From contig NC_012997.1 of the NCBI RefSeq assembly GCF_000023025.1, positions 4,709,125 through 4,773,124 of the forward strand: DNA of 64,000 bases, given 5' to 3'. Origin of the DNA: Teredinibacter turnerae T7901. Its GTDB lineage: Bacteria > Pseudomonadota > Gammaproteobacteria > Pseudomonadales > Cellvibrionaceae. The notes beneath the pieces are model-generated. The model searched no databases. It worked only from the letters and a program-made list of their open reading frames with translations, and was not told the DNA's origin. This document shows, piece by piece, positions 1 through 64,000 of this stretch (position 1 is its first letter; each line of letters opens with the position of its first letter). The position numbers and the translations under genes are program-made.

Positions 1-1
1 T

Positions 2-163
2 GTGGAGCGGGTGGACTTCAATAATCTTAAACCCAAAGGGTGGGACAGCCCGTCGTTTACTCGCGCCGCCGACGATCTCCACAACGCGGTGCGCAAGTAC
101 AACATCACCTCACCCGTTAATCCACACACCCCCACCAACTACCCACCGGCGCCAACTCTGTAG
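2..163 (+). CDS. C-terminal end of an unknown protein (partial)
   Basis: An open frame enters from the left edge and runs 53 codons to a TAG at 161-163. The visible end is hydrophilic, carries an ADDLHNAVRKYN helix-like stretch and finishes in a Pro/Thr/Asn-rich tail. No family is recognisable from this fragment. The 3' end reads through a tandem GTAGCCGCCAAC-like duplication just after the stop. Only the frame, the length and its agreement with the direction of the next gene support it. Confidence 0.45.
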   Translation: MERVDFNNLKPKGWDSPSFTRAADDLHNAVRKYNITSPVNPHTPTNYPPAPTL

Positions 164-287
164 CCGCCAACGTAGCCGCCAACCGCAGGGATGCGGTAAC
201 CCCGACTTTTGGTATGGAAATTGAAAATCCGCGTTGTAGAACAGCTTCCCACGATTCATACCAACGGTAGATAAACGCGGACTCCCT

Positions 288-836
288 ATGACAAACGCAA
301 GTGCTTCCTGGGACGATATGCTCTGGGTAATCTGGAACGGCACCCTCGGTATTTTGGACACAGTCGCCATCGGCCTGATCGAAGGTAGTGGCGCCAGCCG
401 CCTTGCCTGGCTGGACGAACCCTATGATATGGTGGGCCCTTTCAGCCTGCACGAACTGGAACGCTGTGGCCAAATTGACTTTGCCGCCTGCACCGTGATG
501 TCCCGCGAGTTCTGGCAACGCAACCAACAGCAACTGCGTCGCGACGGTCTGCGAGCCCGCGCCGCAGCGCAAGCGCGCATGCAGGCAGAGTTCGAACGCC
601 TTTTTGAACAGCGTCAGTTCCATCATCAACAAACCCGCAGAGATACGCGAGCACAGCCGGAAAGTCACTATCGTCGCCTGTTGGCACTACCGGAGTCAGG
701 GAGCCTGACGACCCATATTATTAAAGGCGCCTACCGCAAACTGGCGCAAAAAGCTCACCCCGATCAAGGCGGCGACCAGGAGACATTTATTGCGCTCACC
801 GAGGCCCGCGATCTGTTGCTGGCCAGCATCGCCTAA
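288..836 (+). CDS. J-domain (DnaJ-like) co-chaperone protein
   Basis: This 182-residue protein has a J-domain at its C-terminus, roughly residues 125-182. It contains the helix II sequence IKGAYRKLAQKAHPDQGGD with the HPD tripeptide that stimulates Hsp70 (DnaK) ATPase activity. The N-terminal part is hydrophilic and contains a Gln/Arg-rich helical stretch (residues about 80-125) that looks like a coiled coil. C-terminal J-domains without zinc-finger or substrate-binding parts are typical of specialised co-chaperones that bring DnaK to one client. The client is not evident. No strong Shine-Dalgarno is visible before the ATG at 288. The antisense frame is open over the same region but has no recognisable domain. 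Confidence 0.8.
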   Translation: MTNASASWDDMLWVIWNGTLGILDTVAIGLIEGSGASRLAWLDEPYDMVGPFSLHELERCGQIDFAACTVMSREFWQRNQQQLRRDGLRARAAAQARMQAEFERLFEQRQFHHQQTRRDTRAQPESHYRRLLALPESGSLTTHIIKGAYRKLAQKAHPDQGGDQETFIALTEARDLLLASIA

Positions 837-987
837 CACCGAGATCACACAGCCAGCAGCGGTCGGGAGCTGTTGCCAACCCCACAAGCGGAACAAATTG
901 TTGTCTGGCTAACACAATGGCTGCGCTATGAACGTTGCGTAAAACGCGTTTGAGCGGAAGACAGGCGCTCTCACAGCACAAAAAAAT

Positions 988-1015
988 GGCGTTGGGTAAG
1001 CAATTACACAACGCC
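988..1015. terminator. Hairpin after the J-domain gene
   Basis: GGCGTTG (988-994) and CAACGCC (1009-1015) form a perfect 7-bp stem with a 14-nt loop, about 150 bp after the J-domain stop. There is an A-run on its left side, so it would act best as a terminator on the minus strand. It lies next to the repeat element that begins at 1026 and may be part of it. Confidence 0.35.
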
Positions 1016-1025
1016 GTCGCGAGTT

Positions 1026-1142
1026 TTATTAACTTGGCAATGTAAATCCTTGAAGTATCAGAAAATTCACACATTCTCGTCAGTATTTCAAGGATGCGCG
1101 ATTAAATAGATAGGAGCATCTATTTAATCGCCGGGTTAATAG
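1026..1142. repeat. Structured repeat element, copy 1 (terminal inverted repeats plus conserved hairpin)
   Basis: The ends (1026-1047 and 1122-1142) are imperfect inverted repeats sharing TATTAAC, then GGC, then AT and TAAAT. Inside lies a 12-bp hairpin (1046-1057 with 1084-1095, one G-T pair) and a perfect palindrome GATTAAATAGAT/ATCTATTTAATC around 1110-1129. The loop string TCAGAAAA-TCACACATT recurs almost exactly in a second copy at 60268-60415. Stem positions differ there in a compensated way, which argues for selection on a folded form. It fills most of the 326-bp gap between the J-domain and xylanase genes. It could be a miniature mobile element or a structured RNA. The attC integron consensus does not fit. 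Confidence 0.6.
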
Positions 1143-1162
1143 AACGCGCTGTTAAGCCGCGC

Positions 1163-3271
1163 TTAAGGGTGCGACATAACCAGGGTTACCACACTGCGCG
1201 CGGGAATACTGAGTAGCACACTGTCCCCTGCGACACTGGTATTAAGTGGCGCGCGGTTCAGGTTTTGACTGGTCACATACGCATCGGCACCGGTCAGGCT
1301 GACAGCACCATTGAACACCACATTGTTATAGGCATTATTAGAGCGGTTGAGCAGCACCAGCACGGTTTTACCCGGGCCTTCGTACGCCGTTGTATACAGA
1401 TTGCTGAAGCTGCGACTGTAGTTCACACCCACGCGGGTGTATCCGGGTCGTACATATTTCGCGTAGTGCGAAAACGCCCAGCCACGTTTTAGCACAGCAC
1501 CCCGTTCAGTGCCGTACTGAGACTCACCATCGCCAATCAATGAATAAAAACGGCGCGCCCACCACCAGATGTACGCATTCCATTGCACGTCCATACTCTG
1601 GTGCACACTCCCCAACACGGAATCGAGCGTTTCATTCCACGCATTCAGGTTGTTACCGCCCCATATGGCTGCGCCGCTGCCATCCGCTTCATGGGTTAAC
1701 CATTCGGTCATCCAGCGGTGTTTATTGCGGGTTTCTGCCAGCGGGTAACGGGTAAAGGTGCCGCTGCTTTGCGCACTGTACAAGTGGCCACCCACATACT
1801 CAAAGTTTTGCAGGGCTCCGGCATCGTTCAGGCTGGGGTCGGTGTAGGCCCGATCAAAACGCAGGGATTCGCCAACCAGAACATTGGTCTCGATGATGTT
1901 GCCGTAATCACGCACAAAGTTGCGCAACTCCGCACCGCTCCAATCGCAGGAGTCGTAGTCTGGGTGCCAGTCCGGTTCATTTTGCACCGAAACCACGTCA
2001 ATCCCGATATTTTGTGCGGCCATGGTATCGACAAAGCCGTTCAAGTGCTCAGCGTAATCATCGTAATAACTGGTTAGCAGCTTACCCCCGTTGGTAGTGC
2101 TGTTGTTCGTTTTCATAAACGCCGGCGGCGACCAGGGACTGGCAAGAATTTTTACATTATCGCCAAACGCTTTTGCATCGCGCAGGTTATCGACAGCCAG
2201 CGACCACTCACTGGTATTCGGGCTGATAATGGTGCGGATAATACTGAGGCCAAGCTCATCATCGTCCATTCCCACCAGTGTGCGCACCTCGTCAGAAGTT
2301 AACATGTTAGTTGTCCACATTGGCAGCGCAGCACCAAAGCCGTCGACTGTCTGGTAACGGGTTTGCGGCATCACCTGTATGTCTGCTGGCAGTTGCCCGC
2401 CGCTGGAACTCGAGCTGGACGAACTGGAACTGGAGGAGCTGGAGCTTGAACTGCTGCCGCCAGCCGCAATAGTTCCCGCCGCGACAGAGAGCAATACAGC
2501 GTCCATTCGCGCGCCGTCTTCCCGCCGCAGAATCTGCAACCGATGACTGCCCGCGGCCAGAGTAAAGCTCGCGACGCTGATGTCCTGCCACCCCGACGTT
2601 TGGGTATTATTCTGGGTACCCCAGGTGCCGCTATCCATTTTATAAAAAAACGAATCGTCATCAGCGCTAGTAAAATTCGCCCGTACAGACAGCGCCACTT
2701 CCGTGGCCTGTGTGGTGCTGAAATTAATTTCGACTCGACCCGCCACGCCATCGGCACTGGTCGTATTAATTTGCTGTGTGCCACTATTTGCCCATACCAC
2801 ATAAGCACCGCCGGACGCAGAGCTGTCGGCTACCGCTGTTAAAGGCGCAAAACCGGACTGGCCAGCAAAGTCCTCCAACTCCAGTTGCAGTGCTGTGCCA
2901 CCGCTGGAGGAACTGCTACTACTGGCAGACGTTGAAGAGCTGGATGAGCTGTTCGAACTTGAGGAGCTAGAGGAACTCGAGGAGCTCGAACTGGACGAGC
3001 TTGAACTAGATGAACTCGACGAGCCATTAGTACACTCGACCCCGCCAGGGCTGTATTGCCCCTGGCTATTACAGGTCGTTTCACCTATACAGCTCTGTCC
3101 ATTTTCGTAACCCCAACCACTCGATTGCGTGCTGCACAAAGGCCAGTCGCCCTGACCATACCAATTGCAGACACAGTTGGTTTGACTATAGGCTCGGGGT
3201 ATTGCCCCCCAAACCAGAAACACGATTGCGACGGTACAACGTAAAAGCCGCCCTATTGGCGCGTTATTCAT
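1163..3271 (-). CDS. Secreted GH30-family xylanase with CBM10 and poly-Ser linkers
   Basis: This 702-residue protein has a signal peptide (about 1-29) and a CBM10-like module (about 31-80; CNWYGQG, WGYENGQSC). A Ser-rich linker (83-122) leads to a beta-sandwich carbohydrate-binding module starting LELEDF (about 126-265). A second poly-Ser linker (about 273-291) leads to a GH30 catalytic domain (294-702). QNEPDW supplies the likely acid/base Glu and MTEWLTHE the likely nucleophile Glu. GH30 enzymes of this type cut beta-1,4-xylan, often at glucuronic acid side groups; the exact subfamily is inferred. Poly-Ser linkers with CBM10 are typical of Cellvibrio and Saccharophagus hydrolases. The start has AAAGGAG seven bases upstream. 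An inverted repeat TTAAGC-CGC-GCTTAA overlaps the stop codon. Confidence 0.9.
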   Translation of the reverse strand: MNNAPIGRLLRCTVAIVFLVWGAIPRAYSQTNCVCNWYGQGDWPLCSTQSSGWGYENGQSCIGETTCNSQGQYSPGGVECTNGSSSSSSSSSSSSSSSSSSSSSSSNSSSSSSTSASSSSSSSGGTALQLELEDFAGQSGFAPLTAVADSSASGGAYVVWANSGTQQINTTSADGVAGRVEINFSTTQATEVALSVRANFTSADDDSFFYKMDSGTWGTQNNTQTSGWQDISVASFTLAAGSHRLQILRREDGARMDAVLLSVAAGTIAAGGSSSSSSSSSSSSSSSSSSGGQLPADIQVMPQTRYQTVDGFGAALPMWTTNMLTSDEVRTLVGMDDDELGLSIIRTIISPNTSEWSLAVDNLRDAKAFGDNVKILASPWSPPAFMKTNNSTTNGGKLLTSYYDDYAEHLNGFVDTMAAQNIGIDVVSVQNEPDWHPDYDSCDWSGAELRNFVRDYGNIIETNVLVGESLRFDRAYTDPSLNDAGALQNFEYVGGHLYSAQSSGTFTRYPLAETRNKHRWMTEWLTHEADGSGAAIWGGNNLNAWNETLDSVLGSVHQSMDVQWNAYIWWWARRFYSLIGDGESQYGTERGAVLKRGWAFSHYAKYVRPGYTRVGVNYSRSFSNLYTTAYEGPGKTVLVLLNRSNNAYNNVVFNGAVSLTGADAYVTSQNLNRAPLNTSVAGDSVLLSIPARSVVTLVMSHP

Positions 3272-3593
3272 TCTTATTCTCCTTTCACGGAAAGATTATT
3301 AGAGGCAAATGCCACCGGCTTACCCTAAAAATTGGCAGACAGGTACGCGATACTGCACTTTCGCGCCCCCGCTGCAGTGGGGCCAGCCAAGCTTACCGTA
3401 AAAATATACTTGTATACCGGAATTGGGCGTCACTAAATTTTACGGGGCAAGTGATTCCCCAAGAAGAGATGACGTAGGAAGCAACAAAAGAGGAAATAAG
3501 ACGCCACTCGCGTAAAAAGATAAATGCCGCATGTCGGCGACAACAAATAACGCCAACCCACTACATTATTGGATAGCTACCCCGGGCCAGGCG
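3272..3593. other. Intergenic region upstream of the xylanase
   Basis: This 322-bp gap lies between the stop of the cyclic-di-GMP gene and the start of the xylanase gene, both on the minus strand. It must hold the xylanase promoter. Apart from the AAAGGAG ribosome-binding site at its left end I see no convincing operator, terminator or small gene. Confidence 0.4.
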
Positions 3594-6287
3594 TTAATTT
3601 GCTGCCGGAACCAGAGAGCGATTAAATTGCGCTATAGCCGTGTCGGCGACAGTTGAGCGACCTAGAAAATAGCCCTGATAATAATCGGCGCCATAGGCAG
3701 ATAGGATGTTTAACGTGGGCTCATCCGCAACGCCCTCGGCGGTTACCGTCAATCCCATGGATTTACCCAGGGCAATAATTGATTTAGTAATTTTTGCGCT
3801 ATTTTCGTCGGAACCCAAATTAGCCACAAAAGACTTATCTATTTTCAAATGGTCGAAGGGATATTGCTGTAAGTAGGTAAGCGATGAATAGCCGGTACCG
3901 AAGTCGTCGAGAGCAAACCGGATACCCTGTTCTTTCAACTGACTCATGGTGCGTTGTATTTTCGCGGGTTTATCAATCAGTACACTCTCGGTCACCTCAA
4001 TCGTAAGACACTGCGGCCGAATACAATGCCGTTCACAGGAACCAAGAATCGAATCGAGCAGGGAATCGTCTAAAAACTGTTTAGGGGAAACATTTATCGA
4101 CATAAAACCATCGAGTGGAAAGAGCTGCTGGGCATGCCATTGGGAAAGTTGCCTGCAGGCTTCGTCTATCACCCAGTTGCCAGCTTCAACGATAGCGCCG
4201 CTCTCTTCCAGAATCGCAATAAAATCACCGGGATATACGCAGCGCCCCATTTCATCCTTAAAGCGTATCAAAGCCTCAAACCCGACAATCTCCTTACGCG
4301 ATATATTTGCCAGGGGTTGATACTCCAGAAAGAACCGCTTGTGTCTTAACGCCGAGCGTGTTTGCCGGGCCATAAATACGCGTTTTTTCGCTTCTTTATC
4401 CAGGGCTTCATTAAATAACTGAAAATTATTTTTGCCCTCTGACTTGGCGAGATAGAGAGCCGCATCCGCCTGTTTCATCAGCTTTTCTGGCGAGCTGTTT
4501 TTAGCCGTACCACCGGAAATACCAATACTGGATGTTACGCAAATTTCATTACCGTCTATTTGATACGTTTGAGCCAACGACTGAATAATTTTGCTGGCGA
4601 CCTCCGCAACGTCTAATTGCTTTTCGTGCGGATTGAGCAAAATAACAAACTCGTCGCCACCAAACCGCGCCACAGTATCGACCCGGCGTAAAATATTCAG
4701 CAAGCGTTCGCCAACTTTTTTAAGTAACTTATCGCCGACCGCGTGCCCTAACGAGTCGTTGACGATTTTGAATCCATCCAAATCCAGAAACATAACTACC
4801 ACTTCCGAACCCTCTCGCTCGGAATTAAAAAATGCCTGTTTTAGTCGATCCTGAAACAGATAGCGATTAGCGAGCCCTGTCAGACTGTCGTACTCGGCTA
4901 CATGACGGAGCCGTTCCTGATGAATATAACGTTCGGTTATGTCGGCAAACGTCGCCAGGAACCCTAAAATCGCACCACGCTCGTCGAACAACACCTGGGT
5001 GTTCATTTCCGTCCAGCGTACCTGACCCACAGGCGATACGAGGCGGACCTCTCGCTTTAAATTATGTCCTACCTTTAGCGCGCTTCGCAGCTCCTCCAGG
5101 GTGGTCTTCACATCGTCCCGATGCAGCGCATTAATCCAGCCTGTCTGGTTAATTTCATCGAAGGTAAGACCAGAAAACTCGTACCAGCGGTCATTGGCAA
5201 ACGCACAATTCCAATGAGTGTCCACCCGCAATATCGCAACCGGCACCAGATGCGTGAGCGCAGACAACTGCTGCGATGTCTCCAGATGTGCTTCCGCCCG
5301 CTGCAACCGGGAGGTAACATCCTGAATCTGCAGTACAGTGTAACGCTCTGTGCCATGTGTATGCCGAAAGATGGTGAGATCTACCATAAATTCGGTGCCA
5401 TCAGCGCGGCGGGCGGCTTGCGCCTCCCAGTCCTGTGGCGATAGCCCCTGCGCGTTGGCTTTAGCACCACCGTGTTGATTCGACCACTGAAAAAGGCTAG
5501 TAAAATTTGGCAGGAATTTTATGATTCCAGCGCCTTCTATCTGCATCTTTGCTGTATCTGCAGAACTCGTCCCATCATCCAGGCTACCAAACAACTTCAC
5601 CGCAGCTGGGTTGCAGTAGCTGATGGTATTTGCGGCATCGATCACCAACACCCCGAGTGGTGATGTGGAAAGAAAACTATTCAAAAAGTGACTGTGAGCA
5701 ATTTTATCGCTCAAACTGGCAACACGGCCTTTCACCGATTCCGCGCTTTGTAAAGCACAAATTACCGATCCTATCAGTGGAGTCAGGCGCGCCACCTGTG
5801 CCCCTACATAAAAACCCCGTGTTTTCACCAACACACAAACCGCGCGTAAACGGTTATTGGTAAAAATCGGCATAAGTAGTAATGCGCGAGCAGCACAGGA
5901 TGTAGGCAAAATACCTGAGTGGCAGTGAGGGATGGGAAGAGAAAAAAACATCGGTTTAGGTGGCACCAAATCCTTATCCAACCACGCCTGGAAGCGCTCC
6001 AGATTTACCACGGATTCGCCTTCCAGGGTGAAACATTGATGCACACGCATTTTGAACCGCTGAAAAGTATCCTGAAAGCGATTGACTGTCACAATAGCCG
6101 CACCATCACTCTCAGTGAGCTGCGCAACCCTGTCCAGCAGGAGCGGGTAAACTTTATTCGGAGCTTCCGGATCAAAAAGTAGATTTTGTATATCGTCAAT
6201 TGCATGACGGATCGCGAGATCACGACGCTTGTTTATAACAAAAGGTTCATATGTCTCGGAGAGTTTGGTATTCACAGGCACATACAT
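3594..6287 (-). CDS. GAF-PAS-PAS-GGDEF-EAL cyclic-di-GMP turnover protein
   Basis: This 897-residue cytoplasmic protein has an N-terminal GAF-like sensor (about 30-190), two PAS domains (about 215-335 and 345-455), a GGDEF domain (about 465-625) and an EAL domain (about 640-885). The GGDEF motif is intact (RFGGDEF) and is preceded at five residues by RRVD, the RxxD product-inhibition site, so diguanylate cyclase activity with feedback control is likely. The EAL part keeps EAL, the Asn of INVSP, EVTES, DDFGTGYSS and LKIDKSFV, so phosphodiesterase activity is also plausible. Which activity dominates cannot be read from sequence. No membrane segment is seen. It is a single gene with a weak ribosome-binding site. 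Confidence 0.93.
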   Translation of the reverse strand: MYVPVNTKLSETYEPFVINKRRDLAIRHAIDDIQNLLFDPEAPNKVYPLLLDRVAQLTESDGAAIVTVNRFQDTFQRFKMRVHQCFTLEGESVVNLERFQAWLDKDLVPPKPMFFSLPIPHCHSGILPTSCAARALLLMPIFTNNRLRAVCVLVKTRGFYVGAQVARLTPLIGSVICALQSAESVKGRVASLSDKIAHSHFLNSFLSTSPLGVLVIDAANTISYCNPAAVKLFGSLDDGTSSADTAKMQIEGAGIIKFLPNFTSLFQWSNQHGGAKANAQGLSPQDWEAQAARRADGTEFMVDLTIFRHTHGTERYTVLQIQDVTSRLQRAEAHLETSQQLSALTHLVPVAILRVDTHWNCAFANDRWYEFSGLTFDEINQTGWINALHRDDVKTTLEELRSALKVGHNLKREVRLVSPVGQVRWTEMNTQVLFDERGAILGFLATFADITERYIHQERLRHVAEYDSLTGLANRYLFQDRLKQAFFNSEREGSEVVVMFLDLDGFKIVNDSLGHAVGDKLLKKVGERLLNILRRVDTVARFGGDEFVILLNPHEKQLDVAEVASKIIQSLAQTYQIDGNEICVTSSIGISGGTAKNSSPEKLMKQADAALYLAKSEGKNNFQLFNEALDKEAKKRVFMARQTRSALRHKRFFLEYQPLANISRKEIVGFEALIRFKDEMGRCVYPGDFIAILEESGAIVEAGNWVIDEACRQLSQWHAQQLFPLDGFMSINVSPKQFLDDSLLDSILGSCERHCIRPQCLTIEVTESVLIDKPAKIQRTMSQLKEQGIRFALDDFGTGYSSLTYLQQYPFDHLKIDKSFVANLGSDENSAKITKSIIALGKSMGLTVTAEGVADEPTLNILSAYGADYYQGYFLGRSTVADTAIAQFNRSLVPAAN

Positions 6288-6751
6288 CCAGGCTAACTAC
6301 GACATCCACTCTATCTATCTCTTGAGTCTAGCATCAGCATTCAAGAGGTGATGGAGCACCTTCTCCTACTGGCGATTTTTACTGTTGCCGTATGATATCT
6401 ACTAACGAGATTCGCAAGTCGCACGAACGGTGACTATCGCCAATCAGGAAGCTACGATTTAGCTCCAGCACGCTGTGCTGCGTTCAAATTATCGCAACAC
6501 TATCTCATACGGACCGGCCTACTCAGTTTAGCCAACTGGGAGAGCCACTATTCAAAACACTAAAAATAATAAATGCCATATGAAAACCCCTGCCCATAAA
6601 TCACACATAATTGTGTTTGAGAAAATCTAAAGCGATACGAGTCAGGTGCATTAATATGTGTTTAGCTATAGCATAGCTACAAGCTTACAAAAAATCCGTG
6701 TGGCACCTGGGAAATGCAAATAATTGCGCCAATCAATAATAAGGGATGATT
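6288..6751. promoter_or_regulatory. Divergent promoter region with a palindrome
   Basis: This 464-bp region separates the cyclic-di-GMP gene (minus) from the CheB-CheR gene (plus). It contains a perfect inverted repeat TAGCTAT-AGC-ATAGCTA at 6663-6679, about 75 bp before the downstream start, which is a possible operator. ACACA-TAAT-TGTGT lies near 6604-6617. AAGGG at 6741-6745 is the ribosome-binding site of the downstream gene. No coding sequence is evident. Confidence 0.4.
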
Positions 6752-9700
6752 ATGAATATCGCCGTCAACGAATGCGAAGACCAACCGAGCCACTATATAG
6801 GAGTGGGCGCATCCGCCGGCGGCCTGGAAGCTCTACAAATTCTCCTGCAAAATTTGCCGACCGACACTGGCGCATGTTTTATTATCGTTCAGCACCTTTC
6901 TCCTGATTTCAAAAGCATGATGCTTGAACTTCTGAGCAAGCACACGACAATGCGCATACTGAACGTAGAAGACGGCATGCAGGTATGCGCCAATTGTATC
7001 TACTTGATTCCGCCCAAGAAAAATATGATGGTAGCCCAGGGGAAACTGCTACTGTCAGAAAAGGTGCCCGACGCCGGATTAAGCCTGCCGATAGATATTT
7101 TTTTTCGTTCTTTAGCTGAGGACCAACAGCACCATGCCATCGGTATTATTTTATCCGGCACCGGATCGGATGGCAGCCGCGGGCTGAAATCACTGAAGGA
7201 AGCTGGCGCGTTAGTGATTGCACAAGAGCCCGATAGTGCAAAGTTCGATGGCATGCCAAACAGCGCAATCAATACCGGTATTGTCGACCTCATCTTAAGG
7301 CCCGAGCAAATGGGCGAAAAACTGATGTCCTATATTCGCCACCCTTTGGTAAGTGGCGAGAACAGCCCGTTAAAAGCTGGCACCAGCGAAAACGAAGACC
7401 TCATGGCCGAAGTTTTTAATGTGTTGAAACTAAAAAGCGAGATCGATTTCGCCAAATACAAACCCTCCACCGTGGCCCGTCGAATTGAACGGCGCATGAC
7501 CATCAAACAGGTAAATTCTCTCCAGGAATACCTGACCTTAATGTTCAAAGACCCATACGAAGTTCAGGTTTTGAGCAAGGAACTACTCATAGGTGTTACG
7601 CGCTTTTTTCGCGACGACGACGCATTCAACTTACTGCGGGAAAAAACGATCGCGGATATAGTCGCCCGTTCCAATGAACATACGCCCATCCGCGCCTGGG
7701 TAGCAGGTTGCTCTACGGGGGAAGAAGCCTACTCTATGGCCATTTTGTTCGCCGACGAAATTGCCAAACAAGGCGTTAAACGCGATGTTAAAGTGTTTGC
7801 TACCGATGTTAACGGCGACGCTATTAACGAAGCCAGTAATGGCATGTTTTGCGAAGAAATACAACACGATGTTGGTGGTGCATACTTATCCAATTACTTT
7901 ACGAAAAATGCGGGCAACCGGTACCAAATCAACAAAACCATCAGGCAAACTGTTATTTTCGCTACCCACAATATGATTACAGACCCGCCGTTTTCGAATA
8001 TGGACCTGGTCTCGTGTCGTAATATCTTGATCTATTTTCAACACAGTGTGCAAAAACGTGTATTAACATCGCTGCATTTTTCGTTGAAGAAGGACGGCTA
8101 TCTTTTTTTAGGTTCTTCCGAAAATCTCTCTGATTTGGCGCCACATTTTGAAACGATAAACGACCGCTGTCGCATCTATCGCAAGCGTACCAGCGTACGG
8201 ATTCCTATTGGATCGGCGCCGCCGGTCAATACGTCGACCCAAACACAAACCCAGAACATGCCCTCTGTCTCGCGATTACTTCGCAGCTATCGAGGGGCAA
8301 ACGCCATTGGTGCAGCCATAAGCTTCGCCAATGAGTTACTTATTACTCAATATGCCCCACCGTGCATTCTGGTCAACGACGATTTAGAGGCTATACATGT
8401 TTATGGTGATGTTACCGGCTACGTGCGCCGCCTGCCCCCCGGCCGCATCAGCGTGGAAATTAAAGATCTTGTTAACGAGGATATTTCAATTGCCGTATCG
8501 ACCGCACTGCACCGGGCAAAGCAATCTAGCGACGAGGTATACTATACGGATGTTATAACGCGAGACGGCGAGAACAACACTTCGATAAACCTGCGAGTTT
8601 TTTATATCAGGGAGCACGAGATCGAATCATCACCAGGCTATTACTGGCTGATATTCGAAAATGAACAGGCAGGCGAACCACGTGCCGCGGCAAATCATGT
8701 TTCTTTTGATGCAGCAGAACAGTCCAGGCAGAGAATCGAGGATCTCGAACTCGAACTGAAACGCAGCAAAGAACATCTTCAGGTTACCGTAGAAGAACTC
8801 GAAACCACTAACGAAGAGTTACAGTCCGCCAATGAAGAATTAATGTCGGCAAACGAAGAGTTGCAGAGTACCAACGAGGAATTGCAATCTGTAAACGAAG
8901 AGCTGTATACAGTTAACTCAGAATATCAAGAAAAAATTTCCGAAATATCCCAAACCAATAACGATCTGGACGAAGTGCTCGGGCTTTCAAATATCGGCAT
9001 TATATTTCTCGACGATAATTTTTTGATCCGCCGATACACCCAAGCAGCAGCCAGGTATATTAACCTCATGGAATCCGATCTCAACCGTCCAATTCACCAC
9101 TTCTCCAACAATCTTCACTACGATAGCATGCTGAAGGACATTTCAGATGTGTTCGCGACCAGCAAATCCAAACAGCTGGACATAATTCTTGAAGACAAGC
9201 GCGTGATTCAAATTTCCATTCATGCCTACCGCTATACCGACCCAGGTGATTCACGCGGGGTCGCGATCACATTTTCCGACGTATCCCGAGCACGCTATGC
9301 GCAGCGCGGGCTAAGTGTGGTTTATAAGCAGCTAAAATCCAGTATCAATAACGCACTCGAGTCGCTGGATAACACGCCTCTGGCCAACCCGCTAAAAGTA
9401 CTGGTGGTAGACGATCAACCTGTAAGCCTGGCGCTTATAGAGGAAACACTGGCAGCAATCTCAGAATTTAATTGCGAAGTTTATAGCGCCCATACGGTTT
9501 TAGAATCGCTCAAAATCGCGCGCGATACCGCTCCTGATATCTGCCTGGTGGACTATCATCTGGACGGTGAAACAGCAATCGACTTTATCGATAGCATGAA
9601 AGCAAACAGCCTTGATATTCCGTCATTGGTCATAACCGGCGACGACGATCCAGAACTGAATGCTATGCTGCTATCTTATGGAGTATTGGATCTCATTAAC

Positions 9701-9808
9701 AAGCACGACCTTGCGCCACAAGTTTTATCTCGCAGTATTCGTTTTTCCATTCGCCGCAGGGAAATCGACAGAGAGATCAACAAAACCATAGACTCGGTTT
9801 CCGTGTAG
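6752..9808 (+). CDS. CheB-CheR-PAS-REC fusion signalling protein
   Basis: The protein is about 1018 residues. The order is CheB methylesterase (about 15-195, with the Ser of GASAGG, His of QHLSPD and Asp of GTGSDG), CheR methyltransferase (about 210-480, [13 protein letters not shown] and SCRNILIYF), a PAS-like region (about 525-640) and a long Glu-rich coiled coil made of repeated TNEEL/ANEEL units (660-745). A second PAS (745-860) and a C-terminal receiver domain (888-1000; VDD and VDYHLDG give the acidic pocket and phospho-Asp) follow. Family members usually end in a histidine kinase; here a receiver takes that place and the kinase is the next gene. Two ATGs lie at 6746 and 6752. The second is preferred because AAGGG abuts the first but is six bases from the second. 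Confidence 0.88.
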
Positions 9809-9822
9809 GTGTTTCACACCCA

Positions 9823-9862
9823 AAAAAGCTAAAAAACTAAAAAACTAAAAAGCTAAAAAGCG
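9823..9862 (+). repeat. Five tandem 8-bp repeats in an operon spacer
   Basis: Five consecutive 8-mers of the type AAAAAGCT/AAAAAACT fill the 62-bp spacer between the CheB-CheR gene and the histidine kinase gene. They end exactly where the kinase ribosome-binding site (GAGAAGG) begins. Tracts like this can change length by strand slippage, which would shift spacing upstream of the TTG start without changing the reading frame. Confidence 0.7.
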
Positions 9863-9870
9863 AGAAGGCA

Positions 9871-11742
9871 TTGGACGCACTGATAAAATCACTAAAAGAG
9901 CAGTCACTGGACCCATTCCTGTATCTAGCGCTACTCGACGAATCTGCCGAGCTCGGTTTTTGGTCGTTTCAAGTCGCAAATTCACAGGTCACCTGGTCCT
10001 CCAGTGTATACCGATTGCATGATCAAACGAGGGAGGATTTCACATTATCCTACGCCTCCATGCTAGATCTATACCCTCCGGAGGATGCTTCGCGCTTCGC
10101 AAATACCCTCGAAAGTAGCCTTATTCATAAAAATGATTTTGTTATCGATGTACGCATTCGAGGCGCACATGCAAAGCCGTTGCATCTACGACTAAAAGCA
10201 AAATGCCAACAGAACGATCATGGAGAAGTTATTGCGCTGGTTGGGCTTGTTCAAATGGCCAGTCAACGCCTGACCTTCCCTTTTGATGCTACCCAAAGTT
10301 ATGATTTCCAAACCTATCTTGACACCAGCAGTGACGGATTCTGGGACTGGTATATTCAAGAAGACTACGAATATATGTCTCCCAGATTCTGGGAAATTCT
10401 GGGGTTTGATGCTCACGAAAAACCTCATAAACCCAGTGCGTGGCAGGATCTTATATTTCCTGATGACCTCAACATCGCCCTGAATAATTTCCACCAACAC
10501 ATTGAAACGAGAGGTGAGCACCCTTTTGACCAGGAAGTACGTTACCGACACAAATACGGCTCCACTGTCCACATCATTTGTCGAGGTCGGGTTGTCGAGT
10601 GGGATTCCGCAGGCAACCCTATTCGAATGGTGGGCACACACACCGACGTGACACAGCTGCGGGAAAATCAGGAAAAGCTCGAAGAAGCACTGCGCTTTCA
10701 AAAGTTACTACTAGCAGCGAATTCCGATCTTATTTTTGTCAAAGACGAAAATTTTAAAATCGTAATGGGAAACGACGCGTTCGTTAATTTCTTTCCAGAA
10801 TCCATGCGCGATAAAATTATAGGGCATACCACACTTGAATCGTTTCCCGATAACCAGGTTGACGGATTCTTATTTCAGGATAAAATCGCATTCGAAACCG
10901 GCTACTCAGAAACGGTAGAATCTGCCCGTGATCGCATTATGCTCACGCGAAAAAAGCGGTTCACCACTGACGATAATAAAAATTATCTCCTAGGTGTATC
11001 CAGCGACATAACAGAAATCAAGCAGACCGAAACTGAATTAAAACAGGCGAACGAAGAACTCGAAGAATTCGCTTACCGCACCTCCCACGATTTACGCTCC
11101 CCGCTTGTTTCATCTATAAAACTGCTGGAAATAACCAAAAAAACTATCGACAAGGGTGAGATCGAAAAAGCGGAAAAATATCTTTCTCTGGTTCGCGAAT
11201 CGCTGGTTAAACTTGAAGCTCTCGTAACCGACATCCTCAGATTGACGCGTTTACGACATACGACTAGTGAAATCACATTAACCGACCTTCCGCAATTAGT
11301 TAGCAGCATGCTCAAACAGATGTCACACCTGGACGGTTACAACAAAATGGAAATCTTGCTGGATCTTGCCATCAATTCCCCGGTCTACCTGGATAAAAGC
11401 AATCTTAACCTTGTACTCGAGAACTTGATTTCCAATGCAATAAAGTACTCCGACCCAAATGCCCATTCACCTTACCTGGCAATAGACGCAAAAATAGAAT
11501 CTAACAATCTCGCTATCCGCGTACGAGATAATGGCATCGGGTTTCCAGAAAGCGCCAAAAGTAAACTGTTTGGTATGTTTAAACGATTCCACCCTCAAAT
11601 ATCGTTCGGTGCTGGACTCGGTTTGTATATGGTAAAAAAGAGTATCGCCAAAATGAATGGTAAGATAACGCTAGTATCGTCCTACGACGAAACTATTTTC
11701 GAATTAATGGTCCCCCTTCACAAGGAAAATAGAAAAGAGTAA
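9871..11742 (+). CDS. PAS-domain sensor histidine kinase
   Basis: This 623-residue protein has three PAS-type sensor domains (about 20-130, 150-265 and 275-385), a HisKA dimerisation helix with the phospho-acceptor in TSHDLRSPL (about 405), and a HATPase domain. The ATPase has the N box NLVLENLISNAIKYS, a G1 box DNGIGFP and a G2 region GAGLGLYMVKKS. No membrane segments are visible, so it is probably a cytoplasmic sensor. The start is TTG with GAGAAGG just upstream; spacing is tight and a later start cannot be excluded, but it would cut into the first PAS. It is followed after two bases by a response regulator gene, its likely partner. Confidence 0.9.
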   Translation: MDALIKSLKEQSLDPFLYLALLDESAELGFWSFQVANSQVTWSSSVYRLHDQTREDFTLSYASMLDLYPPEDASRFANTLESSLIHKNDFVIDVRIRGAHAKPLHLRLKAKCQQNDHGEVIALVGLVQMASQRLTFPFDATQSYDFQTYLDTSSDGFWDWYIQEDYEYMSPRFWEILGFDAHEKPHKPSAWQDLIFPDDLNIALNNFHQHIETRGEHPFDQEVRYRHKYGSTVHIICRGRVVEWDSAGNPIRMVGTHTDVTQLRENQEKLEEALRFQKLLLAANSDLIFVKDENFKIVMGNDAFVNFFPESMRDKIIGHTTLESFPDNQVDGFLFQDKIAFETGYSETVESARDRIMLTRKKRFTTDDNKNYLLGVSSDITEIKQTETELKQANEELEEFAYRTSHDLRSPLVSSIKLLEITKKTIDKGEIEKAEKYLSLVRESLVKLEALVTDILRLTRLRHTTSEITLTDLPQLVSSMLKQMSHLDGYNKMEILLDLAINSPVYLDKSNLNLVLENLISNAIKYSDPNAHSPYLAIDAKIESNNLAIRVRDNGIGFPESAKSKLFGMFKRFHPQISFGAGLGLYMVKKSIAKMNGKITLVSSYDETIFELMVPLHKENRKE

Positions 11743-11744
11743 CT

Positions 11745-12116
11745 ATGATCAAATATATGATGATCGTTGATGATAACGAAGCTGATCATGCGATTGCACA
11801 ATTTGCTGTAGACGAAGTTGACGCTGATATCCAGCTGTATAGCGCCTATGATGGGCAAGAGGCGCTAGATCTTCTGGACACGATGTCTCCCCCACCGGAC
11901 CTTATATTTCTAGATATAAGCATGCCCGGCATGAGCGGTCATGAATTTCTTGCTGAATATGCCAAAAGGAAAAATCTCTGTGCGGTGGTGGTAATGCTTA
12001 CATCATCAGATCAACCGACGGATAAGTCCCGCTGTATGCAATATACTTTTGTCAGGGATTATCTACTGAAACCGCTTGATGGTGCCTATCTCAATGAACT
12101 AATAAAAGCCCTTTGA
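11745..12116 (+). CDS. Single-domain response regulator (CheY/Rcp1-like)
   Basis: This 123-residue protein consists only of a receiver domain. It has the acidic pair in IVDDNEAD, the phospho-acceptor Asp in LIFLDISMPGMSG, the Thr/Ser switch in MLTSSD and the conserved Lys in LLKPLDG. With no output domain it must act by protein contact or as a phosphate shuttle, as in CheY or cyanobacterial Rcp1. It starts two bases after the kinase stop, so the pair is almost certainly co-translated. It closes the operon that begins at 6752. Confidence 0.92.
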   Translation: MIKYMMIVDDNEADHAIAQFAVDEVDADIQLYSAYDGQEALDLLDTMSPPPDLIFLDISMPGMSGHEFLAEYAKRKNLCAVVVMLTSSDQPTDKSRCMQYTFVRDYLLKPLDGAYLNELIKAL

Positions 12117-12261
12117 TACTTTTGATACTTTCGCTATTTTAAGGTATCGAAGATGGTGTGCATCGCAAACAGAGATAAAGTAAAAAAATTAAACTAAAAA
12201 TCTGCGAACGATTCTCCTACTCCGACAATTAAAACGGCGATACTATCTATTTAATCCCGCG

Positions 12262-12305
12262 CCCTTGAAACACAAAAAATTTATGTATTTTTTGTATTCC
12301 AAGGG
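12262..12305. terminator. AT-rich hairpin between the regulator operon and csbD-like gene
   Basis: CCCTTG (12262-12267) pairs with CAAGGG (12300-12305), and inside it ACAAAAAAT (12272-12280) pairs with ATTTTTTGT (12287-12295) around a 6-nt loop. It lies between the convergent regulator operon and the CsbD-like gene and could stop transcription from both sides. Confidence 0.45.
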
Positions 12306-12384
12306 ATTACGTTACTCTTAGGTCAAAAGCGATACTTCCCTTTACCGCCTTTCAACTTCGAAAGTTTCATCGCCAAGTTTATAA

Positions 12385-12582
12385 CTACAAAGAATCAATA
12401 TAGCTATTCACTTCCGATTTAGCTTCTTCCTTGGTCTTACCGTAGCGCGACTGGATCTTGCCCACCAGTTTTTCGCGATTACCCTGAACCATTTCCATAT
12501 CGTCGTCGGTAAGCTTGCCCCACTTGGCTCGAATACCGCCTTTAATCTGGTGCCACTGACCTGAAAATTGATCGCTATTCAT
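12385..12582 (-). CDS. CsbD-like general stress protein
   Basis: This 65-residue protein has the CsbD/YjbJ pattern: an N-terminal WHQIKGGIRAKWGKLTDDD and a C-terminal helical part with YGKTKEEAKSEV. Members are small, soluble and strongly induced by osmotic, cold or stationary-phase stress, but their biochemical role is unknown. GAGGAG sits about nine bases before the ATG. A sigma-54-like promoter on the minus strand (12661-12676) lies about 80 bp upstream, so the gene may belong with the divergently transcribed hemerythrin-like gene in one stress group. Confidence 0.88.
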   Translation of the reverse strand: MNSDQFSGQWHQIKGGIRAKWGKLTDDDMEMVQGNREKLVGKIQSRYGKTKEEAKSEVNSYIDSL

Positions 12583-12660
12583 AATACATACTCCTCATAA
12601 TTGAATTTTCGTTTTACTGAAAGCGGAGCTTAAACTCCGCTTCATCAACACAAGTAATAT

Positions 12661-12676
12661 TGCATGTGTTATGCCA
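12661..12676 (-). promoter_or_regulatory. Sigma-54-like promoter for the CsbD-like gene
   Basis: On the minus strand the sequence reads TGGCATAACACATGCA. The GG and GC dinucleotides are ten bases apart, as RNA polymerase-sigma-54 requires, and TGGCA and TGC match the consensus TGGCACG-N4-TTGCW; the T before TGC is missing. Transcription would begin about 70 bp before the CsbD-like start. Confidence 0.5.
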
Positions 12677-12698
12677 CATTCAATTTGCGGATTTTTTA

Positions 12699-12714
12699 TG
12701 GCAAACAAATTGCT
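12699..12714 (+). promoter_or_regulatory. Sigma-54-like promoter for the hemerythrin-like gene
   Basis: TGGCAAACAAATTGCT matches the -24/-12 consensus at TGGCA and TTGCT with the correct ten-base spacing between GG and GC. It is nearly identical to the site at 13902-13917. The downstream gene starts about 100 bp further on. Confidence 0.65.
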
Positions 12715-12812
12715 ATTTCAGCCTCAGACGCAAGAATTTGTTATTAAAACAGGTCAATGCTTACCAATTTACGTGAAAAACGTTCAAAACTTTTGTAAAG
12801 GCGGGATGAAAC

Positions 12813-13250
12813 ATGCATTTTTTGCAAACGATTCAGGAATATCAAGATAAGAAGCGACACTTGGCGGACGAACTGGTGGAAACCCACGGTGATCCGGAGG
12901 ATCGGGAGCGTGTTTTCCAGGCACTCTTGAGCGAGATCGATTTTTACCCAGGCAAACCTGAGTATGAGCTAGAGCCGCAAAGCATGACGCCCTACTATGG
13001 CTTCTTATCTGACCTTCACGAAACCACAGAATACGAGCGCATCCAGCAGCTAATCGGGCAGCTGCACGGCGCAGACTTTGCCGCTGACCACTGGCGCCCC
13101 TTTGCAAATGAACTGCGCGAAGCGGTTTACCAACATCTCGCCGAGGAAGAAGCGCGTTTTACTCGCATGCTCGGTAGCCAGCAAGGCGCGAATGCACCGG
13201 TCCACGCAAATACAAGCCAGCGCGCGCATATCCAACAGGATGTTGCTTAG
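12813..13250 (+). CDS. Hemerythrin-fold protein lacking most iron ligands
   Basis: This 145-residue protein aligns along its length with the canonical hemerythrin at 14145. Shared features are the start FLQTIQEYQDKKRHLADELV, the GDPEDRERVFQALLSEI helix and the end VYQHLAEEEARFTRML. The expected metal ligands are mostly gone: the first-helix His is Tyr, the second-helix HAIAEERHF block is replaced by DFYPGKPEYELEP, and only the last helix keeps its His-x4-Glu-like pattern. It therefore probably does not bind a di-iron centre and may have a structural or regulatory role. A sigma-54-type promoter lies about 100 bp upstream and AAAGGCGGG precedes the ATG. The function is unknown. Confidence 0.7.
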   Translation: MHFLQTIQEYQDKKRHLADELVETHGDPEDRERVFQALLSEIDFYPGKPEYELEPQSMTPYYGFLSDLHETTEYERIQQLIGQLHGADFAADHWRPFANELREAVYQHLAEEEARFTRMLGSQQGANAPVHANTSQRAHIQQDVA

Positions 13251-13290
13251 AGGGTCTCTACAAAACAAAACACAACGCCAGCCCCACCCT

Positions 13291-13354
13291 GCCTTCAGAG
13301 ACATGGTCACCTACGCACGTTTATTAATACCCGGTGGCCGAGTGCTCTGAAGGC
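13291..13354. repeat. Long inverted repeat between convergent genes
   Basis: GCCTTCAGAG (13291-13300) and CTCTGAAGGC (13345-13354) are perfect inverted repeats. GGTCACC and GGTGGCC inside them form a further near-perfect pair. The structure lies between the end of the hemerythrin-like gene and the end of the PGPGW gene and could be a bidirectional terminator. Confidence 0.5.
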
Positions 13355-13375
13355 TATCTTTGTTCAAATCGGTTT

Positions 13376-13774
13376 TTATTGATCCCCGGGGACATCGGGC
13401 AATACAAAATCGGGCTTATCGAGCTTTATTCTAATCCGATTCAACCAATGTACAGCTCGATGGTAATAGCCCTTTTTCAGAAGCCAGTGATTACACGCCG
13501 ACTTACCCGGAAAATCGCACAAACCCACTCCCACAAGCAATGTCAACAGCCCCTGCCCGGGTAGTACCAGCATCGCAATACCCGCGACGACCAGACACCA
13601 GCCCAACAGATTTTTAACAATCCGCAGCGGGTTCACTCCAGGGTTACCGGTTTCCTTAAACACATGCTCGCAAAAGAAATTTGCCGATGCAGTGTATACG
13701 AAGGTAACCATTGCCCCCAAAGACAGAACCACCATCGAAATGGAAACCAGAAAACCTATTTGGACTGTATTCAT
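13376..13774 (-). CDS. PGPGW-family membrane protein
   Basis: This 132-residue protein has two or three hydrophobic segments (about 5-30 and 55-85). It carries the family signature around VLPGQGLLTLLVGVGLCDFPGK, where a Pro-Gly-x-Gly turn separates two membrane segments. The C-terminus is basic and amphipathic. Members of this family (PF09656 type) are inner-membrane proteins of unknown function. Its neighbours are stress proteins on both sides, which suggests a shared stress role by context only. Confidence 0.72.
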   Translation of the reverse strand: MNTVQIGFLVSISMVVLSLGAMVTFVYTASANFFCEHVFKETGNPGVNPLRIVKNLLGWCLVVAGIAMLVLPGQGLLTLLVGVGLCDFPGKSACNHWLLKKGYYHRAVHWLNRIRIKLDKPDFVLPDVPGDQ

Positions 13775-14144
13775 AACCCAAAACCCGAAATATCCGTGCA
13801 GCTTAAATTTTGTAATGCCTATCGTGCCTACTCGCCGAAGCAGGAATAATTATTTAACGGAATGATTAAAAAAATTCAAAAATATTTTTTCTTACCCTAT
13901 TTGGCAAACTAATTGCTCCTTATTTGTGTAACGCGTATTAACGCGAGTGTCTTTTTAAAGGACCATAAAACCAATAGCAGGTTTGACAAGGCGAATTGGT
14001 TTTGTATTGACCAAGATGTGATTTTATCAGCCTAAAACGTCATGAATATTTTTATCATGGCATTTTAAAGCAAAAAATCCCGGTTAATACACTACCCATC
14101 ATCCACTGTTCAAATCAGCTCTAGTGTATAAAAGGAGATTCTCC
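13775..14144. other. Intergenic region with a long leader for the hemerythrin gene
   Basis: This 370-bp gap separates the divergent PGPGW and hemerythrin genes. Besides the sigma-54 site it holds GCGT-ATTA-ACGC and AAACCAAT...ATTGGTTT inverted repeats in what should be the hemerythrin leader. A small RNA or a leader control element is possible. No open frame with a ribosome-binding site was found. Confidence 0.35.
13902..13917 (+). promoter_or_regulatory. Sigma-54-like promoter upstream of the hemerythrin gene
   Basis: TGGCAAACTAATTGCT fits the -24/-12 consensus with the exact ten-base GG-GC spacing, and differs from the 12699 site at one base. The predicted start of transcription leaves a leader of about 215 nt before the hemerythrin gene. 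The leader includes an AAACCAAT/ATTGGTTT hairpin (13968-13975 with 13995-14002). Confidence 0.65.
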
Positions 14145-14591
14145 ATGAACATTTTTCAAGCCTTACGCGAAGACCATAAAAAACAACGCCAACTGGCCAA
14201 TGCATTGGTGCGCACCTCTGGCGATTCCAAGGAGCGCCACGAACTATTCGGCCAACTCGCTGCAGAACTTAAATCCCATGCCATTGCTGAGGAACGGCAT
14301 TTTTACGTACCGCTGATCGAGGCGGACGAAACCCAGGAAATGGCTCGCCACGGCGTCGCTGAACATCACGAAATGGATGAACTGATGGAAAAGCTGGAGT
14401 CCACCGATCCATCATCTCCTGCCTGGTTGGCTACTGCCAAGGAATTACGGGAACTAATCCATCACCATCTTGACGACGAAGAAAAGGATTTTTTTCCACA
14501 AGCTAGCGATGTGTTAAACCCACAAGAAAAAACCTCGCTAGGAGGTGAATTCCAGGAAGAGAAGGAAGAAGCCCTGCACGAAGTCCAGTAA
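14145..14591 (+). CDS. Hemerythrin HHE-domain protein
   Basis: This 148-residue four-helix protein has the expected di-iron ligand pattern: the His in REDHKKQ, HAIAEERHF in helix 2, VAEHHEMDEL in helix 3 and IHHHLDDEEKDFF in helix 4. HHE proteins bind oxygen or nitric oxide or take part in iron and stress responses; the ligand here is not known. The start at 14145 is chosen because AAGGAG lies seven bases upstream, whereas an in-frame ATG 21 bases earlier has no site. The C-terminal tail is very acidic. A related, ligand-poor copy lies at 12813 and both have almost identical sigma-54-type promoters. Confidence 0.88.
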   Translation: MNIFQALREDHKKQRQLANALVRTSGDSKERHELFGQLAAELKSHAIAEERHFYVPLIEADETQEMARHGVAEHHEMDELMEKLESTDPSSPAWLATAKELRELIHHHLDDEEKDFFPQASDVLNPQEKTSLGGEFQEEKEEALHEVQ

Positions 14592-14618
14592 ATGATTTCG
14601 TCAAAATCATGTGTTTAC

Positions 14619-14650
14619 AGGTTCAATGGATCGAAAGACCCATTGAACCT
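14619..14650. terminator. Hairpin after the hemerythrin gene
   Basis: AGGTTCAATGG (14619-14629) and CCATTGAACCT (14640-14650) form a perfect 11-bp stem with a 10-nt loop, 28 bp after the stop codon. No T-run follows, so it is either a weak intrinsic terminator or an mRNA-stabilising hairpin. Confidence 0.55.
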
Positions 14651-15134
14651 CATAATCAAGACCGCGAGCACTTACAATAGTCATCGTGTATTGCACATCG
14701 TAAAACACCCTCCCCTCAGGCGAGTTCACCTTACGCCGTACCACCATATTCATTACCGCTGCTGAGAGTACGGCACTTACCGTCCTGCTTTAATTGCAAC
14801 ATGCTGGAAAAATACGCCTTACCATCTGCACCATGATATATTTCAGCACACATTTGAACGTGGCTTCGTCCATGCGCCTCTACACACTCATTTATTTTAG
14901 CGCTGGCAGGGTTCGGGCTTTTGCGTGTTTAGCCTTCGCTATTATGGTTTCGCCGAGTTAGCAGCTAAGGAGTACCGCCTTTATAACATTAAATAAAGGA
15001 ACCTCTGATCAACCTAGCAATTTCTCTGCGTGACCTGCGTCGATCAGATGTTAGACGCCTTTAGCAATTAATGGCCTTAGTCCTTAATAAGAAAGGCAAT
15101 GCCACAAATGATCGCCGCAAGCCGTACCCTACGG

Positions 15135-15230
15135 GGCTTACCGGAATTTAACCTGACAGTGTTACGCTCCTTCGCCGTGCAACCAGTACGCCTAGCACCC
15201 CGGCCTGCTTGCGTTAAATTTCAGTAAGCC
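15135..15230. repeat. 17-bp inverted repeat pair in non-coding DNA
   Basis: GGCTTACCGGAATTTAA (15135-15151) and TTAAATTTCAGTAAGCC (15214-15230) are inverted repeats with two mismatches in 17 bases, separated by 62 bp of GC-richer sequence. They could be ends of a decayed miniature element or the outer stem of a structured RNA. No function is evident. Confidence 0.4.
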
Positions 15231-15308
15231 AGATGAACAACAAGATAAATCAAAGGCTCCTAAAATAGCGAAGTTATCCATGCAATACGTTGAAATTTTT
15301 GACCAGTG

Positions 15309-16292
15309 CTAGGGGGTCGTCGAGGGATCTGATTTTTTAGCCAATACCGTTTCAAAAATTCCGTAAAGGGGTAAAGTAAGCGCCAGTGGCACAAGATAGA
15401 AAACACATCGGTACGCGAATACACCGGCAAGTATCTCGTGCCGAGGTAACTCGCCAGCTAGCAGAGCTACGAATACAGCTTCTAGAACGCCAAGACCGCC
15501 GGGCACATGTGACACAGCTCCAGCCACACAGCTCACTAATAGCGCAATATACACCGTTGCAAAATCCAGCTCGCCGTGAAAAAACTGATAGATCACTGTA
15601 GCCATAAGCGTCCAGTGAACAGCTGCCGTGGCCAGTTGCCAGGCAACAATTTTTAATTGCGGCAACGTAAATTCGCGATCCCGCAGTCTATAGGTGCGCT
15701 GATTTGCGAAAGCGCAAACCCCTACATACCCTGCAACAAGCGCCAGGAATACCGCACCTAAAACGCGAAAGCCGATATCTCCGACCGCCCACGACTCCGG
15801 CGGCGTGAACGCGCCGGTAACGAAAAGCCCACCAGCGAGCATCAAATAACCCGTCCAGTTACTGAATACACTCACACCCATAATTTTTGTGACCGTCGAT
15901 GCCTTAACGCCCAATCTTGAATAGAGCCGATAGCGCAGCGCGACACTGCCAATAATTGCACCCAGATTAAGGTTACAGGCGTAGCTAATCCACGCAGCCA
16001 ACATTGTTTTGTAAGCAGGAATCTGTACGTCGAACAATTTCCTGCCAATCAAATCGTAGCTGGCATATGCCAGGTAACAGGCCATACCAATACCGGTTGC
16101 CAACCACAGGGTCGCAGGATCTGTTTCGCGGAAGGTAGACCAGATTTTATGCCACTCCAGCTCCCGCGCCTTGGTGACTAGCAAATAGGCTACCAGCAGG
16201 AAGAACAATCCACTTGCGACTTTTTTTAGGGTTCCCCAGGGAATTTTATTTCTCATATGAGACACAGAAGACGCCTTTGCCAGAACGATCAT
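15309..16292 (-). CDS. ybhN: YbhN-family (UPF0104) inner-membrane protein
   Basis: This 327-residue polytopic protein has about eight hydrophobic segments. It carries the family pattern seen in lysylphosphatidylglycerol synthase/flippase membrane domains, such as SYACNLNLGAIIGSVALRYRLY and SHVPGGLGVLEAVFVALL. It sits last in the order EEP protein, cardiolipin synthase B, YbhN, the same order as ybhP-clsB-ybhN in Escherichia coli. Its ATG overlaps the clsB stop by one base. A lipid-transport role linked to cardiolipin synthesis is inferred from context. The far homologue at 25173 belongs to another operon. Confidence 0.85.
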   Translation of the reverse strand: MIVLAKASSVSHMRNKIPWGTLKKVASGLFFLLVAYLLVTKARELEWHKIWSTFRETDPATLWLATGIGMACYLAYASYDLIGRKLFDVQIPAYKTMLAAWISYACNLNLGAIIGSVALRYRLYSRLGVKASTVTKIMGVSVFSNWTGYLMLAGGLFVTGAFTPPESWAVGDIGFRVLGAVFLALVAGYVGVCAFANQRTYRLRDREFTLPQLKIVAWQLATAAVHWTLMATVIYQFFHGELDFATVYIALLVSCVAGAVSHVPGGLGVLEAVFVALLAGELPRHEILAGVFAYRCVFYLVPLALTLPLYGIFETVLAKKSDPSTTP

Positions 16293-17611
16293 TACACTTC
16301 TCCCAGCGTCTGCGATCGACGTTCAACAACAACCTGACGTGCATTTTTTGATTCGGGGTATGCGCGAGCTAAATGTTTATTGCGTGACTCGCCTGTCTTG
16401 GTGGTAAAGATGCGACGCAACTGTTCCACCCTTGGATGAGGATTCGGAATACGTGTCACGAGTCCAGGCAGTCGCCGTAAAAAATGGTAGAGCAGCGTAT
16501 TTCTCATTTGCGCGACCCAATCAAGTTTTTGTAGCGTTTCGTATTCCACGCGGCGAGATTGCTCTATCAGCATTTCCATTTCTTCTCTTAATTGCGTATT
16601 AAATCCGGGCTGGTCCACGAAAATATTGGCCTCAAGATTTAGCGACAAACTCCAAGGATCGAGGTTGCTGGAGCCAATGGACGACCAATTATCGTCGATT
16701 GTCGCAATTTTTGCGTGCAGTGGTCGCTCGGTATACTCGTACACCTCAATGTTGTGCCGAATCAGTGTGTCGTACAAGCATTGTGCCGCGCGTAGCGCCA
16801 TCGGGATATCGGGATTACCCTGTAGAATCAAACGTACGCGTACCCCACGTGCCGTCGCTTTGCGCATCGCACGTATCATTCGGTAGCCGGGGAAAAAATA
16901 GGCGTTGGCGATAGTTACACTTTTTTTAGCACGGTGAATTGCGGCCAGATAGGCCTTTTCGATTTCTGAACGGTTGCGGCGATTATCGCGACTGATAAAT
17001 GCCACTTCGGCATTCTGGTGCACCCTGTAGTGGGCGGGCGGTGGCGTCACCTGAGTATCGTCAAACACGGCTTTACGATCCGGTGCAACCTCCCTAACAT
17101 AGCTTGCGCATAAACGCCTTACGTCTTTAACTACCGGCCCAACGATCTCCACCGCAAAATCCCGTTTGCCATTAGCGTTATGGTGTGTCAGGTGATCGTC
17201 GCAAAGATTAATACCGCCAACGAATGCATAGGTATTATCAATTACCGCGAGTTTGCGGTGCAGTCGGCGAATAACTTTCGGGCGGCTGTTAAACAATTTT
17301 GGTTGTGGATCGTAAATTTGAAAAATCACACCCGCTCGACTTAACTCGTAGATGTATTCATCTTTTAAAAAGAAAGTGCCATAGCTGTCGGCGGTGACAC
17401 TCACCCAGACACCGCGCCTTACAGCGGCAAGCAACGCACGACGCAACAGGTTGCCTATTCTATCGTCTGCCAATATAAAGGTTTCCAAAAAGATTTCCCG
17501 CCGCGCACGCCTAATGCGACGCAGCAATTGAGCATAAAACTCTTCGCCATCTTTTAGCAGCGTTAGCGTATTGCCGCCTCTTGATTTTTCGTCCCCTTTA
17601 TACGCAAACAT
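16292..17611 (-). CDS. clsB: Cardiolipin synthase B
   Basis: This 439-residue phospholipase D superfamily enzyme has two HKD motifs: HRKLAVIDNTYAFVGG (about 115) and HAKIATIDDNWSSIGSSN (about 300). ClsB enzymes condense phospholipids such as two phosphatidylglycerols into cardiolipin at the inner membrane. The C-terminus beyond about residue 395 is basic and Arg-rich. AGGAG lies seven bases before the ATG, and the gene begins three bases after the EEP stop, so the two are co-transcribed. Length and order agree with the YbhO family. Confidence 0.92.
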   Translation of the reverse strand: MFAYKGDEKSRGGNTLTLLKDGEEFYAQLLRRIRRARREIFLETFILADDRIGNLLRRALLAAVRRGVWVSVTADSYGTFFLKDEYIYELSRAGVIFQIYDPQPKLFNSRPKVIRRLHRKLAVIDNTYAFVGGINLCDDHLTHHNANGKRDFAVEIVGPVVKDVRRLCASYVREVAPDRKAVFDDTQVTPPPAHYRVHQNAEVAFISRDNRRNRSEIEKAYLAAIHRAKKSVTIANAYFFPGYRMIRAMRKATARGVRVRLILQGNPDIPMALRAAQCLYDTLIRHNIEVYEYTERPLHAKIATIDDNWSSIGSSNLDPWSLSLNLEANIFVDQPGFNTQLREEMEMLIEQSRRVEYETLQKLDWVAQMRNTLLYHFLRRLPGLVTRIPNPHPRVEQLRRIFTTKTGESRNKHLARAYPESKNARQVVVERRSQTLGEV

Positions 17612-17614
17612 AAC

Positions 17615-18412
17615 TCACTCCTGAATATCTAATTCCACCATCAGTGGTTTATGGTCTGAAATGCGAGACCAGGGTGAGCGATGTAACCGCTCGATCTCGT
17701 AGCGACTGTTGCATCGCAAGTAAATTCTGTCCAGTCGCAGCAGCGGCATAGCCACCGGAAACGATCTGGCCGGCTTGCCTTGATGGCCGGTATAGGCATC
17801 GACCAGGCGACTTTCGTTAAATAGCAGATTTTCTGCCTTCAAACGCCAATCGTTAAAATCCCCAGCAACGACGACGGGTTCATCTGCTGGCAATGAATTG
17901 ACCAGTTTGCTTAGCCGTTTTAACTGAATCTGTCGATGCGATTCCCGCAAACTCAAATGCACACAAATGGCGTGGAGTTTTTGTTCACCGAGATTCAAAT
18001 GGCAATAGAGCAGGCCTCGTTTTTCAATACCACTTAACGAGATATCGTGATTGTGCCAACGGTCAATTGGAAACCGGCTAAGCAACGCGTTGCCGTGGTG
18101 CCCATGGGGATAGACAGCATTGCGACCATATGCATGCGCCGACCACACCTGGTCCGCCAAAAATTCGTACTGGGATTGCTCCGGCCATAAGTCCGTGTAG
18201 CGCGTAGCAAACTGACGATGTTCACCCAAGACCTCTTGTAGAAAGACCACATCTGGGTCAATCTCACGCAGCGCCTCCCGCAATTCGTGAAGCGTAAACC
18301 GCCTGTTAAATGCATTAAATCCTTTGTGCATATTTACTGTAAGGATTTTCACTTTTCTTGCTGACAAATCGGACTCCTGTTTAGCGTCCTGCAAACTAAC
18401 CTCTGTAACCAT
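17615..18412 (-). CDS. ybhP: Endonuclease/exonuclease/phosphatase family protein (YbhP-like)
   Basis: This 265-residue EEP-fold protein has the metal- and phosphate-site motifs NMHKGFN, FLQEVLGEH, GDFNDW and a terminal SDHKPLMVEL. It is the first gene of the operon with clsB and ybhN. Members of this fold cut phosphodiesters in nucleic acids or lipids; here linkage with cardiolipin synthesis suggests a lipid substrate, but that is inference. No signal peptide is visible. Confidence 0.85.
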   Translation of the reverse strand: MVTEVSLQDAKQESDLSARKVKILTVNMHKGFNAFNRRFTLHELREALREIDPDVVFLQEVLGEHRQFATRYTDLWPEQSQYEFLADQVWSAHAYGRNAVYPHGHHGNALLSRFPIDRWHNHDISLSGIEKRGLLYCHLNLGEQKLHAICVHLSLRESHRQIQLKRLSKLVNSLPADEPVVVAGDFNDWRLKAENLLFNESRLVDAYTGHQGKPARSFPVAMPLLRLDRIYLRCNSRYEIERLHRSPWSRISDHKPLMVELDIQE

Positions 18413-18531
18413 TTCATCGGTGAAGTAACATTTTCAGTAATTCCGCCTAAATGGCGTGGAAAACGCAGGTTATAGTGTGCAGAGCATTAACTGTGCCTAA
18501 TCAGGTGATAATTTATTGCTGTTTTATGGCC

Positions 18532-18573
18532 AAAAAAAAGAGAGCCAGTACAACTACCGACTCTCTTTTTTTA
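18532..18573 (-). terminator. Terminator of the outer-membrane protein gene
   Basis: AGAGAG and CTCTCT are flanked by long A and T runs (18532-18538 and 18567-18572), 25 bp past the stop codon of the minus-strand barrel gene. The arrangement is symmetric, so it may also stop transcripts in the other direction. Confidence 0.65.
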
Positions 18574-18597
18574 CTACTCGTAATCGCCGGTCAGACG

Positions 18598-19185
18598 CTA
18601 GAAATAATAGCGTGCGCCCACTTTGAGGGTATCTACATCGGTACTGTCGCCACCACCAACGATGTCGTCAGGCCAACCGCCATCTTCATATTCCACATCG
18701 TAACGATCATATTCCGCGGTAATCCACAGCGGCTCAGTCACGCGGAAGCTCACACCAATGCCGTAAAAGGGTGTCTCGCTCTCCGTCTTATCCTGAAAAT
18801 CCAGTGCCTGTACATCGACATCGCCGTAGAACTGACCCAACTCAACAAAAGCATTGAACGATTCGGTAAACGGCAGATAACCTACGACACTCGCGGAATA
18901 TCCATCCACTTCGGCGGAGACAAAATCACCACCGAACTTGCCCAAGTCGGTATACCCAAGCTCTACCCCCAGGAAAGGTAAAAAGCGGTATCCCGCGCTC
19001 AGTTCATACAAGGTATTTTGATCATCAAAGTCATCCCCATGAGTTTTATAGCCACCGTAGGCACCTTGAATAAAGAATCCGGTATCGTCGGCATAAACGG
19101 AAGGCGCAGTCAACGCCGCTGCCGATATAACGGATGCTCCAGCTACACAGGCCATTTTTTTGCAGATAGCTTTACGGTTAAACAT
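18598..19185 (-). CDS. Outer-membrane beta-barrel protein (OmpA/OmpW-like)
   Basis: This 195-residue protein has a signal peptide ending about VYADD. It shows alternating hydrophobic beta strands typical of an eight-strand barrel, and a terminal aromatic (VGARYYF) that the BAM machinery recognises. Phrases such as GYRFLPFLGVELGYTDLG are common in the OmpA-like transmembrane superfamily. There is no peptidoglycan-binding domain. GAGGAG precedes the ATG by about eight bases. It is monocistronic with its own terminator. The function is probably structural or adhesive and cannot be specified further. Confidence 0.82.
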   Translation of the reverse strand: MFNRKAICKKMACVAGASVISAAALTAPSVYADDTGFFIQGAYGGYKTHGDDFDDQNTLYELSAGYRFLPFLGVELGYTDLGKFGGDFVSAEVDGYSASVVGYLPFTESFNAFVELGQFYGDVDVQALDFQDKTESETPFYGIGVSFRVTEPLWITAEYDRYDVEYEDGGWPDDIVGGGDSTDVDTLKVGARYYF

Positions 19186-19589
19186 AAATTCATCTCCTCA
19201 TATTTTTTACTTTTAATCGCTAATCACAGACTCGCATGCATGGGCTTTTTTTTGGTTTAGCCGGTGTTGCCGGGCAACGCGTGGCGAATCTTGTACTGCT
19301 TTAGCAATTCCACGAAAGGGTAGGAGCGATAACTGTGCCAATTTTTAGTGCATGCCGGCAGGCCGCGTGATGACTGGCCTGCAGCGATGCCCCCTCTTTT
19401 TTACGAAGTCAACAACGCGCCGTGGTTGAGTAGGTTTTGCACCCGCTTGCAAATGCTACAAGCGAAAGCAGAACTGCGCCCAAACCAGCAGCCCTCTTTC
19501 TATGGAAGAACTCGGATCGCCGATTGTCATCTGGTAAAATCCAGCGGCATTACCCCCATTCCCCCGCAAGTGACCGAGAACTGAGCCCC
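19186..19589. other. Divergent upstream region of the barrel protein and rep genes
   Basis: This 404-bp region must contain promoters for both genes. Visible structures are a GTTGCC-G-GGCAAC palindrome (19266-19278) and a GCAGGCC...GGCCTGC stem (19358-19364 with 19376-19382). The rep frame is open upstream of the GTG at 19590, but residues before it do not resemble Rep. Confidence 0.35.
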
Positions 19590-21611
19590 GTGAACCGACT
19601 CAACCCGCGCCAGAAAGAAGCTGTGATGTACATCGACGGGCCCTGCCTCGTGCTGGCCGGTGCTGGCAGCGGTAAAACCAGCGTTATCACTCAGAAGATT
19701 GCCTATCTGATCCAGCAGTGCGATATGCCAGCTCGGCATATCGCCGCGGTTACCTTCACCAACAAGGCCGCGCGCGAAATGAAAGAACGGGTTGGCAAGC
19801 TGGTGAAAGGTAAAGCCGCCCACGGTTTAACCGTCTCGACCTTCCACAACCTGGGGTTGAATATCATTCGGCGCGAACTCAAGCACCTTGGCTACAAGTC
19901 TGGCTTTTCCATTTTCGATGCTGAGGATGCCAAAGCGCTGCTCAAGGAAATCATGCTGAAAAACGGCGATATCGATACCGATCTTGTCGATACCGTACAA
20001 CACCAGATTTCCAACTGGAAAAGCGGGCTAATAGAGCCCGCACAGGCGGCCGAGCTGGCCCAAAGTGCAGGCGAGCAGGCCTGGGCCCGTGTTTACGAGC
20101 GGTACAACAAGGCGTTACATGCCTACAATGCAGTGGATTTCGATGATTTGATCCGCCTGCCATCGGTGCTCTTTGCCAGCAATGATGATGTGCTGCAACG
20201 GTGGCGGCAGAAAATTCGCTATCTGCTTGTCGATGAGTATCAGGACACCAATTCCAGCCAGTACCAAATGGTAAAGCAGTTGATTGGCCACCGGGGCGCG
20301 CTGACAGTGGTAGGCGACGACGATCAGTCCATCTACGCCTGGCGGGGTGCCAGACCAGAAAACCTGAGCCTGTTAAAGCAGGACTTCCCCTCACTGCAGG
20401 TCATCAAACTCGAGCAAAACTACCGCTCCACAGCACGCATCCTCAAAGTTGCTAATACGTTAATCGCCAATAACCCGCATGAGTTCGATAAAACACTGTG
20501 GAGTGATCTGGGGATGGGCGAGCCGCTGCGCCTAATCCGGTGCAGTAACGAGGAAGCTGAGGCAGAGCGCGTAGCAACAGAGATACTGACCCAGCGCCTG
20601 CGCCGCCAATGCAAATTCCGCGACTTTGCCGTGCTTTACCGGGGCAACCATCAAGCCCGCTTAATCGAACTAAAACTGCAGCACCACCAGATTCCCTACA
20701 ACATGAGTGGCGGCACCAGTTTTTTCTCCCGCGCGGAAATAAAAGACATCATGGCGTACTTGCGCCTACTGGTTAACCCAGATGACGACAATGCGTTTTT
20801 GCGGGTGATTAACACCCCGCGCCGTCAAATCGGTACCGGTACGCTAGAAGCACTGGGGCGCTACGCCACAGAACGCGAAGTCAGCCTGTTAACCGCGTGT
20901 GACGAAATGGGCTTGCACGCGGTTATTCCCAAAAAAGGCTTGGAAAATCTGCGTGAATTCTGTAACTGGCTCGGCCGCGTGCGCAACAACTGCCATAACA
21001 ACGAGCCAATCGCGGCCATCCGCGAGATGATCAACGATATTAATTATGAGGGGTGGCTGCACCAGAACGCGAGTTCGCCCAAAGTGGCCGAAAAGCGGAT
21101 GGAAAATATCTGGACCCTGGTGGATTCCATCCGCGGTACCTTGGAGAAAATCAGCGAAGACGAGATGACAGGCGAAGAACGCATCAACACCGCCGTGTCC
21201 CGCCTGCTGCTTCAGGATTTGCTCGATCGCCAGGAAGAGGAGGACCTGACCGACCGGGTGCAATTATTAACCCTGCACGCGTCCAAAGGGCTGGAATTTC
21301 CGCACGTTTATTTAATTGGTATGGAAGAAGAGCTGCTCCCCCATCGCAACAGCATTGAAGAAAATAATATCGAGGAAGAGCGCCGTCTCACCTATGTGGG
21401 AATTACCCGCGCAAAAAAAACCCTGACGATGACATTGGCCGCAACCCGAAAGCAGTTTGGCGAAAAGCAAGCCACTGACCCAAGCCGGTTTTTAGAAGAA
21501 TTGCCAGAAGAAGATGTAGAACGGGAAGGGTTTTCGCCAGCCACCAAAGAAGAAAACGAGAAGAAAGGCGCGGAGGCCATGGCCTCTATTAAAGGCATGT
21601 TTGATTTGTGA
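19590..21611 (+). CDS. rep: ATP-dependent DNA helicase Rep
   Basis: This protein of about 673 residues is a UvrD/Rep superfamily 1A helicase. It has the Walker A GAGSGKT, FTNKAAREMKERV, LLVDEYQDTN, GDDDQSIYAWRGA, QNYRS, LMTLHASKGLEF-like and YVGITRAKK motifs, in the usual order. Rep unwinds DNA 3' to 5' and clears protein roadblocks ahead of the replication fork. The start is set at the GTG at 19590 because MNRLNPRQKEAV matches the N-terminus of E. coli Rep; the open frame begins 51 codons earlier but that part has no Rep-like sequence. The 11-bp hairpin at 21613 ends the gene. Confidence 0.95.
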   Translation: MNRLNPRQKEAVMYIDGPCLVLAGAGSGKTSVITQKIAYLIQQCDMPARHIAAVTFTNKAAREMKERVGKLVKGKAAHGLTVSTFHNLGLNIIRRELKHLGYKSGFSIFDAEDAKALLKEIMLKNGDIDTDLVDTVQHQISNWKSGLIEPAQAAELAQSAGEQAWARVYERYNKALHAYNAVDFDDLIRLPSVLFASNDDVLQRWRQKIRYLLVDEYQDTNSSQYQMVKQLIGHRGALTVVGDDDQSIYAWRGARPENLSLLKQDFPSLQVIKLEQNYRSTARILKVANTLIANNPHEFDKTLWSDLGMGEPLRLIRCSNEEAEAERVATEILTQRLRRQCKFRDFAVLYRGNHQARLIELKLQHHQIPYNMSGGTSFFSRAEIKDIMAYLRLLVNPDDDNAFLRVINTPRRQIGTGTLEALGRYATEREVSLLTACDEMGLHAVIPKKGLENLREFCNWLGRVRNNCHNNEPIAAIREMINDINYEGWLHQNASSPKVAEKRMENIWTLVDSIRGTLEKISEDEMTGEERINTAVSRLLLQDLLDRQEEEDLTDRVQLLTLHASKGLEFPHVYLIGMEEELLPHRNSIEENNIEEERRLTYVGITRAKKTLTMTLAATRKQFGEKQATDPSRFLEELPEEDVEREGFSPATKEENEKKGAEAMASIKGMFDL

Positions 21612-21612
21612 A

Positions 21613-21638
21613 GCAGGCACAGACGGCTCTGTGCCTGC
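21613..21638. terminator. Shared terminator of rep and the SDR gene
   Basis: GCAGGCACAGA (21613-21623) and TCTGTGCCTGC (21628-21638) form a perfect 11-bp stem with a CGGC loop between the convergent ends of rep and the downstream operon. No long T-run is present on either side. Confidence 0.6.
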
Positions 21639-21644
21639 AGATGA

Positions 21645-22391
21645 TTACATAGAAAGCTTTTTGAAAATAAATTCGGGAACAGATTTAACAATAGTCATAA
21701 TTAACCACCAGAAGCCTGGTGTATAAATAACGTTACGTTTTTTCTGGACGGCTTTAACAATATCCTGTGCGACCTGTTCCGGCGATGCCCACAGCAACCC
21801 TTTCTTCGCAATAGATTCCGTCATAGGTGTATCAACAAAGCCCGGCTTAATTGTCAGCAGGTGAACCCCGGATTTTGTTAATCGGTTGCGTAAACCCTGA
21901 GCGTAAATCGCTGTCGCACCTTTAGCCGCACCGTAGATATAGTTACTCTGACGCCCGCGATCGCCCGCCACAGAACCGATAACGGCAATGGTACCGCGCT
22001 TAATCGCTTCCATACGCAAGGCCAGCGCCTCCATCAACGCCATATGGGAAAGCGCGTTTTCCCGCAACGCCTGCTCGGTAAGCTCCCAGCTCTTTTCGAT
22101 CTCGCGTTGCTCTGGCAGGGTTCCGTGTGCGATAAGCGCAACATCGATACTACCCAGCGTTTCCCAGGCTCGGCTGATACAGGCGTCCATCGCATCGAGT
22201 TGGGTGAGGTCCTGCACCTGCACATGCGCTGCTGTCGCTGAACGCCCAATTAAATCCTCAGCAATCAACGCAAGCTTATCGTCATTCCGACCCACCAAAA
22301 CGAATTTTACTGGTGTTGTGGCCGACAACAAAAACTGGCGGGCCACCGCCTGCGCGATAGCCGATGTCGCACCCAAAATTAATACGTTCAT
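21645..22391 (-). CDS. dprE2: DprE2-like 2-keto-erythro-pentose reductase (SDR)
   Basis: This 248-residue short-chain dehydrogenase has an NAD(P) site GATSAIAQA, SVAGDRGR and the catalytic YGAAK. Its C-terminus (VIYTPGFWWLIMTIVKSVPEFIFKKLSM, read in part) resembles the end of mycobacterial DprE2, which most SDRs lack. DprE2 reduces the keto intermediate to polyprenyl-phosphoryl-arabinose using NADH. It is the last gene of the operon, and its ATG overlaps the TGA of the DprE1-like gene. The polyprenyl chain used here is unknown. As an SDR alone it would be ambiguous; the neighbour makes the assignment. Confidence 0.78.
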   Translation of the reverse strand: MNVLILGATSAIAQAVARQFLLSATTPVKFVLVGRNDDKLALIAEDLIGRSATAAHVQVQDLTQLDAMDACISRAWETLGSIDVALIAHGTLPEQREIEKSWELTEQALRENALSHMALMEALALRMEAIKRGTIAVIGSVAGDRGRQSNYIYGAAKGATAIYAQGLRNRLTKSGVHLLTIKPGFVDTPMTESIAKKGLLWASPEQVAQDIVKAVQKKRNVIYTPGFWWLIMTIVKSVPEFIFKKLSM

Positions 22392-23707
22392 GCATTCTCC
22401 TGTGTTACCCGTCGCCAGAAGCTCGAGCTGAATTTGGGATCAATAAACTTGGCAAACGCCTCCCACTGGGGATATTGCTGCTGAAAGTCTGCTGCCTTCA
22501 TACAGGCATCTTTAGCTGGGTAATTTTTGCCGTTTTGCTCTCGCACTATCGCATCGAGGCGGTCAAATAAACGTTGGGTTTTGTCACCCCAATTGGGGAA
22601 ATCCAACGCCAGCGTTATACCTTTTTCTGGAAACGACAACATACCCGGTGATTGCTTATCGCCAAAGACCTTGAGCACAGCGAGGAAAGATGCATTGCCG
22701 GATAAACTGATCTGGTTCAACATCTCCCTGATCGCTTCCCGGCCTTCGTTCGCCTCACCGAAAGGAACACAGCACTGGTACTGGTAGAAGCCTTTGCGGC
22801 CATAAATGCGATTCCACGCATGCACTTTATCCAGCGGATAAAAGAAAGGCTCGTAGTCTGTTACTCCCCGACCGGACTTTCGCTTGCCATTGGCGAAGTA
22901 AAGGTTGTTGAACGCCTGCACCGAGTATTTGTTCAACGAAAACGATGGGAAATCCAGTGGCACGGCGAGCCGTTTAGTCGCCAGATTTTTTCGGCTTTCG
23001 GTTTGACTGAATTCACCCCCGGAAAAAATACCTCGCCCCAATTGCGCTCCTCGCGTCAGACAATCCACCCAGGCAACGGTGTAGGTTGTGTCCTCATGCT
23101 GCTCGAATAAATCGAGACCTTCGTCGAGGCCGTTAAACGCCTGATTGTTCACGTCGATTTTATTGGCAGCAATTTTGGTGAGCTGAATTTTGGCGGTAAG
23201 AATAAGCCCGGTGAGCCCCAAACCCGCGATTGTCGCGGCAAAATAGTCCGCGTGCTCTGTTGGCGTACACCAAAGTTTTTCGCCACTGGAACGCAGTAAT
23301 TCAAAACCCAGCACATGGCAGCCGAAGGTACCGGCGCAATGATGATTTTTACCGTGCACGTCGTTGGCAATCGCGCCGCCGAGTGTAACGAACTGCGTAC
23401 CTGGTGTTACCGGTAAAAACCAGCCGCGCGGCACAACAACGCGTAAAATATCGCCCAGGCTGATGCCTGCCTCGCAATGCAATACACCCGTTTCCGCATC
23501 GAAAGCGATCACTCTATCCAGTGCCGTAGTACGCACCAGTATGCCTTCGTCATTTATCGGCACATCGCCGTAACTGCGCCCCAAACCGTAAGGCAGACAG
23601 CTGGCGGTAAAGCCTGCGAAGTTTATGGTGTCTGTGCGCCACCTGAGATTAACCACCTGGTGAGATGCCTTGGGGATTCCCCCCCAGGACCAGGATTCCT
23701 TTTTCAT
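22388..23707 (-). CDS. dprE1: DprE1-like FAD-dependent polyprenyl-phosphoryl-ribose oxidase
   Basis: This protein of about 439 residues is a VAO-type flavoenzyme. It has the FAD loop YGLGRSYGD and the region VTLGGAIANDVHGKNHHCAGTFG, very close to mycobacterial DprE1. That enzyme oxidises the 2'-OH of decaprenyl-phosphoryl-ribose in the first half of its epimerisation to arabinose. The start at 23707 is chosen because AGGAG lies six bases upstream; the open frame extends further but has no site and would overlap the preceding gene. The operon order is flippase, HAD-UbiA, DprE1, DprE2. Confidence 0.85.
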   Translation of the reverse strand: MKKESWSWGGIPKASHQVVNLRWRTDTINFAGFTASCLPYGLGRSYGDVPINDEGILVRTTALDRVIAFDAETGVLHCEAGISLGDILRVVVPRGWFLPVTPGTQFVTLGGAIANDVHGKNHHCAGTFGCHVLGFELLRSSGEKLWCTPTEHADYFAATIAGLGLTGLILTAKIQLTKIAANKIDVNNQAFNGLDEGLDLFEQHEDTTYTVAWVDCLTRGAQLGRGIFSGGEFSQTESRKNLATKRLAVPLDFPSFSLNKYSVQAFNNLYFANGKRKSGRGVTDYEPFFYPLDKVHAWNRIYGRKGFYQYQCCVPFGEANEGREAIREMLNQISLSGNASFLAVLKVFGDKQSPGMLSFPEKGITLALDFPNWGDKTQRLFDRLDAIVREQNGKNYPAKDACMKAADFQQQYPQWEAFAKFIDPKFSSSFWRRVTQENA

Positions 23708-23715
23708 AGCCGCTC

Positions 23716-25176
23716 CTAGAGCATACCTGCAGTGATCAGAATTACTATCAAGACTGCACCGGCGTACCAACTGTTTTGATCTTTAATGGCGAAACTGATT
23801 GGGTCTTCGTTCATTTGACCCCGTGCAGTGAGCATCCATATTCGCATAATCCAGTAGCCGATAACCGGGCAGATCAGCCAAAGTACCTGAGGATGACTAT
23901 ACAACTGAATTACATCGTCACTATTGATATAGAACGCCATTACCAGTACCGCGAGAAATCCTGCGCTGCCGCCCAGGCTTTGGAGTATTTCCATATCGGA
24001 CTGGTAATATCCCCGACCAAGAATTTGTTTATCAGTGGTTTCCGCTGTTTGATTCTTCGCGGTGTTGATAAGTTCACTCACACGCTTAACAATTGCCAGC
24101 GATAAAAACAGAAACATCGAAAAACTCAACAACCAGAATGTAAGCTCAACACCCGCTGCCACACCGCCGGCGATTACGCGAATTGTAAACAGGCTCGCCA
24201 ACACAATCACATCGACAGTTTGCAGCTTCTTCAATTTAAAACTGTAAAAAACGGTAATAAATAAATATGCCGCCAACACGTAGATGAAATGCAGGTTGAC
24301 GGTTAGCGCAATAACAATTCCTGCGAGCATTAAACCGGCACATAGCATAATGCCTTCAGGTATAGGCAAGACCCCGCTGGCGAGCGGCCTTTTACATTTT
24401 GTATGATGCTTGCGATCCGCTTCAAGGTCTAACAGGTCGTTAAACAAATAGGTTGACGATGCACACAAGCCAAATGCGATAAATGCACAGATCACGTCGG
24501 TAATGGATTGCAGAGAATCTATTTTGTGGGCCATTAACAAAGGCACAAATAACAATCCGTTTTTCGCCCACTGGTGTATTCGAATCGCTTTCAATACCAC
24601 CTTGAGGGTCAGTTTCGACGGTGTGATCACTTTTTCAACTTCACACACTTTGCGCGCTTTAGCCGCAAGACTCTCGCCACCAACCACCACCGCAGACTTT
24701 GCATACTGCCATACATGTAAGTCGGGTGAGGAATTTCCGAGGTAGTCAAAGCCTTTGTCACCATAGGTATCTAAAGCATATTTAGCTTTGTACTTACCCG
24801 TCAGGTTCACCTGCTCGTCCGTCGCGACAACGCCAGAGAACACACCAAGATTCTCGGCAATCTTTTCTGCAAGCTTAAACCAGGTACCGGTGCACAAAAT
24901 AAGCTCTCTGCCTTTTTGGTGCTCCTCTTTCAAATACGCGACCACCTCTTCGCGATAAGGCAGGGCTTCGACGTTCAGCTGGGTGTAGCGGTATAGCTTT
25001 CCCTTCAACACCTGTTTACCAGCCATTAGCCAAAACACCATATGGATAATCAGCCAGGGCTTATTTTTTAACAGCAACATTGCTGTCTCGTGCAGACTAT
25101 CTGTACAGATCAACGATCCGTCGAGGTCAACCAGTAGCGGGGTTTGATCTCTGCTATCAATCATTCTTCGTATCAC
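23716..25176 (-). CDS. HAD phosphatase-UbiA phosphoribosyltransferase fusion
   Basis: This 486-residue protein has an N-terminal HAD hydrolase (about 10-190; the nucleophile Asp of LLVDLDGSL, then LCTGTW and a GNSSPD loop). A UbiA-type prenyltransferase follows with about eight membrane segments (about 205-486) and the Asp-rich NDLLDLEADRKH. UbiA members of this type (mycobacterial Rv3806c) join PRPP to polyprenyl phosphate; the HAD part would remove the 5'-phosphate, giving polyprenyl-phosphoryl-ribose. The fusion puts both steps in one chain. The start is a GTG overlapping the previous TGA; an ATG 12 bases later is an alternative with GAGGAG 11 bases before it. Confidence 0.82.
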   Translation of the reverse strand: MIRRMIDSRDQTPLLVDLDGSLICTDSLHETAMLLLKNKPWLIIHMVFWLMAGKQVLKGKLYRYTQLNVEALPYREEVVAYLKEEHQKGRELILCTGTWFKLAEKIAENLGVFSGVVATDEQVNLTGKYKAKYALDTYGDKGFDYLGNSSPDLHVWQYAKSAVVVGGESLAAKARKVCEVEKVITPSKLTLKVVLKAIRIHQWAKNGLLFVPLLMAHKIDSLQSITDVICAFIAFGLCASSTYLFNDLLDLEADRKHHTKCKRPLASGVLPIPEGIMLCAGLMLAGIVIALTVNLHFIYVLAAYLFITVFYSFKLKKLQTVDVIVLASLFTIRVIAGGVAAGVELTFWLLSFSMFLFLSLAIVKRVSELINTAKNQTAETTDKQILGRGYYQSDMEILQSLGGSAGFLAVLVMAFYINSDDVIQLYSHPQVLWLICPVIGYWIMRIWMLTARGQMNEDPISFAIKDQNSWYAGAVLIVILITAGML

Positions 25177-26126
25177 TCCTCAACACGAAATGTGGCTTTA
25201 TATCTCATCTGTAATTTTGCCATTACCGCCAGCCCGATAAAAATAGCGAGCCAGAGTGTTACCACTCGACAAATAATGGTGGCAACGGTTGCATCTGAAA
25301 ACGATACTCCGAGCATAACCAGCATGCTGGCCATCACGGCCTCTGCCCCCCCCAGCCCGCCGGGCATAAAACTCAGCGCACCCACAATCATGCTGAGTGA
25401 ATAAATGCCGGCGGCCAGCAAAATCCATTCATTTCCGGTGAGCCATTTAACCAATAGTACAAAGCCCCAGGCTTCTGCTCCCCAGGATACAACGCCCATC
25501 ACCAGGCCGACCAACCAGATACGCCAGCCCATAAATTTTGCTGCCGCCTGTAGCGTACGGGATAAACCTGACAGTACTTTTTTTACTGTCGGGTGCTTTG
25601 CGTTTGTAGCGAGTGACTCCAGCATCTGCAAAAACAGGCGGGAGCGCAAACACAATCCGCTTACAACCACAACGGCAATAACCAGATAGGCAGCCCACTG
25701 AAACTGCTCGAAATAAAACAATGCAAACGAGCCAATAATTAACACAGAAATTAAATCGATTAAGCGTTCTGCAAAAAGCGCAGCGAGAGAGTCACTAGCT
25801 TTTACACCATATTCTTTGAGGTAAACGGAACGCAGGGCTTCACCCACTTTGCCTGGTGTTGCCGTCAGTGCAAACCCGGAAACATAGCATTCCATATGGG
25901 CTTTCAATGGAACAGATATTCCTGTGACCCGGGAGATCATCCAATGCCAGCGCAAAAATCGTACGCCGTAATTAAAGAGTGACAATAAAACCAACACTAG
26001 AAAACCCTGTGCACTGACGCGTTGTAGTCCTGCGGACACCTCGTCGTAACCCGAGAATACAACCCAGGCGGCATAGGCCAAAATACTGATGAGAGTAACA
26101 GTGATTATTTTGTTGAGATATGGCAT
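25173..26126 (-). CDS. YbhN-like membrane protein, flippase candidate
   Basis: This 317-residue polytopic protein has about eight segments and the family signature LSMIVGALSFMPGGLGGAEAVMASMLV, a distant paralogue of the YbhN protein at 15309. It is the first gene of the arabinose-lipid operon and overlaps the HAD-UbiA gene by a few bases. The position suggests it moves the lipid-linked sugar across the inner membrane, in line with suspected roles of this superfamily. That role is inferred from context only. A direct search with known arabinose-lipid transporters would test it. Confidence 0.72.
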   Translation of the reverse strand: MPYLNKIITVTLISILAYAAWVVFSGYDEVSAGLQRVSAQGFLVLVLLSLFNYGVRFLRWHWMISRVTGISVPLKAHMECYVSGFALTATPGKVGEALRSVYLKEYGVKASDSLAALFAERLIDLISVLIIGSFALFYFEQFQWAAYLVIAVVVVSGLCLRSRLFLQMLESLATNAKHPTVKKVLSGLSRTLQAAAKFMGWRIWLVGLVMGVVSWGAEAWGFVLLVKWLTGNEWILLAAGIYSLSMIVGALSFMPGGLGGAEAVMASMLVMLGVSFSDATVATIICRVVTLWLAIFIGLAVMAKLQMRYKATFRVEE

Positions 26127-26478
26127 GAACTTTTGGGCGTTAGAGGTGGTCCTTCACGCGGTACAGCACGATCATGTTTGATCGGCACCGCAATAAATAG
26201 AAACGAGTAGACTATCATCACTTTACAGTGAGTCATTCACTTGCACAGCTCAACACACACATGCATCAGGCCGCAACGTTTTGTTAGCAATAATAGTGCC
26301 TTCGAATTTTTTTAGGGCTGCAACGGGCTGGAGCAAGGCTAAAAAAGATTGGTAATCCAGTCTCGCGCAGCAAGGCCGCGTAAACACACACTATTGCGAA
26401 AATGGATTTCGCATAAAAACAACAAACCTGGAGCAAAAAAAAACCGCGCTTTCGCGCGGCTTTTTTGCAACTGTAAAA
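26127..26478. other. Upstream region of the arabinose-lipid operon
   Basis: This 352-bp region holds the promoter of the minus-strand operon and the terminator of the cytochrome gene at 26435-26466. I see no other feature and no credible open frame. Confidence 0.35.
26435..26466 (-). terminator. Terminator of the cytochrome c5 gene
   Basis: A-run, CCGCGC, TTTC loop, GCGCGG, T-run: a classic rho-independent terminator, symmetrical and thus possibly bidirectional. It lies 13 bp past the cytochrome stop on the minus strand. Confidence 0.88.
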
Positions 26479-26880
26479 TTATTGTGACTTACTGGTCATA
26501 TAATCTACAGCGCCTTTGATTTCTTCTTCAGAGCAATCAAAGCATAGGCCTTTTGCTGGCATACCGTTAAAGCCGTTAAGCGCATGGGTGTACAAGGTTT
26601 CTTTACCTTTGGCGATGCGGGGTGCCCACGCGTCTTTGTCGCCAAATTTCGGCGCACCTGCAGCACCAGTGCCGTGACAGGCTGAACATTTTTGGTAGAT
26701 TTCCTCACCGGATCGGCTAGCAGAAGCGCCAGCATCTGCAACCTGTACCGCCGCAGCACATTCGTCGCCAGCCATACATGTTTTGCCAACAGGCTGGATA
26801 CGCTCTTCCAATGATTCCGCCGATACGGCGAGGGAAAAAGCAGCGAGAACACCCGCCAGTGCAAGAGTGGAAAGTTTCAT
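26479..26880 (-). CDS. Cytochrome c5-like monohaem cytochrome
   Basis: The protein is about 133 residues, with a signal peptide MKLSTLALAGVLAAF...SA and one haem site CSACHGTGAAGAP. The distal Met is probably in NGMPAKG, and the C-terminal CFDCSEEEIK is typical of cytochrome c5. A second Cys pair (TCMAGDEC) near the N-terminus may form a disulphide. It carries electrons in the periplasm. The start at 26880 is favoured over 26886 because GGGGA is six bases from it. It ends at a strong terminator and is probably monocistronic. Confidence 0.88.
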   Translation of the reverse strand: MKLSTLALAGVLAAFSLAVSAESLEERIQPVGKTCMAGDECAAAVQVADAGASASRSGEEIYQKCSACHGTGAAGAPKFGDKDAWAPRIAKGKETLYTHALNGFNGMPAKGLCFDCSEEEIKGAVDYMTSKSQ

Positions 26881-26982
26881 ATTCATTCCCCAGTTTTCCT
26901 GTGATACAGAACGAGTCGAATTTTGTGGCTGGATTATAGCGAGAAACCACACAAATAGGCAGCGTTAAATCGATCAAGGCGC

Positions 26983-27011
26983 TGGACGAAGTCGCAACTC
27001 GTGGGTATTAT
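26983..27011 (+). promoter_or_regulatory. Sigma-70 promoter of the tRNA-Arg gene
   Basis: TGGACG (26983-26988) and TATTAT (27006-27011) are separated by exactly 17 bases and are followed by GCACACC. The leader contains the hairpin TTTCGGGG-GC-TCCCCGAAA (27022-27042 approximately) before the mature tRNA. Confidence 0.6.
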
Positions 27012-27048
27012 GCACACCTTCTTTTCGGGGGCTCCCCGAAACCTCTAC

Positions 27049-27125
27049 GCACCCGTAGCTCAGCTGGATAGAGTAGGTGGCTTCGAACCACTTGGTCGGG
27101 AGTTCGAATCTCTCCGGGTGCGCCA
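27049..27125 (+). tRNA. tRNA-Arg: tRNA-Arg(UCG)
   Basis: A 77-nt gene with a perfect acceptor stem GCACCCG/CGGGTGC and a D arm starting GCTC. The anticodon stem GGTGG/CCACT carries the loop CTTCGAA, giving anticodon UCG that reads CGA. The T arm is GGGAG-TTCGAAT-CTCTC, and discriminator G and an encoded CCA follow. Confidence 0.96.
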
Positions 27126-27336
27126 CTTTTCCAATGCCTTATTCTCCGTAATAACCTCTCCCATTCAGACCAGACGCACAGCCGAAACGACGCGGTTTCG
27201 CCCCTTGCCCAAACCTAAGTTAGTCCCTGTAACCAGACTGGCCGGATTATGATCTGCCTGCGGAGTAATACGGCGTGCATAGCGGCACAGTTCAGGGTTC
27301 GCTCAACAAATGGACAAATGGCAACGCGGCGCCGAT

Positions 27337-28854
27337 TCAGTTCTCAGAGAGCGCTGCGTCTAACGAGGCTAGATAAGCGTCAATCCAGTCACTGGCGACA
27401 TCCTCGCTGAGCCTTGCCGGATCGTATTTCAGCAGACCAAGATAAGACTCTCCGTTATCGATAATCTCGAGAGTTAGATCAAACTGGCCTTCCTGCTGGA
27501 AGACGGGAAAGGGGTTAGTGGGCAAACCCAAAAATGGACGGCTCTGCGGCTCAGACCAGGGGTACAACCAGTCCACCAGATCCCCTAACACCTCTCGCTG
27601 TAAAAAATTGAACAGCACCTGAAACACCGGCGTAGTTCTTATATCCGGCGCCAGCCCAAGGCCCTTAACCAGCCAACCAAATGGATAGTCGCGATGCTCT
27701 AATGCGCCTGCCAGGTTAGCTGCGGTTTCCTGTAAGTGCTCATCAAACGGCTGAGCGAGCCGGTCTGGCCCAGCAAACACTGGCACAGGGTTCACAAAGT
27801 AGCCTGCGCACGAGAAGTACCCTGGCGCCCTTGCCCCCAGTGTTGGCACACCGACGATCACGCCTTCTGGGTTTACTGCCAGTAATTGACGCTGCATAAC
27901 CGCCAGCAAAACCACGGATGCCGTAGTGTGGTGTTGCTGAGCAAAAGCTTCTACGCGGTCCCGCCCTTGAGAAGAAAGCTCAAAAAACTGAGTTTCCCCT
28001 TGGGGAATGCGCTGACTGACCTGCTCCACCCGCGGTGATTCACAATCATTCAGCGAGGTGTGCGCAGGAATCTGCGCCAGTTGGTTTTGCCAGTAGGCCT
28101 GCGCCGAAGCCCAACGGGCCGACTCCTGAGTGCGCTGGTCTATCACGTAGTCGGTGTACAGAGGAAGAGCCATTTCTGCTGGTGTCGAATCTGTATACAG
28201 TTTGTTCAAAGCCGAAACAATCATCCCCATTGTCCAGCCATCAGCACTAAGGTGCGAAAACTTCAGTAATAACGCAGACTCAGATGTCGAAAAATTTATC
28301 AGTTGACATAAAAAGTTAGGCGATGATTCGAGGGTGAGAGGTGTGTCATAGAAATTTTGTGCAACTTCGAGCGCAGCATCAAAGTCTTCCACCGTTTCAA
28401 CATGCAACTCAAAACGGTCAACATCACCGATGCCTACGATCTGGCACGGAAGCGTTCTCCCTCCGATAGTTAACAGGCGATAACTGGACCCCAGACAGGG
28501 GTAGCGCACAAGCAGGCCCGCGAGAGCTGCGCGCAAGCGTTTCTCTTCAACCCGGCCATCCAGAGAAACACCGATCGCCAGATCGTACGCGGTGGACTCT
28601 GGTACAACTTGATAGTTGAAAAACAGTGATTGCTGGTTCGCAGACAAAGGGCTTATCAGACAAAAATCAGTCTCTCCTGCGAGACAGTCCGCGAGCATGG
28701 GCTTGGCTTGTTTAATCTGGCTGGCCAATTCCGGACTGAGCTGACCACCGGGTACCCGATATTTCAGTTTGTCGCCATGCAGCTTTAAAAAAACGCGTTC
28801 TTTAGCGAGAGCTTCGAGTAGCGCCTCTCCATCCATCCTAGAGTTCGCCCTCAT
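27337..28854 (-). CDS. TubC-docking condensation-domain protein
   Basis: This protein of about 505 residues begins with a TubC-type docking domain (about 7-55; LLEALAKERVFLKLHGDKLKYR). An NRPS condensation domain (about 65-490) follows and nothing else. The active-site motif HHxxxDG reads SHLSADG: the catalytic second His is kept and the first is Ser. It forms or transfers an amide or ester between carrier-bound partners. Its upstream neighbour, the methyltransferase-carrier protein, ends in an acidic tail that could be its docking ligand. The start at 28854 is preferred for GGGG six bases upstream and gives a 17-base overlap with the neighbour. A stand-alone C protein is unusual. Confidence 0.85.
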   Translation of the reverse strand: MRANSRMDGEALLEALAKERVFLKLHGDKLKYRVPGGQLSPELASQIKQAKPMLADCLAGETDFCLISPLSANQQSLFFNYQVVPESTAYDLAIGVSLDGRVEEKRLRAALAGLLVRYPCLGSSYRLLTIGGRTLPCQIVGIGDVDRFELHVETVEDFDAALEVAQNFYDTPLTLESSPNFLCQLINFSTSESALLLKFSHLSADGWTMGMIVSALNKLYTDSTPAEMALPLYTDYVIDQRTQESARWASAQAYWQNQLAQIPAHTSLNDCESPRVEQVSQRIPQGETQFFELSSQGRDRVEAFAQQHHTTASVVLLAVMQRQLLAVNPEGVIVGVPTLGARAPGYFSCAGYFVNPVPVFAGPDRLAQPFDEHLQETAANLAGALEHRDYPFGWLVKGLGLAPDIRTTPVFQVLFNFLQREVLGDLVDWLYPWSEPQSRPFLGLPTNPFPVFQQEGQFDLTLEIIDNGESYLGLLKYDPARLSEDVASDWIDAYLASLDAALSEN

Positions 28855-29992
28855 CAGCAACCCCGTTAGTACCTTGCACGGCAGGCCCCGTGACTCTACT
28901 TCCCGCGCTGACCAACTGCCAAAGGCGGTCTACGCCAAGATTATCGAGTAGCGTGAGGATGGGGATTTCGACTGAGGTCAGGTTTTTGATGGCATCCTGC
29001 AAAATAATCGCGCTCACGGAATCGATTCCAGCGTCACTCAGGGTGTCGTCTGCGTCGAGTAAATCATCGTCCAGAACTTGCCGAATCAAGGTGAGCAACG
29101 CGGCGCGATCCGGCAGGGGTAAATCCACTGCAGCCTTTACCTGACGGGCGCTGGGTGCTTCCACTTGGGCGCTTGCCGCAGCGCAATTACGGCCGACCGC
29201 CAACCACAACTGTCGGGAAATGACGTGCCCCGGCGTGTCCAGCATGGATTTCCAATCTCGCGCCAGCTCATCGAAGGCTGCCTGCGCAAGATAACCGCTT
29301 TTTACTAGCTGTGCAGGTATCCCCACGCCTTCCGCCCGCAGAAATGGCTCATCGCCAAGCTCCGCGTTATGGGCCATTTCCAGGCGATTAAAAACTAGGC
29401 TGTAGCCGGTGGCCTGGAGTAGCTGGGGGACGCGGCGTCCAATGGTAGGATCGCCACCATCATCTCTTCGTGCGGTGCAGTACGCCTGATAGAGCGGCTG
29501 CAGAGCGTTTACCTGAGGCCAGGTGCGCAGGTGGAAATCAAAGTCATTAGAGATAACCGCGAGCAAACCATCGGGCTTTAGCAACGCTTTTACCGCCGCT
29601 AGCGCAACCTCCGGCTTGGAGACATGCTCAAGCACCAAGCGCATGGTTATAAAGTCGAAGCTGCCCTCGGGCAGGGGTGGCGATTCTGCAGCGCCCTGGA
29701 AAATTTGACAACCCGCAAGCTGCTGACTGGCCAAATATTGTTCAGCTGCAGTCACGAGCAACGGATCACGCTCTAACCCTGAAATTCGACAGTTTGGGAA
29801 GCGCTCTTTAATCAGGCCGATAAGGTGGCCCGGGCCGCAGCCGATATCCAGAACCGACATACCATTGCGCAAGCCGGCCTGCGTCAGTAGATCCCCCTCG
29901 TGCGGCCAGAAAAGCGCGACTTGCGCGTTCAACCGCCGAATTTCATCGTCGAGATTATTGGCGAAATGACTTGCCTCGTATGCCGTATTCAT
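28838..29992 (-). CDS. SAM methyltransferase-carrier protein didomain
   Basis: This 384-residue protein has an N-terminal class I methyltransferase (about 1-260; SAM site VLDIGCGPGHLIGL) followed by a carrier domain (about 290-365) with the phosphopantetheine Ser in GIDSVSA. It ends in a flexible tail finishing ADEGEL. The methyltransferase would modify a substrate tethered to its own carrier. The acidic end resembles the short linear motifs bound by TubC/beta-hairpin docking domains, and the next gene begins with such a domain. The methylated position is unknown. GGAG is 12 bases before the ATG. The methyltransferase-ACP arrangement without other modules is uncommon. Confidence 0.85.
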   Translation of the reverse strand: MNTAYEASHFANNLDDEIRRLNAQVALFWPHEGDLLTQAGLRNGMSVLDIGCGPGHLIGLIKERFPNCRISGLERDPLLVTAAEQYLASQQLAGCQIFQGAAESPPLPEGSFDFITMRLVLEHVSKPEVALAAVKALLKPDGLLAVISNDFDFHLRTWPQVNALQPLYQAYCTARRDDGGDPTIGRRVPQLLQATGYSLVFNRLEMAHNAELGDEPFLRAEGVGIPAQLVKSGYLAQAAFDELARDWKSMLDTPGHVISRQLWLAVGRNCAAASAQVEAPSARQVKAAVDLPLPDRAALLTLIRQVLDDDLLDADDTLSDAGIDSVSAIILQDAIKNLTSVEIPILTLLDNLGVDRLWQLVSAGSRVTGPAVQGTNGVADEGEL

Positions 29993-30269
29993 GATGATTC
30001 CATGCTCCTTGCAAAGAAAGCTTCACGTATAAAAAGCCTTTAGTGCCCGCCGGTTAGACCGCTTAATCCAATGCTACTGTACGCTACTAACGGGTTAAAT
30101 AATCGCCAATGGCATGTTATTAGCATCTATTCGATATATAACCCTGAGCCATTAGGTGACGTCGATATTAGAGTCTGTTGTTAAACATGATTTGTGCCAG
30201 CAGACGCTTTTATCCACAGCCCTTAATGCAAATGTATTCATCAAGGACATAGTTATACTCCTGGAGTTA
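29993..30269. promoter_or_regulatory. Divergent promoter of the two NRPS transcripts
   Basis: This 277-bp region lies between the MT-carrier gene (minus) and the C-A-PCP gene (plus). It contains the AT-rich GATATATAAC around 30133-30142, which could be a -10 element for the plus strand. GGAG at 30263-30266 is the downstream ribosome-binding site. Confidence 0.35.
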
Positions 30270-33200
30270 ATGGTGGAAAATACCTCATACAGCCTACCCC
30301 CCGCATTGGTTGCCTCAGAGCCGGAAACCCAGTTCTGGCTGGCAGACCAGAAGGGACGCCGAAATGCCTACAACGTCATCTGCGCACTTCAGATACGCGG
30401 GCTGGATCAGGATCGCCTGGTCAATGCGGTATCAACCACACTCGCCAAGTTCCGAATTTTTAACGCTACCTACAGTTTTGCCAACGGCGATTTGCACCGT
30501 GATTACAGTGGTAACGCTCTAGACGTAAAAATTGCCGACGCTCCGCGCGCTCAAGGTTGGTTTGAAGACCAGTGCCAAGCGGACTTTTCACTTGAACATG
30601 GCCCGTTGTGTCGCCTGATTATTGAGCCAACGGCGCAACCCGATACCAAACGTGTCGCCATCGTCTTTCATCATATAGTGATGGATTTGGCCAGCAAGGA
30701 CATTATCAAAGAATACATAGAACATGCCTACAACGGCAATATTTGCGCGTTCAAGCAGGCGCAGGATAATTACGACCTGGTCACAGCTGACGCAGCCTCA
30801 TGGCTTGAGTCGCCAGTGGGAGAACGCGCTAAAGCCTATTGGCAGGAACGCACCACCGGCATTCAGAAACACACCCAGATTCACAGCAGCGCAGAATCCA
30901 GCGACCGCCTGATGAAAACCGCAAACTTGGCATTGCCTGCCGAGCTGCAAACGGCAGTCGTGGACTTCGCGAAAGCCCACAGCAGCTCACCCTTTTTAGT
31001 GATGCTGACAGCGTATTACTGGCTGCTGAGTAAATACGCGAACGAGACCAATTTTGCTGTGGGTGTGCCCTTGTCGTTGCGCCGCAACAGCAGTAACGAC
31101 ACCACCATCGGTTGCCTGATCAGCGTTGCCCCGATTATCGCCAAGCTCGAAGAAGGCACAAGCTTTCTCGCAGCCCTGAAAGAGATTCGCTTCGCCATGC
31201 TCGGCGCGCACCGGCACCCGTTCTATCCGTCGTTTGTTTCCGGTAGTGGGCAGGATAACGGTAAACTTTTCTGTAACGGATTCACCTTCGAACACCCGTT
31301 CACACTATCGCTCAACGATGCAGAAGTCGCGCCACTGCCTGTTCGCCCGAACGAACCGCAGCTCGCGCTCTTTATGCGTTGCTGGCAGGATGGCAACGCG
31401 CTGCACGGCGACCTGGAATACGATACCAGCGTATTTAATCACGAATTTGCAGAACGATTTAGCGCGTCTTATATCAGCGTTTTAGGGCAAATGGTGTCTA
31501 GCCCCGACGCCGCCCTTAGCGATATTAACTATCAGTCACCACAAGACTGCACCCTTATCGCCGGGGTAAACGCCACGGAGAAAGCATACGCCGCTCCGCA
31601 CCACCTGATGGACTTGTTTGAAGCGCAAGTGGCAAAAGCCCCACACAACACTGCGCTGCGCGATTCATCCGGCGACCTCAGCTACGCGGAATTGGATGCA
31701 GAAGCCAATCGCCGCGCACGGGTTCTAATTGAGACAGGGGTAAAACCAGGCGACGTGGTTGCACTGTTCTATAGCCGCAGCCGCGACATGCTCGCGGCCA
31801 TCTATGCGATTCAAAAGGCCGGAGCAGCCTATTTACCGATCGACATCCAACTGCCTGCCGATCGTGTGTCTTATATGCTTCGCCAGGCTAGCTGCAAACT
31901 GCTGCTCAATAGCACCGCATTGCCCGCAGGCCTCGATTTTTCTGGCCAGATACTCGCAGAGTCGGAATACCACTCACTCGCTCGCACACAGCCAGCGGAC
32001 AAAGTTTCTGTCACCCGCGACCCTGACGCCACCGCCTACATCATATTTACCTCCGGCTCCACTGGTCATCCGAAAGGTGTAGCCAACAGCCACCGCGGTA
32101 TCGCCAACCGTCTGCTTTGGATGCAAGAGGCATTTAATCTCGGCGCAGAACAAATTGCGTTGTTCAAAACACCCTATAATTTTGATGTGAGCGTATGGGA
32201 AGTTTTCTGGCCACTGCAAACCGGCGCGACTCTGGCGATCGCTGCAGCTGATAGCCATTTGGACCCTTATAGTATTGCCGCGCAGATCAAGCAATTTCAG
32301 GCGAATCTGGTGCATTTTGTACCAGCGATGCTTTCGGCATTACTCGCTGCAAAAGTTGATGGCCTGCCCTCAGTAAAAACCGTTATCTGCAGCGGCGAAG
32401 AATTAAAACAGGAACATCAACAGCAATTTTACGCACAATTTGACGGAGCCACTCTGTACAATCTTTACGGTCCTACCGAAGCGGCAATTGACGTAAGTTG
32501 CTGGACTTGCACCCCCACATTTGCGGGACATGTACTGCCAATCGGCAAGCCCATTGCCAATACGCAGCTGCATATTGTGGACGAAGAAATGCGACCTGTA
32601 CCCATCGGAGTGATGGGCGAGCTACTCATTGCGGGGGTTCAGGTTGCACAAGGTTACGTGGGTGCGGAAAACCTCACCGCAGAGCGATTTATTGCGAACC
32701 CGTTTGGCGAAGGTCGAGTTTATCGCACTGGCGATTTTGCCCGCTGGAACAGCGCTGGCGAAATCGAATTCCTCGGTCGTAAAGACTTCCAGGTTAAAAT
32801 CAACGGTTTGCGCATCGAGCTGGCCGAAATTGAAAACGTCATGATGAGCTTCAGTGGCATTGAATTAGCCGTTGTAACCACGCTCGACACGGGCAACTCA
32901 ACAGCACTGGTTGCTCACTTTACCTGTGCCACCGGAGCGACAGTGCAGGAAGCCGACTTAATCGCTTACCTGAGCGGCAAACTCCCTGCCTACGAAGTTC
33001 CGCGCTACTTTCAACAGCTGGCAGCATTCAGCCTGACCTCCAGCGGTAAAGTAGACCGCAAACACATTCCGGTATACAGCCTGCCTAAATTGACAGAAGA
33101 AGCTGCTCCTACCGGCGACCTCAGCGACCATGAGAAACTCATCCACGATGCCTGGTGTGAGGTATTGGGCAAGACGCAATGCGGGCTTGATGTGGGTTTT

Positions 33201-33449
33201 TTCGAAGCCGGCGGTGACTCTTTAGGCATGATGACTGTTCACTCGATACTGAATAGTCGCCATAACTTTGGCTTGTCCAGACCAGATATGTTTACTCATC
33301 CAAGCATACGTGCTCTAGCGGAGCACCTGGATAATCGCGCAAACATCGGCTCCACACCGAGCGCCACGCCTATCGCTAAAGCGTCTGCAAGTAGTCGGGC
33401 TCAAAAAATGCGCCAAGCGATGCGCAAACCCAAACGCGCCAATATTTAA
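30270..33449 (+). CDS. NRPS module C-A-PCP, predicted serine-activating
   Basis: The protein is about 1059 residues. The condensation domain comes first (active site HHIVMDL, the final Gly changed to Leu). The adenylation domain has FTSGSTGHPKG, NLYGPTEAAIDVS, YRTGDFAR and the A10 SGKVDRK, and a C-terminal carrier has FFEAGGDSLGMM. The specificity residues I read are D, V, W, H, I, S, L, I, D, K, which is the code I know for serine. There is no thioesterase. The frame is open from a GTG at 30156, but the ATG at 30270 (or GTG at 30273) has GGAG upstream and is preferred. It is transcribed away from the MT-carrier/C operon and ends 8 bp before the convergent operon. Confidence 0.85.
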   Translation: MVENTSYSLPPALVASEPETQFWLADQKGRRNAYNVICALQIRGLDQDRLVNAVSTTLAKFRIFNATYSFANGDLHRDYSGNALDVKIADAPRAQGWFEDQCQADFSLEHGPLCRLIIEPTAQPDTKRVAIVFHHIVMDLASKDIIKEYIEHAYNGNICAFKQAQDNYDLVTADAASWLESPVGERAKAYWQERTTGIQKHTQIHSSAESSDRLMKTANLALPAELQTAVVDFAKAHSSSPFLVMLTAYYWLLSKYANETNFAVGVPLSLRRNSSNDTTIGCLISVAPIIAKLEEGTSFLAALKEIRFAMLGAHRHPFYPSFVSGSGQDNGKLFCNGFTFEHPFTLSLNDAEVAPLPVRPNEPQLALFMRCWQDGNALHGDLEYDTSVFNHEFAERFSASYISVLGQMVSSPDAALSDINYQSPQDCTLIAGVNATEKAYAAPHHLMDLFEAQVAKAPHNTALRDSSGDLSYAELDAEANRRARVLIETGVKPGDVVALFYSRSRDMLAAIYAIQKAGAAYLPIDIQLPADRVSYMLRQASCKLLLNSTALPAGLDFSGQILAESEYHSLARTQPADKVSVTRDPDATAYIIFTSGSTGHPKGVANSHRGIANRLLWMQEAFNLGAEQIALFKTPYNFDVSVWEVFWPLQTGATLAIAAADSHLDPYSIAAQIKQFQANLVHFVPAMLSALLAAKVDGLPSVKTVICSGEELKQEHQQQFYAQFDGATLYNLYGPTEAAIDVSCWTCTPTFAGHVLPIGKPIANTQLHIVDEEMRPVPIGVMGELLIAGVQVAQGYVGAENLTAERFIANPFGEGRVYRTGDFARWNSAGEIEFLGRKDFQVKINGLRIELAEIENVMMSFSGIELAVVTTLDTGNSTALVAHFTCATGATVQEADLIAYLSGKLPAYEVPRYFQQLAAFSLTSSGKVDRKHIPVYSLPKLTEEAAPTGDLSDHEKLIHDAWCEVLGKTQCGLDVGFFEAGGDSLGMMTVHSILNSRHNFGLSRPDMFTHPSIRALAEHLDNRANIGSTPSATPIAKASASSRAQKMRQAMRKPKRANI

Positions 33450-33457
33450 CAACTCAT

Positions 33458-34348
33458 TTAAAACAGATACCGGGTTACAGCTGGTGGCAAAACTTTTTGC
33501 ACCAGCCACACCCCCGCTGCAGAAACCGCGAACCCCACTACCACGTTGGTATCCGCGCGCAAACCCAGCCAATATAAAATCACCAATACGGCCGGGTGGA
33601 CCAAGTAGATGCCCATAGTGGTTGGCGCTACTGTATCAACCAATCGGTTAGGCCGAATAAGGCTTTCTCTTGCGAAGAGCACACTGCACAACGCAATACC
33701 CAACGCGTAACCGATCGTCGTTCGGCCCTCACCATACAAGGTGGCTATAACCAAAGCCACAATGATCGAAACCAACGCCAACCCGCGATAAACAGTGCGT
33801 TGCGTTTGAAGTTGCGCGATACCCACACCAATCAACACTGGCGCGAGCGCGTGCAGCCATTGGATAAATGGCGTTGATATCCCGAGCCCCTTCCATAGCG
33901 GCACTGCGAGAATAAGTACGGTCGCGATTCCCACAGCCACACTTCCCAGTAACAATGCGGGCACCGCCCGGCGTAAGTAGTGCAACAAGGAAATACAGAT
34001 AAACGCAAATGGTAAAAACCACAGGTGAATTGACGGCGACGATAACGCAAAAGTTAACAGGTTGTCGTGCTCGCGAAAGATGGGTTTACCCAGAAACGAG
34101 CGCAGCACAAAATAAAAGACAAACCACACAGCATAGGGAATTAGCAAACGTTGCGCGGTTGCAAAAATAGGTTTAGGCCGGCCGACACAGGCGTAATACC
34201 CCATAAAGATCAAAAATACGGTGAGGCCCGCGTACGCCCAATGCGCTGGAATAAATCCTTCGCCGTGAAAATATACAATAAGAAACGCGGCAATTATCCG
34301 CAACAGCTCTACATCAGTTCGACGGTGTTTTTGCAGTGTTGCGTCCAT
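33458..34348 (-). CDS. Membrane acyltransferase-3 family protein (second copy)
   Basis: This 296-residue polytopic protein of the acyltransferase-3 (OafA/YrhL) family has about eight membrane segments and the conserved early His in LIVYFHGEG. Such enzymes move acyl groups, often acetyl or succinyl, onto sugars, lipids or antibiotics at the inner membrane. It is the last gene of the seven-gene operon and overlaps the previous acyltransferase by 35 bases. It ends 8 bp from the C-A-PCP gene coming the other way. It is shorter than usual for the family. Its substrate may be the product of this cluster. Confidence 0.78.
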   Translation of the reverse strand: MDATLQKHRRTDVELLRIIAAFLIVYFHGEGFIPAHWAYAGLTVFLIFMGYYACVGRPKPIFATAQRLLIPYAVWFVFYFVLRSFLGKPIFREHDNLLTFALSSPSIHLWFLPFAFICISLLHYLRRAVPALLLGSVAVGIATVLILAVPLWKGLGISTPFIQWLHALAPVLIGVGIAQLQTQRTVYRGLALVSIIVALVIATLYGEGRTTIGYALGIALCSVLFARESLIRPNRLVDTVAPTTMGIYLVHPAVLVILYWLGLRADTNVVVGFAVSAAGVWLVQKVLPPAVTRYLF

Positions 34349-35417
34349 GATCCAGTGATTTCCCCAGTGGAATAAGTTTGCTCAGCGCCCAGCGGTGGAG
34401 TCGCTTCTCAAAGCCCAGGTAACACAGCACACTCACCGCTATCGCAACGGCAAGCAACACCACTGCCGCAAAAGCATCCATAGGCCAAGCCCAATTCCCG
34501 GCCGCCACTTCCGCGTAGCGAATAACCAATTGATGAGTGAGATACAATGCAAAACTCGCTTCACCCAACAGTACAAGCACAGGGTTTTGAAGTGCTTTGG
34601 CTAACAAGCCACGATCAGTGGCGAACGCCACAATCACCAACGCCATGGGCAAAATATAAAAAACATCAAAACGAAGCGACTGGGGAATCACACCTTTTAT
34701 CGCAAAAAACACAGCAAGCAAACCCAGCGCGCCCAGCTGAACAAGGGTTGCCGTGCCTTCTGGCAACGGCTTCCATGCCTGGCTATACCAGCGGAACAAT
34801 AAAAGGCCGACCACAAAATCCAGCAAGCGAGCCAGAGGGAAAACATAGTTGTAAAAATGTTTTCGCTGTTCAGACAATTCGCTTAAAAAAATGGCAAAGT
34901 GCCATGCCAACAAAACCGCAACCAAGCCGAGTAGAAGCCGGTTACCGCAACGTAAAAGAAAAGGAAACAGCAGGTAAAAAAACATTTCATCTGACAGGCT
35001 CCACGACGGAATATTGGCCGAAAAATGGATGGCTCTATCAGGGAAATAGGATTGGATTAAGGCACCATTGGTGAAATAGGTCGTCAAAGACTCGGTCGAT
35101 GAAGGCACCAGAAAAAATACCAAAGGTAGCGCCAATAACCAGGTAACAATATGCAGAGGGTATATGCGGGCAACGCGCGCACTCATGTACTCCCAAAACC
35201 CTATTTGCCGGTTCTGTAATCGTTGCTGATAAGCGAAGCTCAGAATAAATCCAGAAAGGATGAAGAAGAAGGTAACGCCGATATAACCTTCCCAAAAAAC
35301 TTTATCGTAAATTAATTTAACCAGCGGGTTATCACTTTCAGCAAGAAAGCGCAGGTGACTGCACAGCACCATTAGCGCGGCGAAAAACCGCAGTGAAGTT
35401 AACGCCTCGAGCTTCAC
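34314..35417 (-). CDS. Membrane acyltransferase-3 family protein (first copy)
   Basis: This 367-residue protein has about ten hydrophobic segments and the acyltransferase-3 signature: LTSLRFFAALMVLCSHLRF with the catalytic His, FFFILSGFILSFAY and ARVARIYPLHI. It begins nine bases after the PKS stop, so it is clearly part of the biosynthetic operon. It probably O-acylates or N-acylates an intermediate or final product at the membrane. The C-terminus reaches into the next gene. Its sequence is quite different from that of the second copy, so the pair is not a recent duplication. Confidence 0.85.
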   Translation of the reverse strand: MKLEALTSLRFFAALMVLCSHLRFLAESDNPLVKLIYDKVFWEGYIGVTFFFILSGFILSFAYQQRLQNRQIGFWEYMSARVARIYPLHIVTWLLALPLVFFLVPSSTESLTTYFTNGALIQSYFPDRAIHFSANIPSWSLSDEMFFYLLFPFLLRCGNRLLLGLVAVLLAWHFAIFLSELSEQRKHFYNYVFPLARLLDFVVGLLLFRWYSQAWKPLPEGTATLVQLGALGLLAVFFAIKGVIPQSLRFDVFYILPMALVIVAFATDRGLLAKALQNPVLVLLGEASFALYLTHQLVIRYAEVAAGNWAWPMDAFAAVVLLAVAIAVSVLCYLGFEKRLHRWALSKLIPLGKSLDHGRNTAKTPSN

Positions 35418-35426
35418 TCAATAACC

Positions 35427-38400
35427 TCAATCAGCGGCTTTAATATAGTTGTGCACAAGATCGTAAACTTCATCTACTACATCCCCAGTGACCATATCCA
35501 CATGGTCCGCATGTACTTCGGCGACGTCCAGGTTGCCGGTAATCACCTTCGACATGCCGTAATCCGGCTTACTTGCCATCCCAAAGCCGGCATTGGTACG
35601 GCTGGCTTTTATCAGGAGCGCGTCAAAATCATAGGTTTTGCCCGTCGCGTTAAATGCGCGTGCAATCCGGTGAAACGCGTCGCCACGGTTGCGCTCTGCA
35701 CTCTCGTGATCCCAAACAATCCGCTTTGCACCGGATTTAAGCCCCAGCTTGCCCGCCACTTTTTGCGATACCCGCCCCGCAATAATCGATGAAAAACGCC
35801 GCAATCCGTATTGTTGATAGCGCGCAAAACTGTCGACCATGAGCTTGGGAAGTGTCCGGTAATGGCTGGATTGCAGGTACGAATCAAACAGTACCACCCG
35901 CTTCACCCGATACCCCAGCTCAGTGAGTTTTTGGTTCACCTCTAGCGCGAGTAAACCACCAAATGACAAGCCGACAAGCATCAGCTCCTTGCCGGACAGA
36001 TGGCGTATCACCGCCTGTACGTAGGTATCGACCAAAGAGTCAATGGACACCTCAGCACTGCCCTCGCCTTCGGCTTCGTCCTGAATAATGGCAATTTCTT
36101 CTTTGGCGTACATACCGTACACCGGGTTGTGCAAAAAATGGTTGGCAAATTCTTTATAAATTTGCACTCCACACAAGCAAAATACCGGCACGCCTTCTGC
36201 GACGCCATTGAGCAATACCACACTCGCAGCCTTTTCTGCATCATCCCCCATCTGGTCGACCAAATCACGAATGGTCGGGTGTTCAAACACACTGGAGTGA
36301 GTGAACTCAATACCCGTCGCTTTATGCATATCTTTCACCAACTTAATGGCCGAAAGCGAATCGCCGCCCAAATCAAAAAAATTGGTATCAATGGTCAACT
36401 GTGGTTGCTCTAAAACCTGCGCCCAGACCGCAAGCAAACTGCGGTCTAAATCCTGCCGCGCACCGCCTTCGTCGTCGTTACTGGGGTTTAACTGCGCACG
36501 CGCCACCGGTGTTTGTTGCGCTTGCGAACTCTGCGCAACACGCTTTGGTGAGAGCCAGTGTTCTTCTTTACGAAACGGATAGGTGGGTATCGCACGGCGG
36601 CGTCCGTCGACACCAAAACCCCAGGCGGCTATATCCAAGCGCGGAAATTGCAGCGCCATTCCCGCGACCGCCAAGTCGAAATTGACGTTTTCCGGGTTGC
36701 CGGTTTTTGCGTTACCTAAGGTGCGAAATACATTCACATTTGCGTCGAGCGTGTCTTTAACAAAACGGGTAAGCGCTCCGCCGGGACCAATTTCGATAAA
36801 GTTTTCGATTCCGGCTTTCGCCGCCTGCTCAATCGCAAACTTGAAATTGACTTCGTGACGCAAGTGCGCGGTCCAATACTCCACAGTTGCCGCCTGACTC
36901 GCCTTTGCCTCCTTGGAGGCGGGCTGAAACAAACCAGCAGCGGGTGCGAATTTCGCTTCGCCCATTGCCGTAGCAAAAGGCGCGAGCGCCGGTTCCATGT
37001 AGCGTGAATGAAACGGGTGGCGATTAGGCAATGTTGCGTGCTTAATTGACTCGCCGTCAAGGCGTTTAATAAACGCGTTAATATTTTCATGACTGCCGGA
37101 AACCACAATATTTTCACGGCTGTTTTCAATCGAAATTTCCAGCGTGTCGTCAAGTAACGCTTCTACCGCTGAGCGCGTTGCAAAAGCAACAACCATGGCG
37201 CCCTCTTCAGTCGCCGCCATTAGCCGTCCACGTTCCGCGACAATGCGCAACGCGGTGCGAATGTCAAAAATGCCATCGAGACAAGCAGCAGTGTATTCAC
37301 CGATGCTATGCCCCATCAACATCGCTGGCTGAATTCCCCAACGCATCAAGCAGCGGGCGAGTGCGTATTGCACGGCAACCAGCGCAGGTTGAACCAGGTC
37401 GGTGCGATTTTCGTCCGCCGTGGACAGTTTTTCCGGTGCCTGCAAATAACTGACGACCTCGCCCAAGCCGAGCTCCTGTAACACCGCAAGTACTGCATCC
37501 AACTCTTTGGCGTAACAGGGCTGCGCCGCATAAAGTTCAGAAGTCATCCCCAGAAAATGCGCGCCCTGACCGGTAAACATAAATGCCGCACGCTGGTTGC
37601 AATTGAGATTCAGCTGCTCACCATTTACCAGCATGGGCTCGCCGTCGGCTTTTGGGTAGGCCACTACCGCCTGGCCGTGCTGCAGACGCTTGCGGGACTC
37701 TCGCAACACATAGGACACATCGGCAAGCGAGGCTGGATACTGGCGGGTATAACGCGCAATTTCTTTACGCAGCGCCTTCAGTGAATCCCGGTGATGCGCG
37801 CTTATAGGCAACGCATATTTTTCACCGGTGGGCAATTCAATCGACGGCTGATACTCGGTCGCGTCACGCATAATTAAATGCACATTAGTGCCGCCTACCC
37901 CGAAACTACTCACCCCTGCATAAACTGCTTCAGTGCTACCACTTAAATCCACCGGTGCACGATTAAAATAAAATGGTGATTGCTCCTGGCCAATTTGTGG
38001 GGCCGCGCCATTGACGCAAACTGGTGGCACTGTTCGGTGCTGCAGTACCAGCGCCGTTTTAATTAAGGCCGCAACGCCGGCCGCCGCATCCAGATGGCCT
38101 ATGTTGGCCTTCAGTGTACCCAGCGCGCAAAATGGCTCTGCTACCCGTAAATCACCAAACGCACGCGCGAGACCGGCAAGTTCAATCGGGTCGCCCAAGG
38201 CCGTGGCGGTACCGTGGGTTTCCACAAACCGGATTTGCTCCGGCGCCACTTCAGCCAACCCATGCGCGAGCGAAATAACTTCCGTTTGGCCGTTGGCACT
38301 GGGTGCGGTAAACCCAACCTTATCGCGGCCATCATTATTGACGGCAGCGGCACTGATAATAGCCACCACATCGTCACCGTCGTTGAGTGCGTCTTCGAGG

Positions 38401-39161
38401 CGTTTCAGCACCACTACGCCAACACCTTCACCAAATAAGGTGCCGTTTGCACCGGGGGAAAAAGGTCGGCAGTAACCGTCTTTGGAAAAGATTAACCCAT
38501 CCGAATGCAGGTACCCGGCACCGTGCGGTACCGCAACGGTCGCACCGCCACACAGTGCCACATCGCACTGGTAACTCAGCAAACCGGCAATCCCCATTTG
38601 CGTCGCCAGCAGTGAGGTGGAACAGGCCGACTGCACGTTAATCGCGGGCCCGCGCAAATTTAGTTTGTACGCCACCCGGGTTGCCAGAAAATCTTTATCG
38701 CTGGCGATCATCTTCTGGAACTCATCGATATCGAAGTTGACCGTGTCGATATCCATATTTGTCAACAAGTACCGGTTGAGACCGCAGCCGGCATAAACAC
38801 CAACCGGCGAATCCATTTCGTCTGGAATATAGCCAGCCGATTCCAGTGCTTTCCAGGCATACTCCAAAAACAGGCGCTGTTGCGGATCGAGCAAGCGAGC
38901 CTCGGCGTGACTAAAACCGAAAAATTCCGCATCGAAACACTTGGCATCACTGATGGAGGCTGTGCGCTTAACATAGTTGGGCTGACCATAAACCGATTGC
39001 GGAATACCGATATCACGCAATTCTTTTTCCGAAACATCACTGATACCGCTTTTGCCCTGCATAAGGTTCTGCCAGAACTCCTCGACGGAATCGGAACCTG
39101 GGAAGCGGCCAGCCATGCCAACAATGGCGATATCAGTATCGGAAACGTTTACTTCATTCAT
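35427..39161 (-). CDS. Type I polyketide synthase KS-AT-ACP-TE
   Basis: This 1244-residue enzyme has a ketosynthase (about 1-430; VQSACSTSL with the active Cys, HGTAT and NIGH). The acyltransferase (about 525-810) has GHSIGEY and HPFHS, which suits malonyl-CoA. A carrier (about 925-995; LGGDSLSAI) and a type I thioesterase (about 1005-1244; GLSFGG) follow. There are no reducing domains, so one elongation would leave a beta-keto group that the TE releases. The first bases overlap the preceding hydrolase gene. The partner substrate, probably from the NRPS or the free carrier at 40084, is not known. Confidence 0.92.
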   Translation of the reverse strand: MNEVNVSDTDIAIVGMAGRFPGSDSVEEFWQNLMQGKSGISDVSEKELRDIGIPQSVYGQPNYVKRTASISDAKCFDAEFFGFSHAEARLLDPQQRLFLEYAWKALESAGYIPDEMDSPVGVYAGCGLNRYLLTNMDIDTVNFDIDEFQKMIASDKDFLATRVAYKLNLRGPAINVQSACSTSLLATQMGIAGLLSYQCDVALCGGATVAVPHGAGYLHSDGLIFSKDGYCRPFSPGANGTLFGEGVGVVVLKRLEDALNDGDDVVAIISAAAVNNDGRDKVGFTAPSANGQTEVISLAHGLAEVAPEQIRFVETHGTATALGDPIELAGLARAFGDLRVAEPFCALGTLKANIGHLDAAAGVAALIKTALVLQHRTVPPVCVNGAAPQIGQEQSPFYFNRAPVDLSGSTEAVYAGVSSFGVGGTNVHLIMRDATEYQPSIELPTGEKYALPISAHHRDSLKALRKEIARYTRQYPASLADVSYVLRESRKRLQHGQAVVAYPKADGEPMLVNGEQLNLNCNQRAAFMFTGQGAHFLGMTSELYAAQPCYAKELDAVLAVLQELGLGEVVSYLQAPEKLSTADENRTDLVQPALVAVQYALARCLMRWGIQPAMLMGHSIGEYTAACLDGIFDIRTALRIVAERGRLMAATEEGAMVVAFATRSAVEALLDDTLEISIENSRENIVVSGSHENINAFIKRLDGESIKHATLPNRHPFHSRYMEPALAPFATAMGEAKFAPAAGLFQPASKEAKASQAATVEYWTAHLRHEVNFKFAIEQAAKAGIENFIEIGPGGALTRFVKDTLDANVNVFRTLGNAKTGNPENVNFDLAVAGMALQFPRLDIAAWGFGVDGRRRAIPTYPFRKEEHWLSPKRVAQSSQAQQTPVARAQLNPSNDDEGGARQDLDRSLLAVWAQVLEQPQLTIDTNFFDLGGDSLSAIKLVKDMHKATGIEFTHSSVFEHPTIRDLVDQMGDDAEKAASVVLLNGVAEGVPVFCLCGVQIYKEFANHFLHNPVYGMYAKEEIAIIQDEAEGEGSAEVSIDSLVDTYVQAVIRHLSGKELMLVGLSFGGLLALEVNQKLTELGYRVKRVVLFDSYLQSSHYRTLPKLMVDSFARYQQYGLRRFSSIIAGRVSQKVAGKLGLKSGAKRIVWDHESAERNRGDAFHRIARAFNATGKTYDFDALLIKASRTNAGFGMASKPDYGMSKVITGNLDVAEVHADHVDMVTGDVVDEVYDLVHNYIKAAD

Positions 39162-40053
39162 ATTTTTTACCAGAGGCTATATTTTCGCGTTCACTGCGCG
39201 GCGCCGTGGTTAATTCCTGCTGCAACAACCAGAGATAGGTTTCTGGCGTGAAGCTCTCGTACTCAATGCCGTGCCCTGCATCGAGTTCTGTTAATCGTGC
39301 TGCGATACCCCGCGCTTCCAGCGCAGCCTGCATCGCACGCGAATTTTCGATAGGTGCGACCTTGTCACGAATACCGTGAAACATCCACAGCGGTGTCTGC
39401 CCAATAATTTCCGCTTGGCTCGGGTCGGTGCGGCCATTCATCGGTATTGCGGCCGCAAAAACGTGAGGAAAGTGATAGAGAAATTGCCAGGTAGCACTCG
39501 CCCCCATGGACGAACCGGTGATATAGATCCGTCGCGGGTCTATGGGGTAATTCGCAATAATATCGTCGATTAACGCCAGTACAGCTTTAAACCGCTCACT
39601 TACGCTGGTGCCTGCCATCGTGTAGTTACCGTAGGGCGCCCCAGACGATTTAACATCGGTCCACTCCACACCTTTCGGGCACTGCGGCACAATAACAGCA
39701 GCGGCCGACAAGGATTGGAGTTTGGCACTGGTAAGCTGCTCAACTGCTGGCGAGAGCTGAGAAAAGTTGTTGCTCCCGCGCCCAGTCGAGGCATGCAGCA
39801 CAAGTATTAAAGGCAGCTTTTGATCAGCGTCGGCGCGTTCCGGCATAAATAACCGGTATGGTAGCGTCAACTTGCCGCGATCACCGCGGTAGATAAATGC
39901 CTCCGCTTGCATAAGATCCATTAGCGCGAGTTGACGCTCGTTAGGCACAGGTGCTGGCCTGTACCACCGGTAAACAGCCAACATCAGGCCCAACACCAGC
40001 GTCAATCCTACTAGTGCGGCGAGCACTGCAAAATGTCCGGAAAGCAATTTCAT
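39154..40053 (-). CDS. Membrane-anchored alpha/beta hydrolase
   Basis: This 299-residue protein has an N-terminal membrane anchor (about 8-30) followed by an alpha/beta hydrolase of the PHB-depolymerase/LpqC kind. It shows VLHASTGRGSNN (oxyanion region), the nucleophile elbow GSSMGAS, Asp in HGIRDKVAP and His in LDAGHGIEYE. The domain should face the periplasm. It could cleave an ester from the final product, act as a resistance enzyme or release a prodrug part. It lies between the free carrier and the PKS in one operon and its end overlaps the PKS start. Confidence 0.82.
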   Translation of the reverse strand: MKLLSGHFAVLAALVGLTLVLGLMLAVYRWYRPAPVPNERQLALMDLMQAEAFIYRGDRGKLTLPYRLFMPERADADQKLPLILVLHASTGRGSNNFSQLSPAVEQLTSAKLQSLSAAAVIVPQCPKGVEWTDVKSSGAPYGNYTMAGTSVSERFKAVLALIDDIIANYPIDPRRIYITGSSMGASATWQFLYHFPHVFAAAIPMNGRTDPSQAEIIGQTPLWMFHGIRDKVAPIENSRAMQAALEARGIAARLTELDAGHGIEYESFTPETYLWLLQQELTTAPRSERENIASGKKYE

Positions 40054-40083
40054 CCTGAACCATCAATTCCCTGCGGCTGCGCT

Positions 40084-40347
40084 CTAACTAGCGCAGGAAG
40101 TCCCCACTTTGCGCGCCGCAAAATCGATCATTTTATTAACCGAACCAAAGTTATCGCGGATGAGCTCGTCCTCCGCAATCTCTATGCCGTGTGTTGCTTG
40201 CAAGTAGGAGGCGATTTCAATGAGGCCAAAGGAATCGATAATTCCCTCATCGATAAGGGATTGGTCTAACGGAATTTCGTCCTCATCGACCATGTAATTT
40301 TCAGAAATAAACGCAACAAGCGCCTGTCTAGCGTCGTCTTTAATCAT
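40084..40347 (-). CDS. Free-standing acyl carrier protein
   Basis: This 87-residue carrier has the phosphopantetheine site GIIDSFGLIE and the usual acidic helix pattern. The start at 40347 (MIKDDARQ) is chosen over an upstream ATG because only this part matches the fold and it fits the 16-bp gap after the asparagine synthetase gene. It probably carries the starter or the amide-bearing unit made by the asparagine synthetase next to it. Confidence 0.85.
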   Translation of the reverse strand: MIKDDARQALVAFISENYMVDEDEIPLDQSLIDEGIIDSFGLIEIASYLQATHGIEIAEDELIRDNFGSVNKMIDFAARKVGTSCAS

Positions 40348-40363
40348 GCTAAGTCCGCAATTA

Positions 40364-42352
40364 TTAGAGTGTATCGACAATATCAACTGTACAGAGACCA
40401 TAATCCGGTGCATCGTGTACCGGTTTATTCAACCAATAGTGGCAAAGTTGGGTACTGTAGATAAATGTAAAAATCATATTATCGCGATAGCCTATATCCT
40501 TAGGTACACCGCGTTTGAATTTTTTAAGAAATTTCACGACCATTTCGTGATTGAACAGACCTGCATCCTTGATCGCCTGGTCGTTCATCATTTCAGCAGC
40601 CATACCCTGTAAGTTACCGGAATCATCGATAAATGAAATCAGGTCGGGCGCCATGTACGGGCGCTTGGGTCGGTCGATAATCTGCTGAGGAATCTTACCG
40701 GTGAATGCCTCCCGCAATACCGCTTTTTGTTCGAACCCGCGCAACTTGTATTCGTCAGGCATAGCAAACGCCTGCTCTACAACTTGGTGGTCGAGAAACG
40801 GGAAGCGACCTTCCACACCGTGGCTCAGCGCCATCCGATCCCCTTGTGACGAGAGTAAATACCCCTGCAACAGGGTTTTCATCTCGAGAAAACTATTGCG
40901 CTGCATTAACGTCCAGTGCTTAAAATCAGCGGGAAGTTGTGCTGCGATCCGCTCCCGCATAAGGCTTTTATCGACCTGCAATCCAAAATCAGGATTGAGA
41001 TAGCGCTCGAGGATTTTATTGTTATTAAACCGAATATTCAGCCCCGCCATTTCATTATCGTAATCGTCGAGAAAACCCTCGTAATACAGACGAATAAGTC
41101 CAAAATGCTTTGGATCTGAGTAGTGAGCCAAATGCGGGTACAAATCCCGCAGAGCGTTTTCCACTTCGGGTGAGTAACCGCTCTTTTTCCAGGAGTCGAG
41201 AATTTTTAATTCTTTAAAGGCATCGTAACCACAGAGAATTTCGTCAGCGCCCTCACCCGTGAGCACCACTTTAATTCGCTCCTGCTGTACTTTCTCGGAG
41301 AGCAAATACAAGGGGGTTGGCGCAGTGCGAAAAATAGGACGCTCCGTATGGCGTACTGTGTCGGCAATCGAGTCCGCTATGTTTTGGCGAGAAACACGCA
41401 CTTCGTTGTGCTGCGAATTAACGTCTTCGCTCGCCATTTTCTGGTATAGCGATTCGTCCAGCGACTCGTCCTCGAATGCGACCGAGAAGGTGCGGAAATC
41501 GTGATTGGTGGCGTCTTTCACCAGACGGGAAATTACCGTTGAGTCGATACCACCACTCAAATAAGCACCGACCGGAACATCACTACGCAGCCGCAGAGTG
41601 ACTGCATCCGACAAGGCTTGCGTTAAGCCTTCCTGCGCCTGTTCGAACGAAGAGAACTGGTCTCGGCGCGCCGACAGTTCTTCACCAAGTTGATAGTAGC
41701 GCCGCGTTTGCTCCTCACCAGAAGTGGCAAAAATCTTGACGGTTCCAGACTCCACACTGCGGACATCGTTGTAAACCGTAGTCTCACCGAGTGTATTCCA
41801 AAGCAGGCCGTGCTCTAACAATCCGGCCGGAGAAAAGGAACGTCGAAAGCCTGGAAGACAGTCGAAAGCTTTCATCTCTGAAGAAAACACCCAACCGCCC
41901 CGGTACGGCAGAATATAAAGCGGCCGAATGCCATAGCGATCGCGTGCGACGATCAGTCGCTGCTCGCGCTTATCCCAAATGATGATGGCAAACTGGCCGT
42001 TGAACTGCCGGAAACACTCGATTCCGTCACGTTGATAGAGTTTGAGGATCACTTCTGTGTCAGAGCGGGTCTCAAACACAACGCCTTGCGACTCCAGCTC
42101 GGCGCGCAACTCTACATGGTTAAAAATTTCGCCGTTGAACGACAGAATTTGATCGCCGCTTACCATAGGTTGATGGCCGGCAGCGACATCAACGATCGAC
42201 AGGCGCACATGCCCGAGCGTCGCTTTTGGGCTGTTGTATAGCCCCCAGGCATCCGGCCCGCGGTGTTGCATCTGTACCAGGGCTTGCGTTGTCAGCTGTC
42301 GCTTCTCTTCAATTCCGAGACCGGTTGCAAAAATTGCAAAAACACCGCACAT
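40364..42352 (-). CDS. asnB: Asparagine synthetase-like amidotransferase (glutamine-hydrolysing)
   Basis: This 662-residue enzyme has a glutaminase half starting MCGVFAIF with the catalytic Cys at position 2, and a synthetase half with the pyrophosphate loop SGGIDST. Known AsnB converts aspartate to asparagine with glutamine as nitrogen source; relatives in secondary metabolism amidate carboxyls of carrier-bound substrates. Placement next to a carrier gene and a PKS points to the latter. It lies 142 bp after a second family member that has lost the glutaminase Cys. Confidence 0.9.
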   Translation of the reverse strand: MCGVFAIFATGLGIEEKRQLTTQALVQMQHRGPDAWGLYNSPKATLGHVRLSIVDVAAGHQPMVSGDQILSFNGEIFNHVELRAELESQGVVFETRSDTEVILKLYQRDGIECFRQFNGQFAIIIWDKREQRLIVARDRYGIRPLYILPYRGGWVFSSEMKAFDCLPGFRRSFSPAGLLEHGLLWNTLGETTVYNDVRSVESGTVKIFATSGEEQTRRYYQLGEELSARRDQFSSFEQAQEGLTQALSDAVTLRLRSDVPVGAYLSGGIDSTVISRLVKDATNHDFRTFSVAFEDESLDESLYQKMASEDVNSQHNEVRVSRQNIADSIADTVRHTERPIFRTAPTPLYLLSEKVQQERIKVVLTGEGADEILCGYDAFKELKILDSWKKSGYSPEVENALRDLYPHLAHYSDPKHFGLIRLYYEGFLDDYDNEMAGLNIRFNNNKILERYLNPDFGLQVDKSLMRERIAAQLPADFKHWTLMQRNSFLEMKTLLQGYLLSSQGDRMALSHGVEGRFPFLDHQVVEQAFAMPDEYKLRGFEQKAVLREAFTGKIPQQIIDRPKRPYMAPDLISFIDDSGNLQGMAAEMMNDQAIKDAGLFNHEMVVKFLKKFKRGVPKDIGYRDNMIFTFIYSTQLCHYWLNKPVHDAPDYGLCTVDIVDTL

Positions 42353-42494
42353 ATTTCTTCCTAAAATGAGACTTGAGGCATGGTTTAAAAAATATAATTG
42401 CTAGACAAAAGATAATACAGATGTCACACAGGGCCTCTTACTGTCATCAAGCATAAATTATGCCGCATATTCAATTCGGAGAGGCTTACCCTCC

Positions 42495-43799
42495 TTATGC
42501 CAGCAATGTTTCTGTCGAGTAACGCCCCATCATAATAGGAATTCGAGTTTCAGCACCGGCCAGACCTGAGGTTAAACACGCTTTGAACACGGCTTCAGTG
42601 ATCCCGTGCTTGTGACACAACCCGAGCACGCCCATGGACTTTTTATCCCCCACTTGCGCACGCAGCTTGGATTTGGGGATATGCTGCAGAATATCCCCGG
42701 GCACCAGATGGCTGTTGAGCAGCGGCTTTACCTCTGGCTGACTCAGCAGCGACTCTGGCACAGCTTCGTAAAGGTCGTAAACCGCAGCATAAGGCTGCAC
42801 GCAATCCAGGCCGTACTGCGCGAACAAACCCCATTCCCTATCTGAAGTATCCAGCCCGCCAATTAAATGTTTTTGCAACGCTTTCTTGCCAATGCGAGGA
42901 AGCCGGTAATACCTTGTTTGCTCCACGATTTCCTCTTCGTAGTCGCACACAAATTCGTTCATCAAATCACCGGTAATGATCATGCGCTTTGCTGAAACAC
43001 CATTTGCTCCAGCCCACTGATTAATTTTTTCAGCCAATAGGCAATTGAGCGCTGCGCAGTGAACATTAAAATCCCGAAAATCCTGGCAAAGCAACGGCGC
43101 TTTTTCTACTGCGGCTAGAATCTCGTCCTCACTCACCCCGAACACACAATGACGAATAGCCAGCTGTGCAGCGATTTTTTGCGCTTTTTCCGCATCTTCG
43201 CTGCCACCCAAATCCAAAGTCACCGCAATGGGGTTAGCGCAAAACCGCTTGGCATAATGGGCCATTGTCGAGCTGTCCAGGCCACCGGAGAGGGCGACGA
43301 ATACCGTATAGCCTGCATTTTCTGCGGCTTTAATGCAGTCAAATACCGCCGCGAGACGAAACTCTACCAACTGCGCAAAACCAGCGTAATTTTGTTCCAG
43401 CAGCAGCGTCTGTGCTTGCAACTGGAGTGAAGACGCAAAAGGTGCGGGCGAGACATTCGCCAATTCGCGTAAGCCGTCCGCTGAAATTTCTACAACTTTC
43501 CCCCGGGGCAACGCATAGATGGGTTGCTCGTATGGCAGTAACTCTATAAAGGAATCAGCAAACACCAACTCTCCCTTAACCGGGCGGGTATAGAATTTTT
43601 TGACCACACCCAGATGGTCGCGCGCGGCCACATAGCGGCTGCCATCGAGTACACAGCCACCAAACTGACCGTAAATAGCCTCGCCAGCCGTAAGGCCTAG
43701 TATTTCTGCTGACGGCGGCTGCGAAATCAACTGCAGCCAATAGTGCGACCGCGGGGGTTCCGCAGTCAGTGCATTTTTAAAAAAGGAAACCATATCCAA
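42495..43799 (-). CDS. Asparagine-synthetase homologue without glutaminase (lactam-synthetase-like)
   Basis: This 434-residue protein has a shortened N-terminal part (about 1-125) that starts MDMVSFF, so the glutaminase nucleophile is missing. A synthetase domain with LSGGLDSS (about 165-430) follows. In beta-lactam synthetase and carbapenam synthetase the same changes convert an amide-forming enzyme into one that adenylates a carboxylate and closes a lactam ring. Key catalytic residues of those enzymes cannot be placed with confidence here; ITGDLMNEF and a late KKSMG are present. It is the first gene of the biosynthetic operon. It could also be an amide ligase using free ammonia or an amine. 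Confidence 0.75.
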   Translation of the reverse strand: MDMVSFFKNALTAEPPRSHYWLQLISQPPSAEILGLTAGEAIYGQFGGCVLDGSRYVAARDHLGVVKKFYTRPVKGELVFADSFIELLPYEQPIYALPRGKVVEISADGLRELANVSPAPFASSLQLQAQTLLLEQNYAGFAQLVEFRLAAVFDCIKAAENAGYTVFVALSGGLDSSTMAHYAKRFCANPIAVTLDLGGSEDAEKAQKIAAQLAIRHCVFGVSEDEILAAVEKAPLLCQDFRDFNVHCAALNCLLAEKINQWAGANGVSAKRMIITGDLMNEFVCDYEEEIVEQTRYYRLPRIGKKALQKHLIGGLDTSDREWGLFAQYGLDCVQPYAAVYDLYEAVPESLLSQPEVKPLLNSHLVPGDILQHIPKSKLRAQVGDKKSMGVLGLCHKHGITEAVFKACLTSGLAGAETRIPIMMGRYSTETLLA

Positions 43800-43984
43800 A
43801 ACCCAACCTAAATTCCTTCGTCACACTATAAAGCAAAAATCCCTTTGACGAAGATGAATATTACCGAACGGCCGCAGAGCCTAGTTAAATGTAAAAAAAT
43901 TCGGCATTAATTAAAAGAAAGGGGTTACGTGAACGAGCAGCCAGCAGATTACGAAGGCAGACGAATGGAAATTATAAACGACGA

Positions 43985-44008
43985 AAAAGGGGCCTTTCGG
44001 CCCCTTTT
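43985..44008 (-). terminator. Terminator of the first lipoprotein gene
   Basis: AAAAGGGGCC, TTTC and GGCCCCTTTT form a symmetrical 10-bp stem 25 bp past the stop of the minus-strand lipoprotein gene at 44033, with T-runs on both sides. It also separates that gene from the biosynthetic operon upstream region. Confidence 0.9.
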
Positions 44009-44032
44009 GTTTGTATCGGTTAGGATTGCGAC

Positions 44033-46129
44033 TTAGGGTGCGGCTGGAACCACCATGGGGGCTTCCAAGCGCGAGCACTGTGATCCTTTCGGTGCGTTGA
44101 ATTCAGACCAGTCAGTAGAAATCGCCTGAATTGTCGCGGTGTCGTGGTAGCCATCAACCTCGGTTGATGAACGTGAGCATGGAGCGTACACCGATGGGAT
44201 GCTGTTGTTTACAGCGTAGAGGTGCATACCATTCATACCCAATACTGTGAACTTACCAGACTCCGCAGTCACCGCATCAGCCAGGAACTCGTTGTTGTAA
44301 ACACCAGAGTAGCGGTGATACTTGTCGAGGCCTACGAACGAACCAGAAACACTATTTGGATCTTGCTCAGGATCGTTGATCTTGTTATCCACAACCATCG
44401 CGTAAGAAGAAATAAACTGTTCAGAGCGCTCTTCTGTACGAATGTGACCATTAGCCGCAAAGTTTTCTGGGTTAGCTGTAGTGCTTAACTGATAAGCTGT
44501 GCGGTCAGAACCCGGTACACGCAAAGTTAATTTCGCTTTTGCACCAGACCCGCCCAGGTGATTACCACGGAACCAGTTGTTAGACACAACCAGGCCCCAG
44601 CTACCCATAACACGGGAGTTGTGCTCGTCCGAAATATTTACCTCATTGCCGGCCATACCGCTGTTAACAATCATGCACGAGTTGAAACAGCCGATATTAA
44701 TCAGTGGCAAACTACCTGTGTAACCCTTGATCACAGAATCTGTGATGAAAGAACCATAAGGGTAGTGCACATTCGCGCAGTCAAGCTTGTCGGTTTTGCC
44801 GCACCAGTTTGCATTGGATGCGAAATAAATGCGTCCAAATCCGTCTTCGTTAGGCGTTTCAGACCAGTCCATATCCAGGTCGTGCGCAGTCATCAAGGTT
44901 ACCGCCTGACCGCCAGTTAAAATACCCACACGCAATCCGGTTACGGTGATATCGTAGGCCCAACCTGAGCGCACGGTGCGATCGCCATTTGGCGCGTCTT
45001 CAGCAACAAAGGTATCGAAAGTCGCTGCGGTCGTATCGTTCACGAGTTCACTACCCACGTAGATATTGCCTACCACCGGGCGCGAACCCACACCGTAGGT
45101 GTCAATGGTCACGTTCTTCTCACCGTGGCTGATACCAATGTTGGAGTAAGTCACTTCTGAACCACGCTGATAGAGGACACGGTTCCCACTGTATTCGCCC
45201 GGTAGCAAGCTATCGTTGGCATGGATCGCGCCTGCTGGACAACCTTCCCAATTCGAGGTTGCGGAAATACAGTAGGTCTTTTCAGGTGCATAGGCATCTT
45301 CCTGCGTTTTTATCGCAACTTCGACAGCTGCGGTATCGTACTCGCCAAAGGTATCCTGCACGCGCACCTGAACATTAAACACACAAGCACCGTCGCCTGC
45401 TTCGTCACCAAAGTAGTTCCACACCCAGTTCGGGTCGGTAGCCCCTTTACAGTCAAATGTGTGGATTGCTCGCGGCGCTCCGCTCACCTGGCTGTTACGG
45501 CTTTTGCCAGTTGTATTGAAGTAACCAGAATCTGTGTCGTCGAAGTTAAAATGATAAGTCAGTTTCGATACAGCAATGGCTTCCGCATCGGTTCCGCCCA
45601 GGTAATCCGTCTCGTTAAATGACGTGGACTTCATTGCCGAGAAGTACATGGTTTCCGGCGCAACCCCAACCTTGCGGGTCAACACGTTCAGGCGGGCAGT
45701 TACAGCGCTGCCAACCAAAGGTGCTGATTCAGGCTGCGTAACTACAGTGACGTCGCGACCAACAGTGGTGGTCTCGCCTTGGGAGTCAGTCACGCTATAC
45801 AGCACTCGGTAGGAACCCGGCTCCTCGGTGTTCAGTTCGCTGGTATCGACAGTTACGCTACTGTAAAGGTCTTCGCCATCTGAGCCGATTGCTTCCAGTA
45901 CACCCATATCTTCGTAATCAGAACCCAGTTCGACAGACACAGATTGCTCGCCAAGAATGGTCAGCAAAGGCGCTTCGCTTGTAGTGGATTCTTTTGATTC
46001 CGGCGCCTCATAGCCAGAACGAATTACGTCTGACTGAATGTTGCTATTACCAGCTGTCCCTGCAGTAACCTGACTTGCTCCGCAAGCGGTGAGTAGTAAG
46101 AAAGTTGGTGCAGCAACGAAAGTTTTCAT
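44033..46129 (-). CDS. Large lipoprotein A (Ig-like, PKD-like, beta-helix type)
   Basis: This protein of about 698 residues starts at 46129, chosen because of its signal peptide and lipobox MKTFVAAPTFLLLTACGAS. A short linker is followed by an Ig-like domain (about 50-135; VELGSDYEDMG), a PKD-like domain (about 140-285; FSAMKSTSFNETDY, FDFDD-type) and a long C-terminal region (about 300-698). That region has repeated glycine- and asparagine-rich strands that look like a right-handed beta-helix, with [26 protein letters not shown] strongly conserved in all three paralogues. Six conserved Cys suggest disulphides. It is exported to the outer membrane. The function is unknown; polysaccharide binding or cleavage is an inference from neighbouring genes. 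Confidence 0.8.
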   Translation of the reverse strand: MKTFVAAPTFLLLTACGASQVTAGTAGNSNIQSDVIRSGYEAPESKESTTSEAPLLTILGEQSVSVELGSDYEDMGVLEAIGSDGEDLYSSVTVDTSELNTEEPGSYRVLYSVTDSQGETTTVGRDVTVVTQPESAPLVGSAVTARLNVLTRKVGVAPETMYFSAMKSTSFNETDYLGGTDAEAIAVSKLTYHFNFDDTDSGYFNTTGKSRNSQVSGAPRAIHTFDCKGATDPNWVWNYFGDEAGDGACVFNVQVRVQDTFGEYDTAAVEVAIKTQEDAYAPEKTYCISATSNWEGCPAGAIHANDSLLPGEYSGNRVLYQRGSEVTYSNIGISHGEKNVTIDTYGVGSRPVVGNIYVGSELVNDTTAATFDTFVAEDAPNGDRTVRSGWAYDITVTGLRVGILTGGQAVTLMTAHDLDMDWSETPNEDGFGRIYFASNANWCGKTDKLDCANVHYPYGSFITDSVIKGYTGSLPLINIGCFNSCMIVNSGMAGNEVNISDEHNSRVMGSWGLVVSNNWFRGNHLGGSGAKAKLTLRVPGSDRTAYQLSTTANPENFAANGHIRTEERSEQFISSYAMVVDNKINDPEQDPNSVSGSFVGLDKYHRYSGVYNNEFLADAVTAESGKFTVLGMNGMHLYAVNNSIPSVYAPCSRSSTEVDGYHDTATIQAISTDWSEFNAPKGSQCSRLEAPMVVPAAP

Positions 46130-46545
46130 GCCCCTATTACCTCTGTAAGTAGTGTTTTTTAAAGTGAGTTGCAAAGTTAAATGTGTTGTCTGAATGAATC
46201 AGGTTGAACATATTTAATACTATAGAATTAACTATGTATGCAGAACGCCACGACAAACTTACTACTTGAGAATGGTGTCACGAGATTTATTATAATACTA
46301 TTGAATGATCACATTTTAACCGGAAGGGGTTCAACAAATTGGGCGCAGGAAACATCGCAGCCCAGGAACGCGTGGAGACATGGCATGCCACGTTCGAAAA
46401 ACAGTCCAGCGCGGAGCGAGTCTAACGGCGTAAAAACCGTTGTCAGGTAGCGAATCAAACAGGAATTAGCCGAAATTTAAGTCACGAAATTTCGGCAACA
46501 TACGGTTCAAGAGGGGAAAAGCAACGGAAATAAAATTATTGCGAA
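46130..46545. other. Gap between the lipoprotein A and GMC small-subunit genes
   Basis: This 416-bp AT-rich gap on both sides of 46200-46320 should hold the promoter of lipoprotein A. TAATACTAT-type boxes occur at 46215 and 46290 but none has a clear partner. No small gene with a ribosome-binding site was seen. Confidence 0.35.
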
Positions 46546-46995
46546 TTAAGAAGCACTTTCCATATTCGCAAAACGCATGACCGGGTTCGAACACGGGCGC
46601 TCGAGAGGATCGAAGAAACCAATGTATTGCAGTCTGCGCTGCTCATCGGCCCCATTTTGAAAAAAATCCGTGGCGAGTAGAAAACGGCCCACCACATCAT
46701 TTTCAAGACGTCGCAACGCATGCCCTTGCGGCAACAATGAATAGGGCGTTACTACGCGCAATGGCCAGGCGACCAGTGCCAGCATTTGTAAACGCTTCGC
46801 TTCCTTCTCCTTGTAGTGAATGTATTCAACGGCAAATTTCTGAAAGGTACCATCAGCCACTTTCAGATAGCCGAGACGGCGCTGCAATATGGAGACAACG
46901 ATAGCTTCTGGTTTGGCGGTAATCCCCGTATAGGTCATTACACCCACTACCGCAGCGCCCGCTGCCAGCAAAATATTTCGACGGCTAATTGCCAT
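46546..46995 (-). CDS. Small subunit of a membrane-associated GMC dehydrogenase, Tat-exported
   Basis: This protein of about 149 residues starts at 46995 (CAGGAG six bases upstream). The first residues MAISRRNILLAAGAAVVG hold a twin-arginine signal followed by a hydrophobic stretch. The rest resembles the gluconate 2-dehydrogenase subunit 3 family, with FAVEYIHYKE and a C-terminal FFDPLERPCSNP. Such small subunits are exported with their flavin partner. The gene follows the GMC oxidoreductase with 26 bp between them, so they form one transcription unit. Confidence 0.68.
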   Translation of the reverse strand: MAISRRNILLAAGAAVVGVMTYTGITAKPEAIVVSILQRRLGYLKVADGTFQKFAVEYIHYKEKEAKRLQMLALVAWPLRVVTPYSLLPQGHALRRLENDVVGRFLLATDFFQNGADEQRRLQYIGFFDPLERPCSNPVMRFANMESAS

Positions 46996-47021
46996 AATCA
47001 ACTCCTGTCATTATCGCGCGG

Positions 47022-48461
47022 CTACACCGGCGAAGCTTGGCCTTTTAATTTTCGCGCGGCGCGCAAGGAAAGCGCAGAAAGCGTAAGCGTCGGATTTGCC
47101 GCTGGACAGGTGGTAAAAACGCCACTTCCCAGGCACAGTAAATTTCGCACTTTGTGATGGACTTGATTCGCATCCACAACGCTTGTCGCTGGGTCAGTTC
47201 CCATGCGGGTTGTACCCTGAATATGCGCTTCCCCGTCGAGTGTTTCCGGCACCTCGACCTTATAACTTTCCACAGGCATACCGGACAGCAATTCAGCGAC
47301 AAAACTGTCTGCCATCGCGAATGCTGTTTTTCCGTAATCGGAGTTATCCACGTAGTTCACTGCGGGTTTGCTCGGATCTACGTCCGAAATAGCCACATAA
47401 TTTCGTTCTTGGGGAAGCTCCTCAAATACCAGCTTAAAATAGCCTCGTTCCTGCCAGCGTCCGCGCTCGGCGCGCAACCAGGGCAAGTTCCAGTTTTCCA
47501 CCAGAAACCCTGGGTGATCACGGCGAAACTCACCATCCAGTTTCATTGCACCATAGCCTGTGGTGATGGTGCTACCGTCGTAATTTTTAACGCCGTCCAA
47601 GAGGACGTCCACGGAAATTGCAATCTGCTCATTAAGGTAGCGACCCAGCGCTGGGTCAGTTAACCCAGATTTGAGGAGGATAAATGGCGACATAATGCCA
47701 TGTGCACCTACCGCAGCGAGATCACATGTCACGCGATGCTGCTCACCAGCGGACTCGTAAAGTGCTCCGACAACTTGACCGTTTTGAATATCGAGCTGAA
47801 CCACATTTGCTTCGGTAATCAGCGTAACCCTGGGGTCTGCATAAACCGCCCGCATATGAAAATCGACCTGGAACTTTGCAGCGACCGGACAGGACTCGCA
47901 GATACCATTCGAGCAACAGACAGCACGCCCACTACCCGGCGCACTCGGGCGTGCGCAGGGCATTGCGAAATGTAAACCCGGGTATTTTTTTGCAAATTCC
48001 CGATCCAGACCATTCAATCGGTGAGGGGGAAGCGGATAAGGACGGGAGCGGGGAAACACAGAGGTTTCGCCACCGCTGATTCCCATTAGATCTTCGGCAT
48101 CGCAATAATAGGGCTCCAATTCACTGTATTGAAACGGCCAATCTTCCCCGCGACCGTACAGCGACGCGGTTCTGAAGTCATTGGGGTGCATCCGCGGAGA
48201 GTTGCCCGTCCAGCAGGTACCACCACCAAAGCCAAGTCTTTGAACCCAGACTTTGCTCGGATTCAAATTGATCATCGTTTTGTGAAAAGGCATCCCCTTT
48301 GCTTCGGCATAGTTTTTGCCTGGGGTAGCGTTATTAATCAAGCCTCGCTCAAGCACAACGACGCGCTCAGTTTCGGGCGCCCACTTGAGGTACTCATGCA
48401 GAAAGAAGGTCGATGCAAAACCGGACCCTACTACCAAGGTATCAAAATGCTTCACTGCCAT
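47022..48461 (-). CDS. GMC-family FAD oxidoreductase
   Basis: This 479-residue flavoprotein has an FAD-binding VVGSGFAS motif (about 10-16), LGFGGGTCWTGNSPR, and the C-terminal signature GTTRMGTDPATSVVD ... GVFTTCPAANPTLT. GMC enzymes oxidise alcohols, sugars or sugar acids. Cys clusters CCSNGICESCP (about 185) are unusual and could bind metal or form a disulphide. It has no signal of its own and probably travels with the Tat subunit downstream. It lies between the lipoprotein and polysaccharide genes and may oxidise a sugar there. Confidence 0.82.
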   Translation of the reverse strand: MAVKHFDTLVVGSGFASTFFLHEYLKWAPETERVVVLERGLINNATPGKNYAEAKGMPFHKTMINLNPSKVWVQRLGFGGGTCWTGNSPRMHPNDFRTASLYGRGEDWPFQYSELEPYYCDAEDLMGISGGETSVFPRSRPYPLPPHRLNGLDREFAKKYPGLHFAMPCARPSAPGSGRAVCCSNGICESCPVAAKFQVDFHMRAVYADPRVTLITEANVVQLDIQNGQVVGALYESAGEQHRVTCDLAAVGAHGIMSPFILLKSGLTDPALGRYLNEQIAISVDVLLDGVKNYDGSTITTGYGAMKLDGEFRRDHPGFLVENWNLPWLRAERGRWQERGYFKLVFEELPQERNYVAISDVDPSKPAVNYVDNSDYGKTAFAMADSFVAELLSGMPVESYKVEVPETLDGEAHIQGTTRMGTDPATSVVDANQVHHKVRNLLCLGSGVFTTCPAANPTLTLSALSLRAARKLKGQASPV

Positions 48462-48705
48462 TGCGAATTACTCGAAAATCCATCCAATTCATTTGCCACA
48501 AATTCTCGCATACTTTTCACCGAATTGACTATTTAAAATGCTAAATTGTTCGATGCTGCGAAACGTGCAAATTAATCCCGATAGAAAGCATTCCGTGTTT
48601 TCCCATCAAAAAAATACAAAAGCACATCGAGCAGTTATCTCAGGTACAATGATTTAATCATTAAAAAAGCCACTATTTTTCGCTTCTGTAATTAAGGACA
48701 TCGCT

Positions 48706-50319
48706 GTGGAAACATCACAACAGAAAACGCTACGATTTTTCTTTTTAGGACTTTTTCTCATCGGCTTCATCTCCCGCGTACTTCCTTTATTTTTGGGTGA
48801 ATCGCGAATCTTCGAGCAATTCCCCACAGAAGATGGCTACCTGATGCTAACGATTGCGAGATACCTCGCACTTGGATTTGGCATGAGCACAGCTGATGGA
48901 ACCTTAATAACTAACGGCACACAGCCCTTTGTTACTTTTATATGGTCTCTGGGATTTTTACTCACCGGCGGCAGTAAGCTGGGAGGTGTAATCTTTGCGC
49001 ACCTCATTCAGGTATTAGTCAGCATAGCCTTTGCCTGGGTCATGTATAAACTCGCAAAAAAAATATTCCATAAGCACTCGCCGATTTACGCACTGGGTTT
49101 ATCTGCGGTACTGTTTACCAGCCCACAACTGCTGCCTCACTCCATGAATTTTTTGGAGACGGGGTTTTACGTTTTCATTATTGCCTGCGTGATGTACGTT
49201 TTTTACGAAACCGAAGAGGAGGCAGCCACACCGTGGAGCATACAGAAATCGCTGCTGGTCGGTGTACTCTTGGGGCTGATGTTCTGGGTGAGAATAGACT
49301 CGGTTTTCATTATTTTCGCCGCATGCATTACCTATCTTTATCGCGGTAGTGACTTAGGCATATCTCACATAAAACAGCGCTTTATTCGGGTACTTATCTT
49401 CGGCGCAACCAGTGTGCTAATCGCATCGCCTTGGCTAATCTATAACTATATCTATTTCGGCTCGATCATGCCGATAAGCGGGCAAGCGCAAAACGCGCGT
49501 ATGCTGGCGCAGAATGCACCGGTTGTTCCTTCCACCTTGCTCGAGTATTTGCTGGTATTCATACCTATCCCATCTTCATTGCAGGAAAAAATACCTGTCA
49601 TATTATTTTCCACGATAGCGATGCTCGGTGCAGCGGCTATCGCAGTGAAGGCGTTCTTCAAGGTTGAAAAACCGCAAAAAAGTCTCATCCTCATGGGGTT
49701 GACCACCGTCGTTTGTTTTACCATCTACTACGGTATCTTCTTCGGCGCTAAACACTTTGTTGGGCGGTACTTCGCCGCGACAGCCCCGTTCCTCGCTCTG
49801 TTTTCACTAGGTATGGTTATCTTCCTGCTGCAAATCATCGGCGAGAGTAGCAGAGGACTACTCAAAACGGGCGTAGCTGCACTAGCGGTTGTAATTTTTG
49901 CAGTGGAAGCCGGCCTCAATTACCGCATTTTTCAAACCGGCGTACCTCACGCTCACATTCAAGTCGTAAACTGGGTTGAAAGTCATGTACCGGAAGATAC
50001 CTGGGTCGCAGCAGTACAAACTGGGACTTTAGGTTATTTCCACGACAAGACCTACAATCTGGATGGCAAGGTAAACGCAGAAGCACTCAAGGCTAAACAC
50101 GGCGAAGCCTATTGCCCTGAAACCAAAGCGAGCACCGAATCTGAGCAAAACTGCCTGATGTACTACATCGTACAAAGTGATATTCAGTATCTTGCCGACT
50201 GGAGTGGCCTGGCTGGATGGGCTGAACTACCTCCACTACTGGATTACTTCACCCTGGAAGTTAGCGATGCGAAGAAAAACCTGACCGTCTTCAAGCGCAA
50301 GGGAGCGCCCAGCAAGTAG
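48706..50319 (+). CDS. GT-C type membrane glycosyltransferase
   Basis: This 537-residue protein has 11 or 12 hydrophobic segments. A first periplasmic loop contains FPTEDGYLMLTIARYLALG, whose acidic pair is typical of GT-C enzymes that use lipid-linked sugars. A soluble C-terminal part (about 440-537) ends with a Lys-rich tail. The start is GTG with AAGGA seven bases before it. It is the first gene of the plus-strand polysaccharide unit. The donor could be polyprenyl-linked, possibly the arabinose lipid made by the 21645-26126 operon, but nothing proves it. Confidence 0.7.
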   Translation: METSQQKTLRFFFLGLFLIGFISRVLPLFLGESRIFEQFPTEDGYLMLTIARYLALGFGMSTADGTLITNGTQPFVTFIWSLGFLLTGGSKLGGVIFAHLIQVLVSIAFAWVMYKLAKKIFHKHSPIYALGLSAVLFTSPQLLPHSMNFLETGFYVFIIACVMYVFYETEEEAATPWSIQKSLLVGVLLGLMFWVRIDSVFIIFAACITYLYRGSDLGISHIKQRFIRVLIFGATSVLIASPWLIYNYIYFGSIMPISGQAQNARMLAQNAPVVPSTLLEYLLVFIPIPSSLQEKIPVILFSTIAMLGAAAIAVKAFFKVEKPQKSLILMGLTTVVCFTIYYGIFFGAKHFVGRYFAATAPFLALFSLGMVIFLLQIIGESSRGLLKTGVAALAVVIFAVEAGLNYRIFQTGVPHAHIQVVNWVESHVPEDTWVAAVQTGTLGYFHDKTYNLDGKVNAEALKAKHGEAYCPETKASTESEQNCLMYYIVQSDIQYLADWSGLAGWAELPPLLDYFTLEVSDAKKNLTVFKRKGAPSK

Positions 50320-50397
50320 TCGAGTTAGGTATTAAACGAGCATCTCTTTTTAGGTAACTGTGTTTTGTTTCATAAGATCTTTCAACGGAAGTACTAA

Positions 50398-51744
50398 GTG
50401 CCGAATTTACTCGCAAACATCGCTCTTTACGGGTGGCCTTTAGTTGCGTTTTGGATAATGAAAAAGCAGCGACTCAACCAAGCGGTTGTATTGCTGTTTT
50501 TAATTCCTTACATGTGGCTGCCCTATGGAATGCGATTCGATTTGCCGCTATTGCCTCCAATTGACAAATGGACCCTACCGGCACTTACCGCGTTTTTTAT
50601 GCTGAAAGCCAGGGATAAAAACTTTAACTTGTTTCCAAACTCGCGGTTTTTAAACACTGTCTTGATTGGTGTATTTCTGTCTCCCGTTCTCACAGCGTTA
50701 ACGAATACTGATGTACTGGACTACGGTTTGAATGTTCGCCCAGGCATGTCGTTTCAGGACATTATCAGTGGCGGGTTCAATAATTTCGCACTTATTTACA
50801 TCCCATTGGTGATAGGCGCGCACTTTCTAGGCTCCGAAGATGCCAAGAAAGATTTTGTATTCCTACTGGCGGTTTGGGGCCTCGTGTATTCTCTTCTATG
50901 TCTCTGGGAAATAAAAATGAGCCCACAACTACATAGAGAGATATACGGTTTTACCACCACATCCTGGCGCCAGCAAATTCGAAACGGCGGGTTTCGGCCA
51001 GTCATTTTTATGGGACATGGGTTGTACGTAGCCATGTACATGTCTATGGCAACCATTTGTGCCATGTTACTTTTTAAAGGCAAACACAAGTTTATGCAAA
51101 AGCAGGGAATGTTAAAGGTGTTTTACCTTTTTGCCATTCTTATCCTGTGCAAAACCTGGAGTGCAGCAATCTATTCGATACTATCATTTTTCATTATTTT
51201 CTTCTTCGGCAAACGAAAATGGTTATATCTCGCCGCTGCACTCTCCGTAATTGTGTTTTTGTACCCCACTTTACGTGCCGCCGGATTAATTCCCGTTAAT
51301 CAAATCAACGCTTACTTCACCGAGTTAGATGAAGACAGAGGCGGCAGTCTGGGCGTCCGCTTAAAAAACGAAGACATATTGTTAGATAAAGCAAGAGAAC
51401 GAGCATTGTTTGGCTGGGGTGGCTGGGGCAGACAGCGCGTCTACTCCGAATACACCGGTGAGGACTTAACCATTGCGGATGGTACCTGGATCATTATTTT
51501 TGGCCAAGTTGGCTGGTTAGGCTATCTGTCGATATTTGGCGCGCTATGCGGCTCTATTGTGGTAGTTTATTTAAGGTATAAAAATGTTGCTGAGGAGGCC
51601 ATACCACCGTATACGGCGGGGCTTGCCGTTATCCTGTCGATGAACCTGGTCGATTTAGTACCCAACTCCTCGCTGAGCCCACTCACCTATTTAATGGCTG
51701 GCTCACTGTTTGGCGCACTCACCCCTATCAAAAATCGGACATAG
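50398..51744 (+). CDS. Wzy-like O-antigen/polysaccharide polymerase
   Basis: This 448-residue protein has about 12 membrane segments and a large periplasmic loop around 300-370 containing DEDRGGSLGVRLKNEDILLDKA. Its shape and position match Wzy/O-antigen ligase family members, which polymerise lipid-linked repeat units in the periplasm. The start is GTG with CGGAAG six bases upstream. It follows the GT-C gene by 78 bp. Sequence conservation in this family is poor, so the call rests on topology and neighbours. Confidence 0.65.
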   Translation: MPNLLANIALYGWPLVAFWIMKKQRLNQAVVLLFLIPYMWLPYGMRFDLPLLPPIDKWTLPALTAFFMLKARDKNFNLFPNSRFLNTVLIGVFLSPVLTALTNTDVLDYGLNVRPGMSFQDIISGGFNNFALIYIPLVIGAHFLGSEDAKKDFVFLLAVWGLVYSLLCLWEIKMSPQLHREIYGFTTTSWRQQIRNGGFRPVIFMGHGLYVAMYMSMATICAMLLFKGKHKFMQKQGMLKVFYLFAILILCKTWSAAIYSILSFFIIFFFGKRKWLYLAAALSVIVFLYPTLRAAGLIPVNQINAYFTELDEDRGGSLGVRLKNEDILLDKARERALFGWGGWGRQRVYSEYTGEDLTIADGTWIIIFGQVGWLGYLSIFGALCGSIVVVYLRYKNVAEEAIPPYTAGLAVILSMNLVDLVPNSSLSPLTYLMAGSLFGALTPIKNRT

Positions 51745-51780
51745 TCTGTTCGCGCCATCGCCTAGCTCAGGAAATTTACA

Positions 51781-53157
51781 TTGAACATAAAAAGAAAAAC
51801 TTTCCATTCGACCGCGATACTCGTTTCCGGCTACATGGTGTCGCAGATAATAAGATTTGGTGGCAGCCTAATAACTACACGACTACTCGCACCCGAACTA
51901 TTCGGGATTATGGCAGTGGTCACTTCAATCGCAACACTGGTAGCGCTTTTTTCGGATGTCGGCCTCAATCTGAGCGTCATCAGAAGCAAGCGTGGTGACG
52001 ACCTCACTTTTTTGCGCACGGTATTCAGCTTCAAAGTATTGCAAACCAGCGCACTCGCGACTGTAATTGTAACCTTGGCATTGATTTTTTATTGGCTGAA
52101 TTCGCATAATCTCTTAGCAGAAGGTTCGGTGTATGCCACAAGTGAACTCAGCATCGCACTCTCGATTGTTGCTATTGCCGTTTTTATGCAGGGCTTCCGA
52201 TCTATCCAGATCGAACTGGCTGCCAGAAACCAAAATGTTGGTCGCCAAACCGCCATCGAAATTTCTGCTCAGAGCTGTTCACTACTGTTTATTGTTTTAC
52301 TCTCCCGCGAAAACCCATCAATCTATGCCCTTGCGTTTGCTCAAGTTGTTTCAGCATTTGTAACGGTAGCGGGCAGTTACCTGCTATTCCCACGTAAAAC
52401 ATTTGGCTTCGCCTGGGATAAAAGCGCTGTTAAAGAAATTATTTCATTTGGCAAGTGGATTCTGGGTTCCACAGCCATTGTTGGTATTTCGAACAATCTC
52501 GACAAACTCTTGTTTGGATTTTTACTTACCAGCACCCAAATGGGCGTGTACTCGATAGCTGCGTTGATTTTTAACGCCATGGACACAGTGTTCAAGCGCA
52601 TAAATGCCGCCCTCTTCCCCGCTATTAGCCGCGTTATTAGAGAAGGTAAGAGCGACCTTTCCAAGGTCTACTACAAAATACGGCTTTACCGGGATTTAGC
52701 GGTCTGTATTCCCTCAGGGCTCGTACTGATTAATGGTGACATTCTAATTTCGCTCCTCTACGACGATCGCTATTTGGACGCCGGTTTTTATCTTCAATTG
52801 TTGACGATTGCTCAGCTTATCGAATGCTTTTTCTACAAAAACCAACTGCTCATTTCACTAGGTGAGACGCGGCTACAGTTCGACCTCGCCATAAGGCGAC
52901 TGGTTGCACTCATAATATTCGTCCCTGCTGGTTACTACTTTTTTGGGGTAACAGGAATATTGCTCGCACTGTCTGCGAGACGCCTAATTGGAGGCTGGTT
53001 GATATTTATTCGCTACAGAGAACATTGCGAAATAAAAATACAATATGAGCTGCGCACGGTAGCAATAATTTTGACCAGTATCGCGTTTTGGTTTATTGCA
53101 CGAATGGCATTGCTTCACGTATTTCCGGCACTCGACCCACAAATGCCCGGTTTGTAG
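51781..53157 (+). CDS. Wzx-like polysaccharide flippase
   Basis: This 458-residue protein has 12 or more hydrophobic segments and typical Wzx/RfbX features near the N-terminus: STAILVSGYMVSQIIRFGGSLITTRLLAPELFGIMAV. It is thought to flip undecaprenyl-linked repeat units to the periplasm. The start is TTG with AGGAA seven bases upstream. Paired with the Wzy-like gene it makes a Wzx/Wzy-dependent pathway. Confidence 0.82.
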   Translation: MNIKRKTFHSTAILVSGYMVSQIIRFGGSLITTRLLAPELFGIMAVVTSIATLVALFSDVGLNLSVIRSKRGDDLTFLRTVFSFKVLQTSALATVIVTLALIFYWLNSHNLLAEGSVYATSELSIALSIVAIAVFMQGFRSIQIELAARNQNVGRQTAIEISAQSCSLLFIVLLSRENPSIYALAFAQVVSAFVTVAGSYLLFPRKTFGFAWDKSAVKEIISFGKWILGSTAIVGISNNLDKLLFGFLLTSTQMGVYSIAALIFNAMDTVFKRINAALFPAISRVIREGKSDLSKVYYKIRLYRDLAVCIPSGLVLINGDILISLLYDDRYLDAGFYLQLLTIAQLIECFFYKNQLLISLGETRLQFDLAIRRLVALIIFVPAGYYFFGVTGILLALSARRLIGGWLIFIRYREHCEIKIQYELRTVAIILTSIAFWFIARMALLHVFPALDPQMPGL

Positions 53158-53279
53158 CGCGATACAACCAAAAAGCGTAAAGAGCTTCAACAACCACTCC
53201 CACAGAGTTATAAACTGTGCCTTTGCATGAAACAGGCAAGGCATACCAAATTAGAATTTCGCCCTCAGGATGCTTTGCG

Positions 53280-54308
53280 ATGGACATCAGTATTGGAGTC
53301 TTTTGTTACAACGAGCAAGACACAATAATTCAAACCCTGAACAATATTTTCGAACAGGATCTATTTAGGTCTGAGCACAGGTGCAGAATTTATGTGCTCG
53401 CTAACGGCTGTCGCGACAACTCCATCCCGCTTATACGTGAGTGGGAAGCTAAACTCAGCCTAGAAAAGCAGCTGCAATTCGAACTGCTGGAACTTGGGTT
53501 CGCGGGAAAATCCAGAACCTGGAACCATTTTGTTCACAACGTGCTAAGCAGAGAATCGGATGCGGTTATCTTCGCAGATGGAGATATCGCAATTCCAGAC
53601 CCAGCGGTTTTCAGCAAATTGGTGGGAATGGTTGAAAATTCGGAACTGCTTTTAGCCTCCAGCAGCTTACCCATAAAAGACATAGAGCATTCGGGCGAGA
53701 AGCCAAAGGGCCTGGATAAGCTCATCAAAATGGGCGCTGCCGACTTTGAAACTGTCCGCCACTCTATTTGCGGGCAGCTCTATATTGCTCGCGCTTCAAC
53801 GGTTAAAGATATTTATATGCCTATCGGTTTGCCCGTCGAAGATGGATTTTTACGCGCAATGATCATGACAAACCTTTTTACTCAGGAACGGGACCTCAGG
53901 AGAATCGATTCGGAGAAAAGTATCTGGCACGTTTACGAATCCCTGAGAGGAATACGATCATTGATACGTCATCAGATACGTATCGTTATTGGCACCACGA
54001 TCAATCGTCTTATTTTTCAACGCCTCGATTCACTGCAAGACAGAGACAGCCGCATCGCGGAATTGCGCAAAAGTAGCGAAGATGAAAGCTGGCTCAAAGA
54101 TCTAATTAACAGCAGCTTACCTGAGTTTCCTTACGGATACATTCACCCAAAATTTATTTTAAAGCGTACCAAAAGCTCTTTCGAAAATAAAAAGCATAAA
54201 AGCCTGAAGGGCATCGCAAGCATACTGTTTGGCTTGGCATTTGATATCACTGTGTATATTTTTGCCAATATCAAAATGTCACGCGGTAATAGTGCGGGAT
54301 TTTGGTAG
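53280..54308 (+). CDS. Family 2 glycosyltransferase
   Basis: The protein is about 342 residues. It has the GT-A fold start MDISIGVFCYNEQDTI, ADGDIAIPD (metal-binding Asp) and VEDGFLRAM (acceptor/catalytic acidic residue). A C-terminal hydrophobic stretch may anchor it. It would add a sugar to the repeat unit on the cytoplasmic side. The start is set at the ATG at 53280 because the motif begins there and AGGA is upstream; the open frame begins 21 codons earlier without a site. Confidence 0.82.
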   Translation: MDISIGVFCYNEQDTIIQTLNNIFEQDLFRSEHRCRIYVLANGCRDNSIPLIREWEAKLSLEKQLQFELLELGFAGKSRTWNHFVHNVLSRESDAVIFADGDIAIPDPAVFSKLVGMVENSELLLASSSLPIKDIEHSGEKPKGLDKLIKMGAADFETVRHSICGQLYIARASTVKDIYMPIGLPVEDGFLRAMIMTNLFTQERDLRRIDSEKSIWHVYESLRGIRSLIRHQIRIVIGTTINRLIFQRLDSLQDRDSRIAELRKSSEDESWLKDLINSSLPEFPYGYIHPKFILKRTKSSFENKKHKSLKGIASILFGLAFDITVYIFANIKMSRGNSAGFW

Positions 54309-54316
54309 ACAAAAAA

Positions 54317-54340
54317 AATGCCGGGTTAAAACCCGGCATT
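54317..54340. terminator. Terminator between GT2 and lipoprotein B genes
   Basis: AATGCCGGGTT (54317-54327) and AACCCGGCATT (54330-54340) form a perfect 11-bp stem with two loop bases. An A-run on the left supplies the T-run for the minus strand, so it ends lipoprotein B and perhaps also the plus-strand unit. Confidence 0.85.
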
Positions 54341-54377
54341 AAGGAATTACATATCTAACACGTTGCTCAGCGTCAAA

Positions 54378-56693
54378 TTATTCTGGCGTGGCAGGTACAC
54401 TTTTGAGAACAGTAAGACGCGGGCACTGGCTGCCTTTAGGGTCTCCAAAGTCGCTCCAATCGTCCATACCTACAAATACCTTGGAGAGATCATGAAAATT
54501 CTCTATCTCAGTCATGGATGTACCGCACGGGGGATATTCTTTGGGGATTTCATTGTGTAATGCATACACATGAATACCATTTAAACCCATTGCTGCGAAA
54601 GAACCCTCTTCCACAGTTTTAGTATCTGAGAATATTTTATTCCCATACATCAATGAATATGCATGGTACTTGTCCATGCCAACAAATGTGCCGGATACAC
54701 TTGCATCATCTTGTTCGGGATCGTTGAACCAGTTGTTAATAACTGAAGCGTAATGTGGAACATAAACTTCGGAGAGATTATTACCTCGCTTATAACCACC
54801 GGCGGCATAGTCTTCGGGATCTATATTCGGATCCAATTGATTGGCAGTATCCCCAAAGCCCAGCGTACGTATAGTAAGCTTAGCTTTCGCGCCCGGCCCA
54901 CCCAAGTGATTACCTCGGAACCAGGATTCCTTAACCACAAGCCCCCAGCTTCCCATGATTCTGGAGTTATGCTCATCTGATATTTCCGCTTCAATTCCCG
55001 CCATACCACTGTTAACCATAGAGCAGCCGTTGAAACAGCCAATATTAATCAGCGGCAAACTGCCCCTGTAGCCCTTTACCACCATATCAGTAAAAAACAC
55101 GCCATAGGGATAGGGAACATTTTTGCAATCGATGTTGGGCGTATCATAAGCGTCCGAGCACCAATTCCCTCTGCTGGCGAAATATGCGCGACCGAACTCT
55201 TCAATGTTTGGTGTCGCAGACCAATCCAGATCTAGGTCTGTGGCGGTGACCAGGGTAGACGAATGACCAGCATCAAGTGTACCCAACCGAAGCCCCGTTA
55301 CAGTAATGTTGTATGCCCACCCAGCAGTTACATAGCCTTTGTTGTCGCGTGTAAATTTATCAAAGGCGCGCGCAGCGGAATCTGTACTCACTAGTTCAGG
55401 CCCGATCTGAACGTGATACACCAGCGGGCGCTCACCCACGCCATAGGTATCGACGGTTACATTTTTAGCAGCCAGGCTAATTTTTATGTTGTCGTAAGGC
55501 TGCGTGGAGCCACGTTGGTACAACACCCTCTTTCCACTCCATTCACCCAACTCTAGAGAGCTGTTGGTGTGAATTGCGCCAGTCGGGCAACCCTGCCAAT
55601 TACTGCTAGCGGAGATACAGACAGTGTCGGATGGGCTGTAGTAATCTTCCTGAGTTTGAATCTGAACTTTTACGCTTGCATCGTCGTAACTGCCCAAGCT
55701 GTCTTTTACCCGGACACGCACGTCGAATATACAAGCCTGGCTGCCACTCACCCAATTTGGGTCCTGCTCCCCTTTACAGTAAAACGTGTGTATCGCCCGT
55801 GGAGATCCGCTCATTTGGTGGTTGCGGCTACGCCCGGTTGTATCATAGAAACCCGCATCAGTATCATCGAAGTCAAAATGATAGGTAAGCTTCGACCAGG
55901 CAATCGCCAGAGGGTCCCTGCCTCCGGCATAGTCGGTTTCTTTATCAGAGGTGGAGTCCATCGCTGAGAAGTAAACAGTTTCCGGCGAAACGCCGTTCAC
56001 TCGAGTCAAAACTTTCAGCTCTGCCTTCACGCTGTTATCCCTGTTGCCGGGCGTCGCCACAGTGATATTGCGGCCAACTTTTGCGCGCAACCCACCGCTG
56101 TCTTCCACCTCATACAGGATTCTGTAAATACCCGGTTTTTGCGTATTCAAGTCGCTTTCTACATTTAAGTCCGCCAGCAAATTGCCGTCTTCCTCGTCCG
56201 TAACCGCAGCAACGTATGGGTCAACGAAATTCTCGCCTACTTCCAGCGTTACCTCATCCTCGCCGTTCAGCTCGATCACTGGCGGATAGTTGGTGGGGAT
56301 TTCAGGCGTTGGAATTACCGTCGGAATTATTGTCGGTATGACAGAAGGTGTAACCGTCGGCAACGTAGTTGGAATAACCGTAGGCAGCGCACTGGGAACC
56401 AGTGTAGGCACAGTAGTCGGGACCATCGTAGGCGTCTGCGTCGGTTCAGCGGAAGGTGGATTGGTAGGCACCACAGTTGGCACAGTTGTTGGATAAACCG
56501 TAGGCACGAGAGTTGGGACAACCGTGGGGACAGTGGTCGGCGTAGGCGATGCCGGTACTAATGAAGGTACTGGGCTCGGCTGAACACCAAACTGTCTGGG
56601 CGTAGTTTCGTCAAATTTGCTGCTTCCACCGCAAGCGGAGAGCAGTGCTAACAGGCCCCCAACTACAACAAATCGGATACTGGTAGAAATCAT
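54378..56693 (-). CDS. Large lipoprotein B (Ig-like, PKD-like, beta-helix type)
   Basis: This 771-residue paralogue of lipoproteins A and C has the signal and lipobox MISTSIRFVVVGGLLALLSACGGSS. A linker of about 100 residues made of PTVVPT-type repeats (about 40-140) is followed by an Ig-like domain (about 145-215) and a PKD-like domain (about 220-350). The C-terminal region is conserved ([26 protein letters not shown]). Two short blocks with Cys (CFNGC and CPTGAIH) match the others. The start has no close ribosome-binding site. It lies directly after the Wzx/Wzy/GT2 block but on the other strand. The function is unknown. Confidence 0.8.
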   Translation of the reverse strand: MISTSIRFVVVGGLLALLSACGGSSKFDETTPRQFGVQPSPVPSLVPASPTPTTVPTVVPTLVPTVYPTTVPTVVPTNPPSAEPTQTPTMVPTTVPTLVPSALPTVIPTTLPTVTPSVIPTIIPTVIPTPEIPTNYPPVIELNGEDEVTLEVGENFVDPYVAAVTDEEDGNLLADLNVESDLNTQKPGIYRILYEVEDSGGLRAKVGRNITVATPGNRDNSVKAELKVLTRVNGVSPETVYFSAMDSTSDKETDYAGGRDPLAIAWSKLTYHFDFDDTDAGFYDTTGRSRNHQMSGSPRAIHTFYCKGEQDPNWVSGSQACIFDVRVRVKDSLGSYDDASVKVQIQTQEDYYSPSDTVCISASSNWQGCPTGAIHTNSSLELGEWSGKRVLYQRGSTQPYDNIKISLAAKNVTVDTYGVGERPLVYHVQIGPELVSTDSAARAFDKFTRDNKGYVTAGWAYNITVTGLRLGTLDAGHSSTLVTATDLDLDWSATPNIEEFGRAYFASRGNWCSDAYDTPNIDCKNVPYPYGVFFTDMVVKGYRGSLPLINIGCFNGCSMVNSGMAGIEAEISDEHNSRIMGSWGLVVKESWFRGNHLGGPGAKAKLTIRTLGFGDTANQLDPNIDPEDYAAGGYKRGNNLSEVYVPHYASVINNWFNDPEQDDASVSGTFVGMDKYHAYSLMYGNKIFSDTKTVEEGSFAAMGLNGIHVYALHNEIPKEYPPCGTSMTEIENFHDLSKVFVGMDDWSDFGDPKGSQCPRLTVLKSVPATPE

Positions 56694-57410
56694 ATGGTTC
56701 GTTAAACTCCCGAGAAACGCTGCTTCCCGAACCAGACTCTGGCCGGGGTATAACGTGATTTAGGATTTCAATACGTAACCTTCAACAAACGTCTTTAGTG
56801 GCAATCCTCGGTGCCACAGCCAAAAGTTGAAAGTTCGAACTTTGGAACATGCGTTAAACCTGCTAACACAATATAAGCATTCGCTGTTACGCAATGGTGG
56901 TTTTAAAACTAGGGTAGAGTATTAGGACGCAGATTGATTTGCGGATTTGTAATTTTGTGTCGTGATTCCTGTTTTTGGCCGCCAATTTAAGACAACACTC
57001 ATCTGGATCAACAAATCACACCCTTCTCTTACATAAAAAGCCCGCACTCCGACTCTCGCCAAAACCCCAGCACAGATTTAATTTCACAAATTCAATACTC
57101 CTGAACTGCCTAATCGGGCCTTGTGAGTCCCGCAAACAACCAAAGTTCAAAATTCCGTCTAAAGGAAACATTAGTGTAAAGCTTCTGATAGATACCGACG
57201 ATACCGCGTCATGTAGCTTTTACAAAAAGCTAACGCTTTTTTTAAAAAAATTACAAAAACCAAGCTGTTTTTGCGCAGTAGTCGCAATTAAATTACGGAT
57301 TTAGAAACCGTCTTTCAAGATCAGCAAACACCAGGATCGCTACCAAACGAACGCCATGAGAAGATAATTTTCGGGGCTGAGTAGCCGCGAAATCACGCTG
57401 AAGTAAGCAG
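56694..57410. promoter_or_regulatory. Upstream region of lipoprotein B with a palindrome
   Basis: This 717-bp gap between two minus-strand paralogues has no credible gene. AAAGTTCGAACTTT (56830-56843) is a perfect 14-bp palindrome 137 bp before the start of lipoprotein B and may be an operator. GTAGCTTTT-AC-AAAAGCTAAC (57210-57231) is a further hairpin. The region is AT-rich. Confidence 0.4.
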
Positions 57411-59984
57411 TTACTCGCTAGCACTGTGCCCTGGCGGCCCGGGCACGACAACAGGCAGTACCAAGCGACGGCACTGGGTGCCTGTCGCTTCATCATAACC
57501 ATCCCAGCTTTCTGCGATCGCGTAGTTCAGGGAAGCATCGTGGTAGTTTTCAACAAAATCTGACGCCGTAGCGCACGGGCCAAACTCTGGCGGTACTTTA
57601 TTGTGCATACTAAAATTGTGTTCGCCTTGCAGGCCGATAACATTAAACGATGGTTTCTCCAAATTGACCGGATCGGTGAAGATGTCATTCCCATACACCA
57701 GCGAGTATTTGTAGTACCTGTCTATCCCGACAAACGCGCCCGCCACGCTATTGGGATCCTGATCGTCATCATTAAACCAATTGTTGATGATAGACGCGTA
57801 ACGCGGCAGGTATATATCTTCGAAAGTCGCGCCGCGGACATGTCCGTTCGCTTGATAATTCTCTGGATCAGCCTCCAGGCTCAATAGATGCGCTGTACCC
57901 TCGGAACCGGGCACCCGAACAGTGAGTTTGCCTTTCGCTCCCGAACCACCGATATGATTCCCCCGAAACCAGGAGTCAGTAACCACCAAGCCCCAGCTCC
58001 CCATAACCCTGGAGTTGTGCTCTCTGGCGTTTTTTACTTCAACCCCGGCCATTCCACTGTTCACAATCGCGCAACCATTAAAACAGCCAATGTTAATCGT
58101 GGGTAAGCTCGATAAATTCGCTTTAATCACAGAGTCCGTAATGAAAACGCCGTAGGGATAATGAATACGATCACAATCTAAATCTGGAAAATCTTTCTCG
58201 TTAGTACAATTATTTGCTTGCGACGAAAAGTAGATTTTGCCGTATTTGCTGTCGTTTGGTTCATCCGACCAGTCTGCATCCAAGTCAGTAAGAGTCACCA
58301 AAGTCAAAGCATGCCCACCGCTCAGCTTGCCTACCCTCAGCCCGGTCACGGTAATGTTATACGCCCATCCAGCGGTAACATAGCCATCAGCGTCACGCGT
58401 GAAGGGTTCATACAACTCGGCGACCGCATTGTTTTTCACCAGGTTGCTACCGACCTCAACAGCATAGATTAAGGGCCGACTGCCATTGCCGTAGGTATCG
58501 ACGGTGACATTTTTGGCTCCGTGACCGATATGAATATTTGAGTAGGCACCGCTGGAATTCCGCTGAAACAACACCCGCTTGCCCGACCAGCTGCCGTAAT
58601 CCGGTGTATCCTGCATATGAACCGCACCCGAAGGGCACCCTTCCCAATTTTCCGTTGCCGATACGCAGATAGTGTCGCTAGTTGAGTAGTAGTCATCTTG
58701 AGTTTGAATTTCGATGCGAGTTTCAGCATCATCAAAGTTACCAAGGCTGTCTTTCACCCGCACAGCAACATCAAACACACAAACGCCCTTTTTGGCGTCC
58801 CAGTTGGGGTCAATGGTTCCGTTACAGTGGAAAGTATGGATCGCTCTCGGTGAGCCACTTAGCTGATGGTTTCTACTGCGTCCGGTCGGCGAAAAGTAGC
58901 CGGAATCCGGGTCGTCGAACGAAAAATGATAGGTAAGTTTCGACCAAGCGATGGCCAGCGCGTTATTTCCACCAGAAAGATCGGTCTCGCTTGGCGCCGA
59001 AGATTCCATAGCTGAAAAGTACACCGTTTCTGGAGAAACCCCGCGCACCCGCGTGAGGACTTTGAGGCTCGCAACGACACCGTGCTCTTCACCGACCGCA
59101 GAGATAACCGTCACATTTCGACCGACTGTCGCGTAATTCGCGTCACTATCGACCACGGAGTAAATCACGCGGTAAATTCCAGGTACATCCGGGTTTACGT
59201 TGTTGTCGATTAGGACCTCCGATAACAGGTCGCCGTCCTCTCCATCGCGGGCAGAGAGCAAGCCTGGGTCGACAAAGGGATCCCCTTTTTGCAATACGAC
59301 CTCCCGCTCACCCGCCAAAACCAATACAGGTATGCCCGCATCGTCGCCGGGGATTGGTGGCGGCGTCGGACTTGGAGACGGTGTCGGACTTGGAGACGGT
59401 GTCGGACTTGGGGACGGTGTCGGACTTGGTGACGGTGTCGGACTCGGAGACGGTGTCGGAGACGGCGTCGGACTCGGAGACGGTGTCGGACTTGGAGACG
59501 GTGTCGGACTCGGAGACGGCGTCGGACTCATAGACGGTGTCGGACTCGGAGACGGTGTCGGACTCGGAGGCGGTGTCGGAGACGGCGTCGGACTCAGAGA
59601 CGGTGTCGGACTCAGAGACGGCGTCGGGCTCGGTGACGGCGTCGGACTTGGAGACGGTGTCGGACTCGGTGACGGCGTCGGACTTGCTGACGGAGCCAGG
59701 CTTGGCATCGGCTCCATACTTGGCTGAGGCGCCAGCGTAGGTTCAAGTGAAGGACCTGTTGAAGGCGTGGCCGGCGGGTTACTTGGCGCCGGTAGTGGAA
59801 ACAGCGTAGGCACCGCCGAGACTACAGGAGTTGGCGTCGTCGCCAGTGTCGACGTTCCCGCCGTTGACTCCTCTGTAGTCACGCCATCCGGACTTGCATC
59901 GAACTCCTCACGTCCGCCACACGCCGTCAATAAAACAAAAAAGAATGCCAGCGCGTTACGAGCGCTGTAAAAACGGGGAATCAT
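57411..59984 (-). CDS. Large lipoprotein C (Ig-like, PKD-like, beta-helix type) with long Ser/Pro/Thr linker
   Basis: The protein is about 857 residues. The start at 59984 is chosen because [24 protein letters not shown] gives a lipobox and GAGGT is seven bases upstream; the frame is open 33 codons further. After the lipobox comes a linker of over 200 residues made of SPSPTP-type repeats, then an Ig-like domain, a PKD-like domain and the shared C-terminal region ([26 protein letters not shown]). It is the largest of the three, and the difference is nearly all in the linker. Such linkers keep a domain away from the cell surface. The function is unknown. Confidence 0.8.
59365..59685 (-). repeat. 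Tandem repeat array encoding the Ser/Pro/Thr linker of lipoprotein C
   Basis: About 19 units of 12-18 bases, with the core GTCGGA-CT-GGAGACG, are tandemly arranged and keep the reading frame. They encode SPSPTP units and are likely to expand or contract, so linker length may differ between strains. Confidence 0.9.
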
Positions 59985-60616
59985 CCTTGCCACCTCAGCC
60001 CGCCACCCCAGCGGACTAGCTAGCGCCCAGGCCAATACCAGGCCACAAATCCGTACACCAGACGGTAGAAGTGGAGAGGTCATAGGCGTTTAAATCTACA
60101 AATAGGCCCAGAACTCAGCTAAGCGCTGTAAGTGAGACTATAAAGAGATAGGGAGCAAATTTGAAGGCGCAAAAGTACGCAAAGAGGCTGCAAAATAATT
60201 ACAGACGCCATCTTCAACAATTTGAGACAACGTTCAGCCAGAAACTACACAGGTTAAAGTATTCGCCCTATCAACTTGGCAATATAAATGGCGAAGTTCA
60301 TGGGCGAAGGAGAGAAGCAAAGCCATTGAAATATCAGAAAACTTACACATTTCGCCAATATTTCAATGGTTCGGGACAGGATCGGCAGGATTAATATCTA
60401 ATTGCCAGGTTAACAGTAAATACGGCACTTAAACTGCCACAAGCACTTAAATAGGCACTTAGACGGGAAAAGTAGTACGGCATCGTGTATAACGATAAGC
60501 GACGGCTTGATCACCACAGTGATGCACACGAAGCAGCGCATAGCGCAGGCCGGAAGTCGCCACTATGCGAGACCAAATCATCTGCGGCAGCCGTTTAAAC
60601 ACCGCAGTTCGACAAA
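59985..60616. other. Gap between lipoprotein C and the GT4 gene
   Basis: This 632-bp gap contains the promoter of lipoprotein C, repeat element copy 2 and three direct repeats of GCACTTA(AA) at 60425, 60443 and 60455. No other gene is visible on either strand. Confidence 0.4.
60268..60415. repeat. Structured repeat element, copy 2
   Basis: The ends (60268-60289 and about 60391-60415) are imperfect inverted repeats with AAC-TGGCAAT in common, as in copy 1 at 1026-1142. A perfect 12-bp hairpin (60323-60334 with 60358-60369) encloses CAGAAAACTTACACATT. Compared with copy 1 two stem pairs have changed on both sides, and a 33-bp insertion sits between the left end and the hairpin. It lies in the 632-bp gap between lipoprotein C and the GT4 gene. 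Confidence 0.6.
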
Positions 60617-61714
60617 TTATGCAATGGCTTCCAGCATAGCGCGTTCAAGTTTCTCTGCGGATTTATCCCAGTCAAATTCTTCGGCGATACGGGCACTGTT
60701 CCTACTCATCTCCAACCAGGCCTGAGGATCTGCAGTCAAAATCTTAAGTGCATATTCAGCCATCGCATCCGCGTCATTGACCGCAACCAGATAACCGTTT
60801 TCTCCTGGAACCACATAGTCTTCCGGGCCACCGCACAAGGTCGACACTACTGGGCACCCGCACGCGGCAGCTTCCAATCCTGGCATACCAAACCCTTCAA
60901 GGGTCGATGGCATCAACCAACAATCGGTTTTTCTATATATTTCCGGTATCTCTTTTTGCGAAGGCTTATAAAAATATTCGAAGTTTGCGGGCAACATATC
61001 GTTGAATTTTTTATCAATGAGATGGGACCCAAATGCGTAAACCTTAAGTTCAGGTATTTTTTCTTGCATTTTACGCACAGCATTAAACGCTAGCTCAGCG
61101 CCCTTCCAGTTTGCCACGCCATATAGGAATCCTACCGCTGGAACGGGGTTTTTCTCTCGCGCCACATAGTTGAACTGATTCCAGTCGACACCATTGGGCA
61201 CCAGCGCTGCAGAAGAATCGCCATAGCTGTCTGCCATGAGCGTTTTCAGCCAGCGGGCAATAACAAATTTCTTGATTGGCATCCGGTAAACAGCTTCCAC
61301 CTCTTCTGGATCGCCACCATACACTTCATGATGGCGAACGAAGTGCCCCTTTGCACCTTTGCTCGCAGGCCAATCCTTCATCCATACCGCAGTGCGCCAC
61401 CAAGTCGCAACGGTAAAGTCTGCATCGGGGACGTCGCTGGCCAATAGCGGGCGATGAGCTACAGGCATTAGATTAGCAGTACTGGACTCAAGGTGATGCC
61501 CCTGCTTGCCCTGTGATTCCCGCTCTTTTTTCTTGTGCTTTAAATAGCTGCGTACCCGCCAAATAGGTGGCGTCTGATCTGGGCGCTCACAATAAACCAG
61601 ATTCACCTCGTGGCCCCGTCGCACCATAGCTTCTGCGATTAGTCGATTGGACTTCACTCCGCCTGACAGACCCACGTAATCGAAAATCCAATTTATAGTT
61701 AATTTTCTCGACAT
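60617..61714 (-). CDS. Family 4 glycosyltransferase
   Basis: This protein of about 365 residues has a GT-B fold. Its C-terminal donor site MPSTLEGFGMPGLEAAACGCPVVST holds the conserved ExxxxxxxE and PxxxEG patterns of GT4 enzymes. The N-terminal part starts INWIFDYVGLSGGVKSNRLIAE. It would transfer a hexose from a nucleotide sugar to the growing repeat unit. The start at 61714 has GGAG five bases upstream. It is apart from the plus-strand unit but clearly part of the polysaccharide region. Confidence 0.88.
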   Translation of the reverse strand: MSRKLTINWIFDYVGLSGGVKSNRLIAEAMVRRGHEVNLVYCERPDQTPPIWRVRSYLKHKKKERESQGKQGHHLESSTANLMPVAHRPLLASDVPDADFTVATWWRTAVWMKDWPASKGAKGHFVRHHEVYGGDPEEVEAVYRMPIKKFVIARWLKTLMADSYGDSSAALVPNGVDWNQFNYVAREKNPVPAVGFLYGVANWKGAELAFNAVRKMQEKIPELKVYAFGSHLIDKKFNDMLPANFEYFYKPSQKEIPEIYRKTDCWLMPSTLEGFGMPGLEAAACGCPVVSTLCGGPEDYVVPGENGYLVAVNDADAMAEYALKILTADPQAWLEMSRNSARIAEEFDWDKSAEKLERAMLEAIA

Positions 61715-62154
61715 TCTCACTCCAAATTGACCAGACAGCCAGTTTCCTAATTTAATCGTTTAAGCCGAAACTGTGGCAACATACCCATCAATAATCAACA
61801 CCTAGCGCAGTCACACGGGCGCGACATGATCAAAGACGGGGACAATCGGCAGGTATTCAATACAGCGTAGCCAGCTACGTTTATTCACAGAATAGGGTTT
61901 CAGCCTTTAGGTAAAGTTCTTGCATAATTAATGCCCGAAGATATTTACAACTCTCTAGGAGTGGCAAAACATCCCGTTAGCCAAAATCCCAGACACAAAC
62001 CCTCGACCCCGGTGGCTGCTTTGGCTTCTTTAAGTATGTCCGCCCCGAAAGTTAGAATACACGATACAATGGGTGTCGCTATTTTAGCAGACGACATGGC
62101 TCGATTAACTGACGCCCCAGTGCGCTGATGGATACACACGTTTAGGCAGGACGT
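61715..62154. other. Divergent upstream region of two glycosyltransferase genes
   Basis: This 440-bp region separates the GT4 gene (minus) from the next transferase gene (plus) and must hold promoters for both. Open frames at 61931-62139 on either strand overlap each other and lack ribosome-binding sites. No distinct operator was recognised. Confidence 0.35.
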
Positions 62155-63270
62155 ATGCTGAGTTATCTATACAAAAACTATGAAAAATTAAACAGCTGGC
62201 CATTAGTCAGTGCACTAACCGACCAGTCGTTTAAAGCCGCTGGCCCAAAAGTACTGCTCATTACCGAGCCGAATCGAATAAGTTATAACCAGGTCTATCC
62301 CTTTCTATATTACCGAGATCTGTTTCGGGAAAAGTTTGATGCGGAGATTCGCATCGTCACTTTACCCGAATACTCCGCCGACAATTATTGCAAACAACAC
62401 GACGCCGATATCGTACTTTTTCAAACATGGTTTACTATCGACAAATGTGAACTTGTTGCCCTCGTTGAAAAAATACACAAATTAAATCCATCAGCCGATT
62501 TACATTTCCTCGATTCTTTTGCACCGACAGATCTTCGCTTGGCAAAGACCTTAAACCCTTATCTAACCTCATATATTAAAAAATCATTGTTAAAGGACAA
62601 ATCCCGCTATTTAAAACCGCAAGTGGGCGATACCAATTTGATGGAGTACTACTCAGGTTTATTTGACCTGGAAGAAGACACAGTAAACTGGCATGTTCCA
62701 GAGGAGTTTTTACCGAAGCTGAAACTCGGACCGACATTTTTTACCGGCCCATGTATTCTGGAGGAATTCCTCGAAAAGTCGCACGCGCCCAAGGGCGACA
62801 AAACGATTGACGTCCATGCCCGACTGGCTGCCAACGGATCGTCCTGGTACGGAAAAATGCGACAGCTTTCCATCGACAAGCTCGGCGAAATTTCCGACAT
62901 TTCTACCGCTACGGGTACGGGAATTCCGCGGCCTCGGTTTATGAAGGAGTTGGAAAATTCAAAAATTTGCTTTAGCCCGTTTGGATACGGGGAAATTTGT
63001 TGGCGAGATATCGAAGCGGTCCTCGCAGGCGCTGTGCTGCTAAAGCCTTCGATGGAACATTTGGAAATGGCACCGCATATTCACGAGGCCGACAGCACCT
63101 ACATTGCATTAAACTGGGATTACAGCGATCTTGAGGAAAAAGTGATCCACCTTATTGGCGCAGAGGAAGAGCGACGCAAAATCGCCGAGCAAGCCTATCA
63201 AACCATTCGCGAATATCTCGCCAACAACGCATTTGTAGACCAGTTCGCCTACCTTTTTGAAAAAAGTTAG
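62155..63270 (+). CDS. Glycosyltransferase-like protein
   Basis: This 371-residue protein has no signal or membrane segments. The C-terminal half holds CFSPFGYGEICWRDIEAVLAGAVLLKPSMEHL, a nucleotide-sugar binding pattern seen in exostosin-like and GT-B transferases. The N-terminal half (about 30-190) is less conserved and may bind the acceptor. AGGA lies three bases before the ATG. It converges on the WecG-STAS gene. The specificity is unknown. Confidence 0.7.
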   Translation: MLSYLYKNYEKLNSWPLVSALTDQSFKAAGPKVLLITEPNRISYNQVYPFLYYRDLFREKFDAEIRIVTLPEYSADNYCKQHDADIVLFQTWFTIDKCELVALVEKIHKLNPSADLHFLDSFAPTDLRLAKTLNPYLTSYIKKSLLKDKSRYLKPQVGDTNLMEYYSGLFDLEEDTVNWHVPEEFLPKLKLGPTFFTGPCILEEFLEKSHAPKGDKTIDVHARLAANGSSWYGKMRQLSIDKLGEISDISTATGTGIPRPRFMKELENSKICFSPFGYGEICWRDIEAVLAGAVLLKPSMEHLEMAPHIHEADSTYIALNWDYSDLEEKVIHLIGAEEERRKIAEQAYQTIREYLANNAFVDQFAYLFEKS

Positions 63271-63291
63271 GCCATTCGAAAAGTCGCGCGG

Positions 63292-64000
63292 CTACGCCTC
63301 AGCCGCATAAACAAATCGTTTAGCGACCCCCTGCTGTTGAAATGTCTTGGCGAGAGCATCACTAACAGCAATAATTTCCAGGCGCGAATGGTACTTCTGT
63401 AAGCGACAATCCATTAGGAGCAAAAACGCGATAAAGCTGTTGTCCATGTATTCCAAACCGGATAAATCGAGCTGCAAAGGCTTGTGAGGCCGGGCGTGGT
63501 CAACAACCTCGGCCATTAGGTTCCGCGAAAAATCGCTACCCATAGCCCCCGTCAGTGTGAGCTTTACGCAAATATCTGTCTCATCAAATGTCGATTGACA
63601 AACCTGTTTGTGCCCACTTTTGTTACGAGCCAAGTAAAGTGGTAACACATTATTAACGAGCAATTGCAACAAGGCTAAACCGTCATTCCAATATCGCCGC
63701 CATATGCCAGGCTCTTCTTTAATTCGCCACAGCCATTCAAGCCCTAATTTTTGCACCATTGTTGGTGCGCGGCTAACCTCGCCAGCGACAAAGTTCACCA
63801 CCGCACCCAAGTGGCTGACAACGGGGGCCTGCAATCTGTCCCGGTTATGTAAAATCCAGTTCTGACCCTTTTTCGCCCCTAACGCAACGACAATAAAATC
63901 GGGATTCGCAGCGTTAATCGTGTCGATAATGGCATCCGTCGACATATCTTCCACACCACCAAACCCCGGATCGAAATAGCCACAACCTTCGGCACCAGAA
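63292..64000 (-). CDS. WecG/TagA/CpsF glycosyltransferase fused to a STAS domain (partial)
   Basis: The frame is open beyond the right edge, so the N-terminal part of the gene is missing. The visible part begins in the WecG/TagA/CpsF domain, with GYFDPGFGG, VALGAKKGQNWI, RAPTMVQKLGLEWLWR and RRYWNDG. WecG members transfer a sugar such as ManNAc(A) to a lipid-linked acceptor. The last 100 or so residues match a STAS domain (LQLDLSGLEYMDNSFIAFLL), as in anti-anti-sigma factors. The usual phospho-Ser position of STAS proteins is in the DNS of YMDNSF. A WecG-STAS fusion would let a regulatory partner control the enzyme. Confidence 0.8.
   Translation of the reverse strand, partial: SGAEGCGYFDPGFGGVEDMSTDAIIDTINAANPDFIVVALGAKKGQNWILHNRDRLQAPVVSHLGAVVNFVAGEVSRAPTMVQKLGLEWLWRIKEEPGIWRRYWNDGLALLQLLVNNVLPLYLARNKSGHKQVCQSTFDETDICVKLTLTGAMGSDFSRNLMAEVVDHARPHKPLQLDLSGLEYMDNSFIAFLLLMDCRLQKYHSRLEIIAVSDALAKTFQQQGVAKRFVYAAEA

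What the first reader, a model, noticed from the sequence alone, without database searches (positions are those of the whole stretch)
27337..43799. Unusual hybrid NRPS-PKS cluster with two asparagine-synthetase-family enzymes
Sequence shows a stand-alone C protein, an MT-carrier didomain, a C-A-PCP module with a serine code, a KS-AT-ACP-TE PKS, a free carrier, two AsnB relatives, a membrane hydrolase and two acyltransferases in three transcripts. The seven-gene operon is tightly spaced. I do not know a natural product family with this set, so the pathway is a candidate for a new small molecule.
Basis: partly seen in the sequence, partly recalled or inferred. Interest (0 to 1): 0.72.

Follow-up and report, generated by a model that had tools for sequence, protein, structure and literature searches.

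The report
Shipworm-symbiont NRPS-PKS cluster with paired amidotransferases
A bacterium that lives in shipworm gills carries a compact, conserved gene set that seems to build a small serine-containing molecule from an amide-bearing starter made by two nitrogen-adding enzymes on a free carrier protein; the cluster itself is already catalogued without a known product, and its relatives and likely logic are what is new here.

Summary
In detail: all ten genes are present in three strand blocks, and all are under purifying selection against a sister species. The genome matches Teredinibacter turnerae T7901, and the cluster is almost certainly the already reported "region 8"/GCF_4, with no product given in the papers searched. 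What is new is the anatomy. Besides one sister species with the same ten genes, a core of AsnB (AsnB1) + free ACP + C-A(Ser)-PCP + membrane-anchored hydrolase + KS-AT-ACP recurs in three more genomes and, cut short, in a fourth. In these four, the second AsnB relative (AsnB2) is replaced by an N-acetyl-sugar-amidotransferase-like PP-loop enzyme, a family assigned to turning an amide into an amidine. More distant AsnB1 relatives mostly sit near an ACP (22 of 25), often with a NadE-like PP-loop enzyme (10 of 14 read widely). Best explanation: AsnB1 and a second ammonia-using PP-loop enzyme amidate an ACP-bound acyl group (most likely malonyl), which is joined to serine and extended once with malonate. 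The stand-alone C and MT-carrier were not found in the four related clusters. Rivals: amidation after release, surface-glycan decoration, a beta-lactam-type step. Substrate and amide/amidine chemistry are inferred, not shown.

The parts
42495..43799 (-). AsnB2: AsnB-family PP-loop ATPase (SGGLDSS) with a shortened N-terminal domain lacking the glutaminase Cys; proposed second, ammonia-using amidotransferase
   Evidence: Pfam Asn_synthase 1.1e-11; NCBIfam asn_synth_AEB 42 bits, cut-off 267; alignment; 34% identical to a Kitasatospora plasmid protein encoded next to an ACP
40364..42352 (-). AsnB1: glutamine-dependent AsnB-type amidotransferase, Cys after the start and SGGIDST PP-loop intact
   Evidence: GATase_7 + Asn_synthase; TIGR01536 441 bits, cut-off 267; both motifs in 6 of 6 clade members
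40084..40347 (-). free acyl carrier protein, 87 aa, DSFGL phosphopantetheine site; proposed carrier of the amidated starter
   Evidence: PP-binding 1.3e-7; 67% identical to the G135 ACP; start by comparison with G136
39154..40053 (-). alpha/beta hydrolase with an N-terminal membrane anchor, GSSMG nucleophile motif
   Evidence: Peptidase_S9/esterase matches; hydropathy; related protein in G135, G814, G732
35427..39161 (-). PKS: KS-AT-ACP-TE, one extension with a malonyl-type AT (GHSIG, HPFH; meaning of motifs recalled)
   Evidence: Pfam; active-site columns
34314..35417 (-). membrane acyltransferase (Acyl_transf_3), tailoring or resistance
   Evidence: Pfam 1.5e-27
33458..34348 (-). second membrane acyltransferase (Acyl_transf_3)
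   Evidence: Pfam 2.4e-13
30156..33449 (+). NRPS: C-A-PCP with serine-type A code and HHIVMDL C motif
   Evidence: Pfam; code and C motif shared by 5 of 5 NRPSs read
28838..29992 (-). SAM methyltransferase-carrier didomain; present in G136, not found in the G135, G814, G732 and G674 stretches
   Evidence: Pfam Methyltransf_11 and PP-binding
27337..28860 (-). stand-alone condensation domain with N-terminal TubC_N docking domain (SHLSADG, second His kept); overlaps the MT-carrier gene by 23 bp; present in G136, not found in the other four stretches
   Evidence: Pfam; sequence

Best explanation
The locus is a hybrid NRPS-PKS pathway whose starter is an amidated acyl group made on a free carrier. 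Shown by sequence: AsnB1 (glutaminase + PP-loop synthetase) and the free ACP are one conserved unit, a second PP-loop ATPase without an AsnB-type glutaminase accompanies them, and a C-A(Ser)-PCP and a KS-AT-ACP belong to the same conserved set. Inferred: the ACP is loaded with malonyl, AsnB1 amidates its free carboxylate, and the second PP-loop enzyme (AsnB2 here, a NASAT-like enzyme in the sister clusters) adds a second nitrogen, for instance turning the amide into an amidine. The NRPS C domain then couples this starter to serine, the PKS adds one malonate, and the TE releases a short beta-keto or cyclised product. The core before tailoring would be about C8H12N2O6 (amide) or C8H13N3O5 (amidine). 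The MT-carrier and stand-alone C add or modify one more unit. The membrane hydrolase and acyltransferases act at the membrane, in tailoring, export or self-protection.
For: (1) The AsnB1-ACP pair is kept in 6 of 6 clade members, and the clade has 100/100 support. Of 25 more distant relatives, 15 have an ACP within 1.5-kb flanks and 7 more in wider stretches, 22 in all; none of 5 other AsnB paralogues of the genus has one in the flanks held, which are only about 0.8-1.5 kb. (2) Precedent: glutarimide clusters pair an AsnB homologue with a discrete ACP, proposed there to give malonamyl-ACP (passages of PMC7756379; PMC8262917; PMC4853412). (3) The second PP-loop slot is filled by AsnB2 in the window and G136 and by a NASAT-like enzyme in G135, G814, G732 and G674, never both in the stretches searched; a NadE-like enzyme lies with the AsnB in 10 of 14 distant relatives read widely. 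AsnB2 lacks the AsnB glutaminase region; NASAT is described as ligating ammonia (PMC10607449, passage); ammonia use by the NadE type is family knowledge. (4) A NASAT-like stretch lies inside an annotated NRPS gene of Roseovarius pelagicus, after A-domain and before PCP matches. (5) The Ser-type A code is shared by 5 of 5 NRPSs and the AT motifs by 5 of 5 PKSs.
Against: No chemistry was tested. The ACP cargo is a guess: no dedicated malonyl loader is present beyond the PKS AT, and 11 of 14 distant relatives read widely carry an AMP-ligase, so their ACP may be loaded with some other acid. Three distant AsnB1 relatives have no recognisable ACP even in 11-12 kb. The NASAT-like proteins of the sister clusters score below the family cut-off (141-151 against 203 bits), so amidine chemistry may not carry over. 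AsnB2 is not an orthologue of the NASAT-like enzyme, so 'same job' is inferred from position and partners only. The roles of the MT-carrier and stand-alone C are not explained, and there is only one A domain in the cluster. The PKS release domain is not constant across the family (Ser TE, Cys TE, or no TE).
Confidence: 0.45

Rival explanations
1. AsnB1 (and AsnB2) act after chain release: the NRPS-PKS makes a carboxylic acid and the AsnB enzymes turn carboxylates into carboxamides, as SidA does in siderochelin biosynthesis. The free ACP then serves another step.
For: SidA, predicted as an asparagine synthetase, is needed for the late carboxylate-to-amide step in siderochelin (PMC11481915, passages). 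AsnB1 passes the general AsnB model.
Against: The AsnB1-ACP adjacency is conserved across the clade and found in most distant relatives. A late amidation would not need a partner carrier.
Confidence: 0.25
2. The product is not a secreted metabolite but an acyl decoration of a surface glycan or glycolipid, transferred by the membrane acyltransferases (or by a hexapeptide transferase in G732).
For: The G732 PKS has a Hexapep match in place of a TE (2.4e-6), and Wzz, pyruvyl transferase, flippase and hexapeptide transferase genes lie upstream of its AsnB1. In the window the cluster lies between a DprE1/DprE2/UbiA-like set (DprE1 and DprE2 matches under their cut-offs) and GT-C, Wzy-like, flippase and GT2 genes. 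In G137 the GT-C, flippase-like, UbiA, DprE1, DprE2 and Wzy-like genes form one contiguous block next to a PKS end. No transporter is among the ten genes.
Against: In G814 and G135 the same core has other neighbours (gcv, argG, dihydrodipicolinate synthase and glycerate kinase genes; GH43 and YebC genes) among the proteins scanned. G137 has no AsnB1 orthologue, so its link may be incidental. The TE with a Ser or Cys nucleophile in the other clusters argues for release.
Confidence: 0.15
3. AsnB2 is a beta-lactam-synthetase-like cyclase that closes a ring on the chain, so the product carries a strained lactam.
For: With a three-sequence profile the best solved relative of AsnB2 is beta-lactam synthetase 1jgt (1.9e-12), ahead of AsnB 1ct9 (3.3e-10); with the single sequence 1jgt is the only match (2.2e-4). 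Beta-lactam synthetase is also an AsnB fold without a working glutaminase (recalled).
Against: The profile match covers only residues 37-234. The slot is filled by NASAT-like enzymes in sister clusters, a family not known to me to make lactams. No obvious source of a beta-amino acid is in the cluster.
Confidence: 0.07

Closest known systems
T. turnerae T7901 'region 8' / GCF_4
   Same: Most likely the very same cluster: the locus lies between region 7 (turnerbactin, found here at about 4.483-4.507 Mb) and a PKS at 4,867 kb that fits region 9.
   Different: Described only as a PKS-NRPS cluster in the passages read; no product, gene functions or relatives. Its coordinates are in a figure I could not see.
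Glutarimide loading module (AsnB homologue + ACP + AT; Smd/Chx/Ltm/Mgs/Gds, SbnJ-SbnK)
   Same: AsnB-family amidotransferase next to a discrete ACP, proposed malonamyl starter.
   Different: Here a cis-AT single-module PKS plus a serine NRPS module, a second PP-loop enzyme, and no seven-domain glutarimide-forming module.
N-acetyl sugar amidotransferases (WbuX, WbpG, LpNASAT 8WEX)
   Same: Sister clusters carry such a homologue (N-terminal cysteines, SGGKDST PP-loop) where the window has AsnB2.
   Different: Encoded with ACP/NRPS/PKS genes, below the TIGR03573 cut-off; none in the window or the G136 stretch.
AsnB-ACP-AMP ligase-NadE cassettes (rhizobia and other Pseudomonadota)
   Same: Same trio logic: AsnB, carrier, second PP-loop ATPase.
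   Different: Carrier with an AMP-ligase beside it; AsnB only 36-41% identical; no such NRPS-PKS set was recognised in the stretches read.
Beta-lactam synthetase / CarA
   Same: Among the closest solved relatives of AsnB2, with AsnB itself.
   Different: No defining catalytic residue could be tested; genomic partners differ.

Membership tests
T. turnerae region 8 / GCF_4 | genome is T. turnerae T7901 or a near-identical strain | tested here: met
   13 of 14 turnerbactin-locus protein lengths of PMC3795760 recur in order, TnbF 2399 aa included; the 100-aa TERTU_4057 was not found in place. G000 is 5,193,164 bp against 5,192,641 bp in the paper.
T. turnerae region 8 / GCF_4 | mixed NRPS-PKS cluster lying between regions 7 and 9 | tested here: met
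   Of 23 PKS matches in G000 (E up to 1e-50) only this locus and one at 4,867 kb lie beyond region 7; region 8 is mixed, region 9 a small PKS, regions ordered by distance from the origin. NRPS genes were not searched genome-wide.
T. turnerae region 8 / GCF_4 | published coordinates agree | not testable with these tools
   Coordinates are given only in a figure.
Glutarimide malonamyl loading module | AsnB homologue adjacent to a discrete ACP | tested here: met
   6 of 6 clade members
Glutarimide malonamyl loading module | seven-domain first PKS module of an AT-less PKS | tested here: not met
   PKS is KS-AT-ACP-TE
Glutarimide malonamyl loading module | malonyl-ACP is the amidated substrate | not testable with these tools
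   needs an enzyme assay
Glutamine-dependent asparagine synthetase superfamily (AsnB1) | N-terminal Cys, PP-loop, score over the AsnB model cut-off | tested here: met
   441 bits against 267; motifs
Glutamine-dependent asparagine synthetase superfamily (AsnB2) | N-terminal glutaminase Cys and cut-off score | tested here: not met
   42 bits against 267; N-terminal part missing
Beta-lactam synthetase | lactam-forming catalytic residues | tested here: inconclusive
   PDB match stops at AsnB2 residue 234; structure prediction failed, pLDDT 33.8
N-acetyl sugar amidotransferase (sister clusters only) | TIGR03573 cut-off | tested here: not met
   141 (G135), 151 (G814) and 150 (G732) bits against 203
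Siderochelin-type late amidation | amidation of the finished carboxylate | not testable with these tools
   needs a deletion mutant or assay

The most novel reading that the evidence does not exclude
A modular 'two PP-loop' starter machine: a glutamine-dependent AsnB makes a carrier-bound amide, and a second, glutaminase-less PP-loop ATPase turns it into a carrier-bound amidine. Evolution has filled the second slot with three different PP-loop families (AsnB2, NASAT-like, NadE-like). The NRPS-PKS products would be amidine-bearing serine compounds, and NASAT-like domains would be a not yet described class of tailoring domain that also occurs inside NRPS genes.
Probability: 0.25. Interest if true: 0.78.

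Novelty: new variant of a known kind. Interest (0 to 1): 0.58.

Why it matters
GCF_4 is reported in all T. turnerae-containing shipworms, yet no product is given in the passages read. A defined core, a predicted order of steps and a list of sister clusters turn an orphan cluster into something testable with three purified proteins. If the second PP-loop enzyme makes an amidine on a carrier, that would be an enzyme function for which three full-text searches of the open-licence library showed me no report (listings only), with relatives in rhizobia, marine bacteria and Streptomyces.

Tried and rejected
Product prediction by likeness to a known cluster: no record found in the plasmid searches holds the whole set, only partial likeness (20 to 45 rows listed of up to 1474 records). 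Known T. turnerae compounds as the product: turnerbactin is region 7/GCF_8 and tartrolon GCF_11; teredinibactins are phenolate-thiazolines, which does not fit a Ser code; turnercyclamycins are lipopeptides, and that they belong to another region is recalled, not seen in a call; butuanimides belong to GCF_122, found in one other strain. Horizontal transfer from composition: the GC of the cluster (0.49-0.55) lies within the window's range, so it says nothing. Promoter scan: 8 sites against 13.8 in shuffles; terminator scan: 33 against 22.9 (sd 5.3), only the hairpin at 43985-44008 used. Structure of AsnB2: AlphaFold2 on the single sequence gave pLDDT 33.8, discarded. AsnB2 distribution: besides its own genome only G136 in 144 family genomes (E up to 1e-15), none in 369 class genomes (1e-12), none in 299 phylum genomes with a profile (1e-30), one plasmid record, none in viral contigs by pattern scan. 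The single genome-contig scan, with the PKS, gave five loci; in the four compared, only general PKS likeness was seen. G137 was first taken for another sister cluster because of a PKS end at a contig edge, but it has no AsnB1 orthologue.

Counting notes: AsnB1 orthologues come from the genus (8 genomes), order (390) and phylum (398) searches, which overlap; G135 came from the genus search. G674 is cut by a contig edge, so its NRPS, operon hydrolase and PKS are not seen and it is not in the counts of 5. NadE and ligase were sought widely in 14 of 25 distant loci; the other 11 have 1.5-kb flanks only. The final Lys of the A-domain code was assumed, not read. Motif meanings (A code, AT, C and TE motifs) are recalled. 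The domain order of the Roseovarius and Streptomyces proteins rests on tblastn matches and record annotation, not on a family scan; the condensation part of the Streptomyces protein rests on its annotation alone.


Full report
WHERE IT IS. The window is G000:C1:4709125-4773124 of a 5,193,164-bp single-contig genome. Thirteen of 14 protein lengths published for the turnerbactin locus of Teredinibacter turnerae T7901 (PMC3795760, passages) recur in order at 4,483,386-4,507,022, including the 2399-aa TnbF; one 100-aa protein was not found in place. The published genome length is 5,192,641 bp (PMC2699552, passage). I take the genome to be T7901 or a near-identical strain. [quoted passage not shown] Of 23 PKS matches in G000, only the present locus and one at 4,867 kb lie beyond region 7. 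So this is almost certainly region 8, later GCF_4, which was found in all T. turnerae-containing shipworms (PMC7329324, passage). A search for papers holding GCF_4, teredinibactin or turnercyclamycin with T. turnerae listed six papers, none with a product for GCF_4 in its title or the start of its abstract.

THE PARTS. Additions: the stand-alone C protein carries an N-terminal TubC_N docking domain and an SHxxxDG motif with the second His kept; the MT-carrier gene overlaps it by 23 bp, so the two may be one split unit (inference). AsnB1 keeps the Cys after the start and the PP-loop SGGIDST. AsnB2 lacks the glutaminase N-terminus but keeps the PP-loop SGGLDSS. Against the sister species G136 all 10 genes have dN/dS between 0.028 and 0.121, so none looks decayed.

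RELATIVES. AsnB1 gave a clear gap in score. In 390 order genomes 15 match; the own genome, G136, G814, G674 and G732 score 822-1525 bits and the other ten at most 454. In 398 phylum genomes 16 match, and the best besides its own is 471 bits. In the genus (8 genomes) G136 and G135 (807 bits) stand out and the other five score at most 284. The six AsnB1 proteins form one clade (100/100). Their surroundings: G136 has the same ten genes as the window. G814 has AsnB1-ACP-NASAT-like-(C-A-PCP)-hydrolase-(KS-AT-ACP-TE). G135 has the same plus a patatin. G732 has the same with an Acyl_transf_3 before the NRPS and a Hexapep match in place of the TE. G674 has AsnB1-ACP-NASAT-like, then the contig ends. 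The window and G136 have AsnB2 and no NASAT-like gene in the stretches searched; G135, G814, G732 and G674 have the NASAT-like gene and no AsnB2, MT-carrier or stand-alone C. Shared by the five NRPSs that can be read: A code D-V-W-H-(I/V)-S-L-(I/V)-D (serine type, recalled) and C motif HHxxxDL; by the five PKSs: KS Cys, GHS(I/L)G and an (A/P)FH AT motif. The TE nucleophile is Ser in the window, G136 and G814 and Cys in G135; G732 has no TE match.

A WIDER PATTERN. Among 25 more distant AsnB1 relatives (36-41% identity) an ACP lies nearby in 22: 15 within 1.5-kb flanks and 7 more in wider stretches; three have none found (L043, L048, L055). As a control, 0 of 5 other AsnB paralogues in the genus have one in the 0.8-1.5 kb of flank held. 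In the 14 distant loci read more widely, 10 also hold a NadE-like PP-loop protein and 11 an AMP-ligase. Sinorhizobium meliloti and Rhizobium sp. ACO-34A plasmids carry asnB-ACP-ligase-NadE in a row. AsnB2 has one plasmid relative, in Kitasatospora sp. NBC_00374, 34% identical and directly followed by an ACP gene. A NASAT-like stretch lies inside an annotated Roseovarius pelagicus NRPS gene, after an A match and before PCP, C (weak, 7e-6) and A matches, and at the start of an annotated condensation-domain protein two genes after asnB in Streptomyces sp. NBC_01216. So three different PP-loop families without an AsnB-type glutaminase occur beside AsnB and/or carrier proteins.

MECHANISM. An AsnB homologue with a discrete ACP is the proposed malonamyl starter unit of glutarimide polyketides (passages of PMC7756379, PMC8262917 and PMC4853412). 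[quoted passage not shown] abstract start in a listing; passages and legends). Put together: AsnB1 makes an ACP-bound amide, the second PP-loop enzyme adds a second nitrogen, the NRPS couples the starter to serine, the PKS adds malonate, and the chain is released. The sequence supports the partners and the modules. The cargo (malonyl), the amidine, the order of steps and the release product are inference.

RIVALS. Late amidation as by SidA in siderochelin (PMC11481915, passages) is possible, but does not explain the conserved ACP. A surface-glycan decoration is suggested by the G732 PKS end, by polysaccharide genes beside G732, and by the pentose-donor-like and GT-C/Wzy-like genes around the window cluster, but the G814 and G135 neighbours scanned are not of that kind. 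A lactam-forming AsnB2 rests on partial matches to beta-lactam synthetase.

VERDICT.

Noticed in passing
window 21645-26126 and 46546-51744: DprE2-like SDR, DprE1-like oxidase, UbiA/HAD phosphoribosyltransferase and a flippase-like protein on one side, GMC oxidoreductase, GT-C and Wzy-like proteins on the other. In G137 the GT-C, flippase-like, UbiA, DprE1, DprE2 and Wzy-like genes are one contiguous block beside a PKS ACP-TE end, as if the NRPS-PKS cluster had split a pentose-donor glycosylation locus in T. turnerae.
   Followed up: partly
L029:11424-19472 and L028:13938-16118: NASAT (WbuX)-like stretches inside an annotated NRPS, between A and PCP matches (Roseovarius pelagicus plasmid), and at the start of an annotated condensation-domain protein near asnB (Streptomyces sp. 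NBC_01216 plasmid).
   Followed up: partly
L026:9001-13806, L027:8043-12819, L066-L070, L083-L087: Recurrent cassette of AsnB, ACP, AMP-ligase and NadE-like PP-loop protein of unknown product; the two rhizobial plasmid copies lie close to minCDE.
   Followed up: partly
L065:1996-5697: PKS ending in a hexapeptide-transferase-like stretch instead of a thioesterase, with surface-polysaccharide genes upstream of its operon (L064).
   Followed up: partly
L024:17256-21511: Kitasatospora plasmid genes for an AMP-ligase, aminotransferase, AsnB2-like protein and ACP in a row, after a polysaccharide deacetylase gene: another pathway of unknown product.
   Followed up: no
window 44033-46174 and 54378-56693: Two large proteins with a Bact_surface_Ig-like domain lie to the right of the cluster.
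   Followed up: no
window 43985-44008: GC-rich hairpin (10 pairs) with A and T runs between the Ig-like gene and AsnB2; it could end transcription ahead of the operon.
   Followed up: no
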